A stretch of DNA of 64,000 nt, taken from positions 24,143,759-24,207,758 of the forward strand of contig CAIIXF020000009.1 of NCBI GenBank assembly GCA_903813345.2. The letters are read 5' to 3'. A program made the translations under genes and the position numbers. This stretch comes from Owenia fusiformis. Lineage: Eukaryota; Annelida; Polychaeta; Sabellida; Oweniidae. Shown here piece by piece: positions 1-64,000 of the stretch; position 1 is the stretch's first letter; every line of letters starts with the position of its first letter. The notes beneath the pieces were generated by a model. It saw only the letters and a program-made list of their open reading frames with translations, was not told the origin of the DNA and searched no databases.

Positions 1-134
1 CACTCAAGGTACAAGGTAGTCAAGAATTTAATATCAATTGCAGAAATTTTGATAAATTCTGGAGTCTTCATTTGCCATTTTATCTCGAATAAAGATTATT
101 GCTTTTATTAAATAGCTTTTTATTTCAAACTTAC

Positions 135-521
135 ATTTTTACTGTGACTGTCTTTTCCTACACCACACAACACATTTCCACTATGTGAAAAGCTGAAAAC
201 AAAATATTACTTTTATAAGGAACATCATAGTTTTAAAAGCATTTAATTAATTTTTGTATGTTTGTATTTTCCAAAAGTATTTTGTACCCCATAATTTTGC
301 TTTCAACAATATTCTTAATTTTATGAGAATCAAATTGATAAAACATGAAATTAATAATACTGGAGCATGTCATACCTGAGACAATTTATGGAATGTGAGT
401 GTGTTTTAAACATTGCAAGACATTGTGTAGATTCAAAGTCCCAGACTCTAACTACACTCTGCGTTCCTGTCTGACCTGATGCTAGTCTGTCACTGGATCC
501 ATTCAGACTGATACACGACAC
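135..521 (-). CDS. WDR90: WDR90 exons 11 and 12 (WD40 region), separated from exon 10 by 37 kb
   Basis: On the minus strand, acceptor ...ctag precedes an open 146 nt exon (521 down to 376) starting VSCISLNGSSDRLASGQTG and containing SVVRVWDFE, a typical WD40 strand ending in W-D. Donor gtatgac follows. After a 183 bp intron, exon 12 (192 down to 135) reads FSHSGNVLCGVGKDSHSKN and ends at gtaagt. Exon 10 ends with GHTDK in phase 0 and exon 11 starts in phase 0. In vertebrate WDR90 the GHTDK-VSALALDGSS and LSFSDSG-LLCGVGKDSH strings are contiguous, which supports the long join. No further exon is visible in 1-134, so the rest of the propeller should lie to the left. Confidence 0.88.
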
Positions 522-3500
522 CTAGAAACAGATAAAACAAAGAAAAATGAAACGAATAGCGTCAAAAGTTAAATAGATTAGAGGCATTAATGGATATTGA
601 CATACCCCTTACTTATAGATTGGGATGATCCTCAGTGACAGAGGATTTCAGTCAATGATATGAAAGATACAGCTGTGCAGTAAAATCTCTATACAGTGAA
701 CACCTATAGAACCACAAAAATGTGTTCACTAAAGGTAGGTGTTCACTACAGAGGGGCAATTTTAAACAGAACTCACTCGAGAATGTGGTGAGAAGAAGTG
801 TTCACTAGACATAGGTGTTCACAAGAGAGAGTTGTTAACTAAGACAAGTTTTACTGAACTTGATATAAAGTCATTCTGTGGCTTTTATCTCCCCTCAATA
901 CATGCTAATTTCCCCCTTATGTTCATATTTTTCTCACCAGATGGAAAAAGCCATTGATATTCCATTTAAAAATATGCATTCATGCACCACTGAACAATGG
1001 AAAACAATATGTAATAAGGCCATAAGAAGTAGATTCTATGTTTCTACACAAACTCAAGAAAAAACACAAGCTTGTTTGCTGAGAAATGTATACATTTTAT
1101 GGGGATAAAAAGGGATGTATGCCAAAGTAATCAATAACACTGTCAATTTTGATGCACATCAAAGTATCCGGCATTTCATCTGATTCTGATTGAACAAAAT
1201 GCGATGGTACTTTCAGACCCTTGAGACTGCTATTTGGATGTGTTTGTTTTTTCTGATTTACTCAAAATCGTGCAAGCAAGGGGACGCAAAACAAAGAATC
1301 TCCTTCTGATGGCCTAATACCTGATGGCTAAAATAAATGATTCAAAGACTGGCTGAAAATGTTTACTGAAAGGTGTACAAATTAGTCTGTCTAGAATAGA
1401 AAAGTATAAGTGTTTTACAGTTTTACTTTTTTGTTTAACTAGACAACAGCATTGCCAAAGCGTAGCAAATCTTATCGAAACAGCCATGGCTGACATATTT
1501 ACAAACAAAGTATATAGCATAAAATCATAAAATAACACACAAAAAATGGGCACCATTTTCAAAATTGTTCCAAATTGTCATCAGAAAGTGTATTATGCTT
1601 CTAAGTAGGCATTTATAAAATTTCAACAAAATCGCACACACATACTGTACATGTCAATGGTGGCCATTTTTCAAAATGGCCGCCTACTTGCCAAAAATGT
1701 CATAAGACAGTGTGCCATGAGTATTCACATATCAAATATGAAAAAAATTGCTCTATTACATTTTGAGTTATAGTAAAAAACATAAAATAACAAACATACA
1801 AAAAATTGGTGGCCATTTTTCAATATGGCCTCCTACTCCACAAAGTGTCATTTGACATTGTGCCTTGCTTATTGTATTCACATATCATATGAAAAAAATT
1901 GCTGCACTACTTTTCGTGTTATAGTACAAAACATAAATAATTGCCGCCTTCTAACAAAAACATCATAAGACAGTGAGCCATGCTTATAGTATTCACATAC
2001 CAAATATGAACAAAATCACTCCACTACTTTTCAAGTTACAGTAAAAATCGTAAAAAAGCGTGTAAAGGCCCCCATTTTTCAAGATGGCTGCCATGTTCTT
2101 TTTCGGTATCTGCATTTCTAGCTTTATTAATGTCCTTTATAATTTCTTTACATTTAAAACATATTGCTATTACCGTTTTACATATTGTACCTTAATTACT
2201 GAAAATCAGCACTTAAATGGCCACCATTTTTAGATGAGAAGCCATTTTGAAAATTGGCTTTCAAGCTGAACTTCTACCCCCATAGGGTATATGTGTTCAA
2301 AATATACACAAAATCCAGCCAACAGTATATGAGTTATTGCCTGGATGGACGGACCTATATATGGACGTACATACGTACGGACGAACGGAAGCGTTCCCTA
2401 TATCCTTCCGAACTTCGTTTGATGGGATAATTATCACTAAATCATAACTGTATTAATTAGAAAGAGGAATGTTCATACATGATATTACTAAACTTAGGTT
2501 TATAACACTATTCAAAGATGACTCGATAAAAGAAATCAGACAAAATATTGGTTTATCATTTACTAATGTCAACCTCACCATACCTCATAACCTAGACTTT
2601 CACTGGGACTTTAAACTGCCACGTTATACTAATATTAAATAATTTCACAATTCTGTTACCTGAAAACATCTTCATTAATATGTTGAATATGAGGATCTTA
2701 CTGTTTGTGCTGGTATGTATTTACCACACAAGAAGCTTGGTTGAGGCAGAATGTGATTGCAAGCTAAGTGCATCTCAACCCCAAGTTCAACCAGAGATCA
2801 TAAAGAATAAACTTGACCAACAGGAACGTATCATTGATGGGTACGTATGTGTTTTTTTATTATTTCAAAACAAAATGCATATAAAAGTTGTTTTTCAATT
2901 GTAGATATGTGCCTTTTTATATGCTTCTACAGATTGACTTCCTAGCTTTTCTAACCTTAGTAAGACCTATTCTTTTGCAAAAGAGAAGTAAAAAAGAAAG
3001 AAAAGCTTTTCATCAACCATGTTATCAAGAAATAGGAAAGAACCCCCACAGACAAAATGCTTTATATTAGGATGCCCAATACAGAACATGCTTCTGCTGC
3101 TTCTAAAACGTTATGTGTATTGTTGCAAGCTAGATAACCAAATGCTTTAATTTTAAATTCACCCACAGAAATAAACACAAAGTATACATCCACACATTGC
3201 TCGCATTTCTTTTATGTTATACACTATGTTTTTTATTATCTTATATTTCTTATATAAATAGTGATACAACATTTGATGAAAAAACAGATTATTGCCGTAA
3301 CACCAAATAAATATTTTATAATAAAAAGAGAAATGTTGGGAATAACTAACCACTAATTTGGGGAAATTATTTGTTACAAGGATGTATATGTAACCTCCAA
3401 CATAGTTTTCCCATTCTTTCTATTGTATGAATATGTACTAATATGCAATAATTCTTTGATTCTAGCCTTGAGAAAAACTACGAAAATATTTTAAATGAAA

Positions 3501-6500
3501 ATAAATTCAAACTGGAAAGATTATCGAATGTTAAGCGAACATCCAAAGCCATGTATGAAACAGTCTATAAACTATGTGAGTAATAAACTATTTGAGTAAA
3601 GAGCTATGTGAGTAATGAGCCATGTGAGTACAAATGATTATCACTCATACATTTTTGAGGGTAAAAGGCTGATTTTCTAAAATTTAAAAATGTTGTAAAC
3701 TACATGTAGTATGTTATATATAAATAGATCAATAGCAATGTTTCTCAGTCCATATTCAAAGTGCCATAGTTTTGTATACTGTATTTAAGTTCATTATTGA
3801 ATAAAGCTACCTCTTATCAAGGACATCTAATGATAGACATCTTTGCTCTTATCATTATTGATTAAAGCTACTTGTTATCATAATTGAATAAAGCTACTTA
3901 TTATCACTATTGAATACAGCTACTTATCATCATTACTGAATAAAGCTAATTGTTATCATAATTGAATAAAGCTACTTGTTATCATTATTGAATATAGCTA
4001 CTAACAGATAACTAAATTTAAAACATAATTTTATTTAGCTGACCCATGTTCAACGAAAGGACATCTTCGCTGCCTTCACTCTGGCGAATGTATACACAGG
4101 CTATTTGTAAGTACAAATGGTAATGCTACGGTAGTAGTCACTATTACAATTGGTTATAGAGTTACAATATCTGTTTTGATCATGAAATTCCTTTTTCTAT
4201 ATATCTATGAATGAATTTTACTCCTTCCTAAGAATTAATTTTTTTGGGACTGAAAAAACGGTTCATATTGAGAGGTTTTCAGAAAAAACAGGTTTATCTG
4301 TATATTATATATACACCTTTTGATTCTTTAAATATAGGGTTGTGATGGTATAGTTGACTGTATGGATGGATCAGATGAGGATAAAGACCTTTGTTGTAAG
4401 TTAATATTCAAATTAATATCCAATATTCTATAATTTGGATCTCCATTCAGTTTTAAGTTTAATTTTATCACATTAGTTTTATTTATAATTTTATTTTATT
4501 CACAAGTATATTTTTAACCTGAAGATTCAATTCATATGAAAATGATTTTCAATTCTGCATCTTCATCTTTATAAAACCATTGCTAAAATTGAACTGCAAT
4601 CTTGGCATCATATATGTAACGCAGGCCCGTAGCCAGGGGGTTCGGGCGAACTCCCCCCTGACCAAAATTTCTTACAAAATCATGAATTTTTTACCATTCT
4701 GACTATTTTCTGAGTGATTTTTGGCCAAATTTGCGAAGTGAACCCCCCCTAGAATTTTTTGGAAAAGTGAATCCCCCTTGGAGAATTCTGGCAACGGGCC
4801 TGTAACAATTCTAATGTTTTCAGTGAATCCTGTACCAGTGGGAACAAAATTGAAGGCTTTCATCCCAGCCTACCAGACCTGCTTTCTGTCAGCAGTGACA
4901 GAAGTCAACGTCAAGGTCAGACCTGTTAGAACAGAGAGGCTACAGCATTTCCCACAGGTTATAAAAACATTCGGTGTTGCCGAGTTCAGCTTTAATGATT
5001 CAAATGGGAGGTTAGTTATTTTGTTACTTATTAATTCCAAAATTATTATGATGAACATATATTTCAAACTTAATCTGAGGTTTGTTCATGTTTTTTTTAG
5101 TAATCAACATTCAAAGTCTATAGTATTGTATTGTATCGTATTGTATCGTATCGTAATGTAACGTATGGTATTGTATTGTATTGTATTGTATTTTATTTAC
5201 CACCAATGAAGGTGAGCAATAGCTTTTGGGTACATTCCGTATACAGTCGTTATTAACGCATGTAATCATGGATGGCAGACCCAGGAACCCCTCCTCGAAG
5301 GAGCCCTTTTTTGTGCACTCATATATAGTCATACAAGTACATACCACAGCCTTTTTACGTGTTGTGGACCACTCAATCAAACACCCTGAAGTTCTTTACG
5401 CAAACAAGCAAATTAAGTTTTGCCTGAACCAGGGATCGAAAGCGGGACCTATTGCTTAAGATCGTTGAGCTTTATGGGTGGACTTGTTATTGTTAAAGGA
5501 ATATTCCTTGCTATACCATTTATTTTGTGATATGGTAGCTATAACCATATATCAGCTATAACCATATATACTTTCAATATTTAGCAGTCAATATTGATTT
5601 GAAGATGCACTGTTTATTTCAAGTGGGCTGTCACCTTTTCACTCTTCACATAGGAAGTGATGTCATGAACTATTAAATTTGCATATAGCGCTAGGGAAGG
5701 AGGTAACAAGAATGACATAGAGGTTCTTGTATGAGTATCTGTGCAAGATCTTCCATTCTTAATGAGCTTTGATAATACATATTCTTTATCAACTTGAAGA
5801 CGAGATAAAGAAATATTATCAAAGCGAGTCAAGAATGGACGATATTTCACAGGTACGAGTGCAAGAAAGTTTTTCTCATATGACTCTTTAAATTATGCCA
5901 TATTTATACATTTTTATGATCAAACTAAGTGAAAATAGCTTCAAACCAATGGAACTACATCTTTCAATAGTTATGACGTCATAACAATGTTGTAGAATAT
6001 AAATGGCTATGCATGGCAACAAAGCCCTATTGTTATGATGTCATTTATGATGTCATTTTGTAGAATGAGCATTGATACTCATAGTAACAGTATATCTGTT
6101 GTCATGTTGATGAAGTTTATAAACAAGTGATGTCATATAAGTAAATCTCATCTTGCACATGTGACTTTTTAGGATGAAAGATGGTAATATCTTGCATGGG
6201 GTAAACACATGGTTGTATCTTTGTTAGTCATATGAAAAAAAACTATCTGAATATTCTTTTTCAATTTTGTCAATGACTTAATTCTTCAGATAATCTCTTC
6301 TTTAATTCTATGTTGACAAGCCCTCAAAATATTTTTGCACAGAAAGTAATAACCACTTAGCCAGAAGTGATTTTCTGCTACTTTCCTACACTGTTATGGG
6401 CAACACAGGGAGATATGCCGATTACTCAATTAGTACAATATTAGTTGGTAAATTAACACTTTGGCAAAATCGTGCTCATGAGCACTCACGCTATGAGTGC

Positions 6501-9500
6501 TAATTTAGAACTAATTTTGTACTAACTGAGTACTCGGCATATGTATGAGTGCTCATTGAGTAATGAAAAATCAATGGAATTAGTGCTACTTTATCACTCA
6601 CCATATGGCTTACGGACAACTCATCCCCTAGACAACTCATCCCTGGACAACTCATCCCCTACACAACTCATCCCTGGACAACTCATCCCCTAGACAACTC
6701 ATACCCTTGACATCTCATCCCCTGGACAACTCATCCCCTGGACATCTCATCTCCTAGATAACTCATCCCCTGGACAACTTATCCCTTAGACAACTCATCC
6801 CCTAGACAACTCATCCTTTATCACATGAAGCCAAATTAGTTTTTTGGAAAATAAATATTTATTAAATACATCTTGAATCATTCTAAATATTATTTTTCAC
6901 TTTATTGACACAAATAAAATGGTCAAACAGTCAAACGTGCCATTAAAACATTATCTCTTGTCCTTATATTACATGACTTATTATTTCATGACAAAAAATA
7001 AAATTTTCTCTCTGCATAATTTTGTAACATGAATTTCAGTAACTTCATCTGTGACTGCTGTGAAAAAATAATCTTTGGATTGAAGAATATTTGAACATTG
7101 AACAACAAACATATTATGTCATCAAAGGAGCTTATAACATCAAAGCAGCTTCTTCGATCAATGTTAATATAATATTGAAATTGTATATTAAAAGTAAAAT
7201 TTAAGGTAAATATTAAAAAAACAAATTACAGATTAATTGGTTGACTATATCCTTGACAATACCATAGTAGTACCATGGTATATCACAGTTTTTTAAACAA
7301 CTTTCCAGATTTTCCCTCAAGAAAATCTTTGTTCACTTGTACTCAGAAGACAACAGAATCGTAGCTTTAATACCTCACAATTGTTTATTATATATGACCA
7401 TAGCCATCTTTTAGATAGATCCAAAGAGATAGCTTTGTGCAAACTAAGTAAACTATTGTTATGTAAATGGAAAGAGTTAGAAGTGCAGATCTTAACCATT
7501 TTTGAAGTTCTGTTTACGTAACAAAAGTGAGGTATTAAACCGAGGATCGTGTTGTCTTCTGAACTATTTGTTCGCATGTACACATGCCTACTACTGGAGA
7601 AATAAGGAAAAGACAAAAATCGTACCTTTGAGTCTCTGACATTTTGTTACCCAAACAATCTGTTTACAACATAATCGAGTGGAGTACCAGTGTTCATGTA
7701 ATATATGATTTTGAATCTTAAAACTGATCATGATAGCCAATACATTTAAAAATCATTTGAATTATACATGAATTAATAATATTACATTAAATTACTCAAA
7801 CATGCCAAAGGATGAGTTGCCCAGGGGATGAGTTGTCTAGAGGATGAGGTGTCCAGGGGATGAGTTGTCCAGGGATGAGTTGTCTAGGGGATGAGTTGTC
7901 CGGTTACCCACCATATGAGTACTCAATTACTATTAAAAATGCAACAAATCAGTACTCATGTCATAAGTGCTCATTTAGTTCTAATATTTACTGAAATGCA
8001 TACTCAATTAGAGCTAAAATGCCATGGGTACTATTTTAGTACTCGGCATATCTCCCTGTGAAGGGTATTCGAGTTGATGATATCACCTCCTGTGTAAAAT
8101 CTGACCATAATCAAAACATTTTCCTGTGTTTTGCTATGTTATAGCTTCCATGTTGTAGCTTCCATAATAGGAGAGAATATCCCTTTAAATTTACGAAGAT
8201 AATTATTAAAGTTGGATTTCTGTAGGATTCATATAGTTATGAAAGATTCACAAAGTTGCAAAAATAGTAATGTCACACCTGCTTTCATTCGTAGTTTAAT
8301 AGCGTCCTCTGACCCTATTACTTTTTGAATGATGTCTTACCTTACATTAATATTGTGATGTTTAAATTTCCATTCATGGTTATTGTTATCTTGCAAACTA
8401 AAAAAGATTCAATATTACCCCGTCAGATATCTTTGGCGAAATATAGCGGAATATGCAATATTTTAGTGTTAACTTGAATTTTCAAACACTTTATGGCCCA
8501 TATATAAAAACAATAAAAATCCATTGAAAAAAGTTGTTCTGAATAAAAAAAATCTAGTTCTTATACCTAATGATACAACATTATTTAACAAGGCATTAAC
8601 ATGAAAAAATGTCACCCCCTTGTTGCCCACAATATTATGAGTTCAATCTATTCAGATTTGAATTTCTGAAAACTTGTAGATTACTACTAAATAAACTGGT
8701 CAATTTGAAGCAAGTTGAAAAAATACCCTTTTTAAGACTGACATGGTCATTGAAGGTGAAATCTTAAGTCTTAAGTCAGATTTGAACTTCTGAGAACATG
8801 AAAATGATTTTGAAAAAAAGTCAGTCTAAACACCACCGCTGTCCACCAACCGCCGCCCCCAAAACTGTGAATATTTATTTTCTGCTAAAATTGTCAAATA
8901 ATATTGTTGTTACTTTTGTTGCTAAATTGGAGGAAAATTCAAATATTTGAAATCACATATAGAAGACCATTTTCAAAATTAAATCATGAAAAATAATATT
9001 TGGATGATAAAATCATCCAAATTTTGAACAAGACTTAATGATTTCTTTTCAGGGCCATAGAGGAAGTTATGAACTACGTTAAAGTCCAAGAAATTGCTTC
9101 AGGGAAAGCACATGTCGATGTGAATAATGACAACTTCAACTTTAAGATATATGGAGAGCTAACGTATTATGTGGGCTCCTCTAAAAATTATGGGGACATT
9201 TATAAAGGATCAAATTTTGATCAACTTTGTGGGCGTTCTACCGTCAAAATAAACTGACTAACAATATACTTTACAGCTTTATCAAATTAGTAAATTCTCT
9301 GTTATGTGTATATTTCAATCAATAGCAACCATGTAACACCAAAATGTCAATAAAAAATTTATGCAGATTTACAATTTTCTGTACTCTGGGAATTTCTTAA
9401 GTTAAAGTTTATTTTTTTCAAACAATGTGAGTGCAAACTGCCAGATACATGATATATGATAAAAAGAAGTTATCCATATACATTGTATAAGTAGGCTCCA

Positions 9501-12500
9501 AATGACACATATCACAAACCCATTGGATGTGCTGAAAGGAAGAGGTGCGTTTATTGGCAAATACCCCTATGGTCAAAATGAATAATTCTTAGGTGTAACA
9601 TGAAGAATAGAATGTCATATAACTCTTTGGAAAATATTAAAGTGCTCGGGCACACATAGGCTGAGATAGGGGCTATTTAGTTTAGTGAGGTTGTATTGAC
9701 TTACATGGGGCTGTTCATCACTGACTTAACATGAGGATATCAGCAGATCCCAATAGAGGCCATTGGTTTTTTGATTATCACAAAAATACCAAAAATACAC
9801 TATGACCTGAATCGATTGCAAACTTAATAATTTCACAATATGACACTATTGGCTTATCTCATCAAATGTGCAAATATGAAGTTTGCAATCGATTCAGGTC
9901 ACTATTACAGTTTTACATATTCTACCTTAATTACTGAAAATCAGCACTAAAATGGCTGCCATTTTTACATGAGAAGCCATTTTGAAAATTGGCTTTCGAG
10001 CTGAACTTCTAGCCCCATAGGGTATATGTGTTCAAAATATGAACAAAATCCGGCCTACAGTATTTGAGTTATTGCCAGGATGGACGGACGTATGTATGGA
10101 CGTACATACGTACGGACGAACGGAAGCGTTCCCTATATCCTTCCGAACTTCGTTTGATGGGATAATTATCACTAAATCATAACTGTATTAATTAGAAAGA
10201 GGAATGTTCATACATGACATTACTAAACTTAGGTTTATAACACTATTCAAAGATGACTCGATAAAAGAAATCAGACAAAATATTGGTTTATCATTTACTA
10301 ATGTCAACCTCACCATACCTCATAACCTAGACTTTCACTGGGACTTTAAACTGCCATGTTATACTAATATTAAATAATTTCACAATTATGTTACCTGAAA
10401 ACATCTTCATTAATATGTTGAATATGAGGATCTTACTGTTTGTGCTGGTATGTATTTACCACACAAGAAGCTTGGTTGAGGCAGAATGTGATTGCAAGCT
10501 AAGTGCATCTCAACCCCAAGTTCAATCAGAGATCATAGAGAATAAAGTTGACGTACAGGAACGTATCATTGATGGGTGCGTATGTGTTTTTTTATTATTT
10601 CAAAACAAAATGCATATAAAAGTTGTTTTTCAATTGTAGATATGTGCCTTTTTATATGCTTCTACAGATTAACTTCATAGCTTTTCTAACGTTAGTTAGA
10701 CCTATTCTTTTGCAAAAAAAAGTAAAAAAGAAAGAAAAGTTTTTCATCAACTATGTTATCAAGAAATAGGAAAGAACCCCCACAGACAAAATGCTTTATA
10801 TTAGGATGCCCAATATAGAACATGCTTCTGCTGCTTCTAAAACGTTATGTGTATTGTTGCAAGCTAGATAACCAAATGCTTTAATTTTAAATTCACCCAC
10901 AGAAATAAACACAAAGTATACATCCACACGTTGCTCGCATTTCTTTTATGTTATACACTATGTTTTTTATTATCTTATATTTCTTATATATATAAATAGT
11001 GATACAACATTTGATGTAAAAACAGATTATTGCCGTAACAGCAAATAAATGTTTTATAATAAAAAGAGAAATGTTGGGAATAACTAACCACTAATTTGGG
11101 GAAATTGTTTGTTACAAGGATGTATATGTAACCTCCAACATAGTTTTCCCATTCTTTCTATTGTATGAATATGTACTAATATGCAATAATTCTTTGATTC
11201 TAGCCTTGAGAAAAACTACGAAAATATTTTAAATGAAAATAAATTCAAACTGGAAAGATTATCGAATGTTAAGCGAACATCCAAAGCCATGTATGAAACA
11301 GTCTATAAACTATGTGAGTAATAAACTATTTGAGTAAAGAGCTATGTGAGTAATGAGCCATGTGAGTACAAATGATTATCACTCATACATTTTTGAGGGT
11401 AAAAGGCTGATTTTCTAAAATTTAAAATTTTTGTAAACTACATGTAGTATGTTATATATAAATAGATCAATAGCAATGTTTCTCAGTCCATATTCAAAGT
11501 GCCATAGTTTTGTATACTGTATTTAAGTTCATTATTGAATAAAGCTACCTCTTATCAAGGACATCTAATGATAGACATCTTTGCTCTTATCATTATTGAT
11601 TAAAGCTACTTGTTATCATAATTGAATAAAGCTACTTATTATCACTATTGAATACAGCTACTTATTATCATTATTGAATAAAGCTAATTGTTATCATAAT
11701 TGAATAAAGCTACTTGTTATCATTATTGAATATAGCTACTAACAGATAACTAAATTTAAAACATAATTTTATTTAGCTGACCCATGTTCAACGAAAGGAC
11801 ATCTTCGCTGCCTTCACTCTGGCGAATGTATACACAGGCTATTTGTAAGTACAAATGGTAATGCTACGGTAGTAGTCACTATTACAATTGGTTATAGAGT
11901 TACAATATCTGTTTTGATCATGAAATTCCTTTTTCTATATATCTATGAATGAATTTTACTCCTTCCTAAGAATTAATTTTTTTGGGACTGAAAAAATGGT
12001 TCATATTGAGAGGTTTTCAGAAAAAACAGGTTTATCTGTATATTATATATACACCTTTTGATTCTTTAAATATAGGGTTGTGATGGTATAGTTGACTGTA
12101 TGGATGGATCAGATGAGGATAAAGACCGTTGTTGTAAGTTAATATTCAAATTAATATCCAATATTCTATAATTTGGATCTCCATTCAGTTTTAAGTTTAA
12201 TTTTATCACATTACTTTTATTTATAATTTTATTTTATTCACAAGTATATTTTTAACCTGAAGATTCAATTCATATGAAAATGATTTTCAATTCTGCATCT
12301 TCATCTTTATAAAACCATTGCTAAAATTGAACTGCAATCTTGGCATCATATATGTAACGCAGGCCCGTAGCCAGGGGGTTCGGGCGAACTCCCCCCTGAC
12401 CAAAACTTCTTTCAAAATCATGCAGTTTTTTACCATTCTGACTATTTTCTGAGTGATTTTTGGCCAAATTTGCGAAGTGAACCCCCCCTAGAATTTTTTG

Positions 12501-15500
12501 GAAAAGTGAATCCCCCTTGGAGAATTCTGGCAACGGGCCTGTAACAATTCTAATGTTTTCAGTGAATCCTGTACCAGTGGGAACAAAATTGAAGGCTTTC
12601 ATCCCAGCCTACCAGACCTGCTTTCTTTCAGCAGTGACAGAAGTCAAAGTCAAGGTCAGACCTGTTAGAACAGAGAGGCTACAGCATTTCCCACAGGTTA
12701 TAAAAACATTCGGTGTTGCCGAGTTCAGCTTTAATGATTCAAATGGGAGGTTAGTTATTTTGTTACTTATTAATTCCAAAATTATTATGATGAACATATA
12801 TTTCAAACTTAATCTGAGGTTTGTTCATGTTTTTTTTAGTAATCAACATTCAAAGTCTATAGTATTGTATTGTATCGTATTGTATCGTATCGTAATGTAA
12901 CGTATGGTATTGTATTGTATTGTATTTTATTTACCACCAATGAAGGTGAGCAATAGCTTTTGGGTACATTCCGTATACAGTCGTTATCAACGCATGTAAT
13001 CATGGATGGCAGACCCAGGAACCCCTCCTCGAAGGAGCCCTTTTTTGTGCACTCATATATAGTCATACAAGTACATACCACAGCCTTTTTACGAGTTGTG
13101 GACCACTCAATCAAACACCCTGAAGTACTTTACGCAAACAAGCAAATTAAGTTTTGCCTGAACCAGGGATCGAAAGCGGGACCTATTGCTTAAGATCGCT
13201 GAGCTTTATGGGTGGACTTGTTATTGTTAAAGGAATATTCCTTGCTATACCATTTATTTTGTGATATGGTAGCTATAACCATATATCAGCTATAACCATA
13301 TATACTTTCAATATTTAGCAGTCAATATTGATTTGAAGATGCACTGTTTATTTCAAGTGGGCTGTCACCTTTTCACTCTTCACATAGGAAGTGATGTCAT
13401 GAACTATTAAATTTGCATATAGCGCTAGGGAAGGAGGTAACAAGAATGACATAGAGGTTCTTGTATGAGTATCTGTGCAAGATCTTCCATTCTTAATGAG
13501 CTTTGATAATACATATTCTTTATCAACTTGAAGACGAGATAAAGAAATATTATCAAAGCGAGTCAAGAATGGACGATATTTCACAGGTACGAGTGCAAGA
13601 AAGTTTTTCTCATATGACTCTTTAAATTATGCCATATTTATACATTTTTATGATCAAACTAAGTGAAAATAGCTTCAAACCAATGGAACTACATCTTTCA
13701 ATAGTTATGACGTCATAACAATGTTGTAGAATATAAATGGCTTAATGCATGGCAACAAAGCCTTATTGTTATGATGTCATTTATGATGTCATTTTGTAGA
13801 ATGAGCATTGATACTCATAGTAACAGTATATCTGTTGTCATGTTGATGAAGTTTATAAACAAGTGATGTCATATAAGTAAATCTCATCTTGCACATGTGA
13901 CTTTTTAGGATGAAAGATGGTAATATCTTGCATGGGGTAAACACATGGTTGTATCTTTGTTAGTCATATGAGAAAAAACTATCTGAATATTCTTTTTCAA
14001 TTTTGTCAATGACTTAATTCTTCAGATAATCTCTTCTTTAATTCTATGTTGACAAGCCCTCAACATATTTTTGCACAGAAAGTAATAACCACTTAGCCAG
14101 AAGTGATTTTCTGCTACTTTCCTACACTGTTATGGGCAACACAGGGAGATATGCCGATTACTCAATTAGTACAATATTAGTTGGTAAATTAACACTTTGG
14201 CAAAATCGTGCTCATGAGCACTCATGCTATGAGTGCTAATTTAGAACTAATTTTGTACTAACTGAGTACTCGGCATATGTATGAGTGCTCATTGAGTAAT
14301 GAAAAATCAATGGAATTAGTGCTACTTTATCACTCACCATATGGCTTACGGACAACTCATCCCCTAGACAACTCATCCCTGGACAACTCATCCCCTACAC
14401 AACTCATCCCTGGACAACTCATCCCCTAGACAACTCATACCCTGGACATCTCATCCCCTGGACAACTCATCCCCTGGACATCTCATCTCCTAGATAACTC
14501 ATCCCCTGGACAACTTATCCCTTAGACAACTCATCCCCTAGACAACTCATCCTTTATCACATGAAGCCAAATTAGTTTTTTGGAAAATAAATATTTATTA
14601 AATACATCTTGAATCATTCTAAATATTATTTTTCACTTTATTGACACAAATAAAATGGTCAAACAGTCAAACGTGCCATTTAAACATTATCTCTTGTCCT
14701 TATCACTGTTCCACAACTGGATGACTCTAACTGCAGTTAGCTTCATTCAAGATGGTTGCCGAGATCATTTCGTTTTCGATAAACCTCCGATTTCAGCTAA
14801 AATAAGTTGAATCTGGATTCCAAATGTTTCGCCATGCAAATTAATAAAGCTACGATGGTAAATAACCACAAATAAATGCTCAAACAACCGCGATATAGGA
14901 GAATTTTAAAGAAAACGGCTTCACTTAGAATGACTCTAACTGAAGTTGATGATGACGTCATGATGGCGTAGATCATCATCTTCAGTTAGAGTCATTCTAA
15001 GTGAAGTCGTTTTCTTTAAAATTCTCTAATATTATGGGTGTTAGAGCATTCATTTGTGGTTGAATACAATCATAGTTTTATTAATTTGCATGGCGAAACT
15101 TTTGGAATCAAGATTCAACTTAGTTTAGCTGAAATCGGAGGTTTATGGAAAACGAAAGAATCTCGGCAACCATCTTGAATGAAGCTAACTGCAGTAAGAG
15201 TCATCCAGTTGTGGAACAGTGCTTATATTACATGACTTTTTATTTCATGACAAAAAATAAAATTTTCTCTCTGCATAATTTTGTAACATGAATTTCAGTA
15301 ACTTCATCTGTGACTGCTGTGAAAAAATAATCTTTGGATTGAAGAATATTTGAACATTGAACAACAAACATATTATGTCATCAAAGGAGCTTATAACATC
15401 AAAGCAGCTTCTTCGATCAATGTTAATATAATATTGAAATTGTATATTAAAAGTAAAATTTAAGGTAAATATTAAAAAAACAAATTACAGATTAATTGGT

Positions 15501-18500
15501 TGACTATATCCTTGACAATACCATAGTAGTACCATGGTATATCACAGTTTTTTAAACAACTTTCCAGATTTTCCCTCAAGAAAATCTTTGTTCACTTGTA
15601 CTCAGAAGACAACAGAATCGTAGCTTTAATACCTCACAATTGTTTATCATATATGACCATAGCCATCTTTTAGATAGATCCAAAGAGATAGCTTTGTGCA
15701 AACTAAGTAAACTATTGTTATGTAAATGGAAAGAGTTAGAAGTGCAGATCTTAACCATTTTTGAAGTTCTGTTTACGTAACAAAAGTGAGGTATTAAACC
15801 GAGGATCGTGTTGTCTTCTGAACTATTTGTTCGCATGTACACATGCCTACTACTGGAGAAATAAGGAAAAGACAAAAATCGTACCTTTGAGTCTCTGACA
15901 TTTTGTTACCCAAACAATCTGTTTACAACATAAGCGAGTGGAGTACCAGTGTTCATGTAATATATGATTTTGAATCTTAAAACTGATCATGATAGCCAAT
16001 ACATTTAAAAATCATTTGAATTATATATGAATTAATAATATTACATTAAATTACTCAAACATGCCAAAGGATGAGTTGCCCAGGGGATGAGTTGTCTAGA
16101 AGATGAGGTGTCCAGGGGATGAGTTGTCCAGGGATGAGTTGTCTAGGGGATGAGTTGTCCGGTTACCCACCATATGAGTACTCAATTACTATTAAAAATG
16201 CAACAAATCAGTACTCATGTCATAAGTGCTCATTTAGTTCTAATATTTACTGAAATGCATACTCAATTAGAGCTAAAATGCCATGGGTACTATTTTAGTA
16301 CTCGGCATATCTCCCTGTGAAGGGTATTCGAGTTGATGATATCACCTCCTGTGTAAAATCTGACCATAATCAAAACATTTTCCTGTGTTTTGCTATGTTA
16401 TAGCTTCCATGTTGTAGCTTCCATAATAGGAGAGAATATCCCTTTAAATTTACGAAGATAATTATTAAAGTTGGATTTCTGTAGGATTCATATAGTTATG
16501 AAAGATTCACAAAGTTGCAAAAATAGTAATGTCACACCTGCTTTCATTCGTAGTTTAATAGCGTCCTCTGACCCTATTACTTTTTGAATGATGTCTTACC
16601 TTACATTAATATTGTGATGTTTAAATTTCCATTCATGGTTATTGTTATCTTGCAAACTAAAAAAGATTCAATATTACCCCGTCAGATATCTTTGGCGAAA
16701 TATAGCGGAATATGCAATATTTTAGTGTTAACTTGAATTTTCAAACACTTTAGGGCCCATATACGAGGGGTGATCAATAAGTAATGGACGCTTTTTTACA
16801 CAGATGCTTTTTATGGACCAATCACTTCGATTTTCTTACCAGTGATACATCATTCAATTATCTATCAACTCTGAAGATTTGAAGACAAAATATATAATAC
16901 ATGTTGATATATTCTTATTTCCGTGAAGGAGGTACAGGTACCCCGGGACCGACATTTACGTCACATATTCTGAAGCTATTTTAGCTTGTTTAACATACAA
17001 TGCAGTTGAATGCAGGCTGAACAAAACAAACCATTATGGTCATGAATTACCCCATTTTGTTTTGCCATAGTTGATTTTGAATATTTTATCATCACTACGT
17101 GGTATTCATGCCACATTCATTCCACAGGGCCCTCTAAATAGGTTCCATCAAGTGCTACATGTACACAATTCCTCATCCTCTTAACTCAAGATTGTGAGAG
17201 AAAGCTGAATCCATTCTCTGACATGGTAGCAAGATGCAGTTGCACGGGTTGTTTTATTTTATCAATGTCAATAGACCTGCGTCATTTCTCTATAGAAATA
17301 AGTAGAATAGAAATAAACAAGTCACATATGAGCAGATCTGGACAATATGGTGCATTGGCAAAGGGCTCAATTTTGAGGTCCAGGGATATTGTTTTCTGAA
17401 TTCATTTTGAGCTCTGTGGGCAGGTGCATTGTCCATATGGAGTAGGGTGTTCCCTTCTCTCACCAACCCTTTCTTCCATAATGCTTTCTAAAATTGACCT
17501 CCAAATCCCTTCCATACAAAACTCTGACATCACAATACTTTCTGTTTATGTGTTACCAGTCAGCAAAAAATTTCAAATAACACAACACTTGTTGCATATA
17601 CAAAAAGTTCAAATCTAACTGAAATTTACCAAACTGGCTAAAAACTGAATATGTGACGTAAATGTCGGTCCCGGGGTACCTGTACCTCCTTCACGGAAAT
17701 AAGGATATATCAATATGTATTATATATTTTGTCTTCAAATCTTCAGAATTGATAGATAATTGAATGATGTATCACTGGTAGGAAAATCAAAGGGATTGGT
17801 CTATAAAAAGTATCTGTGTAAAAAAGCGTCCATTACTTATTGATCACCCCTCGTATAAAAACAACCAGAACAACGGCAACGCCAAAGCGTAGCGAATCCC
17901 ATCGAACATTTTTCAAAACGGGCACCTTCTACCAAAAGTGTCATAAGACAGTGTGCCATGCTTATATAATATTCACATACCAAATATGAACAAAATCGCT
18001 CTACTACTTTTCGAGTTATAGTAAAATACGTTAAAATGCCGGCCATTTTTCAAAATGGCCGCCTTCTACCAAAAGTCTCATTAGACAGTGTGCCATGCTT
18101 ATAGTATTCACATACCAAATATGAACAAAATCGCTCCACTACTTTTCCAGTTATAGTAAAATACGTTAAAATGGCGGCCATTTTGAAAAATGGCCGCCTT
18201 CTACCAAAAGTGTCATTAGACAGTGTGCCATGCTTATACGTATTCACGTACCAAATATGAACAAAATCGCTCCACTTATCAAAATGGCAGCCATTTTTCA
18301 AAATGTCCGCCATTTTTCAAAATGGCCACCTTCAAACAAAAGTGTCATTAGACAGTGTGCCATGCTTACAGTATTCACATACCGAATATGAAAAAAATCG
18401 CTCCACTACTTTTCGAGTTATAGTAAAATACGTTAAAATGGCGGCCATTTTGAAAAATGACCGCCCTCTACCAAAAGTGTCATTGGACAGTGTGCCATGC

Positions 18501-21500
18501 TTATACGTATTCACATACCAAATATGAACAAAATCGCTCTACCACTTTTGAGTTACAGGAAAAATCGTAAAACAACGAGTAAAGGCCGCCATTTTTCAAG
18601 ATGGCTGCCATGTGCTTTTTTAATATCTACATTTCCAGCTTTATTAATGTCCTATATAATTTTTTTACATTTAAAACATATTGCTATTACAGTTTTACAT
18701 ATTGCACCTAAATTACTGTAAAATCGGCACTAAAATGGCCGCCATTTTTAAATGAGCGGCCATTTTGAAAATTGGCTTTTGAGCAGAACTTCTACCCCCA
18801 TAGGGTATATGTGTACAAAATATGAATAAAATCGGGCGAACGGTATTTGAGTTATTGCCCGGACGGACGGACAGACGGACGTACGTACGTACGGACGGAC
18901 GTACGTACGGACGGACGGACGGACGTACGTACGTACGGACGGACGGACGTACGTACGGACGGACGGACGGAGGCGTTCCCTATATCCCTCCGAACTTCGT
19001 TCGATGGGATAATAAAAATCCATTGAAAAATGAGTGAGAAATCAACTCACCAGCAAAAAAGTTGTTCTGAATAAAAAAAATCTAGTTCTTATACCTAATG
19101 ATACAACATTATTTAACAAGGCATTAACATGAAAAAATGTCACCCCCTTGTTGCCCACAATATTATGAGTTCAATCTATTCAGATTTGAATTTCTGAAAA
19201 CTTGTAGATTACTACTAAATAAACTGGTCAATTTGAAGCAAGTTGAAAAAATACCCTTTTTAAGACTGACATGGTCATTGAAGGTGAAATCTTAAGTCTT
19301 AAGTCAGATTTGAACTTCTGAGAACATGAAAATGATTTTGAAAAAAAGTCAGTCTAAACACCACCGCCATCCACCAACCGCCAACCATCAACCGCCGCCC
19401 CCAAAAATACTCTCGTATTTATTTTCTGCTAAAATTGTCAAATAATATTGTTGTTACTTTTGTTGCTAAATTGGAGGAAAATTCAAATATTTGAAATCAC
19501 ATATAGAAGACCATTTTCAAAATTAAATCATGAAAAATAATATTTGGATGATAAGATCCAAATTTTGAACAAGACTTAATGATTTCTTTTCAGGGCCATA
19601 GAGGAAGTTCTGAACTATGTTAAAGTCCAAGAAATTGCTTCAGGGAAAGCACATGTCGATGTGAAAAATGACAACTTCAACTTTAAGATATATGGAGAGC
19701 TAACGTATTATGTGGGCTCCTCTAAAAATTTTGGGTACATTTATAAAGGATCAAATTTTGATCAACTTTGTGGGCGTTCTACCGTCAAAATAAACTGACT
19801 AACAATATACTTTACAGCTTTATCAAATTAGTAAATTCTCTGTTATGTGTATATTTCAATCAATAGCAACCATGTAACACCAAAATGTCAATAAAAAATT
19901 TATGCAGATTTACAATTTTCTGTACTCTGGGAATTTCTTAAGTTAAAGTTTATTTTTTTCAAACAATGTGAGTGCAAACTGCCAGATACATGATATATGA
20001 TAAAAAGAAGTTATCCATATACATTGTATAAGTAGGCTCCAAATGACACATATCACAAACCCATTGGATGTGCTGAAAGGAAGAGGTGCGTTTATTGGCA
20101 AATACCCCTATGGTCAAAATGAATAATTCTTAGGTGTAACATGAAGAATAGAATGTCATATAACTCTTTGGAAAATATTAAAGTGCTCGGGCACACATAG
20201 GCTGAGATAGGGGCTATTTAGTTTAGTGAGGTTGTATTGACTTACATGAGGCTGTTCATCACTGACTTAACATGAGGATATCAGCAGATCCCAATAGAGG
20301 CCATTGGTTTCTTGATTATCACAAAAATACCAAAAATACACTATGACCTGAATCGATTGCAAACTTAATAATTTCACAATATGACACTATTGGTTTATCT
20401 CATCAAATGTGCAAATATGAAGTTTGCAATCGATTCAGGTCACTATTACAGTTTTACATATTCTACCTTAATTACTGAAAATCAGCACTAAAATGGCTGC
20501 CATTTTTAAATGAGAAGCCATTTTGAAAATTGGCTTTCGAGCTGAACTTCTAGCCCCATAGGGTATATGTGTTCAAAATATGAACAAAATCCGGCCTACA
20601 GTATTTGAGTTATTGCCCGGATGGACGGACGTATGTATGGACGTACATACGTACGGACGAACGGAAGCGTTCCCTATATCCTTCCGAACTTCGTTTGATG
20701 GGATAATTATCACTAAATCATAACTGTATTAATTAGAAAGAGGAATGTTCATACATGACATTACTAAACTTAGGTTTATAACACTATTCAAAGATGACTC
20801 GATAAAAGAAATCAGACAAAATATTGGTTTATCATTTACTAATGTCAACCTCACCATACCTCATAACCTAGACTTTCACTGGGACTTTAAACTGCCACGT
20901 TATACTAATATTAAATAATTTCACAATTATGTTACCTGAAAACATCTTCATTAATATGTTGAATATGAGGATCTTACTGTTTGTGCTGGTATGTATTTAC
21001 CACACAAGAAGCTTGGTTGAGGCAGAATGTGATTGCAAGCTAAGTGCATCTCAATCCCAAGTTCAATCAGAGATCATAGAGAATAAAGTTGACGTACAGG
21101 AACGTATCATTGATGGGTGCGTATGTGTTTTTTTATTATTTCAAAACAAAATGCATATAAAAGTTGTTTTTCAATTGTAGATATGTGCCTTTTTATATGC
21201 TTCTACAGATTAACTTCATAGCTTTTCTAACGTTAGTTAGACCTATTCTTTTGCAAAAGAGAAGTAAAAAAGAAAGAAAAGCTTTTCATCAACTATGTTA
21301 TCAAGAAATAGGAAAGAACCCCCACAGACAAAATGCTTTATATTAGGATGCCCAATACAGAACATGCTTCTGCTGCTTCTAAAACGTTATGTGTATTGTT
21401 GCAAGCTAGATAACCAAATGCTTTAATTTTAAATTCACCCACAGAAATAAACACAAAGTATACATCCACACGTTGCTCGCATTTCTTTTATGTTATACAC

Positions 21501-24500
21501 TATGTTTTTTATTATCTTATATTTCTTATATAAATAGTGATACAACATTTGATGTAAAAACAGATTATTGCCGTAACAGCAAATAAATGTTTTATAATAA
21601 AAAGAGAAATGTTGGGAATAACTAACCACTAATTTGGGGAAATTTTTTGTTACAAGGATGTATATGTAACCTCCAACATAGTTTTCCCATTCTTTCTATT
21701 GTATGAATATGCACTAATATGCAACAATTCTTTGATTCTAGCCTTGAGAAAAACTACGAAAATATTCTAAATGAAAATAAATTCAAACTGGAAAGATTAT
21801 CGAATGTTAAGCGAACATCCAAAGCCATGTATGAAACAGTCTATAAACTATGTGAGTAATAAACTATTTGAGTAAAGAACTATGTGAGTAATGAGCCATG
21901 TGAGTACAAATGATTATCACTCATACATTTTTGAGGGTAAAAGGCTGATTTTCTAAAATTTAAAATTTTTGTAAACTACATGTAGTATGTTATATATAAA
22001 TAGATCAATAGCAATGTTTCTCAGTCCATATTCAAAGTGCCATAGTTTTGTATACTGTATTTAAGTTCATTATTGAATAAAGCTACCTCTTATCAAGGAC
22101 ATCTATCTCGATAGACATCCTTGCTTTTATCATTATTGATTAAAGCTACTTGTTATCATAATTGAATAAAGCTACTTATTATCATTACTGAATAAAGCTA
22201 ATTGTTATCATAATTGAATAAAGCTACTTGTTATCAATATTGAATATAGCTACTAACAGATAACTAAATTTAAAACATAATTTTATTTAGCTGACCCATG
22301 TTCAACGAAAGGACATCTTCGCTGCCTTCACTCTGGCGAATGTATACACAGGCTATTTGTAAGTACAAATGGTAATGCTACGGTAGTAGTCACTATTACA
22401 ATTGGTTATAGAGTTACAATATCTGTTTTGATCATGAAATTCCTTTTTCTATATATCTATGAATGAATTTTACTCCTTCCTAAGAATTAATTTTTTTGCG
22501 ACTGAAAAAATGGTTCATATTGAGAGGTTTTCAGAAAAAACAGGTTTATCTGTATATTATATATACACCTTTTGATTCTTTAAATATAGGGTTGTGATGG
22601 TATAGTTGACTGTATGGATGGATCAGATGAGGATAAAGACCTTTGTTGTAAGTTAATATTCAAATTAATATCCAATATTCTATAATTTGGATCTCCATTC
22701 AGTTTTAAGTTTAATTTTATCACATTAGTTTTATTTATAATTTCATTTAATAACGCAGATGCGAGTAGGTAGTTACCAGATTCACCGCCAGGTGGCTCGT
22801 TCGGGTCAGATAGCATGGCGGGTATAGGAGAAAGTTCCCTTAAACTTAAATCACATCTGTTTTAATGATTCAATTTTCATATAACCCGTATGTATCTAAT
22901 AGTTATGCAAACTGAAATATGTCCAGTAAAAGAAAATGTTATCTATCCAATACAAGAAAAGATATTTCACTTTTTGTGATTTTGTATCATGGGGTCTATG
23001 GGGAATCAACCCGAACAAGAAGTCACATTTTCAAAAAAAATTAAATTTTCAAAGTTGATAAAAAAAATTAGAAACCATATTTATAGATGTACTTTTACAT
23101 GCAGATTTCAAATATGACATCACTTTGACTGAATTATGAATATTTAATGACGTAAATAAGGATTATTTCTACTCGCACCTAGTCTATTCACAAGTATATT
23201 TTTAACCTGAAGATTCAATTCATATGAAAATGATTTTCAATTCTGCATCTTCATCTTTATAAAACTATTGCTAAAATTGAACTGCATCATATATGTAACG
23301 CAGGCCCGTAGCCAGGCGGTTCGGGCGAACTCCCCTCTGACCAAAATTTCTTTCAAAATCATGCAGTTTTTCACCATTCTGACTATTTTTTTAGTGATTT
23401 TTGGCCAAATTTGCAAAGTGAACCCCCCCCCCCTAGAGTTTTTTGGAAAAGTGAATCCCCCTTGGAAAATTCTGGCAACGGGCCTGTAATAATTCTAATG
23501 TTTTCAGTGAATCCTGTACCAGTGGGAACAAAATTGAAGGCTCTCATCCCAGCCTACCAGACCTGCTTTCTTTCAGCAGTGACAGAAGTTACAATCAAAG
23601 TCAGACCTGTTAGAACAGAGAGGCTACAGCATTTCCCACAGGTTATAAAAACATTCGGTGTTGCCGAGTTCAGCTTTAATGATTCAAATGGGAGGTTAGT
23701 TATTTTGTTACTTATTAATTCCAAAATTATTATGATGAACATATTTCCAACTTAATCTGAGGTTTGTTCATGTTTTTTTTAGTAATCAACATTCAAAGTC
23801 TATAGTATTGTATTGTATCGTATTGTATCGTATCGTAAAGTAACGTATGGTATTGTATTGTATTGTATTTTATTTACCACCAATGAAGGTGAGCAATAGC
23901 TTTTGGGTACATTCCGTATACAGTCGTTATTAACGCATGTAATCATGGATGGCAGACCCAGGAACCCCTCCTCGAAGGAGCCCTTTTTTGTGCACTCATA
24001 TATAGTCATACAAGTACATACCACAGCATTTTTACGAGTTGTGGACCACTCAATCAAACACCCTGAAGTACTTTACGCAAACAAGCAAATTAAGTTTTGC
24101 CTGAACCAGGGATCGAAAGCGGGACCTATTGCTTAAGAGGTACATGTGCTACCGCTGAGCTTTATGGGTGGACTGGTTATTGTTAAAGGAATATTCCTTG
24201 CTATACCATTTATCTTGTGATATGGTAGCTATAACCATATATCAGCTATAACCATATATACTTTCAATATTTAGCAGTCAATATTGATTTGAAAATGCAC
24301 TGTTTATTTCAAGTGGGCTGTCACCTTTTCACTCTTCACATAGGAAGTGATGTCATGAACTATTAAATTTGCATATAGCGCTAGGGAAGCAGGTATCAAG
24401 AATGACATAGAGGTTCTTGTATGAGTATCTTTGCAAGATCTTCCATTCATATGAGCTTTGATAATACATATTCTTTATCAGCTTGAAGACGAGATAAAGA

Positions 24501-27500
24501 AACATTATCAAAGAGAGTCAAGAATGGACGATATTGCACAGGTACGAGTGCAAGAAAGTTCTTCTCATACGACTCTTTAAATTATGCCATATTTACATAT
24601 TTTTATGATCAAACTGAGTGAAAATAGCTTCAAACCAATGGAACTTCATCTTTCAATTGTTATGACGTCATAGCAATGTTGTAGAATATAAATGGCTACG
24701 CGTGGCAACAAAGCCCTATTGTTATGATGTCACAACTTATTTTGTAGAATGAGCATTGATACTCATAGTAACAGTATATCCGTTGTCATGTTGATGATGT
24801 TTATAAACAAGTGATGTCATATAAGTAAATCTCATCTTGCATGTGTGACTTTTTAGGATGAAAGATGGTAATATCTTGCATGGGGTAAACACATGGTTGT
24901 ATCTTTGTTAGTCATATGAGAAAAAACTATGAATATTCTTTTTCAATTTTGTCAATGACTTAATTCTTCAGATAATCTCTTCTTTAATTCTATATTGACA
25001 AGCCCTCAAAATATTTTTGCACAGAAAGTAATAACCACTTAGCCAGAAGTGATTTTCTTCTACTTTTCTCCTACACTGTTATGGGCAACACAGGGAGATA
25101 TGCTGATTACTCAATTAGTTCAATATTAGTTGGTAAATTAACACTCTGGCAAAATCGTGCTCATGAGCACTCATGCTATGAGTGCTAATTTAGTACTAAT
25201 TTTGTACTAACTGAGTAGTCGGCATATGTATGAGTGCTCATTGAGTAATGAAAAATCAATGGAATTAGTGCTACTTTATCACTCACCATATGGCTTATGG
25301 ACAACTCATCAACTAGACAACCATTCCCAGGACAACTCATCCCCTAGACAACTCATCCCTGGACAACTCATCCCCTAGACAACTCATCCCCTGGACATCT
25401 CATCCCCTGGACAACTCATCCCCTGAACATCTCATCCCCTGAACATCTCATCCCCTGGACAACTCATCCCTTAAACAACTCATCCCCTAGACAACTCAAC
25501 CTTTATCACATGAAGCCAAATTAGTTTTTTGGAAAATAAATATTTATTAAATACATCTTGGATCATTCAAAATATTATTTTTCACTTTATTGACACATAT
25601 AAAATGGTCAAACAGTCAAATGTGCCATTAAAACTTTCATCTCTTGTCCTTATATTACATGACTTATTATTTCATGACAAAAAATAAAGTTTTCTCTCTG
25701 CGTAATTTTGTAACATGAATTTCAGTAACTTTACTGTGACTGCTGTGAAAAAATAATCTTTGGATTTAAATATTTGAACATTGAACAACAAACATATTAT
25801 GTCATCAAAGGAGCTTATAACATCAAAGCAGCTTCTTCGATCAATGTTAACATAATATTGAAATTGTATATTAAAAGTAAAATTAAAGGTAAATATTAAA
25901 AAAACAAATTACAGATTAATTGGTTGGCTATCTCCTTGACAATACCATAGTAGTACCATGGTATATCACAGTTTTTTAAACAACTTTCCAGATTTTCCCT
26001 CAAGAAAATCTTTGTTCACTTGTACTCAGAAGACAACAGAATCGTAGCTTTAATACCTCACAATTGTTTATTTTATGTGACCATAGCCATCTTTTAGATA
26101 GATCCAAAGAGATAGCTTTGTGCAAACTTAGTAAACTATTGTCATGTAAATGGAAAGAGTTAGAAGTGCAGATCTTAACCATTTTCGAAGTTCTGTTTAC
26201 GTAACAAAAGTGAAGTATTAAACCGAGGATCGTGTTGTCTTCTGAACTTTTTGTTCGCATGTACACATGCCTACTACTGGAGAAATAAGGAAAAGACAAA
26301 AATCATACCTTTGAGGCTCTGACATTTTGTTACCCAAACAATCTGTTTACAACATAATCGAGTGGAGTACTAGTACCAGTGTTCATGTAATATATGATTT
26401 TGAATCTTAAAACTGATCATGATAACCAATACATTTGAAAATCATTTATATATGAATTAATAATATTACATTAAATTACTCAAACATGCCAAAGGATGAG
26501 TTGCCCAGGGGATGAGTTGTCTAGGGGATGAGTTGTCCAGGGGATGAGTTGTCTAGGGGATGAGTTGTTCAGGGGATGAGTTGTCCAAGGGATGAGTTGT
26601 CTAGGGGATGAGTTGTCCAGGGATGAATTGTCTAGGGGATGAGTTCTCCGGTTACCCACCATATGAGTACTCAATTACTACTAAAAATGCAACAAATCAG
26701 TACTCATGTCATAAGTGCTCATTTAGTTCTAATGTTTACTGAAATGCATACTCAATTAGAGCTAAAATGCCATGGGTACTATTTTAGTACTTGGCATATC
26801 TCCCTGTGAACGGTATTCGAGTTGATGATATCACCTCCTGTGTAAAATCTGACCATAATCAAAACATTTTCCTGTGTTTTGCTATGTTATAGCTTCCATG
26901 TTGTAGCTTCCATAATAGGAGAGAATATCCCTTTAAATTTACAAAGATAATTATTAAAGTTGGATTTCTGTAGGATTCATATAGTTATGAAAGATTCACA
27001 AAGTTGCAAAAATAGTAATGTCACACCTGCTTTCATTCGTAGTTTAATAGCGTCCTCTGACCCTATTACTTTTTGAATGATGTCTTACCTTACATTAATA
27101 TTGTGATGTTTAAATTTCCATTCATGGTTAATGTTATCTTGCAAACTAAAAAAATTCAATATTACCCCGTCAGATATCGTTGGCGAAATATAGCGGAATA
27201 TGCAATATTTTAGTGTTAACTTGAATTTTCAAACACTTTAGGGCCCATATATAAAAAAACAATAAAAAACCATTGAAAAATGAGTGAGAAATCAACTCAC
27301 CAGCAAAAAAGTTGTTCTGAATAAAAAAAATCTAGTTCTTATACCTAATGATACAACATTATTTAACAACGCATTAACATGACAAAATGTCACCCCCTTG
27401 TTGCCCACAATATTATGAGTTCAATCTAATAAGTCAGATTTGAATTTCTGAAAACTTGTAGATGACTACTAAATAAACTGGTCAATTTGAAGCAAGTTGA

Positions 27501-30500
27501 AAAAAGACCCTTTTTAACACTGACATGGTCATTGAAGATGAAATCTTAAATCTTAAGTCAGATTTGAACTTCTGAGAACATGAAAATGATTTTGAAAAAA
27601 AGTCAGTCTAAACAGTATTTGTTAAGTTATTGGAAGTTGTAAGAATTTGTTACAGACGCCAACTGCCGTCCACCAACCGCCAACCATCAACCACCAACCG
27701 CCGCCACCAAAACTGTGAATACTTATTTTCTGCTAAAATTGTCAAATAATATTGTTGTTACTTTTGTTGCTAAATTGGAGGAAAATTCAAATATTTGAAA
27801 TCACATATAGAAGACCATTTTCAAAATTAAATCATGAAAAATAATATTTGGATGATAAAATCATCCAAATTTTGAACAAGACTTTAAAGTTATTTAATGA
27901 TTTCTTTTCAGGGCCATAGAGGAAGTTATGAACTACGTTAAAGTCCTAGAAATTGCTTCAGGGAACGCACGTATCGATTTGAAAAATGACAACTTCAATT
28001 TCAAGATATATGGAGAGCTAACGTATCATGTGGGCTCCTCTAAAAATTTTGGGTGCATTTATAAAGGATCAAATTTTGATCAACTTTGTGGGCGTTATAC
28101 CGTCAAAATAAACTGACTAACAATATACTTTACAGCTTTATCAAATTAGTTAATTCTCTGTTATGTGTATATTTCAATCAATAGCAACCATGTAACACCA
28201 AAATGTCAATAAAAAATTTATGCAGATTTACAATTTTCTGTACTCTGGGAATTTCTTAAGTTAAAGTTTATTTTTTTCAAACAATGTGAGTGCAAACTGC
28301 CAGATACATGATATATGATAAAAAGAAGTTATCCATATACATTGTATAAGTAGGCTCCAAATGACACATATCACAAACCCATTGGATGTGCTGAAAGGAA
28401 GAGGTGCGTTTATTGGCAAATACCCCTATGGTCAAAATGAATAATTCTTAGGTGTAACATGAAGAATAGAATGTCATATAACTCTTTGGAAAATATTAAA
28501 GTGCTCGGGCACACATAGGCTGAGATAGGGGCGATTTAGTTTAGTGAGGTTGTATTGACTTACATGGGGCTGTTCATCATTGACTTAACATGAGGATATC
28601 AGCAGATCCCAATAGAGGCCATTGGTTTCTTGATTATCACAAAAATACCAAAAATACACTATGACCTGAATCGATTGCAAACTTAATAATTTCACAATAT
28701 GACACTATTATTTATCTCATCAAATGTGCAAATATGAAGTTTGCAAGCGATTCAGGTCACTATTACAGTTTTACATATTCTACCTTAATTACTGAAAATC
28801 AGCACTAAAATGGCTGCCATTTTTAAATGAGAAGCCATTTTGAAAATTGGCTTTCGAGCTGAACTTCTAGCTCCATAGGGTATATGAGTTCAAAATATGA
28901 ACAAAATCCGGCCTACAGTATTTGAGTTATTGCCCGGATGGACGGATGTATGTATGGACGTACATACGTACGGACGAACGGAAGCGTTCCCTATATCCTT
29001 CCGAACTTCGTTTGATGGGATAATTATCACTAAATCATAACTGTATTAATTAGAAAGAGGAATGTTCATACATGACATTACTAAACTTAGGTTTATAACA
29101 CTATTCAAAGATGACTCGATAAAAGAAATCAGACAAAATATTGGTTTATCATTTACTAATGTCAACCTCACCATACCTCATAACCTAGACTTTCACTGGG
29201 ACTTTAAACTGCCACGTTATACTAATATTAAATAATTACACAATTATGTTACCTAAAAACATCTTCATTAATATGTTGAATACGAGGATCTTACTGTTTG
29301 TGCTGGTATGTATTTACCACACAAGAAGCTTGGTTGAGGCAGAATGTGATTGCAAGCTAAGTGCATCTCAACCCCAAGTTCAATCAGAGATCATAAAGAA
29401 TAAACTTCACCTACAGGAACGTATCATTGATGGGTGCGTATGTGTTTTTTATTATTTCAAAACAAAATGCATATAAAAGTTGTTTTTCAATTTATATGCT
29501 TCTACAGATTGACTTCCTAGCTTTTCTAACATCAGTGAGACCTATTCTTTTGCAAAAGAGAAGTAAAAAAGAAAGAAAAGCTTTTCATCAACTATGTTAT
29601 CAAGAAAAAAAATTCACCCACAGAAATAAACACAACCTATACATCCACATGTTGCTTGCATTTCTTTTATGTTATACACTATGTTTTTTAATATTATCTT
29701 ATATATAGTGATACAACATTTGATTACAGATTATTGCCGTAACACCAAATAAATATTTTATAATAAAAAAGAGAAATGTTGGGAATAACTAACCACTAAT
29801 TTGGGGAAATGTTTTGTTACAAGGATGTATATGTAACCTCCAACATAGTTTTCCCATTCTTTCTATTGTACTAATATGCAATAATTCTTTGATTCTAGCC
29901 TTGAGAAAAACTACGAAAATATTTTAAATGAAAATAAATTCAAACTGGAAAGATTATCGAATGTTAAGCGAACATCTAAAGCCATGTGGGAAACAGTCTA
30001 TAAACTATGTGAGTAATGAACTATTTGAGTAAAGAGCTATGTGAGTAATGAGCCATGTGAGTACAAATGATTATCACTCATACATTTTTGAGGGTACAAG
30101 GCTGATTTCTAAAATTTAAAATTTTTGTAAACTACATGTAGTATGTTATATATAAATAGATCAATAGCAATGTTTCTCCGTCCATATTCAAAGTGCCATA
30201 GTTTTGTATACTGTATTTAAGTTCATTATTCAATAAAGCTACCTCTTATCATTATTGAATAAAGCTACTTGTTATCATAATTGAATAAAGCTACTTATTA
30301 TCATTATTGAATATAGCTACTTATTATCATTACTGAATAAAGCTACTTGTTATCATTATTGAATAAAGCTGCTTATTATCATTATTCAATATAGCTACTA
30401 ACAGATAACTATATTTTAAACATTATTTTATTTAGCTGACCAATGTTCAAAGAAAGGACATCTTCGCTGCCTTCACTCTGGCGAATGTATACACTGGCTA

Positions 30501-33500
30501 TTTGTAAGTACAAATGGTAATGCTACAGTAGTAGTCACTATGACAATTGGTTACAATAGAGTTACAATATCTGATTTTATCATGAAATTCCTTTTTCTAT
30601 ATATTTATGAATGAATTTTACTCTTTCCTAAGAATTGATTTTCTTGACACTGAAAAAATGGTTCATTTTGAGCGGTGCTCAGATTAGAGAGGTTTTCAGA
30701 AAAACAAGTTTAACTGTATATACCTTTTGATTCTTTAAATATAGGGTTGTGATGGTATAGTTGACTGTACGGATGGATCGGATGAGGATAAAGATCTTTG
30801 TTGTAAGTTGGTATTCAAATTAATATCCAATATCCTATAATTTGGATCTCCATTCAGTTTTAAGTTTAATTTTATCACATTAGTTTTATTTACATTTTTT
30901 TTCACAAGTATATTTTTAAGACGATTCAATTCATATGAAAATGATTTTCAATTCTGCATCTTCATCTTCATAAAACTATTGCTAAAATTGAACTGCAATC
31001 TTGGCATCATATATGTAACCCAGGCCCGTAGCCAGGGGGTTTCGGGTTCGGGCGAAACAGGTGAACAACAAGAAAACAAATGTGTACAAATGTCCCCACC
31101 TATGGGTGATCCCGTCAAATGGTAATCCTAAAAATGAGTAGACAAGACTTTACCGACACAATTTGAGGACGGAATATCCAAGATGGCCACCTTAAAATTT
31201 ACCCAGAATGCCAAAAAATTAGTCAGTTCTGTGATCTCTCTCACAGTTAACCAGAAAACATGTAAACAAGGCTTTACAAACAAGATTTTATGACGGAAAA
31301 TCCTTAATGGCTGCCTTGACATTTATCCAGAATGCCAAAAAACTAATATCTTCTAGATTTTCATACTAAGAATCATCCCTGAAAATTTGAAATTGATTTA
31401 CCAAACAGTTCACCTGGAAATGCATTGACAAAACTTAACAGACAAGATTTTAGGACAGAAAATCCAAAATGGCTACCTTGACATTTACCCAGAATGCCCA
31501 AAAACTAATCAGATCTTGATTTTTATACTAAGAATCATCCCTGAAAATTTGAAATTGATCTACCGAATGGTTCACCTAAAAACGCGTAGAGGACTTTACA
31601 GGCAAGATTTTAAGACAGAAAATCCAAAATGGCTGCCTTGACATTCATCCAGAATGCCAAAAAACTAATCAGATCTAGATTTTCATACTAAGAATCATCC
31701 CTGAAAATTTGAAATTGATCTACCAAACGGTTCACCTGGAAATGCGCAGACAAGACTTTACAGACAAGATTTTAGGACAGAAAATCCAAAATGGCTGCCT
31801 TGACATTTACCCAGTATGCCAAAAAACTAATTAGATCTAGATTTTCATACTAAGAATCATCCCTGAAAATGTGAAATTGATGTACCACACGATTCACCTA
31901 AAAATGCGTAGACAAGACTTTACGGGCAAGATTTTAAGATGGAAATTCCAAAATGGCTGCCTTGACATTTATCCAGAATGCCAAAAAACTAATCAGATCT
32001 AGATTTTCATACTAAGAATCATCCCTGAAAATTTGAAATTGATCTACAAAACAGTTCACCTGGAAATGCGTAGACAAGACTTAACAGACAAAATTTTAGG
32101 ATGGAAAATCCAAAATGGCTGCCTTGACATTTACCCAGAATGCCCAAAAACTAATCAGATCTAGATTTTCATACTAAGAATCATCCCTGAAAATTTGAAA
32201 TTGATCTACCAAACGGTTCACCTGAAAACGTGTAGACAAGACTTTACAGACAAGATTTTAGGACGGAAAAGCCAAAATGGCCGACAATAAAAAAGTGATT
32301 ATGAGTTTTTGCTGATTTTTCTTTACAAAATTATCACATATAACTACTGTTAACAATAACATAGGCTTTTACAACAAAGTACACCTGAAATTATTTATAA
32401 AGCTACAAAATACTTAAAGTATGAAAAGTGAAAAACACCATTCAATATGATACAAAGTATTATCGCGCGCTAACTTTTCTTAAAACATTCAAAATGGCTG
32501 ACATGACTGAGCTAACAGGTCCAAAACCTAATCAGATCTAGAATGAAGTGAGCTGAACAAGATGTTAAAGTTTCAAAAGCAACTGTGAAGCCATTTTTCT
32601 TAAAGTTTGCAGTAAGGATTTTAGCATTTGACTTCAAAATGGCCGACAGGAAGTAGGTATTGAGTTAAATTTTTTTCATCCACATCTAGATGCACTCATA
32701 AGTTATCCCTGAACATTTGAAGGTGATATCTGTAGCGGTTTTGGAGAAAACTGCCGGACGTACAGACGGACAGACGGACAGACAGATGCGCCTAGGCCGA
32801 CAATATGGCCCCACACTATGTGGTAGGGACATAAAAAGAACCCCACCCCTAGATTTTTTTGGAAAAGTGAACCCCCCTTGGAAAATTCTGGCTACGGGCC
32901 AGTAACAATTCTACTGTTTTCAGTGAATCCTATACCAGTGGGAACAAAATTGAAGGGTCTCATCCCAGCCTACCAGACCTGCTTTCTTTCAGCAGTGACA
33001 GAAGTTACACTCAACGTAAGACCTGTTAGAACAGAGAGGCTACAGCATTTCCCACAGGTTATAAAAACATTCGGTGTTGCCGAGTTCAGCTTTAATGATT
33101 CAAATGGGAGGTTAGTTATTTTGTTACTTATTAATTCCAAAATTATTATGATGAACATATATTTCAAACTTAATCTGAGGTTTGTTCATGTTTTTTTAGT
33201 TATCAACATTCAAAGTCTATAGTATTGTATTGTATCGTATTGTATCGTATCATATCGTATCGTATCGTATCGTAACGTATTGTATCGTATCGTAATGTAA
33301 CGTATGGTATCATATTGTATTGTATTGTATTGTATTTTGTTTACCACCAATGAAGGTGAGCAATACCTTTTGGGTTCATTCCGTATACAGTCGTAATTAA
33401 CGCATGTAATCATGGATGGCAGACCCAGGAACTCCTCCTTGAAGGAGCTCTGTTTTCTTTTTTGTACACTCATACATAGTCATACAAGTACACACCACGG

Positions 33501-36500
33501 CTTTTTGTACAAGTTGTGGACCACTTAGGCAAAAGCCCTGAAGTAATTGACGCAAACAAGCAAATTAAGTGTTGCCTGAACCGGGGATCGAATCCAGGAC
33601 CTACTGCAGTACACGTGCTTAAGCTGAGCTATATGGGTGGACTTGTTATATAAAGGAATATTCCTTGCTATCATGTACCATTTCTCTCATGATATGGTAG
33701 GTTTAATAACAATATATACTTTCCACATTTAGCAGAACATGGAAAATGTTTTGAAATGGTCAATATTGATTTCAAAATGCACTGTTTATTTCAAGTGGGC
33801 TGTCACCTTTTCACTCTTCACACAGGAAGTGATGTCATGAACTATTAAATTTGCATATAGCACTAGGGAAGGAGGTATCAAGAATGACAAAATTAGATGA
33901 ATATTCTTTGTCAATTTTGTCAATGACTAAATCCTTCTGATAATTTCCTTTTTAATTCTATGTTGACAAGCCCTCAAATATTTTTGCACAGAAATTGAGA
34001 ACCACTTGGCCAGAAGTGATTTTCTGCTACTTTCCTACACTGTTATGGGCAAGGGTATAAAAGTTTCCAGTTTATAATATCACTTCCTGTGAAAAATCTT
34101 AAAAGATAGCCTACTGGAAATTATCAATATATTTTTAAATGATCAATATTAACCATATCAAAACATTTTCACATGTTTTGCGATGTTATAGCTTCCATAA
34201 TAGGATAGAAATTGTCTGGCAGGGAATATCCCTTTAAATTTACAAAGATAATTATTAAAGTTGCATTTCTGCCATAAAGTTATGAACGATTTGCAAAGTT
34301 GCAAGGATAGTAGTGATGTCACACCTGCTTTCATTCGTCGTTTAGTAGCATTCTCTGACCCTATTTTGTGAATAACTTTCATTAATATTGTAATGTTTAA
34401 ATTTCAATTCATGGTTATTGTTATCTAGCAAACTAAAAACATTCAATATTACCCCATCAGATTATACCTAATAATACAACATTATCTAAAGAATAAATTG
34501 TTGTATTTAGAGACTTTTTGTTGCTATATTGGAGGGAAATTCAAATATAATTTTCAAAATTAAAATGAAAAATAATATTTGGATGATAAAATCATCCAAA
34601 ATTGGAACAAGACTTTAAAGTTGGTTAATGATTTCTTTTCAGGGCCATAGAGGAAGTTATGAACTTAGTTAAAATCCAAGAAATTGCTTCAGGGAAAACA
34701 CTTATCGATTTGAAAAATGACAACTTCCACTTCAAGATACGTGCAGAGCTATCGTATCATGTGGGGTCCTCTAAAACTTTTGGGTACATTTATAAAGGAT
34801 CAAATTTTGATCAACTTTGTGGACGTTATTCTCTCAAAATAAACTGACTAATAATATACTTTACAGCTTTATAAAATTAGCAAATTCTCTGTTATGTGTA
34901 TATTTCAATCAATAGCAATCATGTTGAGCAGTTTCTAAATTGTATCTAAACATAAATATACATGTAACACCAAAATGTCAACAAAATTGTCAATAAAAAT
35001 TTTATGATACAATAAATTGAAAAAATGTTAGTTTTGTGAAATTTCATGGCATAACCTATTACATGAGATTATATACATGACATAGTGGCTAATTTTGTCT
35101 TATATTGTATATCATAGCAGAATATAATAGTGTGATAAAAACCAACAATAACCGAACCAAGGGAGTCAAAAACCGAACTGAACCAAAAATGTTAAAACCA
35201 CTTAAAGAGGAAAACTTCAGTTAATTGATACACCTGGGTGTCTTACGTAACATGTGAAATGCCTACCAGATAACAAACAGCCAATCAGCTGTCAGCAGAG
35301 GATGTGGCTTAGCAGTAGTGGGGTCATTTATATTTATAGCATGACTTTTCATTGACATGTGCTTTAAGAAAAGAAATCTATAACATCACAACCATTACAA
35401 CATAATATCTTTGTAGATTAATGAGACTGTATAAATGTAACTGTATAAATGTAGTTTGTATAATTGTAGTCTGGCCATGGCCTGATAACACAGTGGCCAT
35501 GCTTTAATAAATTCTAAAATTCTAAATTCTTTATAAACACAAGCACAAGGCATATTGCAGCTTTGTTTACATGTTTTAACCTCTGACCTGAGAGCATTGC
35601 AGACTATTGGTCAATTTGAAATTAAATCCACATCCAACTGCTCATTTTTAATGAGATCTTTGAATATTTTTTTTCAAATATGCTTGAAATATACTCAATA
35701 ATACTTGAATATGATTTCATATTTTTTATTATGGCTTTTTACATGACTGTAGCAAATTTGGGTCTTTGATACTTCTTAGAAATCATGATATCGGCAAAAT
35801 CAAAATAAATTTACTGGTTTCAGTGATTCAAACATTTTCAACAGACATAATTGACTGTTCTTGGCTGTTCCATCTTCCTTTTATACCTGGTTTTCCCCTT
35901 TAACTGTTGAAATAATTATGTGTGTCAGCTGATAGCTTGTATCTTTTTCATTCAATTAGAAATATCATCAGAGTTTTTCTCAACATCAGAGTTTTCTTGA
36001 TCTACATCTTCATTATTTAAGCGCACGCATGTTTACAAATAGCAATTTTCCCCAGAACAAAATAAGGTTAATGATGGTCAGAGCTCTTTTTTTTTCTTTT
36101 TTTTTTTTCGCTTGATTCACCATTTTTTATTAATCCTAAATTGGCTACAAATGCCAGAAAAATATACATCCTTAACTCCATTTTTAAGTTCCGTATGAAT
36201 TGACCTTAACTTGTAAGTAGTCACTGACCATAATGGTCAGTTCTTATCCATAGAAAACTCCACACCCAATTCTCAGAAATAGTTGTTGAACTTTGTTGTA
36301 TTTATTGTTATCTTCACTTAGAAGCCTGTAGCATGTAGACTATCTGAACTAGCTAGAACTAAGAGGCTAGCTCTCTGCTAGGTAGGAGTGTCAGGTTTCA
36401 ATCCTACAAGATTGCTCTTTCGGTTAGTATACATGGTAAAGTTTATACTCCGCCTAACTTATAAGTGGTTGGCACACTTCTTGCGCTAATTGCATAAATA

Positions 36501-39500
36501 TCACACAAATATTTCAGTTAGATTTTTCTTATTTTTAAAACTGATTTATAAGGCAGCTGTTTATTCCTAGCATATCAATCTTGAAATAACATATCTTATC
36601 TTGATATCAATTACTTATAATTCACATACTTCAGTCAGTCCAAACTTATGTGACCTAACATATACCTTATCTTGTTCCTGGTTTGTACAAAATATGATAT
36701 GTTCAGGAAATTGTAGTTTATTATTTAGCTGGCAATCTTTCATCATTCTTTTTTTTTCCCCTTTATTTCACTATATTTTTTACAGTTACAGTATAAATAC
36801 ATATTCATAACCAGGGATTTGAAAATGGTTAATACTATAAGGGTGCAAGTATCTCAAAACAATCACAAATTATATAAAGTATCATTGTTATCCTATGCTG
36901 CGTTTAGAGTTGCCCTATGTAACTGGAGATCCAGAAACAACTTGGCGGTCGTAAATGCCTCAGATAAAAATTCACTGTGCACAATTTGCTAAATACTAAT
37001 CATTAATGGTAGAAATAAAACGTTATGCCCCTTAACTTAAATTAAAGCTGGCCAGAGCAGTGTTTAACTTCATGTAATTATTCATTAAGATTCACTTTAT
37101 CTGTACAGATAAATACATCTTTCATATTTTATAAAATTTGGAGCTGGTTGTATGAGGGTGCAAGTGTTTCAAATTTACAATCACAAATTATATAAAGTAT
37201 CATTGTTATCCTATGCTGCATTTAGGGTTGCCCTATGTAACTGGAGATCCAGAAACAACTTGGCGGTCATAAATGCCTCAGATAAAAATTCACTGTGCAC
37301 AATTTGCTTAATAAATGTAATTCAGTTTAAGAGTGAATATTGTCATCCTCTAAATTTTAAATCTTGACAGAGTGCAAAAAGTTCAAATGTTCAATTATTT
37401 AATTGAATTCACTTTATCTGGCTCTGAAAAATAAATAATCTGTGAATCACTGTCATTTGTCATTTAGCCTCATTTCAAATTCATTGTCATTAGATAAGAA
37501 AAGGAAAATATTTCATGCTATGTTGAAGAGTCCTCAAGATAGATTAATCCAAATTGTTTACTTGATGTTCTTTACTTTTAAAAGTTTTCAAAAGGTTTGA
37601 ATGATATTGTCAGGGTTCAATTGCAACTTGATCATATTGTCAAACTTGGTCAATGATCTCTCTGCAGCAGCTTTGCACATTTCATTAAAATCCTTTGTAC
37701 TGGTGTCTTCCTCAGTTTCCAAATCATTCTCCATAACTTGAGTTTGTATATTTCTTCGACTGCACTTAGTCAGTTGAAACGTATCAGTAGACTTAGTTTT
37801 TGTTAATAATGTTCAGAGCTCAGTGGTTTCGGCTAACTCTCGAACCCCTAGTTATTGTATATACAAAAATAATAATGCCATACCTTATCAGTATGCCCAA
37901 TGAAAAATCTCTGTGCACCATTTGCTATCTGCATAGTGACCACTACAGCATGGCATGGGTAGACTATAGACCTACCACTGTTGGTCCATAACGCCTGAAG
38001 TTTAAAATGTTACAGTCAGTGGGTAAATGAACATGTAACGTTACATAAGGGCGGGGGGTCCTTAAAAATAAACAAATTATTAACACATCTGAATCCCTTG
38101 AAATAAAAAATAATGCACATTGTATTCTAAATCTACTTAGTTTCACATCTTTTGGATTGTTTAAGTACATGAAAAATTACTTAATTATTGGTAACTTTAC
38201 TTTTCACTTGTTTATACATGTATATTAGGGGTCCCGCGATTCATGGATATATCGATGCATCGGCTCGTTTGGTGACGATACGAGCGTATCGATACGAAGA
38301 CTCAAATATTGATACACCAAAAATATTATTAACATACCTGAAATCCACCATATTTTGCCGAAATCTACTGAATATTTGACTTTTTTGAGAAATTGTTCTT
38401 ATATCTTTTGTTTGGTTTCTCGCTGGACATGACACGCCCAAAATGGTGTATAAATGCGAACAGAATGTTTAGCGGATTGACAGTCAAAATGCGAACAAAT
38501 AACTCGTGTCTTGATCAACGTACTTTGTTTATAATTATTCTATATACTTTTTGACAATTTAGCCATGAATAAATATAATCTTTGAACTTTTTATTCGATA
38601 GAACGCTGCGTTAAAAATTGCCTACTAATATTGATAACTCTTATAAAAAACCGAACAATATTTACGTTCGGAGTATTAATGTTGACCGGAGTTTGAAAGT
38701 TTTGAAAACAATTGATAGAATTATGGTCGTGTAAATATCAAACTTGGGTAGTTGTGATATACTAATACGGCCCCTAATAGAAAATTTACTGTAGTACTTT
38801 GTAACATTCCTCAGTAAAGGGAAAGCAAAATATGCATAGCTGGCTACTATTCAGCAGGTAGGCTTGATACTTGACAATAGTTTTTATGCTGCATCTTAAT
38901 CAAATGTCACAGCAAGTGATAGACTTTCAACCCGACCTCAGCTTCGTCAGTTTTGCACCCCCCCCCCTCCCCCGGTTCAACTACACTATTATGTATCGTA
39001 TCGTTGCTCGTATCGTGACCTGAGTATCGAGATACGTATCGTATCGTTTCATAATGTATCGTGGGACCCCTAATGTATATGTGTCTTTGACATCCAGTAC
39101 ACGTTAGTGTTTAAAGAGATATAAAATAGGTTGACATACATCTTTAGTACTTGCTCCTCCAAAGCCAACAATTCTTCTCAACTGCAGTATGGGGTCAGGC
39201 TGAAGACTCTGTAAGTACAATGTGGTAATATGTAAGCACAATGTGGTAATATGTAAGTACAATGTGGTAATATATAAGCACAATGTGGTAATATGCAATC
39301 CATTGCAAGTACAAAGCGGTAATATTTTATACACAATACAAATAAAAAGTGATCATATGTTATCATAATGTGGGAATGAATATGCAATTACACAATGGTA
39401 ACAAAATCACAAAATAATAACATCTAACCACAACATAGTACCATCCATAAATATGGTCAAAGTGTTAGACAAGGCATAAACATGCAAAATGTCACCACCA

Positions 39501-42500
39501 GCCATTTGTTACAGATACTGGATGCTGAATGCCAAACACCAACTGCCTAACACTGTCCACATAAAGGTTGAAGATTATTACAATATGTCACCACTTCTGG
39601 TGTACAGAGGTGACATACATTTATAAAGTCATAACATCACAATAACAAACTCAATGGTGTAATGGTGTATTAAACATGACAAAAACCACAACCATAAAAG
39701 GAGTATACAAGTCGCAAAAATGGTGATTATAACAGTTAACAGCCATCACTACTTCTTCGTATTAACTTACAAAACCACCAAAATCAATATTCAAAACATG
39801 TTGATCATGCCAGTGCAATCATTCCAGTATCATGAATCATTTAAAGATCAGGGGGAATCATTTAAATTGACTCAAAGTTTTATAGAAAAACATCGTAAGA
39901 TATGGCCAGTCTGAAACAACCTTTATAAAGTTTGGCTGAGCAAAATATGGCTGTGACTGAATTGAGAGTTCAGCTTATGGATAAGTGTATACAGAATATG
40001 AGACAAAGACAATCACTAAATCGTAAAAAAAAAAAAATGCACAACTAACCTTATGAAGAGACTCTTTGTTAATGACTGTGGTGCTTGTCTTTGCCTTGTG
40101 TTTGTCTTTCCTGTGTACCATAATCTTACCCTCTGGGTGAGCAAACACATGAACCTCACCAGTGTTATCCATTGCTACACTTGACTGATCGCCATCTATT
40201 CCAACTTGAGGAAGCTGTGATGTCACAGAACGCTTCATCATGGACTGAAAGGAATATTTAAAACTTCACACACCTTCAACAATCATTATGTTATCCAAAT
40301 TATACTATAATTCTACATTGCATATTGTAATGTGAGATTAAAATACTATAATTACATTGGATTATTCAGCTTTTTGAGTGAGGAATGACATACACATTGA
40401 ACAGGAAACAGAAAAGTTGAAGCTTGGAATATCAAACATACATGCAAGAGTATTACCATGTTCTCAAATCAAAGACAACTTTTTTAACCCAATGAAACTG
40501 TCGCTGATATTGAATACAATATGTGATGAACAAGTACCTTGGGTCTAGATGTGAGAGTATTTATCCTTGAGGTTCCCTCTAGTGCATTATGGCGAGATGT
40601 ATCGACATGTTTCACATCAATTCTCTTTGGGCTAATAGTACCTGGGGGACCTAGAAATACAGAACTCAGCATTGATGAGTGACTTCTTTGAAAACAGTAT
40701 AAAACAAGTATTTTTTTCATTTACAATGCTATTGTATCTGAATTTTCAAGTATGGTTATCATGTATTTTGAATTAAATCATGTCTATTTTTACTTTAACA
40801 TCGAAAACATTTTGACTTCAGTTTATCTTTATATTGAGACCCCAGCTAACAAGTTATATTCCGGAGAACTAATATAATTATCTCACCATCTACCTGACTT
40901 TGAACATAGGCACTATAATATCTGCTTGGTTTTTGCCTTTAAATGTTCTTTTGCTGCTGCTCTTTTTCAGTAGTTCCTCATTTGTGAAATTTTCCACTTC
41001 AATGTAACTTTGGATGATCTTTATAAAGGTGCACACTTTAGTCTCATATATCTGTACATATGGCCTGAAGGGGTGCTTATGTGTGTGCAATAGAGGCTGT
41101 GAAGTTCTAGCACTGTCAAATCAGATGTTCTGAACTTTATTAAAATCAAAATAATTAACCTACCATTTTTTGTCCTTGGAGGACTCTTATCCCTCACTCT
41201 ACCCTGTTGTATGGAATCAAATGGTTTCTTACTGGCATCAGTTGGAAATCTATATTACATTGTAAAAGAGATAGTAAGTTATACACATTTGGGAGAACTT
41301 GAACATGTAATATTTTGACCTCCAAGAATTTGTATTCCTCTCTTAACTGGTTTATACAGGGCCCTTAAAACAGATATTTTCCTTATAGTTATGCTATTCT
41401 CAATCAGGCAAATAAAATCTACAAAGAGGAAAAATAGTCCCTAGGGATTCAAAAGTTTTCGTGTTCATCAAAACAGTGCTTAAACATCCAATCAAATGCA
41501 TTTTTTAATTTGTAAATCATAAAGATTATTCATGCACAACAAATATAACAGATTAACTGAAAAAATCATTTATTTTAAAAAATGAGAACTTGTTGATAGC
41601 ACGTTGGCAGAGAGATTGAATGTTTTAAATACTTTCTGTCATGCAATCATCAAGCTTTTTTTGGACTGTTCAAAATCTTTTAGCATATAATGCTGATTTT
41701 CTTAAGATCGTCATACCTTATCAAGTCATAATGATCATGCCACTTTTCTGTTTTTGGTAGAAGAAATGCCATTTCCCTTGGCATGGGGGATATACCATGT
41801 AGATTCAAGCCAAGCTTTTTTACTTCATCCAGCTTCATGCCTACAAATTGTCACATTTGAATAAACTATCACTTCCAAATCACACACCTGTACACAGATT
41901 TTGCTGTCTTGATTATTGCACTTACTGTCTTTTGCATTTCTTCTTTTAGTACCATAAAAAGGCATTGAGAACTTATTATTACATAATGTGATGCCCCTTT
42001 TCATGGGCTCTTGAAGGACCATACTCTAATATGTCACAGAATGTGTCACTCAAATGTCACTTTGGTTTTTTGGAGCCTGGTTTATCATCTTTTGAATTTA
42101 TATCATTGTCTAAAATAATCAAATAAAATGGAACTGATGAAACAGAATTGCTTAACACAGGGTCAAACAAAAAAGCAACCCTCATTTCTGTGACACCTGC
42201 ATATTTTAAGCCAACCAGGTTTACAGTCTGAGCTAAAAATTATTTTTTCATTTGAAAAGTCATTTAAACATGTTAAATATTTGAAATAAATGAATAAAAC
42301 AGAACGACTAAAACTGAATTATTTCATATATTAAAAGGGTAGGCCGACCTGGTTCATATTCTGAGTCACTTGTAAACATGTTCTTCACCAGCATATTGGC
42401 ACAAAGCTTTACACTCTTGATGTAGGAGTACTTCCTGTTCAGGTACATCGACAGAATGTACTGGAAGTCCAAGCACAGGATTGTCCATCTTGTGGACAGG

Positions 42501-45500
42501 GGAGCTGGCCCAGAGATATCTGAAACAACATGGGGGAGGGGCATTTAAGGGCTAAATGATAAGATCTCAGAGAGAACTATTCCTACATTGTATGTCTCAT
42601 AGATTTGGTTTTAAATGTTTATGGTTCTTTATTTGGAACACTGACCAACCTAACAAATGGTTAAATTAAGTTTTAAGTTTTTTTAAAAAAAGTACATGTA
42701 TTTTGAAATGTTGTAAAAAACAGTGTAGTAATCAGAGGTACATCACAGGAGTGACGAGTGAGTATAAATATTTCAACTGAGGGTAAAAAATATTTTTACC
42801 TTTGGCTCCCACTGCGGCTTGAGCATGCACAGACCCCTTAGAAGCACTGACAATAAATGGGAACTGCAGCCAAGTGGATGTTGACTTAAACTCTTTAAAT
42901 AAGTTAGAAAATGATATCCTAACAATTAAGTTATCTGCTGTTGCAACATCAAGATGTACAACAAAATATTTTCCAGGTATTGGTTTAAACATGAGGTACA
43001 GGTAATGTCCTGTGAGACCCAGAGATTGGGACAATGTTGTTGGAAGCTGGATGTAGTTGCTGGCAGGTATAGAGCCAGTAATCTTGTAAACTGTACACTT
43101 GATGGTTCGATCCTGGAAAATAAAAATGAGCAAAATGTAATATGAAATGTGATGATTGCTTCTATTAGTATGGGAGCTAGAATATTTCATGAATGTCTGA
43201 CCCAATTTTTCTGTTTTTTGTTCTGTTCTTTCCCAAGTTGAAAGAGTTCAACATTTAAGGCCTTAAATTACAGTATAAGTGAACTGCAATTGCAAATAGC
43301 AAGGATAGGATTCTATTAAATCTTACCATTACAGTGACAACCTCTCCCTCTTTGCTGGATTTTTTCCATGATCCTATCTCAAAGTGCTTGAATACATTCA
43401 CATAAGGATGCTGCCACACTGAAAATGTATAAAAACCAGGTAGTTTGCGATACTTGATGGGAGATCTCAATCTATGGGTTTGCTCCTGTAATAATTATTC
43501 ACCTCACAGCATTCTACCTTAATTTGAACCAATCGATCAAATTAACAAATTATTGTTTCATATATTTTTAAACTTCATCCACCAAACGTCAAATGGAGCG
43601 AAATTGGCTTTAATTTTGCAATGTCATTAAAATGTGTGAAACATACTCCATACCATGACTTCATATTTTCTTCATAAATGTCACTGAACAGTGCTAGCAC
43701 AGACCAAATTTTTTGGAGTCACTGGGACGCAAAATTGGAGTCCAAATGATTTTTTAGAGACTCAATATCTGACGCAAGTCATTCTTAAATTGTTAGTTGC
43801 TGAAACATGTTTGGAGTTCTTTTAATAAAGTCTGTAAATACAGTAAAACCTGTGTACATTGAACATCTATTGAGCCACAGCTACAGAAAGATATCTTATA
43901 CAGAAGACACAGGTGTTCACTAGATAAGGTGTTCATTATGACACTTTACTGCACTAGTCTACAGTCATGGTTTATGTTGAAAAGGGGGTTCAATATAACC
44001 CTGTAAACAAAATCTCTTGGGGGTCCAAAACAACCTCAAATCAAGGATATGTGTAACTACTAGACAAACTGACAAATGCCATACCACAAGGGAGAGGTAG
44101 CATTTTTTCGAGGACCATTCTCATACCAGAAAATGGAAAAATCCAACCATTACTATACTGTAATAATAATATGGGGCCATTCTCATACCAGATCCTAAAA
44201 GGGTCAATCGCCATACCAAATGTCAACAAGAACACAAATGTGTACAAAATGTCCCCACCTATGGGTGATCCCATCAAATGGTTATTCTAAAAATGAGTAG
44301 ACAAGACTTTACAGACACAATTTGAGGACGGAAAATCCAAAATGGCCACCTTTACCAAAAATGCCCAAAAATTAGTCAGTTCTAGATTTTCCTACGGAGA
44401 ACCACCCCTGAAAATTTGAAATTGATCCGTCACACAGTTAACCAGAAAACCTGTAAACAAGACTTTACAGACAATATTAAAGACAGAAAATCCAAAATGG
44501 CTGCCTTGACATTTATCCAGAATGCCAAAAAACTAATCAGATCTAGATTTCCATACTAAAAATCAAACAGTTCACCTGGAAATGCGTAGACAAGACTTTA
44601 CAGACAAGATTTTAGGACGGAAAATCCAAAATGGCTGCCTTGACATTTACCCAGAATGCCCAAAAACTAATCAGATCTAGATTTTCATACATAGAATCAT
44701 CCCTGAAAATTTGAAATTGATCTATCAAGCGGTTCACCTGGAAATGCGTAGACAAGATTTTACAGACAAGATTTTAGGACGGAAAATCTAAAATGGCTGC
44801 CTTGACATTTACCCAGAATGCCCAAAAACTAATCAGATCTAGATTTTCATACTAAGAATCATCCCTGAAAATTTGAAATTGATCTACCAAACGGTTCACC
44901 TGAAAACGCGTAGACAAGACTTTACAGACAAGATTTTAGGACGGAAAAATCCAAAATGGCCGACAATAAAAAAGTGATTTATTATGAGTTTTTGCTGATT
45001 TCTTTTGACAAAATTATCACATATAACTACTGTTAACAATAACAAAGGCTTTTACAACAAAGTAGATCTGAAATTATTTATAAAGCTACTAAATAGTTAG
45101 AGTATGAAAACTGAAAAACACCATTTAATATGATACAAAGTATTATCGTGCGCTAACTTTTCTTAAAACATTCAAAATGGCTGACATGACTGAGCTAACA
45201 GGTCCAAAACCTAATCAGATCTAGAATGAAGTGAGCTGAACAAGATTTTAAAGTTTTAAAAGCAACTGTGAAGCCGTTTTTCTTAAAGTTTGCAGACAAG
45301 GATTTTAGCATTTGACTTCAAAATGGCCAACAGGAAGTAGGTATCGAGTTATCCCTGAAAATTTGAAGGTGATATCTGTAGCGGTTTTGGAGAAAACTGC
45401 CGGACGTACGTACGGATGGACAGACAGATGGACAGACAGACGGATGCGCCTAGGCCGACAGTATGGCCCCACACTATGTGTTGGGGACATAAAAAGTTAC

Positions 45501-48500
45501 CCACGTTAGCCGAGGATCCCCATCAAGGTTTATATCCATCTGGCTTCTTACACTATGCTCATAAGTTAGCCATTCACCCGGGGCATCCTCGGGTCATTAT
45601 ATTAGACTGTATCCTTCGTCTGAATAAATTCAGACTGTAAGTCACCTATTGTAAAATGTGGTGTTGTAAAAATGTTACAAATAAGTTTGTTTAATGATAA
45701 AATGATTACCTTATAAAGAACTTACAATATTATTTTTTCGTATATTGTCCTCTTACTGAAGATATTCATAAAATGTACAGACGCTTCTTGTAGAGAAGCC
45801 ATTGATTAGGTCTTGCCATTTTGGCAATGCCAATTATCACGATAAACGAGATTGAGCCAGTGACGTCAGTCTATTTGTAAACAAATAACACGTGGAACGG
45901 ACGGAGCAACATTACGGAAGCGTATTGATAAATTCCATTTGTCAGGCCTTACCATCGACAAGGTACAGTCACGTGACCGTGACAAAATCTACCGTAGTAC
46001 ACTTTTGATGTACTATGTCATTTCCGCCATTTTAGATCGCCATTTTCTAGAATGAGGAAGCGAGGCAAGAACTAGCATTGATTTGATCAATATTGTGTCA
46101 GTTCATCATCAGGTAGTTGTTGCATTCGATTTGTAATTAAGTTGCAAATGTGCATATCTACTTCAAATGATCCTCAGCAACTTCAATATCTTGTTATAGA
46201 TCTACCCAGTACGTCAGGGATCTCTAAATCCTGACTGAATTTCGCAAAATTCTCTCTAATTTTTGTTTTGCTATGCAAATAACAGCCAAACTACGACTAA
46301 CACAACTTAAGATAAGTATACAAATATACATCCAGAGTTAATGCAAAACCGCTTTTTACTTTGGATGCTACTACGAAAAATAGATAATGTATGTTGTCAA
46401 CTCGAATGTATGTTGTCACATTGGCCTTACAGATCTCAATTCACAGTTAATTTTACAGTGAATGAAATGCTATAATGTACTTGTAATAGAAGGAACATAT
46501 TTGATAATAAAGTAATAATAATGATAGGCATATCAGATATATTTACTCTAATATTTTGTCCGTTAATCCATAAAATTGTCATTGATATGATTAAATTTCA
46601 ATGTTACTAATTCTTTTTTTCTGTTCCATAACCTGGCTTTTGAACTTCTGCACTTTCCAGATATACAGAGTGTCCCAAAGTATGCCCCCCTCCCCCTAGG
46701 CAGACATATACCAATTTCTCCATAGTTGTATGTGTCATATATCATTTTTAAGCTTATCCAAAGTTACATATGATGGTTCAAATGGTAAAAAGTAACAGGC
46801 ATTTTAAAAATTAGCGTTTTGCCAAAAAGATTTCAGTATCCTGGAAACAGCCCTGACCTGAATGTGACAGAAAATATTGATGCTATTCTCGAATATAGGA
46901 TGGATATTGAGTTTTAAAAAGATTACGTTTAGGGTAGATACTCTAAGGAAACTCTTCTTGTGCCTTAAAAGGTTTTTTTTTGAGGATAACAAAACGCCAT
47001 ATCCCTATTTGAAGCCTGTTCAAGGTCATATATGGAAAGTATTGCTGCTGTTAACATGGTGGCTAAGGAGACACACCGACTATTGTTTTGGTGTAAAACT
47101 GACTTTAATTTTGGCCAAATACTAACTTTTGAAATTCCTGTAACTTTTTCCCATTTGATAGTTGACCATGATACTCGGCAAATTAATGTAACTTTGGATG
47201 AGCTTTAAAATGATATATGACATATACTATGGAGACATTGGTATATGTCTGCCTAGGGGGCCCATACTTTCGGGACACCCTGTAGCATAAATTTTGAAAG
47301 TCATCATGGATTAGCTAGTGTAGATCTCTCCATGCAACTAAACATAACGTAACGTACCGACGCCGAGTGGTCAAAGAGGTCGGAAAATAATACGCCATGG
47401 TCACATATTAATCACCATATTAAAACTTTCATAAAATAAAATAGCATTCAACGATAAAATCACTTTTACCTGTTTATCTGTAGGGATACAGGAGCATGTT
47501 CGTTGAATTTCAATTACAGGGACAACATACACTTTGAGTTGACAACGTACATTTCTGATTTTTTAAATTATACCAAATGCATGAATATTTATTAAATCTT
47601 CACCCGTCTTAAACTGTGTAGTTTAGAGAAACACATTCTCATAAAAATATTCGACACTCTGAGACGTCAGTGGAGAAAATTATCTAAGGAAATGTGTAAG
47701 AAACAACATTTTTCCAACCGAACAATTGTATGGGTAGACTTACAACGAAAAAAATCGAGCATTGCTCGAAGATCTTTTAACGTAATTAGAAAAATAAATG
47801 TCTTTGAAATCGAATACACGCGAAATCAAACATGAAATGCTTTATGTATTCCTCAAATTTATTTTTGAAAACCTGCATCAAACCTACATCATAGTCTTTG
47901 CTTAAAACCAGTTAATGGTGACATAGTACATCAAAAGTGTACTACGGTATATTTTGTCACGGTCACGTGACTGTACCTTGTCGATGGTAAGGCGTGTTTG
48001 TGCGGGAATTTACTGTAGATTGGGTTAATTTGGCGCTACTTAATTTGGCGATTTTGCCATTTTTGGCATATTGGCGGCTATTTAATTTGGCGGATATGCA
48101 AAAAAAATTTAATACAATGTTATACTTGCGCGCTGTTAGCGAATTACTATGTAAATGGGCATGTTCATTTTTTAAAAGTCCTCAAAAGTTAAGGACCACT
48201 GGCGATATTCACCACGTTTGTACATTTTTGTGAGATCATCCTTTACATTTTGCACCTCGATCGATGCTGCTACTATACATCACCTTTTCCCTGAGTATTA
48301 ATGAGTGACTGACCAGTTCTAAGCCAATTTAGGAGAGACATTTTTTCATATTTTTGGAAAAAACTTAACCGGAAGTGACCTAAATACACTGGACGAAATA
48401 CCCTAGATAATTCCCGGGGATTCATTCTAAATTTAGGCGAAGATTTATATTGGCGAAATTCTCAATTTCACCAAATTCGTCAAATTAAAGCGGGCGCCAA

Positions 48501-49089
48501 ATTAACCCAATCTACAGTATTAGATCTAGTCATTTATTATCATTATCCCGATTAATTTTCGTCATTTATAGTAAATAGAGCGGAAATATTCATGAAGAAG
48601 GCCGAGGTAATCAAGTGGTCATGTGTTTGAAGTTAAAAGTCAAAGTTCAAAAATTTGCATATCTCGTTTGGATCTCGTGAACTCAAACGTCCTTGACATT
48701 GATTTCGCGATCTACTTATGAACACAACCTGAAGTTTTGGTGAGTCTGAACATTTCATTATTTTATATCAACTTGTACCCGCCTTATACAAATATTTTTG
48801 CTTCTAGTTTAAGATGAACATCTCTTCAACATATTCACCAATTTTCAAGGTGAACATTCTTGTAATAAACGAGAAATTTATGTGCACAAAATATCGCCGA
48901 GATTTCCATGCCAAGGGTATCAATCATAACAGACCGAATATTATATTCGGTCTGTTGGATACATACTAGTCATTATATAGAGATCTACAATCAAATTTTT
49001 TATTCTGTCAATCAGTTCATATGGTTAGAATAAGGAAAGAATGTGATGTAACCACGTGTCTACTTACCGGCTTGTTCTATGTCATCCAT
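135..49089 (-). CDS. WDR90: WDR90/POC16 orthologue, N-terminal 500 codons (12 exons, continues beyond left edge)
   Basis: WDR90/POC16 is a centriole and cilium-associated protein with an N-terminal CFAP20/DUF667 domain followed by many WD40 repeats. Exons read on the minus strand: 49068-49089, 43327-43418, 42800-43112, 42349-42519, 41717-41840, 41164-41249, 40538-40650, 40050-40244, 39140-39208, 37884-37994, 376-521 and 135-192. All have AG/GT borders and compatible phases, and they sum to 1500 nt. The protein begins MDDIEQAVWQHPYVNVF. The DUF667 domain (about residues 8-200) contains YIQLPTTLSQSLGLTG, FKEFKSTSTWLQFP, SPMPREMAF and WHDHY, all matching my knowledge of vertebrate WDR90. A low-complexity linker follows, then PDPILQL, IVGFGG, VYPCHAV, FFIGHTDK and the first WD repeats (VVRVWDFE, VLCGVGKDSH). 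The intron between exons 10 and 11 is 37.4 kb and hosts the linker-like cluster. Identity is near certain; the least certain joins are exons 6-8. Confidence 0.9.
522..1437. other. WDR90 intron sequence left of the cluster
   Basis: AT-rich sequence with no exon I can support apart from the small TIR element listed separately. The 76-codon open frame at 878-1108 has no recognisable motif and no plausible splice context. I treat it as chance. Confidence 0.5.
678..856. mobile_element. Short TIR element (CAGTAAAA ends), MITE-like
   Basis: The segment begins CAGTAAAATCTCTATACAG and ends with the inverted CAGTAAAA motif (...TTTTACTG). Internally it carries several copies of GTGTTCACTA-type words in both orientations. 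A related element with the same ends lies at 43841-43951. A pogo/Tigger-like origin is possible, but no clear target duplication is visible. Confidence 0.5.
1438..2430. mobile_element. Repeat family A copy upstream of linker-like gene 1
   Basis: Starts near CCAAAGCGTAGCAAATC and ends GAACTTCGTTTGATGGGATAA. It contains degenerate units of about 135 bp (GTGTCAT..GACAGTGTGCCATG..ATTCACATACC..AAAATGGCGGCC) and a short GGACGGAC/GTACGTAC stretch near its right end. A better-preserved copy lies at 17865-19012, and truncated right ends lie upstream of genes 2, 3 and 4. No coding capacity is seen. Confidence 0.7.
2431..2679 (+). promoter_or_regulatory. Upstream region of linker-like gene 1 (conserved in all four genes)
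   Basis: About 250 bp from ttatcactaaatcataac to the ATG is almost identical before all four linker-like genes (also 10166-10414, 20706-20955 and 29024-29272). It begins directly at the end of a family A repeat. It must contain the 5' UTR and probably the core promoter, but no canonical TATA box at a sensible distance or defined start site can be picked by eye. Confidence 0.5.
2680..9257 (+). CDS. Extracellular haemoglobin linker-like protein, gene 1 (LDLa plus linker C-terminal-like domain)
   Basis: Linkers are non-haem proteins that assemble globin dodecamers into the giant extracellular haemoglobin of annelids. Exons: 2680-2840, 3466-3575, 4039-4106, 4338-4395, 4824-5010 and 9053-9257; 789 nt, 262 residues. 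Order: signal peptide (RILLFVLVCIYHTRSLVEA), a CDC motif, a charged probably helical segment from exons 1-2 (about 45-90), an LDLa domain split over exons 3-4 (six Cys; CDGIVDCMDGSDED calcium site), then a domain of about 130 residues opening NPVPVGTKL and ending FDQLCGR. This order and length match annelid linkers. Start: this ATG is present in all four copies, whereas the ATG 27 bp upstream is lost here (ctg) and the next one (MRI) is lost in gene 4. Poly(A) signal AATAAA is at 9349-9354. The C-terminal domain is divergent, so another secreted LDLa family is the alternative. Confidence 0.72.
3571..3630 (+). repeat. Repeated splice-donor-like words after exon 2
   Basis: The exon 2 donor CTAT|gtgagtaat is followed within 60 bp by similar copies (gctatgtgagtaatgag, ccatgtgagtac and a weaker ctatttgagtaaag). 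The same arrangement is kept in all four genes. It looks like a short tandem duplication that copied the donor site. Confidence 0.6.
3792..4002. repeat. Intron 2 tandem repeat with AATAAAGCTACTTATTATC units
   Basis: About eight imperfect units of roughly 23-25 bp with core ATTGAATAAAGCTACTTGT. Most units contain an AATAAA hexamer in the sense orientation. Orthologous arrays in intron 2 of the other genes (about 11531-11740, 22069-22252, 30223-30400) differ in unit number. Confidence 0.8.
4622..4802. mobile_element. MITE with CAGGCCCGTAGCC ends in intron 4 of gene 1
   Basis: Left end CAGGCCCGTAGCCAGGGGG, right end an imperfect inverse (GGCAACGGGCCTG). The body is G/C-run-rich. The same family occurs in intron 4 of all four linker-like genes and twice in OGFOD3 intron 1 (50926-51131, 53963-54154), where 5-6 bp target duplications are visible. 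Confidence 0.8.
5120..5482 (-). mobile_element. tRNA-derived SINE-like element, intron 5 of gene 1
   Basis: Read on the minus strand, the head resembles a tRNA promoter and the element ends in a (ATACA)n pentanucleotide tail, seen on the plus strand as TGTAT/CGTAT repeats at about 5122-5200. The best-preserved copy is in gene 4 (33221-33642), with an A-box-like TAGCTCAGCTTAAGC and a B-box-like GGATTCGATCC. It is present at the same place in all four genes, so the insertion predates the duplications. Confidence 0.6.
6404..8060. mobile_element. Foldback-type TIR element with inverted minisatellites (intron 5, gene 1)
   Basis: Ends are CACAGGGAGATATGCCGA and its inverse TCGGCATATCTCCCTGTG. Inside the termini lie about 200 bp of GACAACTCATCCCCT(A/G) units (6614-6819), and near the other end (about 7809-7903) the same unit in inverse orientation. 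Gene 4 has the matching empty site (ctgttatgggcaagggtat near 34043-34061), so the insertion and a likely AA duplication are well defined. The 99-codon minus-strand frame at 7317-7616 overlaps an internal inverted repeat and is not called a gene. Equivalent copies: 14140-16319 and 25089-26808. Confidence 0.85.
8061..9052. other. Remainder of intron 5, gene 1
   Basis: About 1 kb of AT-rich intron sequence shared with genes 2 and 3 and partly with gene 4. It includes a short C-rich CCACCAACCGCC stretch. In gene 2 this region carries two further insertions. No coding signal is seen before the acceptor ttcttttcag. Confidence 0.5.
9258..10414. other. Gene 1-gene 2 intergenic spacer
   Basis: Contains the gene 1 3' UTR with AATAAA at 9349-9354, then about 450 bp found only in the spacers between genes and absent after gene 4. 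It also holds a 22 bp perfect inverted repeat (GACCTGAATCGATTGCAAAC.. at 9804-9825 and 9879-9900), the truncated right end of a family A repeat (9902-10165), and the conserved upstream region of gene 2. Confidence 0.7.
10415..19798 (+). CDS. Extracellular haemoglobin linker-like protein, gene 2
   Basis: Near-identical duplicate of gene 1. Exons: 10415-10575, 11204-11313, 11777-11844, 12076-12133, 12563-12749 and 19594-19798; each length equals the gene 1 exon, giving 262 residues. An in-frame ATG at 10388 would add MLPENIFIN, but only the ATG at 10415 is shared by all four genes and directly precedes the hydrophobic signal peptide. Differences from gene 1 include DKDRC for DKDLC at the LDLa end, EVKVKV for EVNVKV, VLNYV for VMNYV and FGYIYKG for YGDIYKG. 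Intron 5 is swollen to 6.8 kb by insertions. Poly(A) signal is at 19890-19895. All six LDLa cysteines and every splice site are intact, so this looks functional. Confidence 0.72.
12360..12541. mobile_element. CAGGCCCGTAGCC MITE, intron 4 of gene 2
   Basis: Orthologous to the element at 4622-4802, with the same flanks and the same ends. It was carried along by the gene duplication. Confidence 0.78.
12861..13215 (-). mobile_element. tRNA-derived SINE-like element, intron 5 of gene 2
   Basis: Same insertion as in gene 1, with a shorter pentanucleotide tail (TGTAT units at about 12864-12930). Confidence 0.58.
14140..16319. mobile_element. Foldback TIR element copy in gene 2, carrying a nested MITE
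   Basis: Same ends and inverted minisatellites as the gene 1 copy. It is about 520 bp longer because a second element (14704-15221) inserted after the duplication. Confidence 0.85.
14704..15221. mobile_element. Palindromic MITE nested in the foldback element, unique to gene 2
   Basis: Ends are CACTGTTCCACAACTGG and its inverse CCAGTTGTGGAACAGTG, and the element is largely palindromic over its length. It is flanked by a CTTAT duplication (14699-14703 and 15222-15226). Gene 1 shows the empty site (tccttatattacatgac). A superfamily cannot be assigned from the ends alone. Confidence 0.85.
16764..17853 (-). mobile_element. Mariner-like element with degenerate transposase, intron 5 of gene 2
   Basis: Ends are CGAGGGGTGATCAATAAGT and its inverse, extended by long subterminal inverted repeats of roughly 200 bp. 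It is flanked by TA. Genes 1 and 3 carry the empty site (cccatatataaaaac or close). On the minus strand near 17330-17440 a frame reads MDNAPAHRAQNEF, and a shifted frame reads APYCPDLLICDLF, which recall the second and third catalytic blocks of mariner transposases. The transposase is broken by frameshifts and stops. The insertion is younger than the gene duplication. Confidence 0.82.
17865..19012. mobile_element. Repeat family A, full-length-like copy in intron 5 of gene 2
   Basis: Inserted only 11 bp beyond the mariner-like element. It starts near CCAGAACAACGGCAACGCC and ends GTTCGATGGGATAA; an internal ATCCCATCGAAC near the left end is the inverse of GTTCGATGGGAT at the right. It contains about five 135 bp units (CCTTCTACCAAAAGTGTCAT start). 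The right end has a CGAACTTCGTTCG hairpin close to the terminus, which might suggest a Helitron-like or other rolling-circle origin, but no canonical CTRR end is seen. Confidence 0.72.
18860..18972. repeat. Simple repeat of ACGG and ACGT words within family A
   Basis: Alternating GGACGGAC and GTACGTAC blocks over about 110 bp. They explain the Arg/Thr/Asp-repeat open frames on both strands (18748-19037), which are not genes. Confidence 0.9.
19799..20955. other. Gene 2-gene 3 intergenic spacer
   Basis: Same layout as the gene 1-gene 2 spacer: AATAAA at 19890-19895, a 22 bp inverted repeat (20345-20366 and 20420-20441), a truncated family A right end (20443-20705) and the conserved upstream region of gene 3. 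It is almost identical to the previous spacer. Confidence 0.7.
20956..28116 (+). CDS. Extracellular haemoglobin linker-like protein, gene 3
   Basis: Exons: 20956-21116, 21742-21851, 22291-22358, 22590-22647, 23508-23694 and 27912-28116; 262 residues with all splice sites intact. An upstream in-frame ATG is at 20929. The LDLa domain is unchanged (CDGIVDCMDGSDEDKDLC). The C-terminal domain is more diverged than in genes 1-2: KALIPAY, EVTIKV, VKVLEIASGNARIDLKND, TYHVGSS and FGCIYKG. The last adds a cysteine not present in the other copies. In annelid linkers as I recall them a cysteine occurs at about this position (..ADCxI..), so gene 3 may have regained or kept it. Intron 4 holds an extra insertion. 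Poly(A) signal is at 28208-28213. Confidence 0.72.
22758..23179. mobile_element. TIR insertion unique to intron 4 of gene 3
   Basis: Present in gene 3 and absent at the same point in genes 1, 2 and 4 (ttttattttattcacaag). The ends are GATGCGAGTAG and the inverse CTACTCGCACC, an imperfect match of about 11 bp. No open frame is visible. The exact limits may extend a few bases on either side. Confidence 0.7.
23301..23486. mobile_element. CAGGCCCGTAGCC MITE, intron 4 of gene 3
   Basis: Orthologous to the copies in genes 1 and 2, with an expanded C run (ccccccccccct) in the middle. Confidence 0.77.
23803..24172 (-). mobile_element. tRNA-derived SINE-like element, intron 5 of gene 3
   Basis: Same insertion as in the other genes. 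This copy keeps a longer head (GAGGTACATGTGCTACCGC near 24138-24156) that genes 1 and 2 have lost. Confidence 0.58.
25089..26808. mobile_element. Foldback TIR element copy, intron 5 of gene 3
   Basis: Same termini and insertion site as in genes 1 and 2. The right-hand inverted minisatellite is expanded (about 26495-26645, roughly nine units of GGATGAGTTGTCTAGG), showing unit-number drift since duplication. Confidence 0.84.
28117..29272. other. Gene 3-gene 4 intergenic spacer
   Basis: AATAAA at 28208-28213, an inverted repeat (28663-28684 and 28737-28758, one mismatch), a truncated family A end (28760-29023) and the conserved upstream region of gene 4. Confidence 0.68.
29273..34847 (+). CDS. 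Extracellular haemoglobin linker-like protein, gene 4 (most diverged copy)
   Basis: Exons: 29273-29433, 29899-30008, 30436-30503, 30745-30802, 32924-33110 and 34643-34847; 262 residues. An upstream in-frame ATG is at 29246. The Met of MRILLF is Thr here, which supports the start at 29273. LDLa differences: DQCSKKGH, IHWLF and CTDGSDED, with all six cysteines kept. The C-terminal domain reads NPIPVGTKLKGLIPAY and EVTLNV, with MNLVKIQEIASGKTLIDLKND and FKIRAELSYHVGSSKTFGYIYKG in exon 6. Introns 1 and 5 are shorter than in genes 1-3 and intron 5 lacks the foldback element, so this copy branched first. Poly(A) signal is at 34992-34997, and the 3' flank differs from the spacers between genes. Confidence 0.72.
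31021..32902. mobile_element. CAGGCCCGTAGCC MITE of gene 4 interrupted by a family B element
   Basis: Left end CAGGCCCGTAGCCAGGGGG at 31021 and right end GGCTACGGGCCAG at 32902. The middle is split by the family B insertion (31067-32838). It is the same insertion as the intron 4 MITE of genes 1-3. Confidence 0.78.
31067..32838. mobile_element. Repeat family B element (160 bp internal units) nested in a MITE
   Basis: Starts AACAAGAAAACAAATGTG and ends GGGGACATAAAAAG. Near the ends ATGTCCCC and GGGGACAT form a short inverted pair. The interior holds about seven units of roughly 160 bp with the core GGCTGCCTTGACATTTACCC and ATCCCTGAAAATTTGAAATT. A non-repeated right part ends in a CGGACGTACAGACGGACAG stretch. 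A second copy is at 44225-45496. No coding capacity is seen. Confidence 0.78.
33221..33642 (-). mobile_element. tRNA-derived SINE-like element, intron 5 of gene 4 (best-preserved head)
   Basis: Minus-strand head CACCCATATAGCTCAGCTTA contains an A-box-like TAGCTCAGC. About 30 bp later GGATTCGATCC matches a polymerase III B box. The tail is a long run of ATACG/ATACA pentanucleotides (33223-33340 on plus). Confidence 0.65.
36838..37310. repeat. Direct repeat, two copies of about 150 bp
   Basis: 36838-36990 and 37147-37310 match closely (core CCCTATGTAACTGGAGATCC, AACAACTTGGCGGTC). The left copy is a few bases shorter. On the minus strand the start of each copy (AGCAAATTGTGCACAG) resembles part of WDR90 exon 10 (AGCAAATGGTGCACAG), but the similarity fades after about 35 bp. 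No known element was recognised. Confidence 0.65.
37588..37791 (-). other. Open stretch with coding-like composition in the WDR90 intron, unassigned
   Basis: Directly after WDR90 exon 10 on the minus strand, a possible acceptor (aaactaag) precedes 67 open codons ending in TGA, including ENDLETEEDTSTKDFNEMCK and AAAERSLTKFDNMIKLQLNP. The composition is charged and could be coding. If spliced to exon 10 it would give a short WDR90 form ending before the WD repeats. Because the true continuation of the protein is found at 376-521, I treat this as an alternative terminal exon at best or chance. No family was recognised. Confidence 0.25.
38226..39072. mobile_element. hAT-type non-autonomous element in WDR90 intron 9
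   Basis: Termini TAGGGGTCCCGCGAT and inverse ATCGTGGGACCCCTA, flanked by an exact 8 bp duplication ATGTATAT (38218-38225 and 39073-39080). Subterminal regions are rich in CGTATCGATACG words. An 8 bp duplication and TAGGGG-type ends fit hAT elements. No transposase frame is present in 847 bp. Confidence 0.85.
39211..39330. repeat. 21 bp tandem repeat abutting the WDR90 exon 9 acceptor
   Basis: Units GTAAGTACAATGTGGTAATAT repeat four times with few changes, followed by a degenerate fifth. On the minus strand the last unit provides the attgtacttac tract immediately before the AG of exon 9 (starting at 39208), so the 3' splice site appears to be built from repeat sequence. Confidence 0.8.
43841..43951. 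mobile_element. Short CAGTAAAA-ended element
   Basis: Starts CAGTAAAACCTGTGTACA and ends ACACTTTACTG, with GTGTTCACTAGATAAGG inside. Related to 678-856. Confidence 0.5.
44225..45496. mobile_element. Repeat family B, second copy
   Basis: Same start (AACAAGAACACAAATGTG) and end (GGGGACATAAAAAG) as 31067-32838, but with only about four of the 160 bp units and the same non-repeated right part. Unit number therefore varies between copies. Confidence 0.78.
45946..47993. mobile_element. 2 kb inverted-repeat element with 75 bp arms
   Basis: Arms 45946-46020 and 47919-47993 begin GCCTTACCATCGACAAGG and are inverse copies with about one mismatch. The interior is not recognisable except for the nested Tc1/mariner-type element. 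The arms carry a GTCACGTGACC motif. A young DNA transposon or a recent inverted duplication would both fit. No clear target duplication was found. Confidence 0.7.
46666..47282 (+). mobile_element. Tc1/mariner-type element with transposase relic
   Basis: Ends CAGAGTGTCCCAAAG and inverse CTTTCGGGACACCCTG, flanked by TA on both sides, with diverged subterminal inverted repeats of about 160 bp. In the centre the plus strand reads YPGNSPDLNVTENIDAILEY (46836-46905), which matches the SPDLNPIEN block around the last catalytic acidic residue of Tc1/mariner transposases. Stops follow soon after, so the gene is dead. It is nested within the 45946-47993 structure. Confidence 0.82.
48013..48517. mobile_element. 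MITE with CTGTAGATTGGGTTAATTTG ends
   Basis: Terminal inverted repeats of about 25 bp (CTGTAGATTGGGTTAATTTG and inverse), flanked by TA. The interior repeats AATTTGGCG words. It lies 20 bp from the 45946-47993 element in WDR90 intron 1. Confidence 0.8.
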
Positions 49090-49825
49090 CGAACTAGGTT
49101 ACATCGTGGAACGCAGCCGAACAGGACGCTGAAGGCAACAGCATATCTATCTTGATCTTAGCCGAATTTTGGGAAATTTAGATCGTCCATTTTGCAAGCT
49201 CACGTGACTGACACGTGACACATGTCTGATCACGTGACTAGTTACTGTATCGATCATGTGACTTAATCACGTGTCAATGACGTGTCACCCAATCATGTCT
49301 TCAAGGAAAACGGAAGTAAATATTTTGGAAAATGTTTTCCGAGCATTTGCTACTGATTATAGAAGGCCCAATTACGCAACGAACGAAACTGCTAAATTGT
49401 TTTCGTGCCTAACATGCGCAGTACGCAATGAAAGAAACTGCTAAATTGTATTTTTTAGAGCTGTTTATTGATCTATTGATTCATAAAGACCTGTAATGAT
49501 GCATTCAAATAAGACCGCCTCCTAAATGAAAACAGTACACATAAGGTGGTGAAAAAACAACGAACTAAAGTTGAAAGATCGCAACGTTCGCTACTTTGTT
49601 CAATTCCGGAAATCTCCAAGGGGCTGCAAATGGGAAATTATTTAGATTTAGATTTTATAACCTCAGAATACTGGCTTCATTGTCGTGTTTGGCTGCGTTC
49701 CACGATGTAACCTAGTCCGATGGATGACATAGAACAAGCTAGTAAGTAGACACGTGGTTACATCACATTCTTTCCTTATTCTAACCATATGAACTGATTG
49801 ACAGAATAAAAAATTTGATTGTAGA
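48984..49825. repeat. 135 bp inverted repeat duplicating WDR90 exon 1
   Basis: Arms 48984-49118 and 49691-49825 are inverse copies with about three mismatches, separated by 572 bp. The left arm contains the WDR90 start codon, the seven following codons and the exon 1 donor. The right arm carries the same features in plus orientation (ATGGATGACATAGAACAAGC then gtaagt). It may be an inverted duplication of the 5' end or a foldback element whose arm became exon 1. Confidence 0.88.
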
Positions 49826-50467
49826 GATAAGATTCAATGTTAATTTTCATGATACCTCTGTCAAAATAGGAGAAGGCCGGGATTCACATGGAATGCTGAT
49901 TCAGTGATTGGTAGTGCTAGGCCTAATCATATGTTGTGAAAAATCAACAAAAATTGAAAAATATCGAAAAAATGATTTCATAAAAACAACTTTTTAAAAA
50001 AATGTACTTACAATGCGACATTTTCAGAAAAATTGTCTCGCAACTGTAGCAGCGATTTTTCCCTCAATTCAAAGACTAACAATTATTGAAAGATTCCATC
50101 TATTTTATATGATATATTCGGAAATAAAGGCAATTTTGATAACCAAAATAAACTTTGAATTTGAGCGCATTTTTCTTGCGCATAGCAAATCTAAATGTCA
50201 AACTCTAAAGTTAAGCCGTTCAACATATGACTAATATTTTCGCAGTAATATAACCTCTTCTTAATTTTTCCTATATTATTTTATAAGTAAAATTATTAAT
50301 AGATTAAGTAAAATAAAATTCATTAACATTTGTACAGTAAAAAAAATTTTCTTTGGTTGATTTCTAATTTAATCTTATTTTCAAAGTTGTCATTTTTATC
50401 TATTATCACTCAATAGAAATTTAGAAACAAAATAAAATTATTTTGTGAAATAATTCATGTTATCAAA
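49090..50467. promoter_or_regulatory. Divergent WDR90/OGFOD3 promoter region with E-box cluster
   Basis: Head-to-head spacing of about 1.4 kb between start codons. CACGTG occurs at 49201, 49212, 49231 and 49268, all within 73 bp, with near matches at 49254 and 49280 and further copies in each inverted-repeat arm (49053, 49751). Several sit in TCACGTGAC-like contexts typical of USF/MITF-type bHLH-zip sites. The rest of the interval (49826-50467) is AT-rich, with no other motif I can support. Confidence 0.55.
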
Positions 50468-51504
50468 ATGCCAACAAGAAAGCGAACATTGAAACCTAAT
50501 GCTCAACAAACCGAAGATGATTTGGCCAGGTAAGATTGGTGTATTTGCTGTTTTTAAGCACAGTGAAGTAAAAACCCGCGAACTATTACTAATTATCGCC
50601 CACACTTTTGTTGTGATTCACAGAGGTAGAACTCTCCTTACTTTTTGTACCATTGAGTTGCATGTAAAATTGACAAAGTTCGAATTAGAATTTCTCAAAT
50701 CGCAGCCTATCGATTTCCAAAGAATTTCAGAGAAATATAGCAAAGCATCTCACCTCTCAATTCAACTCAACTCAATTCAACAAAAACATCCCACGAAAAT
50801 CAAAAGTTCTGCTCTTTTACATAATACGTGTACCAAAACGTCATCATATTTATGTACATTGACCAATTCACCACTACCAAGATCATCTATCCGCAGAAAA
50901 TAATCCCAAATATTTTATTGTTCACCAGGCCCGTAGCCAGGATTTGCCAAGGGGGGTTCAATTTTCAAAAATTTCCAGGGGGGGTTCACATTTGACAATT
51001 TTGCCCCAAATATGGCTAAAATCACTTGAAAAGTGCTCAAAATGGTGAAAAACTGCATGATTTTGAAAGAATTTTTGGCCAGGGGGGGGGTTCGCCCGAA
51101 CCCTGCGAACCCCCGCCTGGCTACGGGCCTGTTCACTGTTATGATCACATGTTTCCCAGTTATTCTGGGCATTATATACCAGCAAATAAGAGTATTCTAT
51201 CCAAAGATGGTGCTGTAGTATACCATTGAAGTCCCAAACAGGTTTCTTATAGAACTACTTTCCTCATACCACGAGATAAACAAACCGGGTAAGGATAGTA
51301 CACAGATCCGGGTTCACAGACCAGCAGAGGCAGAGGGGAGAATTCTCAAATCTGAGAGATGGCAATGTCAACCTCGATGACCAATTTTATAAACTGGAAT
51401 CATTTGCCATTAGAATTGATGTCAGAATCAATGTTCGCTGTTGTTTTCTGAATATTCTCATCAAGTGTGGATAATGTAGTCTTTAACTAGTTCAACAAGA
51501 TAAA

Positions 51505-51539
<35 letters not shown>

Positions 51540-54500
51540 TGCGATTTATTTTCTCCAATCATTTTACATAATTTTATACATTTCTAATATTACATTCTTG
51601 ATCAAACAAGCACAGTAAATTGGGATAATCCCCATATTTGTACTTACTTATACAATTCTTGGCAATAACAATGATATAATTGATGTAGTCTTCTTCCTTT
51701 TTTATTTTACATTCATACTTGAATAAAATGTGTTGTGTCCTAATCTAATTCTGTGCCCAAATCTCGCATTTAATTTGCACTCTACTTCATTCCATAAAAA
51801 CTTTACTCTTTTGCAAGAAATGAAAAAGTGTGCATATGAATCTTCCTCATTACAATATGTACAATTCTTTGAGGCAACTCCTTCAATTTTCCATTTGAAA
51901 AGGTGAGTATTAGTTGGGTAAATATTATGTAAAATCTTATATTGAATGCTCTTAAGTCGTGGCTCTTTGAGAGTTTGAATTAACTGCCAATTTCTTTTCC
52001 AATTTAAATCTGGATAAATATGTTTCCACCTTTCAATGCAAATAGGCACAACTTGGTCTTTCTTTAGAATCATTTTCCTTACATCCTTTGAAGTTAGGTT
52101 TTTTATCTTTACATTATTATACATCTTCTCACCTTTTGATCTATTCATACACATTTTCTTATTAATCATTGCATTGCGAATTACATTGTATTCCAGAACA
52201 ATGGCTGCATTATTTTGCATTTTTTGTTTGAAAAATTCTAATGACTTAACATGTTTATTTGTATCCAGTATGTCAGCAACATAATTGATACCTGCATCCT
52301 TCCATTGTTTAAAATACATTTGTTTATGTTTGAACACAATGCATCGATTATTCCATAATAAATCTGTTTTACAGATTTCTTTATCATACTCTCGATATTT
52401 GAACCATGTCTTTAATAGAAAGGAGTAAAATTCTGGGAGCATATCTAGGTTAATTTGAGGTTTTAGATCTTTCAGATCTGAGTTACATATAAAAATATCA
52501 AAATCATGACCTGTTTTGGCTAAAATTATTTTACTAACACCTTTCCACATTGAATTTTCACTATTCATAAACCTTTTAACCCAAGTGAGAATGAGAGATT
52601 CCTGACTTAAAAAAGCATCTACCATATTTATTCCACCATCTTTGTATGATTGCCGTAATACTTTTCGTTTAATCTTTTCTGAGCCCTTACCTGATTTTTT
52701 CCATAAAAATGTGTACATTTTTGTATTGAGCTCTTTTAAATAGTGATCTGGACATTTGAATGTCATTAACATGTGTAAAATTTGTGATGAAATGAGACTT
52801 TTTAACACACACACTTTACCAGCTAAAGATAATTTTCTTTTGTCCCAGCATTTCATAATGCACTCCATCTTATCTATTTTATCCCTCCAATTTTCATCTA
52901 ACAAATGTGCTGATTTATGGTTAGAGAAATAAGCACCTAATATCTTAATTTTTGCTGATTTTCCAATTTGCCAATCAATTCCCAGTGGAGTATTAACATT
53001 ATTCTTATTTTTTCCAAGCCACATTGCTTTTGTTTTAATCATATTTAGTTTTAGTCCAGAAGTTTTATAGAAATTATTTGAATGAATCAGTATATTTTCC
53101 AAGGATTTTATATTTTTAATAAAAATCGTTGTGTCATCTGCATAACTAGTCAATTTGATTTCGGTGTTGTTTATCTTGATGCCTTCAACGTTATTATCTT
53201 GACGTATTTTGCAAGCAAACACTTCTGTTGATATAATAAAAATCAACAAGATAAACCTAGTCTGGGCCTTATTTCTTATATGACATCTTGTGGCCCGCCC
53301 TAGAAAGCCCATGGTTTGACGTCTGTGCCTATTCGGCCCTTGATGCAAAAATTTATGTTGGCCTAGTCCTATGGCAGTGCATGAAATTCCATGCGCGTTT
53401 TATTAATAAGTGATAATGAGAATTTGCAACCAATGAAAGCATAGCACGGAAGTTAAACCCAATCACGGCAACAAGAACATTCAGATTAATAAATGAATGC
53501 CATGGTATTGGGTTTAACTTGTTGAACTAAGTCTTTAACATATTTCAGAATTGCTGATGTTCAACTGAAATAAACCGAGATAACTGCACTTTCAATGATT
53601 TTGAATTTTAATGGCACCTCTGCAGCTCTTAGCAAACATTTGATTGTGATTGTTCACGTGATCATTTCCTGCAAATTGATTGTACAGAATATCCACTTGT
53701 GTTGGTGACAAATAGTTATAGTCTACAACTTTCTGTGGTGGCAGTTGGTGTTTGGCATTCGGTGTCTGTAACAAATGGCAGGTGGTGGCATTTTGCATGT
53801 TAATGCCTTGTATTCTGCTTAATGTTCAATTCTCTAATGTGTTTTTGTCTCCCTCAATTATTGTTCTGTCAGAATCCTCATCGGAAGAAATTACTTTAGG
53901 TTTAATCCGCTGAGTCATATGTTGAAGACTAGGAATATAATCTTCATTCTCCAACCTACTTTCAGGCCCGTAGCCAGGGGGTTCGGGTGAATTCCCCCCC
54001 CCCCTCTGGCCAAACTTTCTTTCAAAATCATGCAGTTTTTCACCTTTCTAACTATTTTTTGAGTGATTTTTGGCCAAATTTGTTAAAGTGAACTCCCCCC
54101 CTAGAATTTTTGGGAAAAGTGAACCCCCCTTGGACAATTCTGGCTATGGGCCTGTACTTTCATATGTCTTTTTACAAAATTAGAGTATCCATACTTGCCT
54201 ATGTCTGACATTTATCTAATGATTTGTGTGATAGCTGCTTTTAAACCTTGGATTTCCACTCAAGAAGACACATGTTAAAATATTTTGAGCCCTAAAGTAT
54301 GTTTGGTGTCAGTAGAGTAGGGGATTAAAAGAATCCATATTACTCACTGTGTTGTGATTGGCTGGAATATTGTAAAGCATGCCTAGCTCTGTGTGAATAT
54401 CAGTTTTTTATCCCTCCCTTGATAACTAATAGTTGGTCAAATACCAGTATACAGATTGATATAAACTTTTTTGTCACAACATTTTATCTTTGTTTCAGAA

Positions 54501-57500
54501 AATATTTCCACCACGAGTTAGCAGTCAGCAGAGTAAGTGCCTTATCCAAGGTACTCATCGGGTTGATAATTGTAGTCGCAACCTTTTTCTTCACAAAGTT
54601 TTACATATACGCTAAAGTTGAAGTAATTACAATGGTATCAGCCAGCAATAATTACTCCAGATTTTACTATGAGGTGCCTTGCTCAAAAGATTACCAAGAA
54701 GAGAGAAAATTATTTAAAGGTAAGACTTTCAAATTTAACTGATGGAAATGCTCATTGGGAACCCTATGAACATATTGGGCACCTTGTACTGTTTGGTGAT
54801 ACTTGTATGTTATGAATCTGCTTATGCAAAATTTATTTGATGCATGTCATAATCAACTGATAAAAAGAGGAGTAAAAAACCTCAGAAAATCTGTTAATAT
54901 TTAGTAAGAAAATCAGTGTTTGACTTAGTTCAGACTTGGTAAGCAAACTGAATAAGACAGAATCTTTTGGAAAGTGTTTCTCTCGATCTTATTCTACCTT
55001 TAAACCATTCTAGATTGTGTTCCAAAGAGATGTGGTCGAGTAGTGATGGACAGTGTAGTGACAAAACAAGAAGCGAGGAAATTACTTCGGTAAGTGAATC
55101 TGTAATTTTCAGATACAGCATAAACAAACAAATCATTTCCTGTTGTTACATATTGTAATTAAAATGATATAAAAACTGTGTCTAATATTAGCATAAAAGT
55201 CATTTTGATATTTTTTATTACGTCACCACCACAAGTGCGACATATTGTTTATAGTCTCCAAATTTTTTGTGGATGGTGTTCGGTGTTTGGCATCTGTAAC
55301 AAATGGCAATCTTAGTTTAGTTAGCTTAGCATAGACCATACAGCTGATCTTGCATAGATTAGCATAGATCTTTCTAGAAATAAATATGTTATCCTTAACA
55401 AGAAAGAAAGACACATTCTTATAGTCAAAATAATGAATCTCACAAATATCCTAAATCTTAATTGCGCTCATGCAGAGTATGCAATATTTAAATGTCACTT
55501 TATTATTTTACAGTATTGTGAGGAATGCTATGGTTCTAGGTGGATCCAATGGTGGGGTTAGTTAACTATTTTAATGATTATACCTAGTTATACAGATAAC
55601 CATTTAGAAAATTATCTGACATATTTCATAGTTTCATAGGTTTTAATATAATTTATTTTCTAGTTTTCTTACAAATACCGTACTGTAATTTTATAATGTA
55701 TTCACAAAGCCCTCCCTATACTTTATTAAGATCAAAGTAGCAATTTTTGGCCCATCTTGGTTTACCATTCTACTTCATATGTATGCATACATGATATCAC
55801 AGTGTTGTTTCTTGCTTTAATGTTTATATTCGCAGAATTATTTCAACCAGAAAATCTCTTAATCCCAAGTTATTCCTTGTTTGTCATTCCTACACTATTT
55901 AAATGCATTTATATTTTTTATATTATAGGCTTCAATACTTGACTTACATACAGGGGCCATATCTAAAGGAAATGCTTTCATCAATATCTTTAAGTAAGTG
56001 CAAAAAAGCAGGAGAAAAATGACATCAACATCAGATCAGAAGTGTCAATTTGCCCAGAGGTTTTCCATTCATTTACTAAGAAATTGATTGACATCGCCAA
56101 GGAAACAAATGTTGAAATATAAGAAAGAGACAGGTGAATTAATTATCAAAGCTTCCAGGTCATCTCAACCCAGTAAAACCCAACCCCAGTAAAACTCAAC
56201 CCCAAGTCAACTCAACCCCTGTAAAACTCAACCCCAAGTCAACTCTACCCAGTAAAACTCAACCCCAAGTCAACTCAACCCATGTAAAACTCAACCCCAA
56301 GTCAACTCAACCCCTGTAAAACTCCTTATCAAACATTGATATATTTTCAAACACTGTAAAGATGTGTGATCTCTTCATCAGGTTATTATTACTCTTGTGA
56401 TGTTAGAGCCATCTTTTATCTAGTGACCAGTACTAATGAATGGCCAAGATCTTATGAAATGATTTTTTGTGGATTTTAGTGGTAACCAATTTCTATCATA
56501 GATTAAGTCAATGTTATCACATTCTAACAATGTAGTGCTCGAATTTCAGTGTTACTCTCAAATCTCGATATCTAGAAATCATTTTTACTATGTTCATTGA
56601 ACATTGAATTTGTATTAATAAAATACAATTGTTTCAGAGCTTTAGAGAGCCATCCTGAACCAGATCAGATTCTAACAGCAGAGGACTTCATGATTTATAA
56701 GTGAGTTGGCATAAATATGAACTCATTGTCCACATTCTTATCTCACCACCACAAGTGGTGACATATAGTTATACTCTTCAACTTTTTGTGGATGGTATTT
56801 GGCATTTGATGGGTGGTATTTGGTAGTTGGTATTAGAGTTGGTGTTTGATGGTTGGTGTCTGTAACAAATGGTGGGTGGTGATGTCCATGTTAATCCCTC
56901 GTATGTTTATTGTTTTTACTGCAACAGGAAGTGAGTATAGTAAATGAATGTAGTAGGTTCCAGAATGTTTCCCCTTGAACCAGCTTATAATTTAAGAATG
57001 TATCAGTGCTACAGGGAAATGATATTCAGTGTTATTGGCTCCCATGGTGAGCATACCCACTCATCCATCTGTACATTATAGCCTGAACTAATGTTCCAAT
57101 CCATTTATGGGGGTACATTCTGGTAATATACACCATTGGTCTTGCCTCTTACTTTTGCTTTGTTTTGGAAAATCAGTTTTTTTTTTGTTATCAAAATATC
57201 ACTTTTTTGACAATTATTGGAAAAGATGAGTACATGTACATGTAATAAGAATCAGCATCTGAGCCAATGCCCACAAAATTGTGTCATTTTTTCTTATATG
57301 ACCACATACTATGAGGATGAAATGCATGTAACAGCATCCCCAGTTTAAAAACCATTGAATTCTAATCAAAATTGATCATTGGCATACCACTTAAGTCTGT
57401 CAGCATTTGATTTATTTATTTCAGTCACTTGTGGAATAATATTCATGTCCAGTTTTACTTTTTAAAATATTTTTTTGTTTTCCAATTTGCATTTATAAGA

Positions 57501-60500
57501 TAATAGCATGACGCTTACTCACATAACTTAAAATACTGGTATTATGTATTTGTTTTCTTATTTATCTCCAGAAAAGTTAAGGATAAAATCCACAGCGCAG
57601 TAGCAGCAGAGTTTGAAGTGCCAAAAGATAAACTTTATTTAACAAAACCAACATTTTTCTCTCGGCTTACAACAAAACCAGCAAAAACTATACATGATGA
57701 ATACTGGCACCCTCATATAGATAAGGTACAGTCAGTAGCACCCTTGATTTTTCATTTTACAGTGTTAATAACGCAATTTAAACATTTAAAGTAGACCTAA
57801 GTTATGCTATACACATTGTCTGTCCTTTTTCTGTATCTGCATAGTTAAAGACACATTACGTCTTATCAAAAAAATTATTTTCATTTAGCCGGATTGCATG
57901 AAAGTATGTTGCTCATATACAGTATAATTAATATTTTCATACATCTGTAGGAAACCTATGGTTCTTTCCATTACACTTCACTGCTGTATCTCACTGAATA
58001 CATGGAGGACTTTAGAGGTGGACGTTTTTTCTTCATCGATAAAGACACCAATCGTACGGTGGAGCCTGTAACAGGTATTTTCAGTGGTACATTTCTGCCT
58101 AACCTAAGATTTCCATATTCCATCATAGTTGCTTTACTATATAATAGTATATATTGCTTTACCCTAGTATCATGTATCATCGATAATCAACTGATTTAAG
58201 AATTCTTAATTCAGGAACATTTGCAGAAATATTATAAGGTATTGAATGATTTGAAATGCAATACAGGATATATTCTGCTCGAGAAATTTTGTATTGGAAC
58301 GAGACAAAGTTTTTATTGCTACTGAGAATGTCCCTTCCGTCTCCGTACCAATATTCTCTGTATTGCGACGGAGATGATCAATGGGGACAATCTCAGTAGC
58401 ATTACAGATTGGTACAGCACAAGAACTGACCAATCAGAAGGCTTCATTTTACAGATCATACAATAAACACTATATCACCCACTGATGAAGATGTTGTATT
58501 TTTGCCAAACTGGTGGTGCTATCTTTGTTTTATTAATGTTAATCTTATTTTTAAAAATTTGAAAAAATGATTGCATATAATTGATTTAATAACATGAATT
58601 ACGAAAAGGAATTACATGTTAATGAGAGAGAATTGTAATAGTGGGGGGAATTTACCCCTATATTAGGCAGAATATTTCAGATGGTGATACAAGTATAAAC
58701 TTTGGCTTTTCTGCTTCTTAAAACCTTTTTCAAAAAATCTGTCCCTGTGATCGACGGAATATTTCACTTCTTCCCCCCAAAATCCAAGATGGCCGACAAA
58801 GTATGACTTAAATAACATGTAGGGTGGGCAAATTTTTTTTTTTTGGAAAATTCATGCCCTCATGGTGAAATGTTGTTCTTTAAGGTGAAAATAGTCATGT
58901 GAATTTTTTTCAAATTTTTAAACTGAATTTTAGCCCTCTCCCATGGCCCCAAAGTGTGACGATTTGGCGTAAAATGGGAAATAATGTTCATTTTCTAGGT
59001 TCAAATAAAGAATGCAATGACAAATAACATTAATTATTATTTAAAAAACATCTAATAACTTTGCCTGATACTACAATATGAAGATTTCAATTATTGAAAA
59101 ATTGAAAGTATTTTTTAAAAAGCGTTGAAAGTGCCCTACCCTATAAAATTGGAAAAAGGAAGTTGTGGTCAATTTTATCATTCTGTAGGATTAAGTTAGA
59201 AACGTGTATCAACAGAAAACAAATAAGTACATTCAGACCATCTTCAAAGGTAACTGGATATTATAATATGATTATAATAACTATATAGCACAAAACATAT
59301 TTTATATATGTGTATGATTATATGTTTATGTAGTACATGTATCACTATGTAATGTAATATACATGTAATCATAAAATAGAGAGGTTGCTATGATTTCATC
59401 AGAGTATGATTAGACATGTTTATCTCTATGTTTAGAGCTGTAGTATACAACATACACACATAACACATAATACTGTTATGAACTCAAGTCAAAATAAATA
59501 ATTAGGAGTTAAGCAAGGTTCATTCCTGACACCCTTCTTATTTTGTATACTCACAAAGTGGTACAATGGATACTCTATTTAATGTAATGAATTTAACATC
59601 ATTGGTACTACTGTTCTATAATTAGGAATATACATTCACTAATGTAGAACAAAATCAGTTTTTAAAAGTCATTATTACATTAAACCGCTTGTTTAAGGTT
59701 CACTTTTGGCACCCTTCTTATTCTTTACACTTACAAATGCACTAATTTACAACAAAATCAATTTGTGTAAATTGCCAAAACAACTGAAGTTGCCAAAACA
59801 ACTGAACATTGAGTACTGAGTGAGTTTTGCAGATTTATCAATGTATTTACCATGTTTTACAACTACATCACCATTACTTTGACACCAGCAAGAAAATAAT
59901 TGCAGAATTTTGACGTGAGTTTAAACAATGGAGTATCATTGCTTGTGGCACTATTGTCCTTCAGGTTTTGTTGTGATTAGCAGCTTTAGTCTTTTTTTGT
60001 CAGTTTAATTTCCATTTTTTCTGTTCTATCCCTAAAGCTGCATACAAACTCAGAGAGGTTGGAAAACAGGTTGATCAAACCTCACTCAATTATTCAGCCA
60101 GCTCTGCACAATGCAGCCATAGTCACCATTTTTCTGTTTGGCCTATTTCTAAGAGAGCCTTGTTCCACTCTGTTGCTGTAACTCAAGCAGAATTAAACAG
60201 CCAGGAAAGGGACTATCATATTGTTCTGATGACAATCAAGTAATTTGGGCAATAAAGGAGACTCATTGTAATAGTCATTACAATTAGTCACCTTCCAATC
60301 TGTTGCCTGAATCACATATGTTGCTTTAGGACTCTTTAGGCAGTTTGAAGTACTTTTGACAATTGGGTCAATATGTTGGATGTTCTATTAGGCCGTCCTG
60401 CCTTGCCTAGTTGGTTGGGTTAGTTTTGTGTCATTTAGTGTTCTATAAGGAAATGACAGGGAGCTTCCAGGAGACTGCAAGATTTGATATGATTCCCAGG

Positions 60501-62215
60501 TTACTAGTTTTTTTTTAGTTCAGTGAAGATACACAGAATGGCTATTTCAGTGTCATTTGCTAGAGTGACCCCATCAATCCATGAAAATGTGATACTACAA
60601 AAATGTGATACTATTCTAGTATGTTGGATGTGGGTTACCATTTCTCATTTTAAATTCATTGCACTCCTTGTGGCTCCTTTCAGAAGGATGTTCATAGCTG
60701 CCATGAATAGTAATATGCAGCCTGCCATGATTCCCTTCTCTAAAGGCTGCCAACCAGTGGTGATTGTATAATTGATAAGTTCTTGTCTACCTGCCCTTAT
60801 TTCATCATACTATTAAGAGATTGTGATAATATTGGACTAAGGTAGAACCTTGGAAGACTACTTCAATGTTTGCATTGATACTTGGTTGACAATATTCTCA
60901 TTCAAACTTGAAATATATTCTTGAATTATGTCTTAAATATTAAATGTATTAGAGAATGTTATAAAGTAATTCAAGTTCTAACAGAGAGGGCCAAAATAGA
61001 ACCTTGAAGAACTCCTTTAAAACTCTTTTTGCCAAAATTCAAATCAAAGAAGATCATAGCATTTCTAAATATATTTGCATGTCTTCGTACCATGTGAACA
61101 TATTTTTAACCATATTATCTCTATGTATGAATCTAAGGTGTTATTTTTAACGAATTATGTACATATTTCGACAACCTTAAATTTTTTACTGAAATAGTAT
61201 TAGGTTTGGCTGATTTGAGGGATGGAATTTTCTTATTTGCATAAATAACTGACTAGCCAATAAATTTGCATGTAACGCAATTTTGAATATTTTCCACCGA
61301 ATTCCAAGAGATTGTGATAATAATAGAGTGTAGTAGAACCTTGCGGGACTCCTTCAAAGTCTCCTTGGTATTTGTAAGACAGTGTTTTCATGTAAACTTG
61401 AAATATTAGATTGAATTATGTGTGAAATATCAACATTATTCAAGAAAACAAGTTTAATGACTAAAGTTGTTGCAAAATAAGAGTGCTCCCAAAATAGAAC
61501 CTTGTAGAATCCTTATATAAAGTCATTTTGCCCAAATTCAGCTCATTAATGAATGTAACTGTATTTCTAGATAGAATGTACATGCTTTACTACTGAATCA
61601 ATACAATTTTAAACCATATTTATCTCTATATATTAATCTAGAGTGTCTTTTGTATCGAATTACACATACACGGCAGCCATCTTGAATTTTTTCCTGAAAT
61701 AGTGTTCAGTTTGATCGATCACAGGGACATAATTTTTCCAAATAGTTTAAATAATAGATTAAGCCAATAAATTTGCTTGTATCACCATTTGAAATATTTT
61801 CCACTAAATTCCCCCCACTATAACACATTTTAAATTAAAACCATATATTCTGCATACTAAACTTGAATCGGAAGAAGAAAATAATAAAAATGAAAATATT
61901 CTATGATTCCTGAATGGAAGGAGAAGTAATATTAGATATTGTTTCTTACAAGTTTGATAATAGGATTTGGGGTTTGTTTTCCTCATGACTGGTTGTACAT
62001 AAAGAATGTCTCGAGTTCTTGCTCTGTTTTTTTCTTTTGGCACTTGTGATACATATATATTCTCTTCTACATTTTCAGGTCGACTTTCCTTCTTCACTTC
62101 TGGATCTGAGAACCTGCATTTTGTCGAAAGGCTAAAAGAGGGCGCTAGATATGCAATAACTGTTTCGTTTACCTGTGACCCAGAGAAAGCAATTGGAGAT
62201 CCTCGATTGAAGTAG
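50468..62215 (+). CDS. OGFOD3: OGFOD3 orthologue, 2-oxoglutarate/Fe(II)-dependent oxygenase domain protein
   Basis: Exons: 50468-50529, 54499-54719, 55014-55089, 55514-55556, 55929-55993, 56638-56700, 57572-57725, 57951-58074 and 62079-62215; 945 nt, 314 residues, close to the human length of about 319. Order: basic N-terminus (MPTRKRTLK), one membrane segment (VLIGLIIVVATFFFTKFYIY, about 37-56) giving a type II topology, then conserved RFYYEVPCSKDY, KRCGRVV, GGSNGG, LYLTKPTFFSR and the oxygenase fold. Iron ligands: HxD in WHPHIDK and the distal His in SENLHFVERL; the Arg of GARYAITVSF should bind 2-oxoglutarate. The fold belongs to the prolyl-4-hydroxylase-like superfamily; the substrate is unknown. 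All splice phases agree. Head-to-head with WDR90. Confidence 0.93.
50926..51131. mobile_element. CAGGCCCGTAGCC MITE in OGFOD3 intron 1, intact ends
   Basis: Perfect-looking ends CAGGCCCGTAGCCAGG and CCTGGCTACGGGCCTG. A TTCAC duplication flanks the element. It is the cleanest copy of the family in this window. Confidence 0.87.
51132..51491. other. OGFOD3 intron 1 between MITE and LINE
   Basis: About 360 bp of AT-rich intron sequence. No exon or repeat could be supported. Confidence 0.4.
51492..53258 (-). mobile_element. 5'-truncated non-LTR retrotransposon (LINE) with poly(A) tail and target duplications
   Basis: On the minus strand an uninterrupted frame (53242 down to 51702) encodes the C-terminal half of a LINE reverse transcriptase. 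It has the catalytic YADD box (YADDTTIFI), the thumb-like LSLAGKVCVLKSLISSQ and FLWKK, GGINMVDA, and a terminal Cys-rich CTYCNEEDSYAHFFISC motif. The 3' end has about 190 bp of UTR and a poly(A) tail (31 T on plus, 51507-51537). Exact 16 bp duplications TCAACAAGATAAACCT flank it at 51492-51507 and 53243-53258. An L1/Tx1-like clade is my best guess. The endonuclease domain and the first half of RT are missing, so the copy cannot move by itself. Confidence 0.93.
53259..53962. other. OGFOD3 intron 1 after the LINE
   Basis: No exon could be supported. It contains TGGTGGCAGTTGGTGTTTGG-type words that recur at 55260 and 56790, suggesting an old dispersed repeat. Confidence 0.4.
53963..54154. mobile_element. 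CAGGCCCGTAGCC MITE, second copy in OGFOD3 intron 1
   Basis: Ends CAGGCCCGTAGCCAGG and GGCTATGGGCCTG, flanked by TACTTT on both sides. Confidence 0.83.
56167..56322. repeat. Minisatellite in OGFOD3 intron 5
   Basis: Imperfect units of about 33-35 bp, AAAACTCAACCCCAAGTCAA followed by CTCAACCCCTGT or CTACCCAGT, repeated about four to five times. Confidence 0.85.
58075..62078 (+). other. OGFOD3 intron 8 (4 kb)
   Basis: Between the exon ending VEPVTG and the last exon (RLSFFTSGSENL). Mostly AT-rich. Apart from the tandem duplication at 60815-61810, I find no element or exon I can support. Confidence 0.7.
60815..61810. repeat. Diverged tandem duplication, two copies of about 495 bp
   Basis: 60815-61308 and 61309-61810 share an ordered series of words: AGAGATTGTGATAAT, GTAGAACCTTG, CAAACTTGAAATAT, CAAAATAGAACCTTG, ACCATAT..TATCTCTA and CAATAAATTTGC. 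Within each copy AGAACCTTG also occurs twice. It looks old, and no function was recognised. Confidence 0.7.
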
Positions 62216-63420
62216 ATATCAAAGGAGCAGAAATAGCAAAACCTTGCCCTATTTGGAACATCCAAAGACTCTCTTCTCGTATGATCGATTTAGATTTCAA
62301 ACAATTTGTATGACATATGATATAAATAGCTCTCACATTACATATGGAATGAATTAACACAAGACACATGTGAAGATGTTTTAAAATATGGCATATTTTC
62401 AGCTTTTGGCATCAGAAATTCACATCTGATATTCTATTGTGTTAATCATGTAAGGTCTCATTTTTGATATTAAATGATTCATCTATTGTATGAAATATTT
62501 ATATGTATAGACAGAAGTATTCATTGTAATGTAAGTGTTATAGGCAATATCAAGAACCCCATAAAGATGATGGGAAATTCTTATAAAGATCTGTTTTGAG
62601 TATAATCAGGTCAAGTGAGTTTTTCCAAAATCTCTTCCATATGGATTTTGTCTGTCTCTGGCAGGGTAACAAGAAAATATGAACATTTCTTGTAAAACAA
62701 AGTGTATATGACCAAGTTGAAGTTTTTAATATTGGAATGAGATGGTTTTGGGAAACAAGGTTTCACATGTTTTTATAGAGGCAAGTCAAGTGACCCATAT
62801 CTTTGGAGACCATTTCCACCCTAGAACGTGTCATTTTCAAGTGTGTGTAAGTGGGTTTTCAAGTGGGTGCAACACCCAACTGCCTCTCTCCTTTGGGAAC
62901 CAATGGGATTAAACCATGAAGGGAAGAATATGGGTCTGACCCAGTACCTGTAGTATTACAGACTGTAGGTTTCTTGTTGGATTCTTGTCTTCATCTATGC
63001 TTTGTCTATGTTGTATGTGCAATCCCAGAATATTGATTCTAATTTTTATTTTGGTGCGGGAAACAAAGAAATAGTTTCTGTATAACGATGTTTTGTATAA
63101 TGATGTTGTAATGTATGCTATACAAGTAAATGGATATAAATTTTTGCATACAGCTAAAGAATTTTAGAACTGATACCTACATGTTGTATTATGTGGAAGA
63201 TGTAACATATTTATATGAAGTTTAGATGCAAGTGTTGAAATAAGGTCTAAATGTTATACATATCAAATATGTATATTTTACATTACTGTAGATGTGGTTG
63301 CTACATGTATGCAGCGTGCATATGACATATGTGTTTTTATATTTTTGGCGGATGGGATGTTGTGTAAAACATTTCAGGGATTTTATGTTTAATAAATATG
63401 ATTAAAATTTAATTGTGGAT
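62216..63420 (+). terminator. OGFOD3: OGFOD3 3' UTR and poly(A) signal
   Basis: After the TAG at 62213-62215 the sequence is AT-rich, without further coding signal. AATAAA at 63391-63396 (ttaataaatatg), followed by a T/G-rich stretch (ttgtggatttgttttaaaag), is the most plausible poly(A) signal, giving a 3' UTR of about 1.2 kb. Confidence 0.6.
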
Positions 63421-63743
63421 TTGTTTTAAAAGAGCCTGGTAAGATGTAGACCATTATGTTTTCTCATGGAGGTACTATGGTACTTTGTCCATCTTGGTCG
63501 TATCTGACCAACCTCGAGATATCTCGGGGTGCTATACAATAATTGTCACACAATTTGTACCAATAATCTTTCGAAATATTGTAGGGGTCACATGGGGAAT
63601 ACGGTTGGGTGCAATTGAAATATATTGTCATCATATTGTCATTGCTGTTCACAATGGTATTAAACATAGCAAAGAGGGTGTTGATACAGTCCTTTAAAAT
63701 GCTGATATGAAAACATGGCATTTTGATCAATTTTTTTATCAAA

Positions 63744-63989
63744 ATGGCCAGTCACCAGCAGAAAACATCAAAAATAGCTTTGGCCAGCAATGAGTTAAAA
63801 GTTGAAATGACAATGCTTGATTTAAAAATTAAGATACACAATATTTGCGGGGAGAGTGTAGGTGATGACCCTTGTCCTTTGATTGATCACTTAAACGTAC
63901 CACTATGTTATGCATTTGGAAAATACCATTTAATCTGTAATATACTTTGTGCTTTTCTGGTGTACACTTCATTCTTTGTGAATGGCTAA
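63744..63989 (+). CDS. Possible first exon or short ORF, unrecognised
   Basis: Starting at the internal Met at 63744, the frame begins MASHQQKTSKIALASNELKV and runs 81 codons to a stop at 63987-63989. The first 35 residues look like an ordinary polar protein start, while the later part is Cys- and hydrophobic-rich and may be read-through into an intron. It could be the first exon of the gene downstream of OGFOD3. No family was recognised. Confidence 0.25.
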   Translation: MASHQQKTSKIALASNELKVEMTMLDLKIKIHNICGESVGDDPCPLIDHLNVPLCYAFGKYHLICNILCAFLVYTSFFVNG

Positions 63990-64000
63990 GATGTAACAAG

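Follow-up and report, generated by a model that had tools for sequence, protein, structure and literature searches.

A putative antisense tandem array of linker-like genes in a WDR90 intron of Owenia fusiformis, with a related block on a second contig

Four intact genes on the plus strand lie inside a single large intron of WDR90, a gene of the minus strand, in a 64,000-nt stretch (the window) of contig CAIIXF020000009.1 (C9) of Owenia fusiformis. We consider it highly probable that they form an intron-nested antisense tandem array in which the units have transcripts of their own while WDR90 is spliced across them, and that a block of this locus was later copied to another contig, C5. In the history that we propose, a six-exon linker-like gene would have settled in the WDR90 intron and been amplified in place, from a founding unit of ~7.7 kb, into four intact units, every one of which has its own upstream region and polyadenylation signal and would be transcribed independently from the plus strand. 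Transcription of WDR90 would run across the array on the minus strand, and splicing would join 37884 to 521. The WDR90-proximal end of the array may have been copied to C5 later, once one or more tandem duplications had taken place.

The WDR90 host gene and its large intron

Nine coding exons of WDR90 lie 5' of the large intron on the minus strand (37884..43419), at 43419-43327, 43112-42801, 42520-42350, 41841-41716, 41248-41165, 40651-40538, 40244-40050, 39208-39140 and 37994-37884, and two more follow it on the same strand at 521-378 and 194-135 (peptide limits; span 135..521). The exons were chosen by visual inspection of open frames and splice sites, with exon limits given as peptide limits and split codons left out, and the CFA20 and WD40 parts of the model are backed by domain matches. 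No start exon was located further 5' of 43419, where it is expected. The identification of the host as WDR90 in an earlier note on this DNA was confirmed by a CFA20 domain (PF05018, scoring 129.3 bits with the cut-off at 24) and by profiles of the second and fourth propellers of WDR90/POC16, whose matches follow the order of the gene along the minus strand between C9:24141055 and 24110986 and extend the gene ~33 kb beyond the window. On C9 beyond the window, PF23393 gave seven matches (two marked over the cut-off) and PF23342 gave six (four marked over the cut-off); matches were also obtained in control genomes (2 of 14 and 1 of 14, respectively), so the two profiles are not exclusive to WDR90. 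Other WD40 loci score more weakly with both.

WDR90 is present as a single copy in assembly GCA_903813345.2, as judged by a sequence search that returned 23 matches, five of them with at least 91% identity and all inside C9:24143893-24184002. We therefore dropped the candidate readings of a WDR90 that ends at 37.6 kb or takes its 3' exons from a second locus. The remaining 18 matches reached at most 35% identity, which upheld the view that there is no second full WDR90 locus.

The host intron (522..37883, minus strand) is 37,362 nt long, lies in phase 0 and has canonical GT-AG ends, with the donor AAG|gtatgg after 37884 and the acceptor ttatctgtttctag before 521. The earlier note had joined 37884 to 521, both in phase 0, and was correct to the single base; its nesting, strand and gene number likewise hold. 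The flanking exons encode two parts of one WD40 unit and, when joined, give an alignment with FAP52 that has no gap where they meet (query 373-487; whole-sequence E 6.7e-21). An EML propeller profile matched the exon 11 side alone at 9e-11, left the exon 10 side unmatched and matched the joined sequence at 3.2e-17.

The large intron is 33 to 204 times as long as the nine other intron gaps measured, as might be expected if the array separated WDR90 into two transcription units whose halves no longer meet in one mRNA. However, the donor, the acceptor and the phase are intact, as is the WD40 unit that spans the junction; the downstream propeller matches go on in order; and an intron length of 37 kb is not unusual in animal genomes, all of which makes a split gene very unlikely. 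Tandem arrays and high-copy repeats are also difficult to assemble, and no other locus corroborates the right junction (34848-37883), so that the array might have been placed within WDR90 by an assembly error. We regard such an error as extremely unlikely, given that the window contains 0 N, that a single 38.9-Mb contig carries both WDR90 parts in order and the search gave no second copy, that the left junction is repeated on C5, and that the units are distinct, with inserts of their own, rather than identical copies.

Four linker-like genes and their divergence

The four nested genes, u1 to u4, each have six exons and encode 262 aa; their splice phases are consistent, no stop interrupts their frames, and the coding parts of all four fall inside 522-37883. 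All are on the plus strand: u1 (2680..9257) has exons at 2680-2840, 3466-3575, 4039-4106, 4338-4395, 4824-5010 and 9053-9257; u2 (10415..19798) at 10415-10575, 11204-11313, 11777-11844, 12076-12133, 12563-12749 and 19594-19798; u3 (20956..28116) at 20956-21116, 21742-21851, 22291-22358, 22590-22647, 23508-23694 and 27912-28116; and u4 (29273..34847), the most diverged, at 29273-29433, 29899-30008, 30436-30503, 30745-30802, 32924-33110 and 34643-34847. The tandem junction between u1 and u2 is at 9902, where the copied unit starts with ~265 nt of a repeat, and a longer copy of the same repeat precedes u1 at 1437-2431. AATAAA follows the stop codon after 91 nt in u1-u3 and after 144 and 163 nt in u4. 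The predicted proteins look secreted.

Depending on the segment, the units differ by 0.6 to 12%, and the proteins of u2-u4 are 87-96% identical to that of u1. Each unit also carries its own inserts. The 789-nt coding sequences contain no indels in any of the six pairs. For the three pairs that include u4, which are not independent of each other, introns 1-3 contain 11-13 indels, a rate that predicts 7.7-9.1 for the coding sequence. The 400 nt upstream differ by 1.0-3.5% in these u4 pairs as against 6.0% in the introns, and this low upstream divergence could be due to gene conversion. Where u4 is not involved, the upstream region exceeds the introns in divergence in two of the three pairs (2.8 versus 1.4% and 2.5 versus 1.9%), so that conservation of a promoter is not demonstrated.

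The second array on C5

C5 contains a 24.8-kb block that comprises two complete units, a partial third with exons 1 and 2 only, and WDR90 intron DNA. The intron DNA that adjoins exon 11 in the window (546..1189) has its second copy at C5:25977125-25977727 (89%), and in the block it reaches to ~25 nt from exon 11. The left junction, at which unit 1 meets WDR90 intron DNA, recurs on C5, and the u1/u2 junction is also spanned by alignments in the C5 array. Two copies of a high-copy repeat enclose the block, past which no continuation into WDR90 exon 11 was found; the C9 sequence continues without this flanking repeat both at 546 and beyond exon 2 of u1. The repeat resembles rolling-circle elements.

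The C5 flanks of 17.7 and 16.2 kb contain 196 and 179 frames, and inspection by eye of the 22 longest per flank, a weak test, showed no host gene around the array. A synaptophysin-like gene (MARVEL domain; named by look) seems to have its end at ~25993.2 kb on C5, and coding-looking frames, two pieces of which have no Pfam match, lie at ~25942-25946 kb. In a tree of the exon 1 region, u1 of C9 groups with the first C5 unit (support 0.99). Trees built from the exon 5 and exon 6 regions unite the two C5 genes rather than grouping genes by position, which makes a later exchange or duplication on C5 likely.

Between u1-u3 and the C5 genes, pN is 0.025-0.032 and pS 0.048-0.064 (pN/pS about 0.4-0.65); that pN is lower than pS points to some amino-acid constraint. 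Among the four C9 copies, where changes are few, pN/pS ranges from 0.6 to 1.5 and does not demonstrate recent purifying selection between them, and some copies may thus be redundant. Several pairs have a higher pN than pS in the last exon, but the counts are small and we do not claim positive selection.

The direction of copying can be argued both ways. C5 units 1 and 2 are themselves an array with the same founding junction, and the repeats obscure direction, so the array might have arisen on C5 and been inserted into the WDR90 intron afterwards. The C5 block, however, stops inside a unit; its other end, so close to exon 11, implies that an insertion would have hit the branch-point region of that exon; and the repeat copies that bound the block on C5 do not interrupt C9, either at 546 or beyond exon 2 of u1. 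We therefore consider an origin on C5 fairly unlikely and, from breakpoint arguments alone, the block was most likely copied out of WDR90, in the direction C9 to C5. A pN/pS near 1 among the C9 copies would also suit four decaying duplicates without a product. This too is unlikely, and distinctly so, because all four genes retain intact frames, splice sites and LDL-A signatures, pN/pS of u1-u3 against the C5 genes is only about 0.4-0.65, and six dispersed paralogues share with u1-u4, and retain, an identical exon layout.

Known nested genes and haemoglobin linkers

The C5 block, with array units and WDR90 intron DNA together, is what is new here. PMC3240667 and PMC4394429 describe multigene nesting for TipE, GMC oxidoreductases, KRTAP5 and NF1, with OMG, EVI2A and EVI2B in NF1 intron 30 and KRTAP5-1 to -6 within MOB2 (PMC4394429). 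The earlier note knew of no description of such an arrangement, which may hold for the pair of WDR90 and linker-like genes but does not hold for nested families. The nested family of PMC3240667 likewise has several members in one intron of an unrelated single-copy host, with escape from nesting reported in two species; it differs in being old, conserved across insects and overlapping in its terminal exons, whereas the WDR90 array has near-identical units antisense to the host and a block duplicated on a second contig. Of the cases in PMC4394429, NF1 shares with WDR90 the presence of several antisense genes in one intron, and MOB2 that of a paralogue family within one host gene, but the NF1 guests are not a tandem family and the host and guest genes are others.

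Near-identical genes that are nested on C9 and apparently free on C5 allow the effect of nesting on expression to be compared. Interference between a guest gene and its host intron is usually judged by comparing unlike genes; if the C5 array is free, as seen, the two arrays would provide a natural nested/free comparison in one genome.

On sequence comparison, the u1-u4 proteins are distant relatives of haemoglobin linkers and not standard linkers. The linker C-terminal domain (PF16915) matched none of ten linker-like proteins at E 0.1 (the four C9 proteins and six paralogues, with the two C5 array proteins left out of the scan) and all three C6 linkers; a search of the genome with it gave three matches, all on C6. 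A first suspicion drawn from this restriction to C6, that the window genes are unrelated to linkers, was overturned by the spliced proteins and by profile comparison, in which linker-like proteins matched linkers at 99.4% over residues 21-222. The C-terminal part alone matched the linker profile at 91.6% (E 8e-7, 86 columns), so that the homology extends past the LDL-A module; a PDB profile search with that part alone returned no match. In common with the linker chains of annelid hexagonal-bilayer haemoglobin (PF16915; PDB 22jw, 2gtl), the proteins have a signal-like start (by eye), one LDL-A module, an identical ten-cysteine frame, profile similarity and, as compared by eye, exon boundaries around the LDL-A module and within the C-terminal domain. 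Unlike those chains, they have no PF16915 match and an extra intron within the LDL-A module, and the final part of the C-terminal domain fails to align.

The earlier term "linker-like" is thus apt as a statement of homology, by profiles, ten cysteines and exon layout, and fails for a standard linker; the accompanying proposal of a role in respiratory-pigment assembly was not borne out, as the proteins fail the profile that the three C6 linkers pass. The genes represent a sister family of haemoglobin linkers that has diverged and occupies several loci, beside a separate cluster of true linkers. We regard as evenly balanced the broader reading that a segmental duplication carried part of a nested family, together with the adjoining intron edge, out of its host, with ends set by the high-copy repeat, and that the linker-like genes may be a separate secreted family of common ancestry with linkers that is no longer part of the blood pigment. 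LDL-A modules in general are judged to fit the linker LDL-A cysteine signature too, as printed in PMC6400237; this signature is present in all 12 linker-like proteins.

Sequence-level continuity of WDR90 across the large intron

The earlier note had placed four genes antisense within a single intron of the centriole gene WDR90, and its account of their anatomy, coordinates and strand was correct. On the minus strand, inspection of frames and splice sites by eye gave nine WDR90 coding exons between 43419 and 37884 and another two between 521 and 135; the exon ends at 37884 and 521 lie 37,362 nt apart, compared with 183 to 1145 nt for the nine other WDR90 gaps measured. The large intron is in phase 0 on both sides with canonical GT-AG ends, and the exon junction cuts one WD40 unit, with GHTDK before it and VSCISLNGSS...RVWDF after it. 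When joined, the exon piece aligned with FAP52/CFAP52 structures with no gap at the junction and scored higher against an EML propeller profile than either half. A CFA20 domain is present in the N-terminal part of WDR90. Outside the window, the profile for the second propeller of WDR90/POC16, PF23393, matched seven times at C9:24141055-24137222, with two matches flagged as exceeding the cut-off, and the profile for the fourth, PF23342, matched six times down to C9:24110986, with four so flagged; all lie on the minus strand with gene order kept. A second WDR90 locus was sought with the intron-spanning piece across the 498 Mb genome, in which the window occupies C9:24143759-24207758, and all five matches of at least 91% identity, among 23, fell at the C9 locus. 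Splicing phase, the joined WD40 unit, the CFA20 domain, the ordered propeller matches and the genome search together support the conclusion that WDR90 is single copy in this assembly and, at the sequence level, unbroken, in line with the proposed continuation from 37884 to 521.

The guest genes and their relation to haemoglobin linkers

The four plus-strand guest genes (u1-u4, within 522-37883) each have six exons with identical phases, and the 789-nt frame is intact in all four. By eye, the proteins comprise a signal peptide, a helical stretch, an LDL-receptor class A (LDL-A) module split by an intron and a C-terminal domain from two exons. Within-window blastn showed that the genes are tandem units whose copied unit begins inside a repeat, at 2167 (u1), 9902 (u2), 20443 (u3) and 28760 (u4), suggesting a founding period of approximately 7.7 kb. 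In the three pairs that include u4, introns 1-3 carried 11-13 indels and the coding sequence none, against 7.7-9.1 expected at the intron rate; the upstream 400 nt were the least diverged part of these pairs, and in two of the three pairs without u4 the upstream part had diverged more than the introns. Among the C9 copies pN/pS ranged from 0.6 to 1.5, so that amino-acid constraint is not established for recent copies, and between u1-u3 and the two genes of the C5 array described below it was about 0.4 to 0.65.

We examined ten linker-like proteins with Pfam, namely the four from C9 and six paralogues, leaving out the two from the C5 array. The paralogues, fetched from C1, C4 (two), C5, C8 and C11, share the six-exon layout of u1-u4; at E < 1e-4, exons were also matched at C1:22.4, C2:7.1, C4:27.28 and C9:36.8 Mb. 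All ten proteins matched LDL-A, the sole family over its cut-off in u1 and u4, and none matched the linker C-terminal domain PF16915 at E 0.1. This miss is informative because PF16915 was matched by all three linkers joined from exons at C6 (27.03-27.05 Mb), one of which lacks its first exon. The best PDB match of u1 was haemoglobin linker 1 (22jw, E 2.1e-11), with the LDL receptor scoring equally through the shared module (E 2.2e-11). Profile comparison of the linker-like proteins with the C6 linkers gave 99.4% over residues 21-222, and the C-terminal part alone gave 91.6% (E 8e-7, 86 columns); a PDB search with the linker-like C-terminal profile alone returned no match. Introns before and after LDL-A and inside the C-terminal domain are common to both groups by eye, whereas the linker-like genes have an additional intron within LDL-A. 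All of the linker-like proteins (12/12), as well as the two C6 linkers having all exons, share a cysteine frame: CxC near the mature-protein start, six cysteines within LDL-A and two more in the C-terminal part, with extra cysteines in some proteins. By these comparisons the relation to haemoglobin linkers is real, and the guest proteins are best described as a linker-like sister family rather than filed as linkers, since PF16915 is missed yet profiles, introns and cysteine frame fit linkers. Linker homology in the earlier note therefore stands, while its attribution to respiratory-pigment assembly was too strong.

The true linker genes are clustered at C6:27033000-27050500 (L016, L017), each with PF16915 matched and an undivided LDL-A exon. 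Diverged linker-like exon matches are grouped at C2:6.97-7.09 Mb and C9:36.81-36.82 Mb.

A second array on C5

The genome search that gave these exon matches also found near-identical exons on the minus strand at C5:25.95-25.98 Mb. The block (about C5:25952882-25977727, loci L005-L008) holds two complete linker-like genes and a third with only exons 1 and 2; the first codon of unit 1 is ATT, with an in-frame ATG as the fourth. The u1/u2 tandem junction is common to C9 and the C5 block, which also includes window 546-1189, WDR90 intron DNA that is repeats in parts and stops about 25 nt from exon 11. Of 1665 candidates 40 were scored, and among these the whole of 546-1000 was matched on C9 and C5 alone. 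At both ends, to within a few bases, the block meets the end of a copy of one high-copy repeat, about 1.0-1.15 kb long, and the two copies have the same orientation. This repeat was matched at all 40 scored places (query included) of 3621 first-look candidates and has an inverted copy of its 5' end near its 3' end, a structure reminiscent of rolling-circle (Helentron/HINE-like) elements. Copying from C9 to C5 is, in our own judgement, considerably the likelier direction, given that the third unit is truncated, that one edge of the block falls within WDR90 intron DNA and that these repeats stand at its ends on C5.

In the exon 1 region tree C5 unit 1 paired with u1 (0.99), as would be expected had the copied block included a two-unit junction or more. 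Trees for the exon 5 and 6 regions unite the two C5 genes, and later exchange on C5 is therefore likely; the exon 2 tree is disturbed by an insert in C5 unit 1. A partial look at the block's flanks (16-18 kb) revealed no host gene, and the C5 array is apparently free of a host.

A short high-copy repeat with inverted ends occupies 1005-1318 inside the WDR90 intron, and window 1190-1356 is missing from C5.

Known nested genes and other features of the window

Nested genes are widespread: about 10% of Drosophila and about 1% of human genes are nested (PMC4394429), with 63% of human nested genes antisense (PMC3192792), and NF1 intron 30 hosts three antisense genes (PMC4394429). TipE/Teh genes inside CG18675, GMC oxidoreductases inside Flotillin-2 (both PMC3240667) and six KRTAP5 genes in MOB2 (PMC4394429) are, like u1-u4 in WDR90, families within a host gene. 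The WDR90/linker-like pair was not found in the literature sampled on WDR90 introns or nesting and on annelid nested tandem arrays, a search that does not prove absence; in PMC6400237, a table gives Owenia fusiformis with one and three sequences, and the main text lacks the word "intron". The suggestion that no such arrangement had been described may hold for this pair but overstates novelty, as nested families are already in print; what is added here is the apparently free twin array on C5.

Elsewhere in the window, a 565-aa open frame on the minus strand (51702-53399) resembles, by eye, a LINE-type element in its reverse transcriptase region. Exon-like frames at 57507-58199 on the plus strand show some resemblance to a gene for a 2-oxoglutarate/Fe(II) oxygenase.
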